Positions 1-41,439 of a stretch of 41,439 bases of DNA are shown in pieces. The stretch spans positions 865-42,303 of the forward strand of contig PLQW01000006.1 of the NCBI GenBank assembly GCA_003160215.1. Reading direction: 5' to 3'. The stretch is from Acidobacteriaceae bacterium. GTDB lineage: Bacteria > Acidobacteriota > Terriglobia > Terriglobales > Acidobacteriaceae. The position numbers were made by a program, and so were the translations under genes. Position 1 is the first letter of the stretch, and every line of letters begins with the position of its first letter. The notes under the pieces are model-generated. The model did not search any database. It saw nothing but the letters and a program-made list of their open reading frames with translations, and was not told the origin of the DNA.

Positions 1-285
1 TTAGGACTTGGCGTTCAGCGCATCGAGGATCCACACCACCCAAGAGGATATCGCGAGCTACGATCGCCCGCCGAAATGCGGAAACTGTTAAACCGGAAAA
101 TCGCCGAGCAAGGCGGCGAATGTGCAATCTGCCACAAGGAATTTGCCGAATATAGCGACATCGTACCGGACCACAGACACCCGAAAGGAATGGGAGGAGC
201 CTGGCGAGACGACCATCCGGAAAACATCCAAGCCGTGCATTGGTGGTGCAACTCCGAGAAGGGGTCGAACAGGCTTCAGGACTGA
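1..285 (+). CDS. HNH endonuclease, 3' part (5' end outside window)
   Basis: The reading frame is open from the first base of the window, so the gene begins upstream; an internal ATG at 76 is unlikely to be the true start. The visible 94 residues hold a compact HNH (treble-clef) nuclease fold. A CAIC pair is followed by a DHRHPKG segment carrying the catalytic-type His, then an N-x6-H-x2-CN ending that supplies the second half of the zinc or metal site. Proteins of this family nick or cut DNA and are common in phages, introns and mobile elements. It is followed by about 300 bases without a gene. The HNH call is good; substrate and role are unknown. Confidence 0.75.
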   Translation, partial: LGLGVQRIEDPHHPRGYRELRSPAEMRKLLNRKIAEQGGECAICHKEFAEYSDIVPDHRHPKGMGGAWRDDHPENIQAVHWWCNSEKGSNRLQD

Positions 286-584
286 CGGCCGATCAGGTGT
301 GAAGGAGCGTGGCAGAGCGTGAGCGAAAGCGCGCTGAGTGCCAAACGGGGTGAGGTTAGTTTGGCGCGAAACCAGCGCAGTCCGAAACGCCCGTCCGAGC
401 AGCGGCCAAAAGCGGCGTCCACCCGGAAGAGGGCGGAGTGGCAGAACGTTACCAAACCTAGCAGGTTATACCACTAATTGAAAGGAGCGATGGAATCGCC
501 ACAGCGAAAGAGGGACGCAGCGGAGTTCGCAGAATGCGGTGGGGGAGCGGCGGTGTTTTCCTAATCGGCAAACACGGCTGTGCT
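286..584 (+). other. Gene-free stretch with several potential RNA hairpins
   Basis: No credible gene is present between the HNH gene and the convergent gene ending at 585. The plus strand contains several inverted repeats. A two-tier hairpin has outer arms GCGCTG at 331-336 and CAGCGC at 373-378, and inner arms GCCAAAC at 340-346 and GTTTGGC at 359-365. Further short stems are AACCT-agc-AGGTT and GCGAT-gga-ATCGC between about 450 and 500, and a GC-GAAA-GC tetraloop motif lies near 322-330. This could be a structured RNA linked to the HNH gene or an element end. No known RNA family was recognised. Confidence 0.3.
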
Positions 585-2477
585 TCATAATCGGTGCAAA
601 CGCTCCGACTCAGACAGCGTAGCTTGGGATGAGCGTTGGAGGTTGGCTTTTCGCTCCTCCGGTGGAGACTTGATGATGGCGAGCAACTTCTCGCACTTCT
701 GGCGATCGCTCAATAGTTCATCAGCATCGATTTGGGCTATGGCCCCCAGTTGATCATCTGCCAGCGCACGGGCGCGCGGATTTGAGAAGTGGTGGACTAT
801 GCAATCATCAGCTACGTTCATCGCAGTGATGATCTCTTCCTGGGGGACCCGGTAACCCCGGAAGAAATAGGAGTCGGTAATGGCCTCCCTAACGAACTTG
901 GCGATTGCCACGAGCAACGTTCTAGCGTGGGCCCAATTGGAAACATGAGTAGATTCGGGTCCCGAAACAAAGCTGATACTCGCGTAGCTGACGCTTGGAA
1001 GGTAGTCCCCACTTACGGCAGATTGGAGGCGATCCTCAAGGCCCGCCATAATCTTGGACACGGTTTCGGTATCGATTGTTTCGTTCGGATGGAACTCCTG
1101 ATAGAACTGATTGGCGTCTTTTTCGATTGCTTGCCGGCGCCGCTTAGCAAACGTAGACGCGTCCTTGCCGATCAATCCGCGGATGATCGCCTGGGCTTCG
1201 TCTTCAAGTCTTTTCCACTCCTTCTGGAACAGAGGCTTCGCAGCATGCGGCATCCAGTGTAGATTCTCTGCGATTGGAAAACTGAGCCGCTTCAGTAGTG
1301 TCGTTACTCCGTTTCGCCGGTTGTTGAGCTCTTTGTGAGTCTTGTCGTCAAAGATCCGGAGACGGTACTTTGTTTCACGCGAAAATAAACCGACAGACCG
1401 AAGGCTTTCCACCCCGAGCCATTCGGCCTTTATCGGCAGCTCCAAAGGCGGTGTTCTACTACTCTTGTCAATAGTAACGATGTGGCCTTTGCTGAGAATG
1501 CTTGCGAGAGTTGGGGCGAGCGAGTCAGGTGGTTCTATCCCGGCGTCCCGGCACATGCGTTCAACTGCCGCGTTTGTCCTTTCTTGGGTCACCTCTTTGG
1601 CGCCCTCGGCGTTTGTGGGCGGCAGTGGAAGACAACTGCTTCCCAACTCGCGACAAGAATCGAGATATGCCCGCCAAGATTCCGCCGCCTCCAAGCTGCC
1701 GCGAGCTGGCACGAGACGTGGAACCCGTGCTGTAAGAGCGGTCAATGGAACTGCGGACTCTCGCAAAATCATGAAACGATCGAGCCACATCTTGAAGGCA
1801 GCTCCGTCGGCATCAATATGCATCCCGAAGTGTCCTGGGATATCCCCGTAAATCCTAAGCCTGTTGGCATTCTCGAACCAGAAGCGGTACTGGCTGTTGT
1901 CTTTGCTGACGCATGCTACTGTCGTGAACGGCGAGGTTTCGCTGTCCGATGCAATTGGGAGGAGGTTAACCTCGAGTCGTGGACGCAGTTGTTCCGTGAG
2001 TTGCAGCAATTCGGCGAGCGTGTCCTCTTGCGTCGAAGAGGCGGGATAGACGCATGCCAAGATCTGGATGCGCAACTTCGGATTCGGGTTCAGGAACCGC
2101 TCCAGATCCGCTATGACACGGTAATCGACCTGTCCGATTACCGCGAAGAAAACATCAATGTCGTCCGAAAGAAACTCAGGCTGCCCGCTATCGTTCACAA
2201 ACTCCACCCGCCCTCCACGAACGCCAGAAGCTATACACAAACTATCTATTATAGGAGCGTCTATCAAACCGAACCGTGTGATGGCGAGCCTTAGCTTTCC
2301 CGATGCTGTTGGTCGGGCCTCCTTGGCACATTGCCGAATTTGGGCACTATGCCCCGAAGAATGTAGGAGCGTGTGGCACAGCTCCTGCAGCGGCTTGGCG
2401 GGGGCTCTGCTCAGCTTTAGCTTGTTGCTACGGCTTCCGCTACGAATGTCACACCACCTAGCGGTGGTTTCTTGCAA
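585..2477 (-). CDS. Unknown 630-residue protein, third gene of the divergent operon
   Basis: A long minus-strand frame of 630 residues that I cannot assign to a family. Its start overlaps the end of the upstream PD-(D/E)XK-like gene by 61 bases. No in-frame ATG follows for a long way, so the overlapping ATG is kept, although a later non-ATG start is possible. The N-terminal third looks like an alternating alpha/beta domain (hydrophobic strands such as DVFFAVIG and LRIQILACVY). The C-terminal half is charged and mostly helical. No signal peptide or membrane segment is evident. Its position behind a sigma-54 promoter and the nuclease-like gene suggests an effector or accessory factor of the CARF-controlled unit, but no function can be read from the sequence. 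Confidence 0.6.
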   Translation of the reverse strand: MQETTARWCDIRSGSRSNKLKLSRAPAKPLQELCHTLLHSSGHSAQIRQCAKEARPTASGKLRLAITRFGLIDAPIIDSLCIASGVRGGRVEFVNDSGQPEFLSDDIDVFFAVIGQVDYRVIADLERFLNPNPKLRIQILACVYPASSTQEDTLAELLQLTEQLRPRLEVNLLPIASDSETSPFTTVACVSKDNSQYRFWFENANRLRIYGDIPGHFGMHIDADGAAFKMWLDRFMILRESAVPLTALTARVPRLVPARGSLEAAESWRAYLDSCRELGSSCLPLPPTNAEGAKEVTQERTNAAVERMCRDAGIEPPDSLAPTLASILSKGHIVTIDKSSRTPPLELPIKAEWLGVESLRSVGLFSRETKYRLRIFDDKTHKELNNRRNGVTTLLKRLSFPIAENLHWMPHAAKPLFQKEWKRLEDEAQAIIRGLIGKDASTFAKRRRQAIEKDANQFYQEFHPNETIDTETVSKIMAGLEDRLQSAVSGDYLPSVSYASISFVSGPESTHVSNWAHARTLLVAIAKFVREAITDSYFFRGYRVPQEEIITAMNVADDCIVHHFSNPRARALADDQLGAIAQIDADELLSDRQKCEKLLAIIKSPPEERKANLQRSSQATLSESERLHRL

Positions 2478-3745
2478 TTGGCAGTGCGCATTGAATCCTC
2501 AATTGACGAGAGGGCCTCTTTGATTTCCTCTCTCATGTGGTCGGCCTGCTCGTCGATGACGTCAGAGCATGACCCCAGCTCTGTCAGCTTTGTTTTGATT
2601 GTTCTGATCCGTCCAAGCGCTGTACGAATAGCTTTTACCTGCTGTTCGATTGAAGCAGAGTCTACTTCCGGTGCGGCAGCCCGGAGCGTGGCCAGCCTGC
2701 GCTGCACGATCAGGAATCGAACAGCCGTGATGAGATGCTGTTGCGTACAAGCAACCCACAGTCCGCGGTCAGAAATCCCCTCAGCCCATTCACCTATCTC
2801 GCGAAGACTCAGGCCATCCTGCGTGCGTGACAAATAGATTCCGGCATTGGCACCACGTTCAGCTAGCTTCGAAGCCATGTCAGCTGAAATGGCCTTGCGA
2901 CCCATTGCGCGTGACCCACGATCGCGGACCTCGACAACAATCGACATCGGATCAGCAATCAGGCCATCACCGCGGACGGTAATGACGACATCGCCTGGTT
3001 GGTTGTCGACGCCTACGTGGTGGACCTCGGCTCCGGCGGCACGAGCCCATGCCTGCAGGATCCCGGTGACTTCCTCCTCGTACGGAGTACCCTTCAGTGT
3101 CGTCTGCTCAAGGGCTTCCGCGGCGGCTTCCTGCCCACGGACCTCCTTTGTTAACTTGTCCACTTCAGTTGCGAGCGGGTTGACTGCTTCCGCGACCACC
3201 TCCTTGACCGCCTTCGCAAGCACTCCATCTTTACAGGTAACAGTTTTGACTGCCTGCTCTAGGAGGCTCTGAACAGAATCATTCCGCTTCGGATCAAGGA
3301 CGTCTCGCAGCGTCTTGAGAGCCTTACCCAGCGTAGTAGTCTCCTTATCGGGATCGATTTCTTGAGTGAGAAGGGTCCGGACTTCCTTCACCTTGTCGGT
3401 CGTCAGTTTCGTTGCCGCATCGATCATCTCTCTGAGCGGTGCGAGAACCTGGCCGTTGTTTGTACCAATCTTTTCGACGAGCGCCCTCTGCGTGTCATCG
3501 GGGATTTTCTTGACTGTCGTCTCCACATGGTTGAGGAGCAAATCAATCTGGCGCCGAACGAATTCGGTGTCCTGGCTCATCCGAGCTCGCTCAAGACAGA
3601 ACACACCGACCTCCATAGCCTGAATTAGCGTCGTCTCGACATCTGCTTCGTCGAGGGTGCGGAGAAAATCGGCAATGTCCTTTCGCGGCACCTCCAGATC
3701 AGTGATTCTCAGACCCTGTTCGAAAATGACAACGCTTTTGCTCAT
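2417..3745 (-). CDS. PD-(D/E)XK nuclease-like protein with long helical N-terminus
   Basis: This 442-residue protein has a long helical, charged N-terminal part (about 1-215, probably coiled coil) followed by a domain that looks like a restriction-endonuclease fold. The pattern is a helix with E223-E225, then GD at 251-252 in a strand, then a VVEVRDR strand with E272 and R274. The usual ExK is ExR here, so catalytic activity is uncertain. A helical C-terminus follows from about 350. The ATG at 3745 has a strong ribosome binding site (GGAGAGG) and lies 25 bases after the zinc-ribbon gene. It is the second gene of the minus-strand operon diverging from the CARF regulator, and a nucleic-acid-directed effector role is inferred from that. 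Confidence 0.6.
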   Translation of the reverse strand: MSKSVVIFEQGLRITDLEVPRKDIADFLRTLDEADVETTLIQAMEVGVFCLERARMSQDTEFVRRQIDLLLNHVETTVKKIPDDTQRALVEKIGTNNGQVLAPLREMIDAATKLTTDKVKEVRTLLTQEIDPDKETTTLGKALKTLRDVLDPKRNDSVQSLLEQAVKTVTCKDGVLAKAVKEVVAEAVNPLATEVDKLTKEVRGQEAAAEALEQTTLKGTPYEEEVTGILQAWARAAGAEVHHVGVDNQPGDVVITVRGDGLIADPMSIVVEVRDRGSRAMGRKAISADMASKLAERGANAGIYLSRTQDGLSLREIGEWAEGISDRGLWVACTQQHLITAVRFLIVQRRLATLRAAAPEVDSASIEQQVKAIRTALGRIRTIKTKLTELGSCSDVIDEQADHMREEIKEALSSIEDSMRTANCKKPPLGGVTFVAEAVATS

Positions 3746-3770
3746 AGTTTCCTCTCCAAGAATGCCTCTC

Positions 3771-4097
3771 CTAACAGGGGAGGCGATTCTGCGGGACCAA
3801 ACGCCCGGTTACAAATGCCAACTTAAGTCGCAGCTCTTCAACCTCGGCTTGGAGCTCCAGGATGCGGTTGGCGGTTTGTCCGCAATCTGTACCACAAGTG
3901 ACGCAAGAAACAGAGGCCCAGACGACTTCCTTAATTCGCCCAACAATGCGATGGCCGACAGGGGATCCATTTTCCAAAATCTGTTCGACGGGCTTGCGGA
4001 CCACTCCGTGAAGCATTAGCTTCACGCTGCCACAGCGTGGGCATTGCTCCGGAACCGGCGGCAGGGCGTTTGCTTTCCGACTGTCGTTGTGTGGCAT
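3771..4097 (-). CDS. Small zinc-ribbon protein with C-terminal coiled coil
   Basis: A 108-residue protein with two CxxC knuckles (C19-C22 in CPRC, C65-C68 in CVTC) that would form a zinc ribbon. A heptad-like Leu/Glu-rich segment at about 78-98 suggests dimerisation. The putative start at 4097 lies only about 3 bases after the transcription start predicted from the sigma-54 promoter at 4111-4126, so the message would be leaderless unless a later start is used. It is the first gene of the divergent operon, ahead of the PD-(D/E)XK-like protein. A nucleic-acid- or partner-binding adaptor is plausible, but no specific family was recognised and the short length leaves some doubt that it is coding. 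Confidence 0.5.
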
Positions 4098-4110
4098 ATA
4101 CCGTCTTCAG

Positions 4111-4126
4111 AGCAACTCGCGTGCCA
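4111..4126 (-). promoter_or_regulatory. Sigma-54 (-24/-12) promoter of the divergent operon
   Basis: On the minus strand the sequence reads TGGCACG-CGAG-TTGCT. This is a perfect match to the sigma-54 consensus TGGCACG-N4-TTGCW, with GG and GC at the required spacing. The predicted transcription start is near 4100, in front of the zinc-ribbon gene (4097) and its downstream genes. The neighbouring CARF-AAA+ protein is of the class that activates such promoters, so it is the natural candidate activator. Confidence 0.8.
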
Positions 4127-4180
4127 CTTGGGAAGCGGTCGTAATTCAAGATCTCAGGAATGTTGCCGGCATAAAACGAT

Positions 4181-4208
4181 TTGTATTCTGGACAAGAAGT
4201 CTTATACT
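4181..4208 (+). promoter_or_regulatory. Candidate sigma-70 promoter of the CARF regulator
   Basis: TTGTAT at 4181-4186 and TATACT at 4203-4208 are separated by 16 bases and resemble -35 and -10 boxes. Transcription would start near 4215, about 5 bases before the ATG at 4221, giving an almost leaderless message. This would give the regulator basal expression independent of sigma-54. The call rests on consensus resemblance only. Confidence 0.4.
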
Positions 4209-4220
4209 CAGGCTAAAGCT

Positions 4221-5741
4221 ATGTCTAGGATACTTGTCAGTTGGATCGGCAACACGGATCTCCGGGCACCTCACGATGAAGAAGTTGTGGGTGTTGGTCC
4301 AATTGCTCAGGCATGCTCCGCGCGGGAATTCGACCGGATCGTTCTGTTGTCAGACTATCCTGAACAAAAGATCTCCGAATACCGGAAGTGGCTGAAAAAA
4401 CGACTGACTTGCCCACTGGAGATCCATTTAAAGACGCTGTCCGGGCCGACAAATTTTGGGGAGATCTATGAAGCGGCCAGGAGTGTGGTTGACGGCCAAC
4501 TGAAGGCGGGAACAAAAAATCCTGACCTCGTGTTCCACCTTAGCCCAGGCACCCCTGCTATGGCTTCGGTCTGGATAATTCTTGGTAAAACCAGGTTTCC
4601 CGCGGAATTGATCGAGTCTTCCCAGAAGTACGGGGTCATAACCGCCTCTGTTCCCTTTGATATCGCGGCTGACTTCATTCCGGACTTGCTCAGTAGTTCC
4701 GATCAAAAGCTGAAACAGTTGAGCGCAGCGGAACCCCCGGAGATCCCTGAATTTGCGGACATTATCCATCGCAGCAGAGTAATGGCCAGGGCAATTACGA
4801 AGGCGCGGTACGTCGCTCCTCGCTCCGTCCCGGTACTGCTGGAAGGAGAATCCGGTACGGGTAAGGAGATGTTTGCGCGTTCCATCCACACGGCAGGCAC
4901 CCGGCGCGAAAGGCCGTTTGTCGCTGTGAACTGTGGGGCAATTCCTGCAGAACTTGTAGAGTCGGAACTGTTTGGACACGAAAGGGGTGCCTTTACCGGT
5001 GCCACCGAGTCGCGGCCTGGGTACTTCGAGAATGCCGATGGCGGCACTTTATTCTTGGACGAGGTTGGTGAGCTGCCCCTGGCTGCGCAAGTAAAGTTCT
5101 TGCGGGTCTTACAGGAAGGAGAAGTGAGAAGGGTTGGTGGCAAGCAAGCCAAGAAAGTCAATGTTAGGGTTATTGCTGCCACTAACCGAGATCTCATTGG
5201 GGCGATTGCGATCGGACAGTTTAGAGCTGATCTCTTTTATAGACTTGCTGTTGCAGTAATCAAACTTCCTCCGCTGCGCGAGCGCGAGGGAGACATCAGC
5301 CTGCTGATCGATCGACTGCTAGAAAAGGTAAATGCCGAGAGTGCTACCGAGCCAGGGTACAAAGATAAACTCCTTTCTGGTTCCGCAAGAAAGCTTCTGC
5401 TGCGACATCAATGGCCTGGAAATGTTCGAGAGTTGTTCAATACTCTTTGCCGGGCGGCGATATGGTGCCAATCAGAGGAGATTCAAGCAGAAGACGTCAA
5501 AGAGGCCCTCTTGCCTGAACCACCAAAGCGGGGCGGCGGGATCTTCGACAGGCAATTGGGGGATGGTCTCAATTTGCCGGAGATCTTGGAGGTGACTGCC
5601 CGCCACTATCTGGAGCGGGCCCTTGAAGAATCCCAGGGAAACAAGACCGTGGCTGCGAGACTGGTTGGCCTGCCGAGTTACCAAACCTTTACGAACTGGT
5701 TGGAGCGATACAAGGTCCGAAGTGGCAAGTCGCGTGCTTGA
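4221..5741 (+). CDS. RtcR-like CARF-domain sigma-54-dependent transcription activator
   Basis: A 506-residue regulator. Residues 1 to about 180 form a CARF-type Rossmann sensor: an N-terminal strand ending in WIGNTDLR and a second ligand-loop region in [10 protein letters not shown], as in RtcR. The central AAA+ domain has Walker A GESGTGKE (209-216), the GAFTGA loop that contacts sigma-54 (256-261) and Walker B LFLDE (D280, E281). A Fis-type HTH lies near 474-497. The frame is open further upstream to 4044, but the ATG at 4221 fits the CARF start and the promoter. Known RtcR binds RNA ends with 2',3'-cyclic phosphate, and other CARF domains bind cyclic oligoadenylates; the ligand here is unknown. 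Sigma-54 promoters on both sides (4111-4126 and 5723-5738) suggest it activates both operons. Confidence 0.9.
5723..5738 (+). promoter_or_regulatory. Sigma-54-like promoter of the main operon
   Basis: TGGCAAG-TCGC-GTGCT keeps the invariant GG and GC at correct spacing and differs from the consensus at two positions. It overlaps the last codons of the CARF regulator. The predicted start near 5749 leaves about 27 bases of leader before the histidine kinase ATG at 5776, with AGGATGG as a distant ribosome binding site. Confidence 0.6.
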
Positions 5742-5775
5742 TTAAAAATGCGAAGCAGGATGGACATGTGCAGAC

Positions 5776-8028
5776 ATGAATTCTGACCCTATTCTCGGCG
5801 ACGAATTTGCCCACGGGTCCGCGCAAGTGGTGGCGCGAGGTGCGACTGTCGTCGCCTCCTCCCCCCTCGCTGGGAAAGTGTCGGTGGGCAGCTGGACCAG
5901 ATGGATACAACCCTCCCTGCTTCCAAGTTCGTGGCTGCCGGAGTTTTTCTCGCCCTTTTACGATGCTTTGGAAAGCGCTCTTGCAGCAGAGACAAACTCA
6001 TGGGTGCCACTGCGTGAGCTCGTATTGATGCAGACCAACCTCGTCAGCTTTCAATCCGGTGAAGCACTGGACTGGGTTGCTTCCATCCAGGCGAACGACA
6101 TTCTGGTACGGCGAGTTGCTGTGGAAGAGAAGCAAACGCCACCAGAGGCGCTCGTATCCCTTCCTGAATGTGCGTTGCTGTTCTACTTCGATGACCTAGC
6201 TGGTCTCCGAGTCGATCTGTGGGACCGGCAGCTATACGGCGGAGCTGGTGCGTCGACCGCTGGCCTTTCTCAGCTCCTCGAAAGGCCCGGCGTAGACCTG
6301 GCATGGGTAGCAAGTCAACTCCAATCTGATCTTCGGGTCCGGGCTCAGCTTCGCCGTGCTGAAATCAGCAGCGGCGACGTGACGCCTTCACCATCTGCGA
6401 TTCTGGATCTTCGCCTCCAGGTTCCAGTACCAGGGGTGATGAAAGCATCTGGGATGCGGTTCCGCGCGACGACGCTTGCACAGCGTCTGATACGAGAGGC
6501 ACAGTTGCATGCACCAGAGCTCGACGTTTGGCCGCGAGACTTCCTCTTGACTGGGGCAACTCTCGAAGAACGCCTTGACCAATTCGAAGAGTACCTATCG
6601 GACGAGCCGGCGTTACGGGATCGTCCGATATTTGTTTTAAGTGGTCATGCAAGCAGCAGTCAGTTATTCCTGAGAACCCTCCGTGGGCCGGCGAAGACAT
6701 GGACGTACTCGCCCGAGAGCGAGGAACCAGGTTTATTGAAATGGCATGCTTGGCTGGAGTCCGCGTCTGACGATTGGCACATTTTCAATAGCCTTGCTGG
6801 AGACAGGGACCTGCCCGACAATCTCGCGAAGGCGATGAGTTGCCTCATTGACATCGGCCTGGATTTACCACCGTTTCGGTTTTGGCGCCAGATTTATCAA
6901 GAGATCATGAGCCTGCCAGAAGGGATCTCCCCTGCAGATTGGGAATATGCCATCAGTGCTCTCCTGCGCGTACAAGAGCGGATCGCGCCGGGAGACTTCA
7001 GTATTGAGCTGGGCACTCGGGCCACATCCAAGACGATTTACAAGGTCAGGTTGGCATACGCTCCGTTTGTAGCCATCAAAGCACTTCTCGAAGATGGGAG
7101 CATTCGAATTTACCTGCTGTCCGGTCCGGATCAAACAGAGGCACCTCTTGCCTCTCGCATCCTGCTTGAGCAGGTTGCTCGCAATCTAGCAGCTATTCTG
7201 GGTCGCTCAGTCCAATTCAGCGCCGAAGTTGCGCGACGGGAATCCCTTCGGAGGATCAGAGAGATCAAGCACACGCTTGCAAGGGTACTTACGAACACAA
7301 CCCAGGGGTTAGAGGACTTGCGCCGTTTTGCTTTCCGAAACCCGGATGTGGCAGGAGCTCTGGTCCCTGACGACCGGACTGCTGAACAGCGTGCACAGGC
7401 CCGAGGGGCTAGTATTGATGAGTACCGGATGGTTGCACATCTATCGCGGATTGAGGAGTCGCTGACCCCGCTGAGATCGCTGGCGCAACAATTGAATCGC
7501 CTTAGCCTCATCCACAAGATGAACGCACTGTTTCCGGAGCGTATCCGAATCGAAGATATCGTTAAGCACGGACTGGAACGATTCTGCGTAGGCTATCCTG
7601 ACGTCGATATCCGGTGCGACTCAGATGTTAGCGCCTTAAATGCTGAGGTCGCAGGAGATAGCACTCTGCTTGCGGAAGCGTTCGATGAGGTGCTCTCAAA
7701 CGCGGGACGCGAGTTGAAGCAACAATCTCGTTCACGGCCGTCGATCCTCGCGTCCATAAATGTCTTGAATGAGACCGTAGGAATTGCAATACGGGATAAC
7801 GGTCTACCCCAACAGTCGCGGTTAATCGAGAACCCATTCGAGGAAGGTACGTCTGCATACCATCAAAGTGGCGGTGGCAGTGGTTTCGGGTTGGCTATTG
7901 TGAAGGCAATCTTTGTGAAGCACGGTGGTGATTGTTCTCTTGAACCGAACGTCGACCAATGCACTGGTAGCAGGGTGGAAGGAGTCACATTTCTAGCGAC
8001 GCTTCCTCTGGCTGGAAAGGCTCGATAA
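5776..8028 (+). CDS. Histidine kinase-like ATPase (GHKL C-terminus)
   Basis: A 750-residue protein whose C-terminal 200 residues form a histidine-kinase catalytic domain. The N box is FDEVLSN (636-642), the G1 box has DNG, an F box reads NPFEEG, and the G2 box GGGSGFGLAIV starts at about 699. A dimerisation helix before it carries H499 in IKHTL, the likely phospho-acceptor, although the box is not canonical. The first 480 residues are an unrecognised soluble region with no membrane segments, so the signal is probably intracellular. The receiver gene follows after 3 bases, making a two-component pair. It is the first gene of the main operon, so the pair may gate the defence machinery downstream. 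Confidence 0.8.
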   Translation: MNSDPILGDEFAHGSAQVVARGATVVASSPLAGKVSVGSWTRWIQPSLLPSSWLPEFFSPFYDALESALAAETNSWVPLRELVLMQTNLVSFQSGEALDWVASIQANDILVRRVAVEEKQTPPEALVSLPECALLFYFDDLAGLRVDLWDRQLYGGAGASTAGLSQLLERPGVDLAWVASQLQSDLRVRAQLRRAEISSGDVTPSPSAILDLRLQVPVPGVMKASGMRFRATTLAQRLIREAQLHAPELDVWPRDFLLTGATLEERLDQFEEYLSDEPALRDRPIFVLSGHASSSQLFLRTLRGPAKTWTYSPESEEPGLLKWHAWLESASDDWHIFNSLAGDRDLPDNLAKAMSCLIDIGLDLPPFRFWRQIYQEIMSLPEGISPADWEYAISALLRVQERIAPGDFSIELGTRATSKTIYKVRLAYAPFVAIKALLEDGSIRIYLLSGPDQTEAPLASRILLEQVARNLAAILGRSVQFSAEVARRESLRRIREIKHTLARVLTNTTQGLEDLRRFAFRNPDVAGALVPDDRTAEQRAQARGASIDEYRMVAHLSRIEESLTPLRSLAQQLNRLSLIHKMNALFPERIRIEDIVKHGLERFCVGYPDVDIRCDSDVSALNAEVAGDSTLLAEAFDEVLSNAGRELKQQSRSRPSILASINVLNETVGIAIRDNGLPQQSRLIENPFEEGTSAYHQSGGGSGFGLAIVKAIFVKHGGDCSLEPNVDQCTGSRVEGVTFLATLPLAGKAR

Positions 8029-8031
8029 ATC

Positions 8032-9039
8032 ATGGCTGACCTGAACTTCTTTATTGTCGAAGATCACGACCAAGAGGCTCGGACTCTTCAAGAAGCCTTA
8101 CTAGATTTGGGCTTCGATCGTTGCCTCGGTGTTGCGAAGTCTGCGCTAGCAGCACGCGAGGAGATCATGACACATCGCGCCGAAACGGACCTAGTGTTTC
8201 TGGATCTGAGTATTCCAATGTCAGGGGAAGGCTCCCGAATCGACAACAACGTTGGATATGAACTGCTTGATTGGATTCACACGGATCTGAACCGGCCGGG
8301 CTTGCGCAAAACTAGAGTCGTTATTGTGTCGGGACAATATGACCTGCCTCCCGGTATTCCTGACCAGAAATTTCAGAGCGGATTTGAGGGAACATTGATC
8401 GGCATCGTCCACAAGGATAGCCTGAAGTCTGGACTTGGGCACATCGCGGCGATACTTAATCGTGACCCACTGTTGGAAAACCTCATAAGGCTTCAACTCG
8501 ACATCGTCGCGGAATATCAGACACTCCATAGTTCTGGAGCTTCCACGAAAGATAGGTGCCAGGCGGCGAAATTGATCGCATGTCGAATTCTCATGAACGA
8601 CGGTGATTACCGCGCCAAGCAGCTCGGAGCCTGCCAGTACGGCGATAATCTTAATACCGCGATCAAACAGGTTATTGAGCGGCGATTCAAGAGTGAAGAA
8701 GGGAAAAAGACTTACATTGATAAGAAGAACATGGCCCTCGGCCAGAAGTGGGAAGAGTTTATCTGGCGGGGCTCCATGTTGGAGCACCTGTATGGGATAA
8801 ATAACTACAGGAACCGGTTCGAGCATCTCGCCCAGCAGCCATACACTGACGAGTTCAAGAATGATGAGTGGGAAATTCCTTTAGAACTCGCAGAGTGTTT
8901 CTCTCGGGGTGACGACGTGGTGGAGATCCTTCAGGTGAAAGTCAGAGCGTTACTACGTTGGTATTTGCCCTGGCACGAACAAGTCTATCGACCCTGGGCG
9001 AGCAACCAGGAAGTAGGCAAGAAGGACGTGCGACCTTGA
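8032..9039 (+). CDS. Response regulator receiver protein with possible HEPN output domain
   Basis: The N-terminal 140 residues are a receiver domain: acidic VEDHD near residues 9-13, phospho-acceptor D58 in VFLDLS, the Thr/Ser position in VIVSGQ, and a Lys in VHKDS. The remaining 190 residues are mainly helical, with no recognisable DNA-binding HTH. Within them NYRNRFEHL contains R260-x4-H265, the pattern of the HEPN ribonuclease active site. If real, phosphorylation by the adjacent kinase could control an RNase instead of transcription. The HEPN reading is inference from one motif. The stop overlaps the TTG start of the next gene. Confidence 0.8.
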   Translation: MADLNFFIVEDHDQEARTLQEALLDLGFDRCLGVAKSALAAREEIMTHRAETDLVFLDLSIPMSGEGSRIDNNVGYELLDWIHTDLNRPGLRKTRVVIVSGQYDLPPGIPDQKFQSGFEGTLIGIVHKDSLKSGLGHIAAILNRDPLLENLIRLQLDIVAEYQTLHSSGASTKDRCQAAKLIACRILMNDGDYRAKQLGACQYGDNLNTAIKQVIERRFKSEEGKKTYIDKKNMALGQKWEEFIWRGSMLEHLYGINNYRNRFEHLAQQPYTDEFKNDEWEIPLELAECFSRGDDVVEILQVKVRALLRWYLPWHEQVYRPWASNQEVGKKDVRP

Positions 9040-9413
9040 CTAGGGATCGAGTTTTGGAAACGCTTCATCAAGTCCCGTCGGGTGCCTCACTTGCGCAGAT
9101 CCTGTCAGAACTTCAAATAAATGGTCGTTCTCAAGAGGGATCAGCTGTGGAGGCTTTGCTCGTCCTTTCCCCTGAAGTCCGCCTCATCGATGGACGTTGG
9201 CGACTCATTGAAGTCGCGCGTCGAGACCGTATTTTGGCAGCGGTCGAGGCGTATGCGTCGACGACTGGCAAGAAGCTTTTTCGGGCCGCGGCAGCTCTCG
9301 ATGGACTGTCATTAAAGGATCAACCTACGATCGAGGAGCTAAAGGGAGTCTTGGCGTCGAGCGGTGGCCGATACAGCTTGCTACCGAATGCAATGATCAA
9401 GAGGAACGACTAA
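9036..9413 (+). CDS. Small winged-helix-like protein, unknown function
   Basis: About 125 residues starting at a TTG that overlaps the TGA of the receiver gene; GAAGGA upstream can serve as ribosome binding site. The frame extends upstream to an ATG at 8958, but that would lie deep inside the receiver gene. The N-terminal part (RDRVLETLHQVPSG, then ILSELQ) resembles a winged-helix layout, and a second helical unit follows. It sits directly in front of the methyltransferase, with its stop one base before that gene's GTG. A DNA-binding or subunit-bridging accessory is possible. No family was recognised. Confidence 0.6.
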   Translation: MTRDRVLETLHQVPSGASLAQILSELQINGRSQEGSAVEALLVLSPEVRLIDGRWRLIEVARRDRILAAVEAYASTTGKKLFRAAAALDGLSLKDQPTIEELKGVLASSGGRYSLLPNAMIKRND

Positions 9414-9414
9414 G

Positions 9415-11292
9415 GTGACAACTAAACAGAAGAGCATAAACGGAAATGACGACATTCTCGCTGCCGCGGCGAAGACGCTCGTCGACACTTTGGGATTTAG
9501 TGACACCCGAATGATTGACCTAGAGGGTGAACGATGTCTTCTGGCCGTCCTGGACAATCATCCGGCGATTCTCGTCTATTCGCCTGGTTCAAGTGAAGTC
9601 ATAACGGCTGCGGATGAAGAGTTCGCGCAGCAGCTTGGAGCTGTTGTACTCGATGGTCCGGCCGACTACGTTTGGGCAACTAAGACTGGCAAACCGGGGG
9701 ACGGATATTTTTACTGTTGGTTGCCGGGGAGGGAGTGCCAGGTCAGCGGCGTGCCGCCCGCGGCGGAATTTAAGGGCGCAGGAAGGCCACACCAGGCACA
9801 GCGCGCCAAGGGCGACCCAACCAGGTTCAAAGAGCTTCAGCGGGAATTTGATGAGCTTCACGAGCGAATCTATGCGGCACGGGAACCAATCGACGGTTCG
9901 AACGACCTAACGGCCCAGCTGTGCAAATGCATCTTCCTCAAGATGCACCTCGAACGAAACCGTGACTTTCGCGTGCCTCCCGGAGACAAGCTTTTTGAAG
10001 AGGTTTTTGAACCCGCTTATATCCGGAACGCAAAGGGACTTGCAGTCGAGGAGATAAAACGGGCCTTCGATACAGCGAAGGCGTTACCCGAATATCGTTT
10101 CAAAGACGACAAGGGGCACGATTTTCAAATCTTCGATACACGAGATTTCATTAAATTCAATCAGCCCGAGACGTATGCCCGAATAGCCGAGATGCTAAAT
10201 CGACACCAGCTCACAAATCCCGACGAAACTGGACTGGAGGACGACATTCTCGGCCGTGCTTTCGACGTCATGTTGCGGGCGAAGTTCGAGAGTAAAGGTG
10301 GCATGGGGATCTACCTAACACCTCAACAGGTCAGGGACGCGATGGTCCAGATGGCCTTTTACGACATTCTGAAAGAGGATCCTGGCACCATCACTCGTCG
10401 TGATCCTGTCACTGACGACCTTGCATTTCGCGTCGGTGATCCATGCTGTGGTTCCGGTGGATTTCTTGTTACTGCAATGCGGGAGGTACGCAAGTACGTT
10501 GACAGGCTTGTTGGGCTGTCAGACAAGCAGCGTCATGATCTCTTGAGCGAAATCTACTGGCGCGGATTTGAAGGGTCAGACAATTCCCCAAACATGGTGT
10601 TACTCGCAAGGATCAACCTTGCTTTGCACGGAGATCCTAAGTCTCGCGTGTACGAAGCAAAGAACTCTTTGACAGAAGACTATTACGTTCCGGAAAGCTT
10701 CGACTTAATCCTGACAAATCCGCCATTCAAGAAGGGTGGTATCAAACAAGAGGAACAACCTGAACTCATAGCAACTTTTTGTTCGGATGTCATGAATAGA
10801 CGACCATCTATGAGCGGCGCCGGGCTCGCTCTCGGGGCCAAACCAGACAGCAACGGTAATTGGACTCCAGTGAAGAGCGTTGATCCTGCAGTTCTTTTCA
10901 TTGATCGCTGTCTTCAACTTCTGAAGCCGGGCGGGAGACTGCTTATTGTTGTCCCAGACGGAATCCTGTGCAATTCAGGTGACAGGTATGTGCGCGAATA
11001 CATCATGGGTCGGAAGGATGAATCTACAGGACAGTTCGTTGGTGGAAAGGCGATCGTCCGAGCTGTCGTGAGCCTGCCACAAGTGACCTTCAGACTCTCT
11101 GGTGCCGGTGCCAAAACCAGTTTTCTTTACCTTCAGAAAAAGCGCGCAGGAGATGAGCAAGGTCCGGTTTTCATGGCCGTTGCGAGCGAGGTTGGATTTG
11201 ATGTCAAGCAGAATAAAGAGGTACTTACCGGTGTGAATGACCTGGTGAAGATCGTTGAGGCTTACAAGGTCGGTCCGGCACCGGACCGGTAG
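9415..11292 (+). CDS. HsdM-like N6-adenine DNA methyltransferase
   Basis: A 625-residue type I-style DNA methyltransferase. A helical N-terminal HsdM domain (about 140-290) precedes the TP-type motif GIYLTPQQV. The SAM-binding motif I is DPCCGSGGFL (from D342) and the catalytic motif IV is NPPF (435-438), marking a gamma-class N6-adenine enzyme. The first 120 residues are an extra N-terminal domain. It starts with GTG one base after the previous stop, behind GAGGAA. With the HsdS-like protein at 20199 it should methylate a bipartite site, giving self DNA a mark. No fused restriction subunit is nearby, so restriction must come from other genes of the operon. Confidence 0.9.
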   Translation: MTTKQKSINGNDDILAAAAKTLVDTLGFSDTRMIDLEGERCLLAVLDNHPAILVYSPGSSEVITAADEEFAQQLGAVVLDGPADYVWATKTGKPGDGYFYCWLPGRECQVSGVPPAAEFKGAGRPHQAQRAKGDPTRFKELQREFDELHERIYAAREPIDGSNDLTAQLCKCIFLKMHLERNRDFRVPPGDKLFEEVFEPAYIRNAKGLAVEEIKRAFDTAKALPEYRFKDDKGHDFQIFDTRDFIKFNQPETYARIAEMLNRHQLTNPDETGLEDDILGRAFDVMLRAKFESKGGMGIYLTPQQVRDAMVQMAFYDILKEDPGTITRRDPVTDDLAFRVGDPCCGSGGFLVTAMREVRKYVDRLVGLSDKQRHDLLSEIYWRGFEGSDNSPNMVLLARINLALHGDPKSRVYEAKNSLTEDYYVPESFDLILTNPPFKKGGIKQEEQPELIATFCSDVMNRRPSMSGAGLALGAKPDSNGNWTPVKSVDPAVLFIDRCLQLLKPGGRLLIVVPDGILCNSGDRYVREYIMGRKDESTGQFVGGKAIVRAVVSLPQVTFRLSGAGAKTSFLYLQKKRAGDEQGPVFMAVASEVGFDVKQNKEVLTGVNDLVKIVEAYKVGPAPDR

Positions 11293-11330
11293 GGACATAG
11301 AGGGCAGCGAGTTGTTGTCGGGATCCGCTA

Positions 11331-12947
11331 ATGAGACCAACGGCGATACTAGAACTGACGGACGTCCTACAAAGCCTTGCACTAAACGGCGCTGTGCCGG
11401 CAAGTGCAACGGGCGGCCTCTGGCTTACAAGTGTCGGCGCAGTCCATCTAGATGCTTTAGAGCAGTGGCTCTGTACAGATCCAGAGTGGTTTCACAATAT
11501 CGCTCGAGCTCGCTCATTACTGGAGGTCGTGCGACGCACAGCGATTCGCGACCCACTCTATCGATTTCATGTGGATACGATGGTCGCCGAAGTCCTCGAG
11601 AGCATAGGCAGGAGTGGCAGATGGCAGAGACTAGAAGAACTGCTATTCGGGCCGCTTCTTCCGTTTGCAACGCGTTTTGTGCAGCTCCTTGACTTTGTGC
11701 GGGAGCAAACGGATGGTTCTACCGGAATACACCACTGGGATTCACTGCGACGGGGGATCGAGAAGGCTAACAGTCCGATATTCGAAGAGTGGGATCGACT
11801 GTTATGGGCTGACGCGCGCGGGGGCGCCGCGGCCTTATTCCCAGTGTTGTTGGATTTGTATATTCCTTTGTGTGACGGTGTGGTTAGTGTTCATCCCGAG
11901 CTGCACGGGCTGTCGGAGCCCTCGGTGGAAGTCTTGGCTGCCATCGTAGAATGTGCCCGCCGGGGCGAATGTGGCCTAGTCGACCCGGCGCTCAAGCCAG
12001 AACTAAATCCTCTTTACAATATTGGGTTACCTGTTAGGCAATGGATCGTTGACTCTTCCGCGCCGGACCGTCGGCTGAGGGTCGGCCTAGCTGCCCCAGT
12101 AAGGCTCCTTTTAGGCCACGAGAGGGCCACGCAGAACGAGGGGATTGCAGTCGTACCTTTGGACAAGGAGCATGTCAAGACCTCGTTTGTCGAGACACTC
12201 CAACGAGCGGTTGCACAGTCTCAGAGACAGGACTTTTGGTCCAGGGATCCTTCTCGAAATCAGAGTTCAGCATTCCCAGGACTTCGGCTGGGTGAGACCT
12301 GGCCGACCGAACCTCTGCTTGCTCCGAAAGGCGTGCAAGTTCCTGCGGCTCAAAGGCTGCATGGGTTGGGCCTTTCAAGAAGACGTTCTCCCGACGTCGA
12401 CGAAGCCCTCCAGATGCTATCTGATCACCTCATGTTCGGTTCGTTGCTCCAGTTGTTGCTGCTGGAAGCTCTCGATCGTGAATTGGGCCAGGAGACAATC
12501 ACTCTATCTTGTACAAAGTCTGAGCAAGATGGAAAACCATCGACGCAAATACAGTTCTACTACAGACCCGTGGAAGAGAGCGACGGACGCGAAAGACGGC
12601 GAGATTTCCCGACGTATGCGCTGGGTGATTTCGATTCTGTCTTGAACCGCCTTACGGGCCGCCTCAACATACAGGCAATGCCTTTCTCGATTGGGTCCTT
12701 TGGTCCAACATTCTGGGCAACGGCACTATTCATGCTTGAGCAAGTCGGGATTCTGTTCTTGGACACTTCTAAGAGTCGCTGTTGTCTCTCTTTGGAAGCT
12801 CTCGATCGCTTACATGGCGGAGACTTGATGACAAGAGTAATCAGAAGTGGCCAGCGTACGCGCGAGTCTATGAGGAGTGCACTGAGTGAAATGTGGAAAG
12901 CCATTGACAGTACGCAAGGCGCAGGAGTGCTGACGAATGTCAACTGA
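11331..12947 (+). CDS. Unknown 538-residue protein of the defence operon
   Basis: A 538-residue soluble, Leu-rich and mainly helical protein with no motif I can name. A WHTS-free N-terminus gives no signal peptide, and no membrane span or Cys cluster is seen. It starts 38 bases after the methyltransferase and overlaps the next gene by 11 bases, so it is translated as part of the same operon. Its place between the methyltransferase and the large P-loop NTPase suggests a structural subunit or adaptor of a multi-protein complex. This is position-based inference only. Confidence 0.65.
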   Translation: MRPTAILELTDVLQSLALNGAVPASATGGLWLTSVGAVHLDALEQWLCTDPEWFHNIARARSLLEVVRRTAIRDPLYRFHVDTMVAEVLESIGRSGRWQRLEELLFGPLLPFATRFVQLLDFVREQTDGSTGIHHWDSLRRGIEKANSPIFEEWDRLLWADARGGAAALFPVLLDLYIPLCDGVVSVHPELHGLSEPSVEVLAAIVECARRGECGLVDPALKPELNPLYNIGLPVRQWIVDSSAPDRRLRVGLAAPVRLLLGHERATQNEGIAVVPLDKEHVKTSFVETLQRAVAQSQRQDFWSRDPSRNQSSAFPGLRLGETWPTEPLLAPKGVQVPAAQRLHGLGLSRRRSPDVDEALQMLSDHLMFGSLLQLLLLEALDRELGQETITLSCTKSEQDGKPSTQIQFYYRPVEESDGRERRRDFPTYALGDFDSVLNRLTGRLNIQAMPFSIGSFGPTFWATALFMLEQVGILFLDTSKSRCCLSLEALDRLHGGDLMTRVIRSGQRTRESMRSALSEMWKAIDSTQGAGVLTNVN

Positions 12948-14016
12948 CGTCGGTATCGGCCTGACACAGCTGGTGCTTTGGTATGACGCGACCCGAATGC
13001 AGGTGTGGCCGGCCTTCTTGGCTCAGATTCCTGCGGATTTGACATTGCCGTCGGCAACCGATTTTGGCCGACGCTTCGACACAGAGCGCATGACGGACCG
13101 TCGTCATGCTGCGGCCGAAAAGATCGTGCGGAATCTTCCAGGCCTGGAACAGAGGGAGGATCGCTTAGTCTTGAAGGGAATCGGACTCCTGACCAAAACT
13201 GAGCACGGTTACACCCTGTCCCGTGATGGCGCCGAATTGAGACAATCTTACCTCGCTGACCCGAAGGGTAAAGCATGGCTGCGGTTGCTAGCTCGTCTAC
13301 TTCTGCTTAGGGAGCCTCGTACGCGAGTCCTGGTTCGCCTGATGAGCCAGCTCGATGCAACTCTGGTTTTTGACGGCGACGGTTGGTTTGCCGGGAGTAT
13401 ACGCAAGGCATACGTAGAAACGGCAAATGTACGAGTCTATGTCTTCATTGGTGACCACCCGACGGACCTCGGTCTCCGTACCATTCTTAGAGAACACAGC
13501 TGGTGGGCGCTTGGAGAGTGGCGCGCCGACAAGCTCCTCGCCGGAGCAACAAACTGCTTCTTCACCGGCACTCTTCAGAAGGAACTATCGCTCCACGATA
13601 TCTCTTTGGCATTACGTGGACCTCTTGAACTTCTTTTTCACCTCGGCGTTCTCGATGTTTCCTCGAATAAGTGCAGGCTCAACACGGTCAGCAGTACTCA
13701 GGAGCTTGGAAGCGACATCGCGGCGGACTTCGGTTGGACAAGCAGCGTCGACAAGCAAGATGTGGAGGCGCTGCTCCACCGGCTCCTTGCAGACCTGCGC
13801 TCTGATACTGGCTACGTAATTGCATCTGAGCTTCGACGTGCTCTCCTGCATGAAGGAATCGCGAACCCGGATGCTGAGATTGCTCGTCTGCAAACAGAGG
13901 ATCGCCTCGTTATCGAAGCCGAGGATTACGGCCAGGCGCGCCATGGTGAAGGGTTGTTCGGTGATCCTCGAAAGCAAATGGTGCAAATTCGGCTTGTCTC
14001 AAGGAGTCATGCATGA
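12937..14016 (+). CDS. Unknown 359-residue protein, possible winged-helix domains
   Basis: The gene starts inside the end of the previous one (11-base overlap) with AGGAG nine bases upstream. Its ATGA stop/start junction with the next gene indicates tight co-translation with the 1377-residue NTPase. The N-terminal part has an Arg-rich helical segment followed by GIGLLTKTEHGYTLSRDG, which looks like a winged-helix wing. The C-terminal part (VEALLHRLLADL to TEDRLVIEAED) resembles a second winged helix. It may link the NTPase to DNA or to the methyltransferase complex. No family was recognised. Confidence 0.65.
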   Translation: MSTDVGIGLTQLVLWYDATRMQVWPAFLAQIPADLTLPSATDFGRRFDTERMTDRRHAAAEKIVRNLPGLEQREDRLVLKGIGLLTKTEHGYTLSRDGAELRQSYLADPKGKAWLRLLARLLLLREPRTRVLVRLMSQLDATLVFDGDGWFAGSIRKAYVETANVRVYVFIGDHPTDLGLRTILREHSWWALGEWRADKLLAGATNCFFTGTLQKELSLHDISLALRGPLELLFHLGVLDVSSNKCRLNTVSSTQELGSDIAADFGWTSSVDKQDVEALLHRLLADLRSDTGYVIASELRRALLHEGIANPDAEIARLQTEDRLVIEAEDYGQARHGEGLFGDPRKQMVQIRLVSRSHA

Positions 14017-17000
14017 GTGTTAACCCGTGGCAAGCGGAAGGCGTTTCGATCCTTCCCTCTGACCTTAAGGACCTGATGCCGATCGTAGGTCAGCAGGACC
14101 TGTTTCGGAATCTGACTGATTTCCGTTCAGAAACGCTGGCTAGAGGCAAAGATGCTCTTTCCGGGTTCTTCGTTGTCATTGGCGGTTGGGGTGTTGGTAA
14201 GAGCCGTGTCGGTCACGAATTGTGTCTGGAAGCGGTGGCACCCGAAGCCCAGTGGATAATCAGTGGCAAACCGCAGCGGATTCTTCAAGCCGGGCTGTCC
14301 GAAGGGATTCTGCCGATCTTTGTTCGATACAGCCAAGTCACAAATGGGCCTCTTGGATCCTCGTTGAGTACAGACAGCTGGATCCCGACTGTAGTTTCGG
14401 AGGCGTTGTGTCGCCTCACGGGAATGCGTGGTGATGCGGACTCAAACAGACTGACGAAAAATCAAATTCGCTTGATGGAATTGACACGACAAGCTCTGGG
14501 TCCGAAGGGGCGTGGATGGGCGGCCGCCCTACCCCAACTCAGGACTGCGTTGGGAGCACACCCCGTCGATGCCGCCGTGCACGCAGCACTTGACATCTTG
14601 CGTGATGAATTGCAGATCAACAACATCTGGATTGTCGTTGATGAAATCGAGGACATTACAGACATCGAAAGAGACGGTTTACGCTCCGAAGATCGCGGTA
14701 CGGGCATCGATCAAGCCTTGATGACCGTGATTCCACGGGTAATCAAGTATGAAGAACTCCGCGGAGAGTTTCCGCAGATAAGCTTTGTCTTGCTTTGCTC
14801 CATGGCACTAGGGGATCTCCTGAAAGGGATTCCATCCATTGGTCGCCGCACTCGCTGGCACCCCTTGAAGACTAATTCGTTCCAAGATGTGGAAGCATTC
14901 TTTCGGTACCTGCAAGACCATAAGCCAGCGGTTGCGTCGAGTATCGCCGAATACCCAGCAGGTCTCAAGGAAGCTGCCTTCTTCGCAGCTAATAGAAATT
15001 TTGGGTGGTTTAACGTCATTCTCCACCATGCGCACAACAATCATCGTTCCGGCACTCTTGGAGTCCCAGACCTTCTTCGCAAGTTTGCAGAGAACCCTTC
15101 GCGGGGATTGAAAGGCAGTGTTTTCGATCTTGAAGCCATTAGCGAATTTCAAATCGCGCATGATAACGACTTCCCAGAGGTCGAGCATCTCATCTTCGGC
15201 ATGCTCCCAAAGGCGATAGGTCTGCAACCAGATCAGATCTCGCCAGATACTGCTCAACGTTTGAATGCCAAAGTGCATGACGTCACAGGGAAGAAGCTGT
15301 TTACTCGTGTGGTTGAGATCGAACCACCCGCGCCACATCTGATCACAACGCACATGGTTAGGTCAGGTTTCCGTAATCCGGAAGGAAACTTCCTCGTGTT
15401 GCCTGGTGAAACTCGGTTCAACATCGAAGAAGTTATGGAAAGTCTTAGAGCATACTCTATCGGCCTGCCTGAACAGAGGCGTTACAAGTTGTTGATTTGC
15501 GAAGAGGAAAGTGAATTCACAGAGCAGATTCGGAGTCTCTCGCCATATGCGAGCGAAGCGGAACAGTTCGCTCCTCCACTTCATGAGTTTCTGATGAGGG
15601 CAAGGGGTAATGGAAAATCCGAAGCAGAATCAGAATACATTGCGCCTGCGTTTTCCTTTCTCCGTCGGTTCAACCGCCTTAACAAGCTACGCGAGGCGGA
15701 GTCAGGTTATCTGCGGGACGGCAGAAAGAACTCATCCCTTAAAGAAGCCTACCATCGAATTTTCAACGACAAGACGAAACTCGGCCAAGCTTTACTTCGT
15801 GGTATCGCGTATGCGTGGGAAAAGGATCCAACGGATCGTGGCGTGACGCCTGTCGAGTTTCTTGATGGATTCGGCAACGTTTGCGCTCAATTCACTTCGC
15901 GCCAACGACCTCTCGATCTTGGTGCCGAATCTAAGGTGTCATTCCTTACGATCTCGGCATTTGACGAAGACAAACTGCGGGATGATCTGAACCGTCTGTC
16001 CAGGGAACCACGGCACCCGATCGTAATGTTCACGCAGAACAATTCCGGCCTTGAGGAACAGCTAAGGACGCGCAACTCGCGAGTCGCCCCCGATTTAGCT
16101 CCCTTCATCATCGTGCACAACCTGACGGAGTATCAATCGGAGGTTCTCCAGCACTTGGGCCTGATGGGAGATGCCTTTGAAGCCAGCGAGCTTCGAACGC
16201 GTTATTTTTCTGGGTGGATTGACAGCTCGCGGCAGAGCCTTCATCAGGAAGCCGACGCTTGGCGCAGTTCAGTTGAATCGCAGGGCTTAGTGCTTCGTCC
16301 GATATTTCACGGCCGTCCGGCAAAAGATGATGAACTACGCGTAATGGCTACCGGGTACGGCGAGATGCTGGCGGGCTCCTCGTTCGACAAGGTGTTGCAA
16401 TCAAGCGCAATGTCGGCTGCTGACCGAGATCTTTTCAAGAAAGTCGTCACGCGGCATATGGATCCCGGCCCGAAGTATTACGAGTTCGAGACTCTCGGCT
16501 TGTTCGTGGAACAGGCGGGGTCGAAAATCGTACAGGTACCTCGGCCTCTGCTGGCTTTTGCACAAAGGTGCAGCGGCCTTCCGTTGACAAGATCTGCTCT
16601 CGAACGATTCTTCCTGTATGAAGCACCGGAGGACACTAAGCCGCGGGATGTCATCCAGCAGCTCGGACTGTTTCTTGCGTATCTTGGCGTTATCGACGCA
16701 GCGGCAGATAAATTTGCTCTGGTCACGACCAAATCTCTAAAGGATGGACTCGATCGTGCGGACGATTGGTTAAAGCGTGATTTCGAGCAAGCCGTTAGTG
16801 AGGTCGATACGGTCCATCGGGACATCGGCGATAATCTGCGGGATCACTACGCGAAGATGGCTCGACAACAGCTCAAAGAGGCTCAGAAGAAGCTGGATTC
16901 TCTCGATTTGAGCTTCCTAACAGAAAAGTGGGAGGAGCTTAACAAAAGCGGTTCAGACGGGAATCCTTTGTACATTAGTCGGTGGAATGCCGCCGCACAA

Positions 17001-18146
17001 ATTGTCTCCGAGGTGCGAGCGACGACATTTCAAGTATTCGATCCCGAGGCGAACAAGGGCTTCACTTATAGCCCCGATCTCCTTTCTGAGTACGAATCCC
17101 AATCTTCACGCGACGATTATCCTCTGTGGCGGCGAATCGCGATCCTTCGGGGATTCTATCGTGACGTCCGAGATCGACGGTCGAACTTGGAGCGGCGGAT
17201 CCAAGAAGTCCGAACAGACGCTGAAGGTCGTGTTCCAATGCTCAATGAAGAGCGTATCTTTCCGCTTCAAGCGCTAACCCTACCGCTTGATTTCTACCGG
17301 CAGGAGATCAATTTTCCATCGGATCGGCCTAACAGGACCATTCCGATGGGCAGCACTGCACTTGGTATCCAGACCGTTGGGTTCAAGCTTTCAACGCTCA
17401 AGTATCAAGAGGTGCTCCAGAGGCTTGATCAAATCAGTGCGGAGCTCAATTCTCCGGGGAAGCTGGTATCCATATTCCTGGAGTCACTTAAAGAGTGGGA
17501 GGCCGTACGCGTCGATGCGCAAGTTTTGTCATCCCGATTTGAAACCACTCTTCAATTCTTTGCGGATGCTGACACAAACACGAAGATACGCTTTCAGCTG
17601 GCAGAGCTGGAAGATGAGATGAGTGAAGTCCGCGGGGTCGCTGAAGAGGGTCTAATGCGCAGCAAGACCGATCAGCGGGAGTCCTCGGGGACTCCCGCCT
17701 TTGACCTGGCGATCAAGCTCGCGGGTGACGTGCAAGAAGTCAAACCGCTGGTTTCCGAATTACGCACCCTTTTGGATGGAATCGACAACTCAGTAACCGT
17801 GCGCTTGCAGGAGGACTATCGCGAGAAGTTCGGAGCGCTGTTGAAAGCCTTTCAGAAAGTCCGGATTGCCCAGAACAAACCTCCCGTGACTTTGCCCGAA
17901 AAGAAAAGTAATACCTGGAAAACGACGGTTAAGGTGTTCGATGAAATCATCGGTCTGGCCAAGAACGAAGGCGAGGCCTACTTGCCGACGGGCGGGCCTA
18001 CTACATTCGAGGATTTCGTAAGGCTCTGCGAAATGGAGGAGAGGTTCTCGCGGGAGAACCGTGAAATTGATTGGGAGGCGTCTCCGTTCGCGGAGTGCGT
18101 GCCCCTGCTGATACAGAAGAAGCTGCTTCGTCTGAAGCTGATTTGA
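14013..18146 (+). CDS. Large P-loop NTPase (1377 residues)
   Basis: Begins at ATG overlapping the previous stop (ATGA) with AAGGAG six bases upstream. Walker A is GGWGVGKS (about 57-64) and Walker B is WIVVDEIED (D210, E211), followed by a sensor-like strand FVLLCS. This is an AAA+/STAND-like ATPase at the N-terminus. The remaining 1000 residues are helical, with coiled-coil stretches near 950-1000 and 1090-1250. Size and layout recall BrxC/PglY of BREX, but the sequence alone does not prove homology. Within the operon it is the largest protein and the probable scaffold or motor that couples recognition to restriction. It is a clear ATPase of uncertain family. Confidence 0.8.
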   Translation: MSVNPWQAEGVSILPSDLKDLMPIVGQQDLFRNLTDFRSETLARGKDALSGFFVVIGGWGVGKSRVGHELCLEAVAPEAQWIISGKPQRILQAGLSEGILPIFVRYSQVTNGPLGSSLSTDSWIPTVVSEALCRLTGMRGDADSNRLTKNQIRLMELTRQALGPKGRGWAAALPQLRTALGAHPVDAAVHAALDILRDELQINNIWIVVDEIEDITDIERDGLRSEDRGTGIDQALMTVIPRVIKYEELRGEFPQISFVLLCSMALGDLLKGIPSIGRRTRWHPLKTNSFQDVEAFFRYLQDHKPAVASSIAEYPAGLKEAAFFAANRNFGWFNVILHHAHNNHRSGTLGVPDLLRKFAENPSRGLKGSVFDLEAISEFQIAHDNDFPEVEHLIFGMLPKAIGLQPDQISPDTAQRLNAKVHDVTGKKLFTRVVEIEPPAPHLITTHMVRSGFRNPEGNFLVLPGETRFNIEEVMESLRAYSIGLPEQRRYKLLICEEESEFTEQIRSLSPYASEAEQFAPPLHEFLMRARGNGKSEAESEYIAPAFSFLRRFNRLNKLREAESGYLRDGRKNSSLKEAYHRIFNDKTKLGQALLRGIAYAWEKDPTDRGVTPVEFLDGFGNVCAQFTSRQRPLDLGAESKVSFLTISAFDEDKLRDDLNRLSREPRHPIVMFTQNNSGLEEQLRTRNSRVAPDLAPFIIVHNLTEYQSEVLQHLGLMGDAFEASELRTRYFSGWIDSSRQSLHQEADAWRSSVESQGLVLRPIFHGRPAKDDELRVMATGYGEMLAGSSFDKVLQSSAMSAADRDLFKKVVTRHMDPGPKYYEFETLGLFVEQAGSKIVQVPRPLLAFAQRCSGLPLTRSALERFFLYEAPEDTKPRDVIQQLGLFLAYLGVIDAAADKFALVTTKSLKDGLDRADDWLKRDFEQAVSEVDTVHRDIGDNLRDHYAKMARQQLKEAQKKLDSLDLSFLTEKWEELNKSGSDGNPLYISRWNAAAQIVSEVRATTFQVFDPEANKGFTYSPDLLSEYESQSSRDDYPLWRRIAILRGFYRDVRDRRSNLERRIQEVRTDAEGRVPMLNEERIFPLQALTLPLDFYRQEINFPSDRPNRTIPMGSTALGIQTVGFKLSTLKYQEVLQRLDQISAELNSPGKLVSIFLESLKEWEAVRVDAQVLSSRFETTLQFFADADTNTKIRFQLAELEDEMSEVRGVAEEGLMRSKTDQRESSGTPAFDLAIKLAGDVQEVKPLVSELRTLLDGIDNSVTVRLQEDYREKFGALLKAFQKVRIAQNKPPVTLPEKKSNTWKTTVKVFDEIIGLAKNEGEAYLPTGGPTTFEDFVRLCEMEERFSRENREIDWEASPFAECVPLLIQKKLLRLKLI

Positions 18147-18154
18147 GAGCCAAG

Positions 18155-19036
18155 ATGATCACACTACCGACTTGCGTCGCACCGAAAGCTGACCGGCAGA
18201 ATTCAGATTTGAAGCTTCTGCCACAGCTAGCAGGCAGTGTCGACTGGATCTTAGAGGAAGCAATGGCCGCGGCACCGGTGCCTCTAGTGGTCACGGGTGA
18301 GTGGGCGGTCAGTGATCCCGCACGCGCTGCCCAGGTGTTTGCCAGCCGTTCTTCACATGGACTCCATACCATCGTCGTGCCCAAGTTTCGACCGAGCCTC
18401 TGGACGAAGATTCTGGCCGCTCCCACAAGGGTCGAGGCGTTAGCTGGGGAGTTCCGCAGTTTTGAATGGCAAGCGATTCATCACGCGGTTCCGGGCTTCG
18501 CCGTGTTTCGGTCGTCGTTGCACGCTGCGAAGTGGGGTGAGGCGCCAGGACTGGGGACGGTCGTACTGGGCTATCGACCTCATCTGTCTGCCGGGGTAAT
18601 CGTCTTATGCTCGGCAGTACTCACGGCAAAGGTGTTAGGCGTCTCGTTGTCGGATCAGCAAGCCTTGTATAGCTCGATTTGCGATGCGATCGCCGCACCG
18701 GTTCGGAATGAAGGCGAGTCAATTGAATCCGAACCAGTTGAGATGCCATCCACACTCGACGAGTTTTTGGCACAAGAGAAAGAGGTTGGCGCGGCCTTCC
18801 TTCTTGGGAAGCTGCTGAGTACAGACGAATCACCCGAGTTGATTTCAACAGCAGTGAAGACGGCGATGGGCATCGTTCTGGATCCTGCCGCAATTCTCCG
18901 ACTATCTCGTCGCCTTCCCTTGTCGACCGGATTGGATATGCGGATGACTCTCCAACAACACGGGTGGGGTGCTTATTTACGCCGTCTGGGGATAACAGAT
19001 CAAGTCAAGCTGGCTTCCGAAAGGAGCGAGGCATGA
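18155..19036 (+). CDS. Unknown 293-residue protein of the defence operon
   Basis: The ATG at 18155 lies 8 bases after the NTPase stop. A TTG at 18143 that overlaps that stop is an alternative, in the style of other junctions here. The frame also extends upstream inside the NTPase gene, which is unlikely to be used. The product is soluble and alpha/beta, with strands such as PLVVTGEW, GTVVLGYRP and GVIVLCSAV. No catalytic motif was recognised. The NurA-like gene follows with an ATGA overlap, so the two are probably made together. Confidence 0.6.
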   Translation: MITLPTCVAPKADRQNSDLKLLPQLAGSVDWILEEAMAAAPVPLVVTGEWAVSDPARAAQVFASRSSHGLHTIVVPKFRPSLWTKILAAPTRVEALAGEFRSFEWQAIHHAVPGFAVFRSSLHAAKWGEAPGLGTVVLGYRPHLSAGVIVLCSAVLTAKVLGVSLSDQQALYSSICDAIAAPVRNEGESIESEPVEMPSTLDEFLAQEKEVGAAFLLGKLLSTDESPELISTAVKTAMGIVLDPAAILRLSRRLPLSTGLDMRMTLQQHGWGAYLRRLGITDQVKLASERSEA

Positions 19037-20202
19037 GCGAGACAAGTACAGAGAGCAATCCTCTCGCCCAGGAGATGGCGGCCCAGATGCAGCTGGGGGT
19101 CTTTGGCACCGTGGGCAAGTTGGCTCGCCAACTACGTGCAATTCAACGCATCGCACCACAGCTCAAAGACGGCGGTCTGGTCCGAAAGCTTGCGGTCGAT
19201 CGGCAAATTCGCCGTCGGTCGGTGGGTATTGCCGCGGCGAGCCAAAGCATCAACGCGTTTGGGGGACGCCTATACACGGTCGGCGCCTTGGCTCACGAAA
19301 TGGTAGCTGTTGGTGGCGATATCACGCACCTCAGCCAACAGAGCCGCCTGGATATCGGCGACATGACGAATCTCGAAGCGGAGAAGCGTCTGGAATGGAA
19401 GACCTATTGGCTCATCTATGAATTGCTCGAAGAGGTCTTCGCGCAGTCCGAGTTGCCCGACCTGGTGGTTCTGGATATGCCATTGGTGATGGGCCGGGAT
19501 GTCTACGCTCAATCAATAGCGGAACAGGACGAAGAAACTGACAGAGAGCTGAAGGCAGAAATTGAGAAACTGCGGGACCGTGTTGAGAACTTTTGGTCGA
19601 GAAATCTTGAGCGCTGTTTTCCCTTCGCTGAAAAGGGTCCAGCAATTGTGAGCCTCGGACGGCGGCAGTTCGGGAGCTTGTTAAGGCTGCTGGAAGCCAA
19701 GGGTAAAGACGCCACGCCCGATCCGCTCGATTTTTCCGTGCTTGAGCTAATCAAAGAAGACTGGGTTCAGATTCTTTCCATCGGCATCGATCGAATCCTG
19801 GCCGGCATTCTTCCTTCCGATCATCGGACCGCGGCGTACAACCGTCCACCCAGCCGTGATCGGCGAGCCTTTCCCCGGCTTCTGATTGAGAAAGGAACGA
19901 TAGGCTTTCACTACCTTACCGGTCTCCGAGGTAATCCAGTGCAGGTCGAGACGCTCGGAGACGCGGCTCTCTGGCACACCCGCGGTGCGGAAGCCCGCCT
20001 AGACCAGCTGGCCGGAGATCTAATTGCTTCAACATATTTCGATCACGCCAAGGCTTTGCCCCTGCCGCTGTGGTATGCGCAACGTGCGGTGAAGGTGGTT
20101 AAGGGCAAAGGGCCGCTGGAGTTCTACAAGAGGGAGACTCTGCGAGCGATGCGGGAGGAGCAAGTGGAGCGGACTTGGCTGTCTGGTTGGGAGGAAGAGT
20201 GA
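19033..20202 (+). CDS. NurA-like nuclease-fold protein, possibly inactive
   Basis: A 389-residue protein starting at ATG overlapping the previous TGA, with AAGGAG upstream. The pattern is NurA-like: a strand followed by a GGRLYTVGA segment (about 75-84), a VVLDMPL strand with D148, and a C-terminal LPLPLWYAQRA (about 343-352). In NurA the first motif normally reads DGS; here it appears as AAS (68-70), and the C-terminal His is Q350. Two likely metal ligands are thus missing. NurA works with HerA on DNA ends, and a HerA gene lies two genes downstream. The identification is from motif pattern and context; it could also be a different RNase H-like protein. Confidence 0.55.
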   Translation: MSETSTESNPLAQEMAAQMQLGVFGTVGKLARQLRAIQRIAPQLKDGGLVRKLAVDRQIRRRSVGIAAASQSINAFGGRLYTVGALAHEMVAVGGDITHLSQQSRLDIGDMTNLEAEKRLEWKTYWLIYELLEEVFAQSELPDLVVLDMPLVMGRDVYAQSIAEQDEETDRELKAEIEKLRDRVENFWSRNLERCFPFAEKGPAIVSLGRRQFGSLLRLLEAKGKDATPDPLDFSVLELIKEDWVQILSIGIDRILAGILPSDHRTAAYNRPPSRDRRAFPRLLIEKGTIGFHYLTGLRGNPVQVETLGDAALWHTRGAEARLDQLAGDLIASTYFDHAKALPLPLWYAQRAVKVVKGKGPLEFYKRETLRAMREEQVERTWLSGWEEE

Positions 20203-21632
20203 ACCCAGAGACTTCATGGGTCGAACCAGAGATGTTCGATGATCGTATCGATGCCAGCTTTTATGGGCCGGAACATCTTCACAACGACCTTGTCCTTAAA
20301 TCAGCGCCTTTTGGAGCAGAACGGCTGCGAATGTACCTAAAGAGAGTATTCAAAGGTGCATTCTATATTCTTTCTTCAGAGTATCGAGACGCAGGAATAC
20401 CTTTCCTTCGTGTGACGGAGATAACTCAAGGGTATGTCGACACGTCCCAGTGCACGCACCTTGATCCTATGGTGCACAACCGGGAAAAGAAAACCGCAGT
20501 TGAGCCAGGTTACCTATTGTTTGCAAAGGGCGGTTCCATTGGCAATTGTGCAGTGGTTCCTGCCTCTTTGCCGGAAGCAAATATCTCCCAAGATCTAATC
20601 GGCGCTGTCACGAAGGTGAATCTTGATCCGTACTACGCTTGCGCTTTCTTGAACTCACGTCTTGGCGTTTCTCAGATGAAGCGTTGGGCTCAGGGCAATG
20701 TTCACCCGCACATAACTAATGATGCGGTGAAGAACATCTTTATCCCACTCGCAGATGGTTCGATTCAGCACGCTGTTGGAAACAAGCTTCGTAAGGCTGA
20801 GAGGTTGCGCGAGAAGGCGTTCAGAAAACAAGACGAGGTTAATGCCCGGATTGAGGAGCTCTTCGGTCGGGCAGAATGGAATAGCCACAGACCATACGGC
20901 TGGATGACTCCTGGCTTCTTCGAGGCGTCGCGACTTGATGCCTGGTTTTATCAGCCCTCGTACCGCGAGATGGCACGGCTCTTGAAGGGAAGATCGGACT
21001 TGATCCCTGTGTCAAGAATTGCCCAACTTGCGTGCGAGATAGTGGATTTCACAAAGTGTCCGGGATCACAATTCGAGTATTTTGAGATTGCTGACCTTGA
21101 GATCGAATCTGGAAGCATTTCGTCGAAGCTAGTTGATGTGACAGAAGCGCCATCGCGGGCGAAGTATAGAGTAGCACCAGGGGATGTACTTGTATCGACA
21201 GTTCGTCCAAATCGAAAGGGTGTAGCTCTCGTTCCCAACAGTGCACGCTTTGCTGTTTGTTCATCCGGTTTTTCTGCTCTCCGTTGTTCGACGAAAGCAT
21301 TGGCCCATTATCTGAGGGCGTGTTTCGCTCAGGACATCGCCACAGACCAGTTAATGCGTTGGAATACAGGGGCAACATATCCAGCCATTGATCGCGAGGT
21401 TCCTCTTGGAATCCTTGTCCCTTGGCCTGGCGAAGCCATAGCATGCGAACTGGGCGCAGTTCTAGAAGAAATAGCGAATGACTTTACCGAAGTTCAAAGG
21501 CTCGTCGACGAGGCGATCACGGACATTGAGGCCCTCGTTGCCGGTACTATCGAAATCCCGTTGCTGATCCGGGCAGATCAAGAAATCGGCGAATGGCTGA
21601 ACCAGAATCCGCTTGAAAAAAGGAGTGCTTAG
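20199..21632 (+). CDS. Type I-style DNA specificity protein (HsdS-like)
   Basis: Starts at GTG within the GTGA junction, behind GGGAGG; the frame's upstream TTG is inside the NurA-like gene. The 477 residues contain two target-recognition domains. The first ends with typical GNVHPHITNDAVKNIFIP and a helical spacer (RKAERLREKAFRKQDEV). The second contains GDVLVSTVRPNRKG, then WNTGATYPAIDREV and another helix. Each half contacts one part of a split recognition site. It is separated from the HsdM-like gene by six genes, which is unusual for type I enzymes. It could guide the methyltransferase, the restriction proteins, or both. Confidence 0.85.
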   Translation: MNPETSWVEPEMFDDRIDASFYGPEHLHNDLVLKSAPFGAERLRMYLKRVFKGAFYILSSEYRDAGIPFLRVTEITQGYVDTSQCTHLDPMVHNREKKTAVEPGYLLFAKGGSIGNCAVVPASLPEANISQDLIGAVTKVNLDPYYACAFLNSRLGVSQMKRWAQGNVHPHITNDAVKNIFIPLADGSIQHAVGNKLRKAERLREKAFRKQDEVNARIEELFGRAEWNSHRPYGWMTPGFFEASRLDAWFYQPSYREMARLLKGRSDLIPVSRIAQLACEIVDFTKCPGSQFEYFEIADLEIESGSISSKLVDVTEAPSRAKYRVAPGDVLVSTVRPNRKGVALVPNSARFAVCSSGFSALRCSTKALAHYLRACFAQDIATDQLMRWNTGATYPAIDREVPLGILVPWPGEAIACELGAVLEEIANDFTEVQRLVDEAITDIEALVAGTIEIPLLIRADQEIGEWLNQNPLEKRSA

Positions 21633-21635
21633 CCG

Positions 21636-23339
21636 ATGCCAACAAATACTGAATACTTAGGCCGCTTGATTGGCAACACCGGTAAACCAAATGACCTGAA
21701 GGCTGCTCTCCGCGGATCGTTCGCCGCTCGTCGAGGCGAGTTCGTTCGCATCCCGCACAAGGAACGTGAAAACGATCCTGACACAGACTGCTTGGGCCGT
21801 ATCACTGCCGTTTCGCGTCACAATGTTCTTTTTTCGCAAGATCTTGGCGAAGGCGTCAGCGAGGTGAACGTTCTGCCGGGATCACTGGCCAGTGGTGAAA
21901 CCTTGTATGGCGCCATAGAGCTTATCGGATACAAAGACCCCAGTACGGGAGAGATCAGGTTGCCACGTCGTCCTCTAGACCCTGGGGCACGCGTGTATGG
22001 AGTTGATTTTGAGTTCCTTCGTCGCTTTTACCAATTCAGCGAGGAGACGTCGATCCACATTGGAAATTTGGTCGGCTACGAGAGCGGCGCGCGCACGGTG
22101 CCGATCTACCTGGACGTAAACACACTGGCAACCGAACACCTTGCGGTTCTCGCAATGACGGGCTCAGGAAAGTCCTACACGGTCGGGCGAATTATCGAGC
22201 GGCTCGTAGCTCAAATGAATGGGACCGTCATCGTTTTCGATCCGCACGGTGAATACGGCAAAGCATTTGCTAAAGGACAACTGCAATTCAACGAAGGCTT
22301 GAGCGAGGTGACCGACGCCAGAGATAAAGAGATGCTGGAGCGCATCGTTCAGAACCTGCGGAAGCTGCAAGAGAAAGGGGGCGGCATCCGGGTCTACACT
22401 CCACAGCAAGCAGCCTTCGACAATAAGTATTCCGACAAGAACATTCACCTCGCATTGCAGTTCGACCAGCTCGATGCGGAAGATCTGAGCGGGATTCTCC
22501 CAGGTGTTTCTGAACCGCAAATGCGGGTGCTCGATGCCTGCTTCCGCAAGTGGAAACGTGAGGAGCCGAATCCGCCACGGGACGTGAACACACTCCTTGA
22601 CCTGCTTGGCAGACGCTTGGATGAGGTCAAGAACGATCCGGAACTGAACCTAAGCCCGGAGGAGCAGAGAGCGCTGAGCGCGCGGAGTGCTGCTATCGTC
22701 GGTATTCGCTTACGCCGCGTAGTCGATGAAGCCAAGTCTTTCTATTCGAAGGCGAGCGGTACACCCACCGACATTGGGAACCTCGTGGGGCGACGCGCAA
22801 CCAATGAACCTGGCCGTCTGGCGATTATCGACTTACAGGGCCTATCGGACGAAGCCAGGCAAATTATTGTAGGCCTGCTGTCGAGCGAGATTCTCGATCA
22901 GGCTGCGAGCAAAACTGATCCTATTCGCCCCTGCTTCATTGTCTACGAAGAGGGGCATAATTTTGCGCCAGCCGACGGCTCGTCGATGAGCCGCGGCGTA
23001 ATAAAGAAGATAGCCGCTGAAGGTCGGAAATTTGGTGTTGGATTTGCAATCATCAGCCAACGCCCCAGCAAACTCGATCCGGACGTGACCAGCCAGTGCA
23101 ACACGTTGATTACAATGCGGATTAAGAATCCCGACGATCAGCGGTTCATCGTGAAATCGACCGAACAGCTCAGCCAGGCCGACATCGATGAACTGCCGGC
23201 GCTTTCTACCGGAGAAGCCTTGATCTCGGGCCGTTCGATTCCCGCCCCTCTGCTCGTCAGGGTAGGAACAAAGGCTCTCATTCACGGCGGCGAAAGTCCC
23301 CGGATTCTGGACGAATGGGGGCCGGGGAGATTGCTGTGA
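21636..23339 (+). CDS. herA: HerA-family hexameric DNA-translocating ATPase
   Basis: A 567-residue HerA/FtsK-class ATPase. An N-terminal beta-barrel (HAS-barrel) region is followed by Walker A MTGSGKSYT (about 174-182) and Walker B FIVYEEGHNFAP (E438-E439). The GHNF segment after the acidic residues is typical of HerA. The C-terminal part has SQCNTLITMRIKNPDDQ and an arginine-finger-like region. HerA forms a hexameric ring that pumps DNA and works with NurA-type nucleases; a NurA-like gene lies two genes upstream and a PD-(D/E)XK-like gene overlaps its 3' end. A translocation role in restriction is inferred from this. Confidence 0.9.
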   Translation: MPTNTEYLGRLIGNTGKPNDLKAALRGSFAARRGEFVRIPHKERENDPDTDCLGRITAVSRHNVLFSQDLGEGVSEVNVLPGSLASGETLYGAIELIGYKDPSTGEIRLPRRPLDPGARVYGVDFEFLRRFYQFSEETSIHIGNLVGYESGARTVPIYLDVNTLATEHLAVLAMTGSGKSYTVGRIIERLVAQMNGTVIVFDPHGEYGKAFAKGQLQFNEGLSEVTDARDKEMLERIVQNLRKLQEKGGGIRVYTPQQAAFDNKYSDKNIHLALQFDQLDAEDLSGILPGVSEPQMRVLDACFRKWKREEPNPPRDVNTLLDLLGRRLDEVKNDPELNLSPEEQRALSARSAAIVGIRLRRVVDEAKSFYSKASGTPTDIGNLVGRRATNEPGRLAIIDLQGLSDEARQIIVGLLSSEILDQAASKTDPIRPCFIVYEEGHNFAPADGSSMSRGVIKKIAAEGRKFGVGFAIISQRPSKLDPDVTSQCNTLITMRIKNPDDQRFIVKSTEQLSQADIDELPALSTGEALISGRSIPAPLLVRVGTKALIHGGESPRILDEWGPGRLL

Positions 23340-23947
23340 CGAAATCCACCGTGTCCAGGACTGTTGACATCGAGCAAGCGCTCCAGAAAGAGTTTAGAAC
23401 TCTGTCTGCCGCGAATGCAGATCTGCCGATGTTGACTGAGTGGGGAGTCGAGTCATTTAGCGAGAGAATCCACTCACTGGGCATCAATTACTTGGCACAG
23501 ATTGGCCGTCGTGCCGGCTATGTTGCGGTCTCGGAGTATCCGGTTAGCATGGCTGTCCCGGCTCCAGTACCCGTCTCCCCTTGTTGGGTCATTCCCGATG
23601 TAGTGTGGTTTGATCGCACCACACGCCGAGTACCTCTGATAGGCGAGTTTGAACGTTACGAACCGGGCGGAAACAAGCATCAGGTGCTGAAAGAAAAAGT
23701 ACGAAACCTGCTTTGGGCACACCGTGAGCTCGGCACTGAACCTCGTGTACTACTACTTCTCCTTTGGACGATGTCCGGTAACCCAGTTCACGGGCTGGAC
23801 GAGTTTCGATCACTTGTACGCACGGGTTTTACGACTCCCGGCGGAGCAGGAATCAACGGCCTTGAACCTGAATCCAGATTTGCGATCGCGACAGCAGTGT
23901 TTACGACGTTCGAGGGCTGCCTCCGTCTTAAGGAGATCCTGCTGTGA
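23336..23947 (+). CDS. Small PD-(D/E)XK-like nuclease candidate
   Basis: The GTG start overlaps the HerA stop (GTGA), with GGGGAG upstream. The 203 residues contain IPDVVWFD (D88), a turn, then LIGEFERY (E104, E106), a helix with several Lys and Arg, and a strand RVLLLLLW. This is the strand-acid, ExE, helix order of PD-(D/E)XK nucleases; ExE instead of ExK occurs in some restriction enzymes. Direct coupling to HerA makes it a good candidate for the cutting subunit, especially as the NurA-like protein seems degenerate. It is a remote-fold guess from a short motif. Confidence 0.6.
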   Translation: MTKSTVSRTVDIEQALQKEFRTLSAANADLPMLTEWGVESFSERIHSLGINYLAQIGRRAGYVAVSEYPVSMAVPAPVPVSPCWVIPDVVWFDRTTRRVPLIGEFERYEPGGNKHQVLKEKVRNLLWAHRELGTEPRVLLLLLWTMSGNPVHGLDEFRSLVRTGFTTPGGAGINGLEPESRFAIATAVFTTFEGCLRLKEILL

Positions 23948-25539
23948 GATTCGAGAACCTCGCTGCCGGAGTCACTGTCGGTGGGAAGTATCGCCTGGAT
24001 GAGATCCTTGGACGTGGCAGCTATGGTGACGTTTGGAAGGCGAAGGTACTCTGCGATGATCAGATGCCGGAATATGTCGCGATCAAGTTTTTCACGAATC
24101 AGGACCGCGCCCTGAAAGTGTACTTGGATGAAGCTGACCGTATTCGGAGCTTGGACCATCCAGGCATTGTAAAGATCTACGAAGCGGGAAAACTCGATGG
24201 TCTCGCGATGATTTCGATGGAATATGTGCCCGGTCACACTCTTTTGCAGCGCTTGGGCGACAGTGAGAGTCCAAAGCCGGTTTCGCTGAATGAAGCATTG
24301 AACTGGGCCCAAGAGATTGCGGAGCTGCTCGCGTACCTACACGATCGACAGCCGGCTGTAATGCACTGCGACTTAAAGCTGGACAACTTGTTGCTCGGTG
24401 ATCAAGGAAGAGTTCATCTAATCGACTTCGGCCAAAGCCGCACGATAGAGCGGCTCTTCGTGGAAACTTCTGGGGTGGGTGCTTACCCATACCTAGCGCC
24501 GGAGTTGCTGGGGCTTGATCGTGATAGAAAAAGCCGCCGATACCTCCAGAGCGATGTTTATGCGTTTGGGGTAATCCTGTATCGAATGCTTACAGGCTCC
24601 TTCCCACGTGCGACCCTCATGGAAGTGCATAACCTGACTCCGATCCGACGGCCATCCGAGGTGAATCACCGAATTCCGAAGCAGCTCGAAGAATTTGTAA
24701 TGGCGTGTTTGGAAACACGACCCGATCGACGTCCGGCAAATGGCAAGGAACTTCTTGGGAGGCTACTGTCCATACGTGATGAGCTAGTCGCTCGTGTCAC
24801 TTCCGACGTAACGCCGACTCCGGCCAGTGTTGAACGGGTTGTCGGCCAAGCCGACCTCGTCGCTGATTTGGCAAGACAGTTGCTTCAAGAGGGCAAGGTC
24901 GATGAAGCGATCGACCAGCTTGAGCGCGCCTTGCAGCGTATGTCAACCGCTCCGACAGTCCTTATGGTCTATGCTGAGGCAGCGCGAAGGGCTAAGAAGT
25001 TTGACGCGGCACGCCTCGTCTATCAACGAATTAGGCATTTCCTAGAAATGCAGGGGGCCTCTGACGACGTTCTTCGAGAAGCGATCGAGGGCTTTGGCGA
25101 AGTATCGGTCCAATTGAAGAAATACGAGGAAGCGGCTGAATCGTTCCAATGGTTAGTGGCGCGATGGCCAAATAAGAAGTGGTATCGCTTCCGGTATGGC
25201 GTGACTCTGGGCGTTGCCGGTCAATACAACAAGTCTCTTGAGATCTTAATTACTTTGCAGCAGGATCATCCCGGGCTCGCGGCCATCTGTGCGAAGATCG
25301 GATTTGCATACCTGCAGCTGAAGCGATATGACGAAGCGAAGCAGTATTTCAATGAGGCGCTAATGCTCGATGAGCATGATGCATTCACTCTTTATCACCT
25401 TGCCCGGCTTAGGGCGCTTCAGGGCCGTCCTGATCTTGCTGAACGATACTATGAGCGGCTGCTAGGAGTAGATGAGGCGACGGACTTGGCGGCTGAGCTG
25501 GGTCGGCTTCTCGGTAAATCTACCTCGGTCGGGGACTAA
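23944..25539 (+). CDS. Ser/Thr protein kinase with C-terminal TPR repeats
   Basis: Starts at GTG in the GTGA junction. Residues about 15-280 are a Hanks-type kinase: glycine loop GRGSYGDV (from G23), Lys48 in VAIK, catalytic HCDLKLDN (D143), DFG at 161-163 and the APE motif. The usual HRD Arg is Cys, so it is a non-RD kinase and may not need activation-loop phosphorylation. Residues about 310-520 hold at least four TPR-like helical pairs (for example AKIGFAYLQLKRYDEAKQY) for protein contacts. It may phosphorylate itself or other subunits as an alarm or licensing step. Kinases occur in several phage-defence systems, such as BREX type 2 (PglW). Confidence 0.9.
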   Translation: MRFENLAAGVTVGGKYRLDEILGRGSYGDVWKAKVLCDDQMPEYVAIKFFTNQDRALKVYLDEADRIRSLDHPGIVKIYEAGKLDGLAMISMEYVPGHTLLQRLGDSESPKPVSLNEALNWAQEIAELLAYLHDRQPAVMHCDLKLDNLLLGDQGRVHLIDFGQSRTIERLFVETSGVGAYPYLAPELLGLDRDRKSRRYLQSDVYAFGVILYRMLTGSFPRATLMEVHNLTPIRRPSEVNHRIPKQLEEFVMACLETRPDRRPANGKELLGRLLSIRDELVARVTSDVTPTPASVERVVGQADLVADLARQLLQEGKVDEAIDQLERALQRMSTAPTVLMVYAEAARRAKKFDAARLVYQRIRHFLEMQGASDDVLREAIEGFGEVSVQLKKYEEAAESFQWLVARWPNKKWYRFRYGVTLGVAGQYNKSLEILITLQQDHPGLAAICAKIGFAYLQLKRYDEAKQYFNEALMLDEHDAFTLYHLARLRALQGRPDLAERYYERLLGVDEATDLAAELGRLLGKSTSVGD

Positions 25540-25547
25540 GAGCTGCA

Positions 25548-27785
25548 ATGGCCATTGAAAAACCAGAAAATCCGGAAACGGGGTTGTCGAATGAACAACT
25601 GCTGACACTGCATCAGTTGCAGTTGTTGCAGTGGCTGGAGAGCAGGAAGCGCACCGCTCTGAGTAAGGGAGACTCCAAAGCCGAAACAGCTGCTGGGAGT
25701 GAGATCGTATCTGACCGTTGGACGTTAACGAGGGGAGTCGAACTGTACCCTTGGCAAATTGACTGTATTCGCAGTTGGTTCGATTACGGTTGTAGAGGCA
25801 CAGTCAAGGTAGTGACTGGCGGTGGCAAGACAGTGCTGGCGCTCGCAATTGCCGAGAAACTTCAGAATGAAAGAGACCCGCAACTGCGAATAGCAATCGT
25901 TGTACCGACGATTGTTCTGATGAATCAATGGTATGAAGAATTCGAGCAGCGTTCGAATCTACCTATGTCGGCGGTCGGACGGCTCGGCGGAGGATTTAGC
26001 AACAGTTTCGAGGACGGACACAAGGTGTTGATCTGTGTTCTTGCGAGCGCTTACAAGTTGTTGCCACCTCTGGTTAATGAGCAGATCGGCAAGCATCTTC
26101 TCTTCATAGCGGACGAATGCCATCGCGCGGGTGCGACCGAGATGTCGAAAGTTCTCGCCGTGCTGAGGGCCTACTCGCTCGGGCTCTCCGCAACTCCGGA
26201 GCGCGATGAGGACGAGGAAGAAGAAGGTTCCGAAACGGTCGTTTATCGCGATTCTCAACTCGGCAGGGCGTTGGGCGATGTGGTTTACGATCTAACGCTG
26301 GCCCAGGCAGTTGAATTGGGCATCGTCCCTAAGTTCACAATTCGACACTACGGCTTGGCCCTGACGGGTGACGAGGAGCAGAAATACGAGCGCCTAAGTC
26401 GCATGATTGAAGAAGCCAGGAAGGAGCTCCAACACTCCGCGTCACCTGGCCGAGGTTCAGGGTTGGCTTTTTATCGATGGGTGAGGTCGGTATCCAAAAA
26501 ACGAGGCTCCAGGACAAACACCTTGGCTGGCAGATTTCTCATGGATACGCGTGAGAGAAAGGACCTTCTGTATCGAATAAAAGCTCGACACGCTGCCGTC
26601 GAGGAATTGTTGAGGCAAGAATTCAAAAACCAGCCTCAGAGCCGTGCGATCCTGTTCCACGAAAGCATCGACTCAGTGATGGAGTTGTTCGAGAGCCTGC
26701 GTCGTGCTGGCTTTGCTGTGGTCGCTGAGCACAGCGACCTCCCAGATAGCTTCAGAGAACAGAGCCTGGAACTGTTTCGCCGTGGGATTGCCAATGTGGT
26801 TGTCTCGGCCAAGTCCCTGATCGAAGGTTTCAACGTGCCGGCTGCTGACGTAGGCATCATCGTAGCGTCTTCGACTTCTGTACGACAACGTATCCAGAGT
26901 CTTGGACGGGTACTTAGGAGACACCGGGGACCGTCCGGTGAAGAGAAGACCTCGATCATCCACGTTTTGTATGCACGCAACACGGTGGATGATGCAATCT
27001 ATGCCAAAACGGATTGGGAAGAGTTTACTGGGGCGGACAGGAACGAGTATTTCGTATGGGATCCGCCGGAGAAGCCAATCCCCCAAGAGGAGCCGCCGCG
27101 CGTACCTCTTCCGCGAGACTTAGAAATCGATATTTCACAGCTCAGGCCTGGAGATGTATACGAGGGACAGTACGAAGGCACAGAGTACAGCTGTGATATG
27201 CAAGGAAACATCAGAGATGCTCGCGGATGCTATGCGAATAATCCGGGGCCTATTCCTGAGCATGTCCGCTCTGTTAAAGGTACCGCTGGTCGATTCAGGC
27301 TGACTCCACATCGCAACATCGTACTGGTGCGCGTTCCGGAGGGCGAAGACTGGACTACCAGATTTGTGATGGTTTTGGACGTTCCATTCGATTTCTCCGA
27401 AGGTCCTCCACTTGGCGGTCGCCTCGATTGGTCGGAACACGAGAAGTGGCTCAAACAGGCTTCAAGCGGAGATGAATATCCTTTCCAGCAAATAGATACT
27501 CGAATGAAATTGAACTTCCGCCAGCGTCGTGGTGGCGTAATCTCGAAGCGCATTCCAAACGGCGAGGCTTATGCTCGCGTTGCAAGTGAGGCCGCCGATA
27601 TAGTCAAAGGCGAGGATGCAAAGCACCTACTTGAGGCTTGCAAGCGCCTGCAAGCCCGAGGCCTTTTTAGCTCGCAATTCGCAATCAACTCAATGAACGA
27701 TGCAGTATTCCGGAATGGTGGAAAACTTCTTTTCCTCTCACACTTGGAATCGGGGTTGGAATTTCCAGCAAGTCCGCATGAGTAA
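25548..27785 (+). CDS. SF2 DEAD/DEAH-type helicase with extra C-terminal module
   Basis: A 745-residue superfamily 2 helicase. Motif I is TGGGKT (90-95), motif II is DECH (189-192), motif III is SATPE, and the second RecA domain holds FNVPAADVGII and motif VI QSLGRVLRR. The first domain resembles the type III restriction/UvrB-like ResIII group. After the helicase core (about 500) comes an extra C-terminal region. A segment starting near G581 (GRFRLTPH) resembles the repeated module in the next two proteins. It probably unwinds or moves along DNA in the restriction step. No nuclease domain is fused. It starts 8 bases after the kinase. Confidence 0.85.
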   Translation: MAIEKPENPETGLSNEQLLTLHQLQLLQWLESRKRTALSKGDSKAETAAGSEIVSDRWTLTRGVELYPWQIDCIRSWFDYGCRGTVKVVTGGGKTVLALAIAEKLQNERDPQLRIAIVVPTIVLMNQWYEEFEQRSNLPMSAVGRLGGGFSNSFEDGHKVLICVLASAYKLLPPLVNEQIGKHLLFIADECHRAGATEMSKVLAVLRAYSLGLSATPERDEDEEEEGSETVVYRDSQLGRALGDVVYDLTLAQAVELGIVPKFTIRHYGLALTGDEEQKYERLSRMIEEARKELQHSASPGRGSGLAFYRWVRSVSKKRGSRTNTLAGRFLMDTRERKDLLYRIKARHAAVEELLRQEFKNQPQSRAILFHESIDSVMELFESLRRAGFAVVAEHSDLPDSFREQSLELFRRGIANVVVSAKSLIEGFNVPAADVGIIVASSTSVRQRIQSLGRVLRRHRGPSGEEKTSIIHVLYARNTVDDAIYAKTDWEEFTGADRNEYFVWDPPEKPIPQEEPPRVPLPRDLEIDISQLRPGDVYEGQYEGTEYSCDMQGNIRDARGCYANNPGPIPEHVRSVKGTAGRFRLTPHRNIVLVRVPEGEDWTTRFVMVLDVPFDFSEGPPLGGRLDWSEHEKWLKQASSGDEYPFQQIDTRMKLNFRQRRGGVISKRIPNGEAYARVASEAADIVKGEDAKHLLEACKRLQARGLFSSQFAINSMNDAVFRNGGKLLFLSHLESGLEFPASPHE

Positions 27786-27791
27786 AGGGTT

Positions 27792-28490
27792 ATGCCTCTT
27801 GTATACAGCTTGGGTTTCACGCCGATCAAACCGCGGACGTGGCGGGGACGCTATGGAAGAATTCCCGGGGGACTCAGTGTGCTACATCTTCGTCACAACC
27901 AACGTCACAGTGGACCCTGGCCGTACGCACTTATGACCGACGATGAGGACCGAGGCACCTGTTGGGCGCTAGACTCTCCGGACATTGAGAAGCTTGTTAA
28001 AGCAGTACAGAGTGGTAAGCAGATGTTCGGGCACTACGCGAGCGGCTCCTTCCTTGTGAATGAGTACGGCCAAGTGCTCGTACCGGCCAGCGACGGTGAC
28101 GGTCGTTGCGCTTGGGTAGGGACAGTACAAGGTAAGCTGCAGTTTAAGAATCCGTTCGACAAGGATGCCATATACGATCTATCGGACGACCAGGGACTAG
28201 CTCGCGGCATGGTATGGAAGCGACCCTACGTCGGTTCCAAATACAACTGGTCGTATCAGCATGGTATTCACTTTCGAAATGAAGATGACGGCGGCAGATT
28301 CAACACGATCTGCCCCCATCAAGACAACGTTCTGATTGCCGCACTGCAAGAGGTACGCAGTGAGGGGTATATTCGGTTTATTGTGAATCCGCATGGCCTG
28401 GTTTTAACAAAAAAGCAAGTCGACGGCATATGGAAGCCGATCTACGTCGGTCGGTTGAACTATAAACTGTGGTTTGCTAGAGAAGAGTGA
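27792..28490 (+). CDS. Small protein with two repeated NEY-type modules
   Basis: A 232-residue protein of unknown function starting 6 bases after the helicase, with AAAGGG upstream. Two short modules of about 35 residues repeat: GSFLVNEYGQVLVP (from residue 85) and RFIVNPHGLVLTK (from about 195). Each is followed about 10 residues later by a VG strand and a final aromatic residue. The same pattern occurs twice in the next protein and once in the helicase C-terminus. The modules look like small beta units. An internal ATG before TDDEDRG is an alternative start. The function is probably binding, either to the helicase or to nucleic acid, by inference from the shared module. Confidence 0.65.
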   Translation: MPLVYSLGFTPIKPRTWRGRYGRIPGGLSVLHLRHNQRHSGPWPYALMTDDEDRGTCWALDSPDIEKLVKAVQSGKQMFGHYASGSFLVNEYGQVLVPASDGDGRCAWVGTVQGKLQFKNPFDKDAIYDLSDDQGLARGMVWKRPYVGSKYNWSYQHGIHFRNEDDGGRFNTICPHQDNVLIAALQEVRSEGYIRFIVNPHGLVLTKKQVDGIWKPIYVGRLNYKLWFAREE

Positions 28491-28494
28491 GCTT

Positions 28495-29181
28495 ATGCCA
28501 ATCCGTTTTGAAGGTAATTGTCCTTCGGTAGTCCTCAAAACTGGAAAGTACCACGTAAGGCTTCACGGTGGACCAAAAGTCAGCATTCCGCACGATGCAG
28601 ACGAGCTAGAGCGATGGATGCTGTCCTCGAAAGAGCATCCCGCACTGATCGAGATGGTTAATGCCGTGAGAACTGAGATGAATGAGGACCCTGGTGGTGC
28701 CTTTTACATTAACGAATACAAGCAAGTGCTAGTGCCCAACCGACGGGAGAAAGTGTACTACCTAGCTGGCATCTACACAGAACCTCTCCGGTTTTTGTTT
28801 GATGATGGTTCACGCATGGTAACAATCAGCGGTGAACCAATCGACCGAGATGGGAATCCGGTACCCCAGCTCGGTATTTGGCCTGGAATCCGCCAAGGTA
28901 TTCCTTACGTATTGGCGGCCGGTGGCCGCGAGATCTATTACAAGTACTCGCCCCGCCCCGATGTTGAGCGGACTGTGACATTGAGCAAGCACATTGGCGA
29001 CGCGGCTACTGAGAAGATTGCTGCTAGGGTTCGGCAAGTGAAGGGCTTTCAAGGCGGTCGTTTCTACATTAACGAATGGCGTGAGATGTTCGCACCCAGA
29101 GGCGAAGATGATCGAACAGCGTATTACTATGTCGGTCATCTTGACATCGATGAACCATGGTTCCCCAACCCAAATCCTTAA
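28495..29181 (+). CDS. Paralogous small protein with two repeated NEY-type modules
   Basis: Starts at ATG 28495, four bases after the previous stop; the frame's earlier starts lie inside the neighbouring gene. The 228 residues contain two copies of the module: GAFYINEYKQVLVPN (from about 68) and GRFYINEWREMFAPR (from about 188). Both are followed by a YY-x-G strand and an aromatic residue. It is a paralogue of the preceding gene, most similar in the repeats. It is the last gene of the main operon, and 565 bases without a clear gene follow. No catalytic residues were recognised. Confidence 0.65.
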   Translation: MPIRFEGNCPSVVLKTGKYHVRLHGGPKVSIPHDADELERWMLSSKEHPALIEMVNAVRTEMNEDPGGAFYINEYKQVLVPNRREKVYYLAGIYTEPLRFLFDDGSRMVTISGEPIDRDGNPVPQLGIWPGIRQGIPYVLAAGGREIYYKYSPRPDVERTVTLSKHIGDAATEKIAARVRQVKGFQGGRFYINEWREMFAPRGEDDRTAYYYVGHLDIDEPWFPNPNP

Positions 29182-29746
29182 CGGGTCAAGGCGGAAGATC
29201 CATCGGATAACGATCTCAGATGTTCTGGCCTAGGCTGGAATTTCCTGGCGTGACAGCTTGCAACTGAGCGAAGGCGACGACGGACGTTTTGGTGATGTCC
29301 TGATCCAGCTTTTGTCCTAAGCCTGCAGAGTTGTCTGTATATACTTGCACCTCCAGCCGCCAGCACGCAAAGCGCAGAGCCCGCCACAATGAAGTCCTGT
29401 CCCCACTGCCAGATTTCGCCCCTGGCGCCGCTATTTTCCCCGACAACCGCGTTGGGGACTCCCGCCGGAGCAACAACCGCGAACGCTGAGAGCACTCCCA
29501 TTGTGGTCTTTGTCAACGTAATCCAGGTACTTATCGCATTTTGACTCCATAGGCACGTCGTCCCTTGACGCTCAATGGGCGCGGTGGAACCACCCATTGT
29601 AGGACAACCGCAGCCCACTGTTCCGGATCGACTGGGTCCTGGAAGCGGTAGTTGACTTCAATTCGCTTTTTGGCAGTACCTTGATCGCCGTAATCAGTCG
29701 TCTCTTCGCTTGAATCCCGCAACAAAATCACACTTGGAGGAAAACG
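29182..29746 (+). other. 565-base gap between defence operon and PRTRC cassette
   Basis: No gene is supported on either strand and no clear terminator hairpin was seen. Minus-strand frames within 29216-29476 and 29531-29700 give protein-like stretches (for example AGLGQKLDQDITKTSVV) without clear starts, which may be remnants of a decayed gene. The last bases hold the strong ribosome binding site GGAGG of the PRTRC E gene. The gap is a plausible junction between two independently acquired modules. Confidence 0.3.
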
Positions 29747-30202
29747 ATGTTTACAGAACTTATGCCCTTGCTGCGCAAACGCAGGCTGTTGCTGACGATC
29801 TCCCTCGTTGAGGGCTATACGATCAGAGCAACCGTCGTTCCTCAGAAGGCGTCTGACACCGAAGACAACGCCCTCACCACCCCATTGGCAATCACCGGCA
29901 CAGCCGAGGAACTCGATCGAGACCTTCCTCAGCAGCTGGTGGAATTCACTGGGGCGCACCTGCAACTCCAAACCACCCTGGCCTCTGCCAAAGCTGAAAT
30001 GGAAGCGGCTGCAAAAGCGGCCCGCGAAGAGGCACGCAAGAAAACCGCGAAGCCATCCAGCGCGAGCAACTCAACAACGCCAGCTGCACCAGCGGCGGCA
30101 CCTGTCCCTCGGGAACCAGAGGCACCGTCGCTATTTGCGCCACAGGCGCAACCGGAAGCGACAGCCGCACAAGAAGAAGAAGAGGTAGGTGAAGCATCAT
30201 GA
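29747..30202 (+). CDS. PRTRC system protein E
   Basis: A 151-residue protein recognised as PRTRC protein E by its N-terminus (MFTELMPLL, then a beta-strand region with LTISLVEGY and IRATVVPQ) and by its position ahead of protein C. The N-terminal 80 residues form the conserved part. A helical segment and an Ala/Pro/Glu-rich tail follow, probably disordered. GGAGG lies just before the ATG. PRTRC (ParB-related, ThiF-related cassette) sets are mostly found on plasmids and integrative elements. The role of protein E is not known. Its stop overlaps the start of protein C (ATGA). Confidence 0.8.
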   Translation: MFTELMPLLRKRRLLLTISLVEGYTIRATVVPQKASDTEDNALTTPLAITGTAEELDRDLPQQLVEFTGAHLQLQTTLASAKAEMEAAAKAAREEARKKTAKPSSASNSTTPAAPAAAPVPREPEAPSLFAPQAQPEATAAQEEEEVGEAS

Positions 30203-30402
30203 AAATCAACCTTGTCGAACGTGAATTTGTCTACCACGGAACCACCCTGGCCGATCCCAATCCCAACTTCTCGATCGAAGAAGTCCGTTCGTTCTACGCC
30301 ACTCAGTTTCCTGAGCTGACCAACGCAGCCATTACCGGACCTGAAACGGTTGGCGGCCGATTTCGGTACAGCTTCGAGCGCGCCATCGGATCGAAGGGCT
30401 GA
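30199..30402 (+). CDS. PRTRC system protein C, ubiquitin-like
   Basis: A 67-residue protein with the length and order of a beta-grasp fold: an N-terminal hairpin (KINLVEREFVYHG), a helix (SIEEVRSFYATQF) and C-terminal strands (GGRFRYSFERA). It ends in a glycine, as expected of a ubiquitin-like modifier. PRTRC protein C has been grouped with prokaryotic ubiquitin-like proteins; that link is from memory of the family. The ThiF/E1-like and the B (E2-like) proteins downstream would be its activating and conjugating partners. It overlaps protein E by four bases. Confidence 0.8.
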   Translation: MKINLVEREFVYHGTTLADPNPNFSIEEVRSFYATQFPELTNAAITGPETVGGRFRYSFERAIGSKG

Positions 30403-30406
30403 TGAG

Positions 30407-30622
30407 ATGCAGGACACCAACAAACAATCACTGTTACAGGAAATCCGCGAAGCAGAGGGGCGGCAGGACAGCGCCAACCCTCTGACCGGACTGATGCTGA
30501 GGTGGCTCGAATGCAAAGACTCGCAAGAAGCAGGCGGTGCTCTCGCAAGGGCTCTCTCATTGCAAGGAAGCGGAGATCCCGTATTCCCCGGACCGGGTAT
30601 CTGGCCAATCCCGCCAGCCTGA
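30407..30622 (+). CDS. Small protein within PRTRC cassette, unknown
   Basis: A 71-residue frame starting 4 bases after protein C. Its first 45 residues (MQDTNKQSLLQEIREAEGRQ onward) look like a helical protein rather than random translation. It overlaps the tentative start of protein F by about 110 bases in another frame. Either it is a small separate gene, or protein F starts later and the overlap is smaller. It is not a recognised PRTRC component. Confidence 0.4.
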   Translation: MQDTNKQSLLQEIREAEGRQDSANPLTGLMLRWLECKDSQEAGGALARALSLQGSGDPVFPGPGIWPIPPA

Positions 30623-31623
30623 TCGGAATTCCCCGGATCGAACCAGTTCACGTGGGCAATAAGATCGGTTTTGGGTCGTCCGCTCTTACCGTGCTGGCCC
30701 AGACCCTGGTGGAAATCGACCAGGCCAATGAGTCAGATTGGATTGCGGCAGAGAAAAACCCCTCCACTTTAGTCGAGCACGTACTTCGCCGTTTCTTAGC
30801 CGACGGTGGCCAATCCATCATCGCTGAACACTTCGAGCTTTCTCTGACGCTTGGGGAAGCAATCGTCGACAGCGTGTACGGCGAGGCGGAGCCAACCTGC
30901 CCTGGACAGCTCTTCTTCGTTCTCAATACGGAGTCATCCCTTGCTTTGGGCGTGGGCGACGCGATCGCAGAACTGGAAGCGGCCCAGGCCGGTATGGGAC
31001 AGGCGTTTTACGACGAGCTGCGTAAGGCCCTATACCGCTGGATCCGCGTCTATGACGACATGGACGCCCGGGAACGCATCGAGCAAATGACCGAGTGGGC
31101 CGAGGGAGAGGAGGATCCTGAGTCTTACGAGGTCCCAAACCTCGAACAGGATCTTCCGCCCTGCTTGTCCGACAAGCAACGTTCCGACACGGCTCGGCCT
31201 CTCGCGTCGTTTCCAGTTCCTGCTCGCCCATGGTTGAAGGAACTGGTCGAAACCACAATCGAGTTACAGACGGTTTCCCACTCGATCGAACGGCCAAAGG
31301 TCGACGAGGAGTGGATGGAACGGGAGCGCCATTACCACTCGCTCGATCTACCGCTGCCCGCTGTCTTGCTTTACTTCCGGGCGGGCGATGCAGTCATGGC
31401 GTGTTTTGACGACGAATGCGAACACTGGGGTCAGGAGACCCCGGAACCCAACCTGATCATTCCGCTCCAACCGGACGACCCCGCCAGCGTGCGCCGGGCT
31501 TTAGCTGTCATCGAGACGCTCATGAAGGTGCTTGTGCTCACGGTGCGGATCAAGAACATTGTCGAGAGTCGGGAGAAATCAAAATGCGATTCAGTATCGA
31601 TGTCGGAAGCGAACTCGACTTGA
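30511..31623 (+). CDS. PRTRC system protein F (start uncertain)
   Basis: Identified from cassette position and from size (about 370 residues here), with a conserved-looking helical middle and a C-terminal beta/alpha part (LPAVLLYFRAGDAVMACFDDE). The ATG at 30511 gives a very basic N-terminus that overlaps the small upstream frame and may not be used. A GTG at 30652, just after IPRIEPVH, is a credible alternative that removes the overlap. No catalytic motif was recognised. Its 3' end overlaps the protein B gene by 40 bases. The F assignment rests more on context than on motifs. Confidence 0.65.
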   Translation: MQRLARSRRCSRKGSLIARKRRSRIPRTGYLANPASLIGIPRIEPVHVGNKIGFGSSALTVLAQTLVEIDQANESDWIAAEKNPSTLVEHVLRRFLADGGQSIIAEHFELSLTLGEAIVDSVYGEAEPTCPGQLFFVLNTESSLALGVGDAIAELEAAQAGMGQAFYDELRKALYRWIRVYDDMDARERIEQMTEWAEGEEDPESYEVPNLEQDLPPCLSDKQRSDTARPLASFPVPARPWLKELVETTIELQTVSHSIERPKVDEEWMERERHYHSLDLPLPAVLLYFRAGDAVMACFDDECEHWGQETPEPNLIIPLQPDDPASVRRALAVIETLMKVLVLTVRIKNIVESREKSKCDSVSMSEANST

Positions 31624-32303
31624 AGCTGTACCAGGCCGTGCTCCTTTACAAGAACGATCACGGAAACCGTTATATGGCCACCGTCCACGGCGTGGTGCAG
31701 CAAAACGGCGATGGGAGTCCTGTCCTTGGTGCCGGACAGCTGCTCAGTACGGCAAGCCTGAGGGAGTTAGCCAGACAACTGGGTACGGGTTGCCCGGTAG
31801 AGTTCCTGCCAGACCATATCGTCGCGCGAACGCCCGACCTGCTGGCGTGGTGGACGCCGGCGGCGGTGCGGCCAATGTTTTTCCGCGATGGTTCGGAACT
31901 TGAAGGCATCTCCGGCAAGCGGCTTCCCCACCCGGCCTTGCTGTTCGTCGTGCGCAGCAATGTGTTGTACGTTCGCGCGCTTTTTGCCAGCCGAAAGCCG
32001 CGTCCAGACAGCAAATTGGCCGCAGCGCCCTACTGGAACATAGATAGTAACGGCGCAGTCTGTGCCGGAACCATGCGGGTGCCGAAATCGTTAACCGTGA
32101 CCTCGATCGCCGCTTGGCAGCAAGCCTTCTTCCAAAGCGAATTCACCCATCCGGGCGGCGGTGGACGCTTAACAAAGCGGCGTGGCGGAACGACTGCGCT
32201 TTGGAGGTGCCTGGCAGGGAAGCAGCGGTTCCCGATTTCGACGCTCATCGGGCAGGAGCCGCTAGACCAGTACCTGAAGAAGTTGGAGGCAGGGAGACGA
32301 TGA
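31584..32303 (+). CDS. PRTRC system protein B, E2-like family
   Basis: A 239-residue protein starting at ATG 31584 (frame open further upstream inside protein F, not used). Features of PRTRC B include an N-terminal strand with AVLLYKN, a LPDHIVARTPDLLAWWTPA segment, the sequence PHPALLFVV, and a W-x6-F-type end. The family has been linked to prokaryotic E2 (ubiquitin-conjugating-like) domains; an active-site Cys may be C-A-G in NGAVCAG. It would accept the ubiquitin-like C protein from ThiF. The stop overlaps the ThiF start (ATGA). Confidence 0.75.
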   Translation: MRFSIDVGSELDLKLYQAVLLYKNDHGNRYMATVHGVVQQNGDGSPVLGAGQLLSTASLRELARQLGTGCPVEFLPDHIVARTPDLLAWWTPAAVRPMFFRDGSELEGISGKRLPHPALLFVVRSNVLYVRALFASRKPRPDSKLAAAPYWNIDSNGAVCAGTMRVPKSLTVTSIAAWQQAFFQSEFTHPGGGGRLTKRRGGTTALWRCLAGKQRFPISTLIGQEPLDQYLKKLEAGRR

Positions 32304-33049
32304 TACACAAGCTCGATCCGCAGTTGCTCGAACGGCCGATTCGCATCCTTGTGGTTGGGTGCGGTGGCAACGGCAGCGCGATCGTTTCCGGACTCCCTTA
32401 TCTTCACCAGGCCATGCTGGCCTTCGGCCACCCTGGCGGCCTGCAGGTGACCTTAATTGATCCCGACACGGTCAGCGAAACCAACTGTGTCCGCCAGCCG
32501 TTCTGCCGAACGGAGATCGGTTTCCCGAAAGCCATCGTGCTGGCACACCGGACAAATCTCTTCTGGGGTCTCAACTGGCAGGGCATGCAGGCACAGATAC
32601 AGCAAATCGCCAAGAACGCAGAGGTTGATCTCGTGATTGGATGTGTAGATACGCGCAAAGCGCGGCGTGCTATCGACAAGTGGGCGCTGCATTCCCGAGT
32701 TCTGTACTGGCTTGACCTCGGCAACAACGCATCCAGCGGACAATTCATCCTTGGGCAGCCTAAGAACCGAGTGAATCACAAGAGGAAGAACCGCCTGCCG
32801 TCGGTCACGGAGCTTTTTCCGGAAATCGCCACACGAAATGTAAAAGATGACGGTCAGCCATCTTGCAGCGCGGCAGAAGCGTTAACCCGGCAAGAACCCT
32901 TCATCAACCAGAATCTCGCCTATCAAGCATTGGGAATGCTCACGCAACTTCTGCGCCATGGCTCTGTTTCGTATCAAGGCGGATTCTGCAACCTATCAAC
33001 CGGGCAGGTTGCGCCCATGCCGATTCGCGCGGCCTCCGCCGATCTTTAA
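32300..33049 (+). CDS. PRTRC system ThiF/E1-like adenylyltransferase
   Basis: A 249-residue ThiF/E1-superfamily protein. The nucleotide-binding GCGGNGSA loop (20-27) is followed by DPDTVSETNCVRQPF, matching the E1 pattern D-x-D-x-V-x3-N-x2-RQ. C189 in PSCSAAEA is in the place of the catalytic cysteine. It should adenylate the C-terminal glycine of the ubiquitin-like protein C. GGGAG precedes the overlapping ATG. ParB, A (JAB-like) and D components of a complete PRTRC set are not in the window, so the cassette is partial or continues elsewhere. Confidence 0.85.
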   Translation: MIHKLDPQLLERPIRILVVGCGGNGSAIVSGLPYLHQAMLAFGHPGGLQVTLIDPDTVSETNCVRQPFCRTEIGFPKAIVLAHRTNLFWGLNWQGMQAQIQQIAKNAEVDLVIGCVDTRKARRAIDKWALHSRVLYWLDLGNNASSGQFILGQPKNRVNHKRKNRLPSVTELFPEIATRNVKDDGQPSCSAAEALTRQEPFINQNLAYQALGMLTQLLRHGSVSYQGGFCNLSTGQVAPMPIRAASADL

Positions 33050-33086
33050 CTTAACCGCATTGGCTACCTGACTCTGGTTACCGCGC

Positions 33087-34652
33087 CTAGAAAAACGCGG
33101 GAAGAGTCCTCATCGCAACTTTCGCTAAGTTCCGAGCAATTGGGATGTCCAACTTGAGCCGGACGAAATCTTCGTTGCTGTCTGGATCGATGAAAGGCTT
33201 GCGGAATACATGCACGACAGCAGACCTGCAGTTGTAATCGAGGTAGTCGGCAACGCTAGGGTGTCGCTTCAAGATATTTCTGACCCGCTCGCGCTCGAGG
33301 GGCAGAAGCGCCGCCTCTTTCTCTACCCAAGCGAGTCGCGCATCTTTCTTCGGGAAAACTACCTCTATGACTTTCCAATAATTTAAAAACGCGTAGAAGA
33401 CGCTCCGAGCATTGACTGCTTCGCGATATATTGACAGCAAGAGCTTCTCAGTTGGCCCAATCAACCCGGCATTAGTGTGAATCGGGGCTGTGGGCTCGAC
33501 CTTCAGCGAGAAGATGGAGCGAGGGGAAATGATTAATGGCAGCGCGCGCTTCGCTCCACCGATGGGTCCGCTCTTTATGGCGACCGGAGTTCCATGCTCC
33601 CAAACCATAACACTCAAGAATCGATTCAAATCTTCCCCGGCAACCGACCAGTTCTCATCTTTTCGCAAGCCAACACTTACTCTAGTATCAGATTCGAGCG
33701 AGGCGTTTATCCACCGAAATTCCCTGCCTTCGAACCGCAGGACAACAACCTCTTCCTCACCAATGCGTAGGTTTGTGTCTAACGCAAAGTCCGCTTGCAT
33801 GACAAACTCCGGACCCAATTGGCATTCGCTGCCGTCTGGAAGCCGTGCCGTCCGAAATGGCTCAATCTTAAGAGTGTCTGTAATGGCAGCCAAAAAATCG
33901 CCAGCGAGCCATTGCGGATCACAGAAATTTGACCAAGGGCGCCATATCACCGTCCTTACAGGGTGCCATTGCAGGAGTGACCATCGATGGCTCAAAGATG
34001 GCCATTTACGATCTTGGACTATCGCTTTCATTGAAGTTGGGTAATGCTCCCGATGAGCTACATAGTCTTCAGACACCGCCAGCAAAGCAAACAACTGCAA
34101 GAACTGACGTATTGTTCCAAAGTCACGCGCTACCTGTTCCGTGAGAAAGTCTAGCCTTGTTTCCTGAAGCGTCTTCGCGCCTATGACCTGATATACAGAT
34201 CCGTCTTCGTTCTTGTAGTACTTTCCGTCCTCTCCGCGCCAAATTTGATCTCTATCTCCCAGTTCCTTCTGAAATGATCGAGACCACCCAGACAGGTCGT
34301 CAATATCAGCAAAGATGCGATCCCTTAAAGCTCTCCATGCCACATCGGGCGGAGCGTTCAACATGAGTCGCATCATTTCGATCCGCGTCCTGACCGATGG
34401 CGTGTCGCGACCATCCTCTGTCAGATAGAGACTTAGAAAGAAACTCCAAATCTTTTCTACGTCTTGAACGGAAGCCTCAGGCGACAGATGCAGTCGGCCT
34501 GAATTGCGCAAGGACTCAAGAACATCATCTATAGGCTCCTGCGTGAGCCGTGTCAGCACATTGCGTGCCATCTCAGGAAGGACATTGGGCAATACGTATC
34601 CACTTCCGTTATCGTAAATGGCGAACGGTGATTCGAGGTCGGTGAATTGCAT
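33087..34652 (-). CDS. HEPN-domain-like protein (521 residues)
   Basis: The gene converges on ThiF and is unrelated to the PRTRC set. The first 370 residues are unrecognised (mixed alpha/beta, several Trp). The C-terminal 130 residues look like an Apea- or MauJ-type HEPN domain: a helix with FYAFLNYWKVIEVVF, then a helix with the motif CRSAVVHVF, where R476 and H481 form the R-x4-H of HEPN ribonucleases. Such proteins often act as RNA-cutting toxins or defence effectors. The ATG at 34652 faces a 385-base divergent gap. The HEPN call is moderate; RNase activity is inference. Confidence 0.65.
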   Translation of the reverse strand: MQFTDLESPFAIYDNGSGYVLPNVLPEMARNVLTRLTQEPIDDVLESLRNSGRLHLSPEASVQDVEKIWSFFLSLYLTEDGRDTPSVRTRIEMMRLMLNAPPDVAWRALRDRIFADIDDLSGWSRSFQKELGDRDQIWRGEDGKYYKNEDGSVYQVIGAKTLQETRLDFLTEQVARDFGTIRQFLQLFALLAVSEDYVAHREHYPTSMKAIVQDRKWPSLSHRWSLLQWHPVRTVIWRPWSNFCDPQWLAGDFLAAITDTLKIEPFRTARLPDGSECQLGPEFVMQADFALDTNLRIGEEEVVVLRFEGREFRWINASLESDTRVSVGLRKDENWSVAGEDLNRFLSVMVWEHGTPVAIKSGPIGGAKRALPLIISPRSIFSLKVEPTAPIHTNAGLIGPTEKLLLSIYREAVNARSVFYAFLNYWKVIEVVFPKKDARLAWVEKEAALLPLERERVRNILKRHPSVADYLDYNCRSAVVHVFRKPFIDPDSNEDFVRLKLDIPIARNLAKVAMRTLPAFF

Positions 34653-35037
34653 TTGTCGTTCTCGTGCGCACTAAGTTGTGAATGCAACTCGTAATCCTAC
34701 GCTTTGAACGGCGCTGCGTGCACTTCGAGAGTTTTCGGCGATTACGGGCGACTCAGCACGAGAGCGGTTAACGAACCGCGAGACTGGCACGGACTCATCT
34801 GTTGGATCGCCGACCATTATTTCCAGGACGCGACAGCAGAGGTTGCTTCGATGCCATTCTCGTCCAGGCGCGAAGTCACCGCGGGCGATTCGTAGATGGG
34901 GTCTGAAATTCATGAACGCCCGTTCCCCACCCGTTATTTGAGGGATGGCGGAGGGAAGCCGATTCTGATCCTGAACTCGACAAGCTGCTCCGCAAGGCAT
35001 TGTGCCTTGGCGTCCGAGGCATGATAAGCTGTGCGCC
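34653..35037 (+). other. Divergent intergenic region, 385 bases
   Basis: Lies between the HEPN-like gene (minus) and the GIY-YIG gene (plus) and must hold both promoters. No strong sigma-70 boxes, terminator or repeat was seen. GCGGTTAACGAACCGC at about 34765-34780 is a short imperfect palindrome that could be an operator. Short frames on both strands here look non-coding. Confidence 0.25.
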
Positions 35038-35889
35038 GTGACGCTCGGGTTAGTCGATATTCTGAAAATTGCGGGCTTTGATCCAAGTGTGGCTACGAAA
35101 CTGGTGCGTCACCAAGATCGTAGGTACCCCGTGGAGGAGCTTCGTCGGCACGACTGGCTTGAGCTCTACCAAAGCTATCAGGCGAAACCCAAATTTCATC
35201 TCGCGAAGCAGATCGTTTCTTTCTGCGGATTGTCTGGAACACGCGCAGTCTTTCACGGTGTGTATAGGGTTTTGGGCCACCGCCCAGCCAAGGAAGGACC
35301 CGTTCCTCCTTCATGTGGTTGGTCGCAGGAATGGAACCGTACGGCGCAATTCTATTACGATCTGGAGCGCGATACTCGTTTCGATGACCTTCGTGGTCGC
35401 GTGATCATTGACTGGGGTCCGGGTACGCTAGCGTGGGTTCAGAAACTCGACAATAAACCAGTACTGGAAATCCTGCCGCCAGGCCGCAAGCTTGATCCCT
35501 TTGACGACTATTTGGAATTCAGTCTCACGCACACCGAACTGAAAGACCTATTCGACAACGAGGAGGCTCATCGGGATTGGCGAATACCCCTGGGCGCTGT
35601 TGGCGGCGTTTATTTGATTCTCGCCCAAGGGTCGGGCGACTTGTACATCGGCAGTGCTTACGGTGAGAGCGGGATCTGGGGCCGCTGGCGGTATTATGCA
35701 ATCTCGGGCGATGGAGGCAATGTCCGGCTTCGAGAATTGATTAAGAGAGATTCAGCCTACCCGGAACAGTTCCGGTTCTCGGTGCTTCAGATTCTGCCGA
35801 AGACGATGGCTCGCGATGAAGTTCTGAAGCGCGAAACGCTGTATAAGCGCAAACTCGGCACGCGCGCTACCGGCCTCAACTCAAATTAG
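35038..35889 (+). CDS. GIY-YIG nuclease family protein
   Basis: A 283-residue protein with a C-terminal GIY-YIG nuclease domain. GGVYLILAQ (189-197) and DLYIGSAYG (from about 201) form the two signature strands, a WGRWRYYA segment carries the conserved Arg, and E near VLKRETLYKRKL is the metal-binding acid. The N-terminal 180 residues are a separate domain found in a family of longer GIY-YIG proteins, with KLVRHQDRR. The start is taken as GTG at 35038 to match family N-termini; a GTG at 35002 is the alternative. The domain cuts DNA in phage, repair and restriction proteins. The role here is unknown. Confidence 0.8.
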   Translation: MTLGLVDILKIAGFDPSVATKLVRHQDRRYPVEELRRHDWLELYQSYQAKPKFHLAKQIVSFCGLSGTRAVFHGVYRVLGHRPAKEGPVPPSCGWSQEWNRTAQFYYDLERDTRFDDLRGRVIIDWGPGTLAWVQKLDNKPVLEILPPGRKLDPFDDYLEFSLTHTELKDLFDNEEAHRDWRIPLGAVGGVYLILAQGSGDLYIGSAYGESGIWGRWRYYAISGDGGNVRLRELIKRDSAYPEQFRFSVLQILPKTMARDEVLKRETLYKRKLGTRATGLNSN

Positions 35890-35958
35890 CACGATAGCTA
35901 CGCAAGGGGATTTGGAGAAGTTAAGATATTCTCTGGGCGCACCATTCGAAAGGAATCC

Positions 35959-36306
35959 ATGGACATTCAAGCCATCGTTGCAGATCTCGAAGCCGAACGC
36001 AATCGCATCAACCAGGCCATCTCCGCACTTGAAGGACTTACTTCAACTGCACCCCGACGTGGGCGTCCGCCAAAGGCGACATCGCCTGGCGGGAGACGTC
36101 GCCGCATGAGCCCAGCCGCCCGAAAGCGCATCTCTGAGGCCATGAAGCAGCGATGGGCAAAATGGAAGGGAAAGTCCGCACCGAAGCAAGACAAGGCTAC
36201 GCCTAAGAAGATCACCGTTCGCCGTCCGATGAGCGCAGCCGCGAAGAAGAAGTTGTCAGCACTGATGAAGGCGCGTTGGGCGGCGAAGAAAGAGGCGAAA
36301 GCGTAA
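35959..36306 (+). CDS. Small basic AT-hook/histone-like protein
   Basis: A 115-residue very basic protein. A short N-terminal helix (1-28) precedes an AT-hook RRGRPPK (33-39) and two similar Lys/Arg/Ala-rich repeats of about 24 residues: RMSPAARKRISEAMKQRW and PMSAAAKKKLSALMKARW. The repeats resemble NUMOD3-like or histone H1-like DNA-binding units. It probably binds the DNA minor groove and may act as a nucleoid protein. AAAGGA precedes the ATG. The next gene starts directly at its stop. Confidence 0.75.
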   Translation: MDIQAIVADLEAERNRINQAISALEGLTSTAPRRGRPPKATSPGGRRRRMSPAARKRISEAMKQRWAKWKGKSAPKQDKATPKKITVRRPMSAAAKKKLSALMKARWAAKKEAKA

Positions 36307-37098
36307 GTGTCTTCCTCATCCTTCGGAAAACACGCGAGTGGCGCGACGAGTGGCCAGTCTGCAGTTCCCGAGCCGTCGTTCGCCGAGAGGGCACGCACGT
36401 TGATGCACTCAGGCCGCATCGGCAGCCTCTCGACGCTGTCGCGGAAACAGCAAAGTTTCCCCTTCGGATCATTGATGCCGTATGCGCTTGACGGCCAGGG
36501 GCGTCCAATTTTCCTGATCAGCACGATGGCGATGCATACGCAGAATCTGCAAGCGGACCCGCGCGCCAGCCTGTTTGTGACCGAGCCTGACGCCAGCGGC
36601 GACCCGCTTGGTGCATCCAGAGTCACGTTGATAGGGAGTGTTATCAGAATACCGGAGCCAGAACTGGCTGCCGCACGTACGGCCTACTTGACGCGCTACC
36701 CAGACAGCAAGTATTGGGTCGATTTTGACGATTTCTTCTTTTACCGAATGGATGTATTGGATGTTTATTACGTGGGCGGCTTCGGAGTGATGGGATGGGT
36801 AGCTGCCTCGGAGTACTCCCAAGCACAATCTGATCCCCTGGTTGAGCACAAGGGCGACATCATGCAGCACATGAATGCCGACCATAAGGATGCGCTCATC
36901 CTGCTCGCGAAACGGTTTGCTGGGATTGAGACACAGGAGGCGGAGATAACCTCAATCGATCGCCTCGGCTTCCACCTACGCCTGAAAACGCAGGATGGCG
37001 TGAAAGGAACTCGGGTCGCATTCTTGCGGGAAGTTAGCGATCCGTCAGAGACCAGAGAAGTGTTCGTCGAGATGGTGCAGCAGGCTCGTCAAGAGTAA
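36307..37098 (+). CDS. HugZ-like pyridoxamine 5'-phosphate oxidase-fold protein
   Basis: The GTG start directly follows the AT-hook gene stop. The 263 residues contain an FMN-binding split-barrel domain (about 25-170, with RIGSLSTLS, LFVTEPDASGDPLGASRVTLIG) and a C-terminal DUF2470-type domain marked by HMNADHKDALILLAKRF. This two-domain layout is that of HugZ-type heme-degrading and related flavin or heme-binding proteins. It appears to be chromosomal housekeeping and not part of the defence region. The substrate cannot be decided from sequence. Confidence 0.85.
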   Translation: MSSSSFGKHASGATSGQSAVPEPSFAERARTLMHSGRIGSLSTLSRKQQSFPFGSLMPYALDGQGRPIFLISTMAMHTQNLQADPRASLFVTEPDASGDPLGASRVTLIGSVIRIPEPELAAARTAYLTRYPDSKYWVDFDDFFFYRMDVLDVYYVGGFGVMGWVAASEYSQAQSDPLVEHKGDIMQHMNADHKDALILLAKRFAGIETQEAEITSIDRLGFHLRLKTQDGVKGTRVAFLREVSDPSETREVFVEMVQQARQE

Positions 37099-37195
37099 GC
37101 CGGCCGGCCTTCCGGGTGGACTTGACGAGATGGTTGCCGAGTGCGGCTACTCCTCTGTGCACACCGGCGGTAAGGCGAACAGGCGATCTGCGACC

Positions 37196-37587
37196 CTACC
37201 CGAAAAGGGCACTCTGAGCTGGCGATGAGTTATGGCTCGGCACAACGCATTCCGGGTCATCGTTCGTCACTGAGTTAATTCTCGTACTTACCGGAAAGCA
37301 TTTCATTTGCGCCGCGTCGAACGGCACCAGAACCTCCGCAAGCGCCTTCACATCGTTGAAGCCGGGATCGAGCCACAAATCGTAGCGCTCTGGACGCAGA
37401 ATTACCGGCATTCGGTCGTGTATGTCCGCCAGCAGCGAATTCGGCGTGGTGGTCAGAATCGAGCAAGACTCAATCACAGCGCCGGCCGGGTCTCTCCACC
37501 GGTCCCACAACCCGGCAAATGCAAATAGGGAATCGTCCTGCATTCCAAAGTGAAATGGCTGCTTCTCTTTCCCGCTGCGCCGGCCGA
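37196..37587 (-). CDS. yedK: SRAP (YedK/HMCES) gene, 3' exon after group II intron
   Basis: The C-terminal half of a SOS response-associated peptidase. It has KEKQPFHFGM, FAFAGLWDRW, the SCSILTTTPN segment and the catalytic-type His in IHDRMPVIL. The upstream part is at 39732-40068, on the other side of the intron. The frame is open further into the intron (to 37660), but those residues are intron sequence. Removing 37588-39731 joins the two halves in frame, with codon TTC spanning the junction. SRAP proteins bind abasic sites in single-stranded DNA through Cys2. Confidence 0.85.
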
Positions 37588-37658
37588 GTGGGGAGCCAAC
37601 GTTGCCGTTAGCTCCCCCTCTAAGAACCGTGCTTGAGAGTTTCCACCTCACACGGCTC
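37588..37658 (-). ncRNA. Group II intron domains V and VI
   Basis: Domain V at about 37622-37658 reads GAGCCGTGTGAGG, then a GAAA-like turn, then CACGGTTCTT on the minus strand, the classic catalytic hairpin. Domain VI (37589-37620) has arms GGGGAGCTAACG and CGTTGGCTCCCC around a GCAA tetraloop. The arms pair along their full length, with no clear bulged branch-point adenosine. Confidence 0.8.
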
Positions 37659-37679
37659 AAGCCTTCTCAAACGCCCAGC

Positions 37680-39155
37680 TCATGAACGCGTGCGGTGCGG
37701 AGCGACGACGGTGCGCCGGGTTAGGTATGGTTCCCAACTGGGATCGTAAGGATTCAGGCCAGACCGAACCTGAACATGCCTTACGATTTTCACGGAAGAT
37801 GCATGAAACAGGCGGACACGATATAGCCAACCGTCTGTCCCGTCAGGCTTACCGAAGAACCACCAATCGCGGGTTCCTACACGCTCGAAATACTTCTGCT
37901 TAATCCAGTGACGCCCCTTGCGGGGATGACGGGCTTGCGCCCAGTGCCATAGCATCCTGAATATCGCATCATCGAGTCGCGCGAAGATCCGTTTGGACAC
38001 GACGTGGCGATGGTAGTTCGCCCATCCTCGTATAACCGGGTTTAGTCGGTTAGTAAGAACATGTGCCGCACTACCGATGTGCTCTCGTATGATCTGCTTC
38101 ACTTTGGAAAGGATCGACTCGATGCTCTTCCTCGCGGGCTTGATTAAGAGCTTCCCGTTCGGATAACGCCGGACGTTCTGTCCAAGGAAGTCAAAGCCGT
38201 CCCGCACATGCGTGATTACGGTCTTTTCTGGAGAAAGGACCAAACCCCGTTCTAGCAGGAAGGATTCGACCAGCGGTTTGACTGTCATTTTCAGCAACTC
38301 TTCCGAGTGACCAGTAATGACAAAATCATCCGCATAGCGAATCAGATGTACCTGCGCAGCCCGACCGCGTTCGGAGCCTTTGCCTCGCAGCGGGAAAGAT
38401 TCCCGAAGACGACGTTCGAGGCCATCGAGCGCGAGATTGGCCAGCACCGGAGATATGATTCCGCCCTGCGGTGTGCCAGAGATCGTATCGAAGAACACTT
38501 GCTTCTCAAGGTAGCCAGACTCTAGCCACTTGCGGAAGATCGCCTTGTTCAGTGGAACATTGTCGAGCAACCACTGGTGGCTGATGTTGTCAAAGCAGCC
38601 CTTGATGTCGCCTTCGAGCACCCAGCTGGGATTCTGATGACAGAGCGTTTTGAAACATTGTTCAATAGCATCTGCGCACCCTCTTCCCCGCCGGAAGCCG
38701 AAGGAAACTCCATCCGCAAGGGTTTCCGCAACCGGATCGAGTGCCAGCAGATACAGCGCTTGCATGGCTCGATCCCGCATCGTCGGAATCCCCAGGGGTC
38801 GAAGTTTTCCATTGGCCTTCGGAATGTAAATTCGCCGCAGAGGCATGGGATGGTAGCCCCGTACCCTCAGTGACGTCATACCCTGAAGCTTCTTCTGTGG
38901 TGTGTCCCAGAGTTCACCATCAACCCCGGGTGTCTTTCTGCCGTCGTTCTCTGTGACCCGGCGAATGGCGAGTAGTTTGCCACCTGCCGAGTGTGTGAGA
39001 AGATGTTGCAAGGCTCGCACCTTGTTCCACTTCTTTTGCTGCACCGCCTTCACAATACGCGCCTGGAGTCGGCCAATATTGCATTCGATGTTTCGCCATT
39101 CAACAGCGTCCCATGCCGAAGCACTATTTAGGATTGCACCAGCTTGCGCCGTCAT
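37680..39155 (-). CDS. ltrA: Group II intron reverse transcriptase/maturase, lacking endonuclease domain
   Basis: A 491-residue intron-encoded protein. The reverse transcriptase domain has RRIYIPKANGKLRPLGIP, GFRRGRGCADAI, GTPQGGIISPVLANL and the catalytic YADD. The maturase (X) domain follows, with FLGQNVRRYPNGK and NPVIRGWANYHRHVV. The protein ends soon after NPYDPSWEPYL, where many relatives continue into an HNH endonuclease domain. This copy therefore lacks the En domain and may use nicked or replicating DNA to move. It helps the intron fold and splice. All catalytic RT residues seem intact. Confidence 0.93.
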   Translation of the reverse strand: MTAQAGAILNSASAWDAVEWRNIECNIGRLQARIVKAVQQKKWNKVRALQHLLTHSAGGKLLAIRRVTENDGRKTPGVDGELWDTPQKKLQGMTSLRVRGYHPMPLRRIYIPKANGKLRPLGIPTMRDRAMQALYLLALDPVAETLADGVSFGFRRGRGCADAIEQCFKTLCHQNPSWVLEGDIKGCFDNISHQWLLDNVPLNKAIFRKWLESGYLEKQVFFDTISGTPQGGIISPVLANLALDGLERRLRESFPLRGKGSERGRAAQVHLIRYADDFVITGHSEELLKMTVKPLVESFLLERGLVLSPEKTVITHVRDGFDFLGQNVRRYPNGKLLIKPARKSIESILSKVKQIIREHIGSAAHVLTNRLNPVIRGWANYHRHVVSKRIFARLDDAIFRMLWHWAQARHPRKGRHWIKQKYFERVGTRDWWFFGKPDGTDGWLYRVRLFHASSVKIVRHVQVRSGLNPYDPSWEPYLTRRTVVAPHRTRS

Positions 39156-39731
39156 CTGCTGATCCCATTAAGCCGATTTGCCAAGTTCTCTCGTGACGGA
39201 AGACCAGGAGGAAGTCTGCTCGCTTTCGCGCCGGGTAATATCGCAACCCGTATTCCGGCCATTACAGTCGGACGTTTGCTTTTTCCTCCATCCTCTACCC
39301 GCATCGCTGTTGCGTGGCCTTGCGGCCTAGCTACCCAGAAGGGAACGATACGGGCTTACCATGTTCCCCATGCGTGACCAAGTGGTTTAGGTCCCTCCTG
39401 CGATACCGGCGGCCTGTTTGCCCATGACAGGTGAGAATGGAACACCTGTGCCAGCCGCAACGCCGGAGCCTAACAGCATCTTTGGCTCCTTTATTCTTGA
39501 CGATACTTATAGAGGTTTGCATCTGCTGACCATGCCACTCACCCTAGCCCTTATCCGCCTCGATGCTGGCAGAAGTACCGTCTCCTCGCGGTTTCGGCAC
39601 CCGTCTTTTGCGACGGCGGGATACATTTTCCGAGGGCTTCTAGACGATTCGTTTCCGAATCGCCATACCTCGTAGAGTACTGCCAATGGGATGACAGGTC
39701 CGGTCGGGTCGTGCTCGCCGGACAATCACAC

Positions 39732-40068
39732 ATGCGACTTCATGTCGCGACCACTCAAAGAATCCGTCCGCAGGAAGCAAGCACCGACGGCTCACGAAGG
39801 AATCTCGGAACGCGGGCTTACTCGCGACCGTCTCCGCGCGAGCATTGATTGTCTTGAATCCGATACTGGCATCGCTGGCCCAGGACGGAATCAGGCCCCA
39901 GCGAGCTAGTGAGAAGTGCCGCTCTGGTCTGGATGGATCTTGGCGAATAATTCCGACAGGCTGAGAAGGTGCGATGTTGTAGCGAGGTTCCCAATCGACC
40001 TCGTTGTCGGTCTCGAAGTATTCCGCGATCAATTGCTTGCATCTGGACAAACGATAGCGGCCACACAT
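39732..40068 (-). CDS. yedK: SRAP (YedK/HMCES) gene, 5' exon before group II intron
   Basis: The N-terminal half of the SRAP gene. It starts at ATG 40068 with AGGAG six bases upstream; the longer frame to 40146 runs into the neighbouring gene and is not used. MCGRYRLS places the catalytic Cys at position 2, exposed after Met removal. PRYNIAPSQ, LARWGLIPSWA, INARAET and RRCLLPADGFFEW are family hallmarks. Translation without splicing would run to a stop at 39640. The gene follows the DUF2784 gene by 22 bases and is close to dinB, so this corner is devoted to DNA damage. Confidence 0.88.
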
Positions 40069-40090
40069 CACTGACTCCTGAGATCCAATT

Positions 40091-40489
40091 CTAATCCGAT
40101 GGCCCGGCCCTCCCCGCGATCCAGACCTGCCGTCCATAGAACGCAAGATTCAGAGCGCAGATGATTACCGCCGCAATAGTTAGCGTGGTTGAAGAAATAT
40201 CCGGATAAACCAGCTTGTCCAAGTAGTGGAGCAGGAACCCGCCCTGGGCGGGCTCGACTCCGGCGTTGCCTTCGAGCCAGTTCTCCAGCACAGTCAAAGG
40301 ACAAGGCCAAGGAAGCAGCTCCGTGAGGATTCCCCAGACAAGAGAACCGACATGCAGCCAGCGAAGGATCGGGTGCGAGCGTGTCAGTAAGACACCGAAA
40401 ACGACCCACAAAATGAACAGCGCATGCAGGCAGAGAACAGAAGTTGCGAGTGCGGAATAGAAATTCGAAGCAAGAACAGCTGCATGCAT
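40091..40489 (-). CDS. DUF2784 membrane protein
   Basis: A 132-residue inner-membrane protein with about four hydrophobic segments. It matches the DUF2784 pattern: LHALFILWVVFGVLL near the start, then WLHVGSLVWGILTELLPWPCPLTVLENWLE, a GGFLLHYLDKLVYP segment and a last membrane helix. The function of the family is unknown. It is the upstream gene of the SRAP gene and diverges from dinB across 91 bases. Confidence 0.85.
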   Translation of the reverse strand: MHAAVLASNFYSALATSVLCLHALFILWVVFGVLLTRSHPILRWLHVGSLVWGILTELLPWPCPLTVLENWLEGNAGVEPAQGGFLLHYLDKLVYPDISSTTLTIAAVIICALNLAFYGRQVWIAGRAGPSD

Positions 40490-40580
40490 CTCTAAAATCT
40501 ACAGCAACGATAGTTAATGATTCGCCCGGTCCGCGTTCACACTAATCTGGGACCCAGAATAGTATTGTTGTCGGAAGATT

Positions 40581-41439
40581 GTGCGAAAAATCATCCATTG
40601 CGACATGGACGCGTTTTACGCTTCGGTCGAGCAGCGCGATGATCCGCGGCTGCGCGGCAAGCCCGTGATCGTTGCTTGGCAGGGCAATCGCTCTGTCGTC
40701 TGCGCTGCTTCGTACGAGGCCAGGAGCTTCGGTGTGTATTCGGCCATGCCAGCAATGCGAGCCGAACGCTTGTGTCCCGACGCGATCTTCGTACCCCCGG
40801 ACTTCATACGCTATCGCGCGGTCTCACGCAGCGTGCGGGAGATCTTCAAGCGTCATACAGACCTGATAGAACCACTGTCTCTCGATGAAGCATATCTTGA
40901 CGTCACCGAGAACAAGACCGGGTTACCCACAGCTACCGTGGTAGCCCGCACGATCCGTGAGCAAATCCGCCAGGAGTTGAATCTGACAGCGTCTGCGGGA
41001 GTGGCGCCAAACAAGTTTTTAGCAAAGCTCGCCTCTGACTGGCGCAAACCGGATGGGCTCTTTGTCATCCAGCCTGGGAACATAGACACGTTTCTGCTGC
41101 CATTGCCGGTTGGACGCCTGCCTGGCGTCGGCAAGGTTACGGGGGAGAAGTTGGCAAAACTTGGCGCCCAGACGGTAAAGGACCTGCGAACTCTTGACGT
41201 GGGCGTACTCGAACAAAGCTTTGGCCGCTATGGCCAGCGGCTGCACGAGCTTTCACTCGGCATCGACCGCAACCAAGTTGTCCCTGACAGGCCCACGCAA
41301 TCTATATCCGTCGAGGATACTTTTGAGCACGACGTGCTGTTGGCAGAAACTGAGCCAATGATCCGACGCCTTGCAGAAAAGCTTTGGTCTGCTTCGAGCA
41401 AAGAATCACGGATGGGGCGCACGGTTGTCCTCAAGCTGA
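40581..41439 (+). CDS. dinB: DNA polymerase IV, 5' part (3' end outside window)
   Basis: The frame is open from GTG 40581 to the window end (286 residues visible) and continues beyond it. IIHCDMDAFYASVEQ carries the first catalytic Asp and the palm/finger start. SLDEAYLDVT holds the catalytic Asp-Glu pair. GVAPNKFLAKLASDWRKPDG is the family signature, and a helix-hairpin-helix (LPGVGKVTGEKL) follows. The little-finger domain begins near SISVEDTF. It copies past damaged bases. GGAAG precedes the GTG. No clear LexA box was seen in the short upstream gap. Confidence 0.95.
   Translation, partial: MRKIIHCDMDAFYASVEQRDDPRLRGKPVIVAWQGNRSVVCAASYEARSFGVYSAMPAMRAERLCPDAIFVPPDFIRYRAVSRSVREIFKRHTDLIEPLSLDEAYLDVTENKTGLPTATVVARTIREQIRQELNLTASAGVAPNKFLAKLASDWRKPDGLFVIQPGNIDTFLLPLPVGRLPGVGKVTGEKLAKLGAQTVKDLRTLDVGVLEQSFGRYGQRLHELSLGIDRNQVVPDRPTQSISVEDTFEHDVLLAETEPMIRRLAEKLWSASSKESRMGRTVVLKL

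Follow-up and report, generated by a model that had tools for sequence, protein, structure and literature searches.

The locus described here raises the question of whether a long operon lying behind a CARF-bearing regulator in an Acidobacteriaceae bacterium is a new defense island, as an earlier sequence-only reading of the DNA had suggested, or a variant of a system that already has a name. We examined the window (the whole stretch of DNA analyzed, 41,439 nucleotides) together with relatives of its genes in other genomes. The gene set recurs in similar order at 11 loci, the window included, in five phyla and two viral contigs, so it is not peculiar to this genome. Four of these loci (type A) are window-like and come from Acidobacteriota, Desulfobacterota, and Verrucomicrobiota; the other seven (type B) are shorter.

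Organization of the large operon

The large operon comprises 16 genes, all on the same strand (positions 5776 to 29181) and separated by gaps of at most 38 bases. Start codons were chosen partly from relatives, and g12 was counted from the ATG at 23315.

5776..8028, + strand: HK, histidine kinase with an HsdS-like N-terminal domain (HATPase_c, E 4.8e-12)
8032..9039, + strand: RR, receiver plus helical C-terminal domain with YRNxxEH (Pfam, alignment, low-confidence model)
9036..9413, + strand: g3, small protein (38-39% homologs in three type A loci)
9415..11292, + strand: M, HsdM-type adenine methyltransferase (N6_Mtase, E 6.8e-26; PADLOC MTase_I, E 1.4e-145)
11331..12947, + strand: g5, seen in type A only (27-31% homologs in genomes G448 and G454)
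12937..14016, + strand: g6 (homologs at 42-44% in type A, 25% in Natroniella and Halanaerobium)
14013..18146, + strand: N, 1377-aa P-loop NTPase, system core (Walker A and B residues)
18155..19036, + strand: g8, fast-evolving (type A homologs at 29-30%)
19033..20202, + strand: g9, NurA-fold protein, HerA partner (model pLDDT 79.5)
20199..21632, + strand: S, HsdS-type specificity subunit (Methylase_S, E 2e-4; PADLOC Specificity_I, E 3.4e-32)
21636..23339, + strand: HerA translocase (DUF87, E 5e-40; 60-75% identity in 10 other loci)
23315..23947, + strand: g12, D..ExE PD-(D/E)xK-like nuclease candidate (motif)
23944..25539, + strand: STK, Ser/Thr kinase with TPR repeats (Pkinase, E 4.2e-39; PADLOC mad6, E 2.1e-51, its top match)
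25548..27785, + strand: SF2 helicase, PbeA-like (ResIII, E 1e-21; PADLOC PbeA, E 1.4e-58)
27792..28490, + strand: g15, paralog of g16 (40-45% homologs in two type A relatives)
28495..29181, + strand: g16, paralog of g15 (46% homolog in G448)

All of the parts that had been named are present. Pfam recovered HATPase_c, Response_reg, N6_Mtase, Methylase_S, DUF87/HerA, the kinase with its TPRs, and ResIII/Helicase_C, the Response_reg match at 22.9 bits being under its cut-off of 30.2 and the Methylase_S match standing at its cut-off. The remaining genes are less familiar. Neither g5 nor g6 belongs to a family in Pfam, PADLOC, or NCBIfam, and a proposed equivalence of g5 with the X or Y protein of type B loci was rejected (hhalign, 5.3% and 0.3%). 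The type B partners of g8 share 11 to 16% identity with it and were assigned mainly by position, while g15 and g16 match each other at 98.1% by hhalign. In all, searches of PADLOC 2023, NCBIfam 2026, and Pfam gave no credible match for six core proteins of the window.

Distribution and surroundings

M, S, N, HerA, and STK occur together in both type A and type B loci, and two of the seven type B loci lie in IMG/VR viral contigs. Among the type A relatives, all three have the operon divided over contigs. Occurrence is rare and patchy. A search with N gave no match in plasmids or viral contigs, plasmid and phage records held no HerA at 60% identity or above, and a search with the g9 alignment recovered the same two viral contigs. 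Two further candidate loci were discarded, one (L033) being a weak HerA fragment match and the other (G712) a match spanning 53 of 1401 N positions. Given that distant bacteria and the two viral contigs share this gene order, and that the models of named systems fail to fit the core, the suggestion of a possible new defense island is supported.

PRTRC genes and a group II intron, which indicate mobile surroundings, lie just downstream of the operon. These neighbors would suit an alternative in which one promoter serves two unrelated modules, the first a methyltransferase pair of type I-like character and the second a HerA-NurA unit that processes DNA for plasmid or ICE maintenance. We regard this as very unlikely, since the five genes are kept together across both types, two copies reside in viral contigs with no PRTRC-like match in the flanks read, and the nuclease candidates fit conflict better than maintenance.

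Comparison with named systems

MADS, the methylation-associated defense system, is the likeness that was first drawn for this locus, and part of that likeness is real: both combine a methyltransferase, a specificity protein, a protein kinase, and a HerA-type ATPase in one large operon, presumably with methylation marking. It does not extend to membership. M, S, and STK score 130, 113.6, and 140.4 bits against the NCBIfam MADS2, MADS5, and MADS6 models, whose cut-offs are 720, 400, and 460, and MAD1, MAD3, MAD4, and MAD7 were absent from the matches listed for 20 window proteins. In place of these, the window has N, the NurA-fold g9, g12, and an HsdS-like histidine kinase. In this regard, a MADS2 match under the cut-off says little, because 236 of the 392 genomes in our phylum sample match that model at an E value of 0.001 or less and none passes. 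PADLOC, run on the window proteins as the earlier reading had advised, matched RtcR_PspF2 (the regulator), MTase_I, Specificity_I, mad6, and PbeA, among others, and gave nothing credible for the six core proteins noted above.

One possibility is that this is a divergent MADS-like system of common descent and the same logic, in which MAD1, MAD3, MAD4, and MAD7 were replaced by other families. Matches of M, S, and STK to the three MADS models, mad6 as the best PADLOC match of the kinase, and mad8 among those of HerA (E 6.7e-28) would agree with such descent. However, the scores fall far below the cut-offs, eight generic HerA models outscore mad8, and mad4 has no match in the whole genome, and we find the idea rather doubtful. 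PADLOC mad4 itself was dropped as a guide to MADS, being a model of 110 positions with matches that fall within AAA ATPases, next to them, or in other genes; G199, considered as a MADS locus, had M- and S-like matches only.

Like BREX and BREX-related capture systems (PMC12839542), the window has a large ATPase, a methyltransferase, and, as in the capture variant, HerA. Unlike BREX, it has no PglZ among the matches listed, and N lacks a BrxC match: no BrxC model was matched by nine N proteins, whose matches were at chance level (best, LmuB at E 0.0049 in one protein). The earlier statement that PglZ, DrmB, and a fused HsdR are missing holds for the Pfam, PADLOC, and NCBIfam matches listed (for M, S, the kinase, and the SF2 helicase, the best 25 PADLOC matches of longer lists), and DrmA and DrmC of DISARM are likewise absent among the PADLOC matches listed. 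M and S belong to the HsdM and HsdS families of type I restriction-modification systems, but HsdR is missing; the SF2 protein scores 22 bits on the hsdR model (cut-off, 284.55) and best matches PbeA. Identity across loci is only 23 to 27% for HsdS and 60 to 75% for HerA, as expected if diversifying pressure acts on target specificity. HerA/FtsK capture systems (PMC10853773) and HerA-NurA pairs such as TdpAB likewise place HerA beside a nuclease-fold partner and have a large NTPase, but the window adds HsdM/HsdS and a Ser/Thr kinase, which in type A are joined by a two-component pair; N gave no Orc/CDC6 match.

Because M, S, and the kinase lie far under the MADS cut-offs, and because MAD1, MAD3, MAD4, MAD7, PglZ, and an HsdR fusion are absent among the matches listed, we interpret the locus as an unnamed, conserved, predicted methylation-associated system that resembles MADS and BREX in logic and is a member of neither.

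DNA-handling proteins

The Walker A and B residues of N are invariant in 9 of 9 proteins. No family in Pfam, PADLOC, or NCBIfam matches it; influenza hemagglutinins that hit its profile (best E, 0.0034) were taken as coiled-coil chance. NurA is a known partner of HerA, and the window has HerA with a NurA-fold partner: the closest structure to the g9 model is NurA (2ygk, E 1.4e-11), followed by HerA-NurA complexes, with chain G of TdpAB weaker (E 4.2e-4). Type B loci have g9 directly before HerA, and in type A S alone intervenes. D148 of g9 is kept in 9 of 10 proteins and H293 in all 10, but an Asp at the first-strand place, which we take to be that of the first catalytic Asp of NurA, is seemingly missing from all 10, and g9 therefore may not cut. 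g12 has no family in Pfam, PADLOC, or NCBIfam and was not found in locus L026; its E71, D92, E108-x-E110, and K125 are invariant in 9 of 9. The claim of nuclease-fold proteins is supported for g9 by fold and for g12 by motif, with a third candidate, in the divergent operon (2417-3745), resting on a motif read by eye. The SF2 helicase is 50 to 51% identical in two type A relatives and has no close homolog in the type B stretches read. A different helicase-like ORF lies near the L027 locus.

The regulator and the sigma-54 boxes

585..2477, - strand: u1, ORF of the divergent operon, up to 630 aa
2417..3745, - strand: u2, 442 aa, possible PD-(D/E)xK-like protein (motif by eye)
3771..4097, - strand: u3, 108-aa ORF, no assigned family
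4111..4126, - strand: perfect sigma-54 box TGGCACGCGAGTTGCT, 16/16 points, for the divergent operon
4221..5741, + strand: CARF-AAA-HTH sigma-54 activator, RtcR_PspF2 type (PADLOC match and G448 homolog)
5723..5738, + strand: sigma-54-like box TGGCAAGTCGCGTGCT, 14/16 points, preceding the large operon

As proposed, one CARF regulator is flanked by two operons, each with a sigma-54-type box. Its start codon is at 4221, not 4111, and its CARF-AAA-HTH architecture places it among the RtcR/PspF2 CARF-sigma-54 activators (PADLOC RtcR_PspF2 CARF_AAA_HTH, E 8.7e-197, residues 62-558). rpoN is present. None of 1,000 shuffles of its stretch reached the score of the box at 4126..4111, and 5 of 1,000 scored as high as TGGCAAGTCGCGTGCT. 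Because the window holds nine sites of at least 14 points, several within genes, the case for TGGCAAGTCGCGTGCT relies on its position and on recurrence behind other CARF genes: similar boxes follow five of the seven others tested (six of eight loci with the window). In the divergent operon, u1 has neither a family match nor a plasmid homolog, u3 has no family in Pfam or PADLOC, and u2, which has 37-39% homologs on three Nostoc plasmids and no family match save a chance one to MutS2, possibly has a nuclease fold by its motif.

The notion of a CARF-sigma-54 switch controlling the island fits the window and G448, where a homolog of the regulator (53% identity) stands upstream of the same operon (CARF-HK and the remainder being on two contigs). 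It does not fit the stretches seen of the other two type A relatives: no CARF gene lies in the 6 kb upstream of the G454 operon or the 0.7 kb visible in G449, and neither assembly gave a full-length match to the regulator. The notion is thus partly right: two of the four type A loci carry the CARF switch, which we regard as an optional addition to the system.

RtcR-led defense superoperons with CoCoNuTs are already known, as described in PMC11090510. There, too, a CARF-AAA-HTH activator heads a long defense operon, often with type I restriction-modification next to it; no CoCoNuT was recognized in the window, however, and the cargo here is a different, self-standing system. Conceivably, it is the regulator that defines the locus, with the operon as one interchangeable cargo of such superoperons, given that members of its family also head CoCoNuT-like operons and type I restriction-modification operons on plasmids and that the sigma-54 box recurs behind the CARF gene. 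We consider this unlikely: the core occurs without an adjacent CARF gene in G454 and in the visible stretches of G449 and G121 (40 kb; among type B loci, the one in which sequence before M is visible), and is therefore a system in its own right.

The two-component pair

The most unusual part of the system is the HsdS-like histidine kinase with its receiver-helical-output partner. The HK N terminus matches an HsdS profile (95.2%, E 2.6e-8; negative controls, at most 1.1%), and one homolog independently matches 14 specificity models, while the window HK and one Verrucomicrobia homolog match none. Comparison of the domain with preS, an HsdS-like protein of G121, gave no match (0.6%). All four type A loci encode an HK homolog with HATPase_c, and the kinase His and ATP-binding boxes, read by eye, are present in each. 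RR has homologs in G449 and G454, with receiver residues D58, S100, and K128 invariant in 3 of 3; it was not found in G448, where the operon lies on two contigs. With kinase and receiver residues kept, HK and RR are a predicted two-component pair. The RR C terminus keeps R260-x4-H265 in 3 of 3 and is helical in a low-confidence model; no HEPN appeared among its Pfam matches or the 50 Foldseek matches listed, and the domain is possibly HEPN-like.

Since it carries an HsdS-like domain, HK probably reads unmodified target sites. We tentatively suggest a borrowed HsdS sensor by which HK might read the methylation state of the invader and phosphorylate a receiver-HEPN RNase, so that recognition of self and nonself would become a soluble phospho-signal, working alongside the direct destruction of DNA; we consider this possible, if on the doubtful side. 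No histidine kinase-type coupling of DNA-mark reading to phospho-signaling was recognized in the titles and abstracts of the literature searched.

Proposed mechanism and implications

The reading we prefer, which we hold to be about an even call, is that of an unnamed, conserved, methylation-associated anti-invader system that may combine self-marking with destruction of unmarked DNA. HsdM and HsdS, judging from their families, would methylate the host's own sites, and N with g6 and g8 may form a sensing and assembly unit. HerA, whose pairing with g9 is supported by fold and neighborhood, would feed unmethylated invader DNA to g9 and the candidate nuclease g12, with the Ser/Thr kinase presumably tuning activation. 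Type A would add the SF2 helicase and the two-component pair, in which HK probably phosphorylates the receiver on reading unmodified sites and the HEPN-like output domain would arrest the cell. In this genome, the CARF-sigma-54 activator would raise transcription of both the large and the divergent operons on a signal that may be a nucleotide or an RNA end, candidate ligands of this activator family being cyclic oligonucleotides and RNA ends with a 2',3'-cyclic phosphate.

If correct, this would add a rare, large, cross-phylum defense system, six of whose core proteins go unrecognized by the model libraries used. The HsdS-like histidine kinase, if our suggestion holds, would be a way of turning DNA-mark reading into phospho-signaling, and its sequence features render the idea directly testable.

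Gene layout

The window corresponds to positions 865-42303 of contig 250 of a 5.34-Mb draft genome. Its main features are as follows.

4126..4111, minus: perfect sigma-54 box of the divergent operon
4221-5741, same strand as the large operon: CARF-AAA-HTH regulator
5723-5738: sigma-54-type box of the large operon, TGGCAAGTCGCGTGCT
29747-33049, immediately after the operon: PRTRC genes encoding protein E, protein B, and a ThiF-family protein (above cut-off in NCBIfam)
35002-35889: protein resembling group I intron endonucleases (weak match, below cut-off)
37680-39155, minus: group II intron reverse transcriptase/maturase (TIGR04416, 349 bits against a cut-off of 300)

The regulator of the sequence-only reading is present, but 4111, where that reading begins the island, lies upstream of the ATG, and the true start is 4221. 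The large operon begins 34 bases after the regulator gene and comprises 16 same-strand genes ending at 29181, nearly all overlapping or at most 10 bases apart (largest gap, 38). Numbering genes by position (g), the order is histidine kinase (HK), receiver (RR), g3, M (HsdM), g5, g6, N (the 1377-aa P-loop NTPase), g8, g9, S (HsdS), HerA, g12, STK (Ser/Thr kinase with TPRs), SF2 helicase, g15, and g16; several starts were picked by comparison with relatives, and g12 was counted from the ATG at 23315. Three divergent genes (u3, u2, u1) lie on the minus strand. The downstream PRTRC genes indicate a plasmid or integrative element.

Related loci

A search with N yielded the first relative, in Blastocatellia SSF51 (G121). 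With the HerA alignment of the window and G121 as query, eight true relatives were found in the genome collection and two in IMG/VR; L032, whose contig has the same length, is the G121 locus again, and a ninth genome match (L033) was dropped. The gene set, proposed from the sequence as a new defence island, is indeed kept beyond this genome, in 11 loci including the window. Two architectures can be told apart.

Type A comprises the window, a Desulfobacteraceae genome (G448), and two Verrucomicrobia (G449 and G454), and the window's order recurs as far as the contigs reach, the operon of all three relatives being divided between two contigs. In G448, one contig ends with CARF-HK and the other begins with g3-M, RR being unseen; in G449, HK-RR-g3 and the start of M lie on one contig and HerA onward on another; and in G454 N itself is interrupted by the contig break.

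Type B, which is shorter, comprises Natroniella, Halanaerobium, Lyngbya, Acidobacteria SZAS-3, G121, and two viral contigs. M and/or S precede N in all six loci whose contigs extend that far, followed by a gene designated X or Y (the two proteins match each other at 97.8%), N, g8 (assigned chiefly from position, at 11-16% identity), g9, HerA, g12, and STK. No close homolog of the SF2 helicase was seen in type B loci; a downstream 993-aa ORF in one of them (L027) has 27% identity over ~200 helicase residues. The stretch upstream of M is visible only in G121: g3 and M follow an HsdS-like protein (preS) there, and CARF, HK, and RR had no match in 40 kb. G121 also carries a DUF1016-like gene between S and Y (L011 14435-15604; PADLOC PDC-S02, E 2.4e-125). 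We read the genes after the operon as phage tail and lysis genes on one viral contig, and the gene after it on the other as integrase-like.

Identity to the window protein (partial sequences included; S of L026 not scorable)
HerA: type A 72-75%, type B 60-64%
M: type A 66-67%, type B 44% (single full-length type B M)
g9: type A 54-61%, type B 25-34%
N: type A 37-42%, type B 21-25%
S: type A 23-25%, type B 23-27%

HerA is present in 11/11 loci. N and g9 are each found in 10 (the G449 contigs cover neither), as is STK (the G454 contig stops after HerA), and g12 is found in 9: the G454 contig ends before it, and in L026 it was not found although the gap fits.

The system is rare. Counting the window's own genome, N was found in 2/396 genomes of a phylum sample and 1/61 near relatives; its profile was found in 2/349 genomes of a class sample (the own genome and one weak fragment) and in 1/237 and 1/230 genomes of two other phyla, these being G448 and G454 themselves.

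Known versus new

Nothing credible matched g5, g6, N, g8, g9, or g12 of the window in PADLOC 2023 or NCBIfam June 2026, the latter including MADS models. MADS, to which the sequence-only reading likened the locus, differs in that M, S, and STK score far under its model cut-offs; for this comparison its architecture was taken from general background or from the names of its models. The PADLOC mad4 model (110 positions) has matches in 21/297 genomes, located in AAA ATPases, next to them, or at other places (L013, L015, L016, and others), so that a mad4 match alone is no sign of MADS. RtcR-headed superoperons (PMC11090510), HerA capture systems (PMC10853773), and BREX-related capture (PMC12839542) have already been described. 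No description of the present gene set was recognized by title or abstract among the matches listed; preprints were mostly outside that scope, so one could exist.

Sigma-54 promoters and the CARF regulator

Of two proposed flanking sigma-54-type promoters, that of the divergent operon has a perfect box (16/16 points, matched by 0/1000 shuffles). The box of the large operon scores 14/16 (5/1000 shuffles as good) and is weak on its own, because nine sites in the window, both strands, reach at least 14 points; position and recurrence carry the weight. Downstream of the CARF gene, the best box reached 13-15 points, with at most 46/1000 shuffles as good, in 6/8 loci (the window, G448, and plasmids of Rhodoferax, Polaromonas, Azotobacter, and P. 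luteola), and was unconvincing in two G121 loci (C191 and C140). No such box was found before HK in either Verrucomicrobia operon or for the divergent gene in G448 or G121 C40. The window's genome has one rpoN match and, at 93.8% completeness, no RtcB match.

G121 encodes three full-length CARF-sigma-54 regulators, one with an internal TGA, and one broken copy (L047, L048, L049, L050), none sharing a contig with the type B operon. The same regulator family (L053-L056) heads CoCoNuT-like operons on the Rhodoferax and Polaromonas plasmids, with VWA, PP2C, kinase, and AAA genes (DUF2357 in one), and type I RM genes on those of Azotobacter and P. luteola. On the reverse complement of L046 and L064, a RecB-like nuclease of the TM0106 family, joined to a helicase in one protein, adjoins CARF in G448 (divergent) and HK in G454; on the P. 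luteola plasmid, an annotated TM0106 gene lies ~15 kb from CARF.

Kinase, receiver, and candidate nucleases

All four HK homologs have HATPase_c, and visual inspection located the N and G boxes along with the phospho-acceptor His in each. Compared with the HsdS profile of the operon, the first 330 HK residues gave a match of 95.2% (E 2.6e-8), or 93.8% when the window's own S was removed; in these proteins the middle segment and the kinase segment reached 0.1%, and 30 column-shuffled versions at most 1.1%. Thirteen other families gave <1% each, preS among them, which is odd because preS itself matches S at 94.1%. Independently, type I specificity models were matched by the Desulfobacteraceae homolog (14 models, best E 3.4e-5, all inside residues 57-219) and by one of the Verrucomicrobia homologs (one model, E 0.041); the window HK and the other Verrucomicrobia homolog matched none. 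These sequence comparisons support an HsdS-like origin of the kinase N terminus.

The receiver keeps D58, S100, and K128, and a C-terminal YRNxxEH, in 3/3; its model (pLDDT 68.8) is helical in the C-terminal part. HEPN is absent among the best 50 Foldseek matches listed for this model and the C-terminal half has no Pfam match, so a HEPN output is something we infer.

In N, G60, G62, K63, and S64 (Walker A, in our reading) and D210 and E211 (Walker B, likewise) are invariant in 9/9. For the g9 model (pLDDT 79.5), the top structural matches are NurA (2ygk, E 1.4e-11), followed by HerA-NurA complexes, with TdpAB at E 4.2e-4. D148 is kept in 9/10 g9 proteins and H293 in 10/10; the activity is uncertain because the first-strand Asp of NurA seems missing from all 10. 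In g12, E71, D92, E108-F-E110-R, and K125 are invariant in 9/9. We take its D..ExE pattern to resemble BamHI-type PD-(D/E)xK enzymes, a nuclease reading that drew no support from any family model.

Proposed mechanism

Gene content and order, the promoter boxes, the g9 fold, and the origin of the kinase N terminus are supported, and we infer all of the activities that follow. M and S would mark self DNA; N, g6, g8, and HerA would engage unmarked DNA, which the candidate nucleases g9 and g12 would cut, with the Ser/Thr kinase gating activity. In type A, the HsdS-like kinase may signal unmarked sites to the receiver, whose putative HEPN-like output would halt translation as a back-up, and CARF would contribute inducible transcription.
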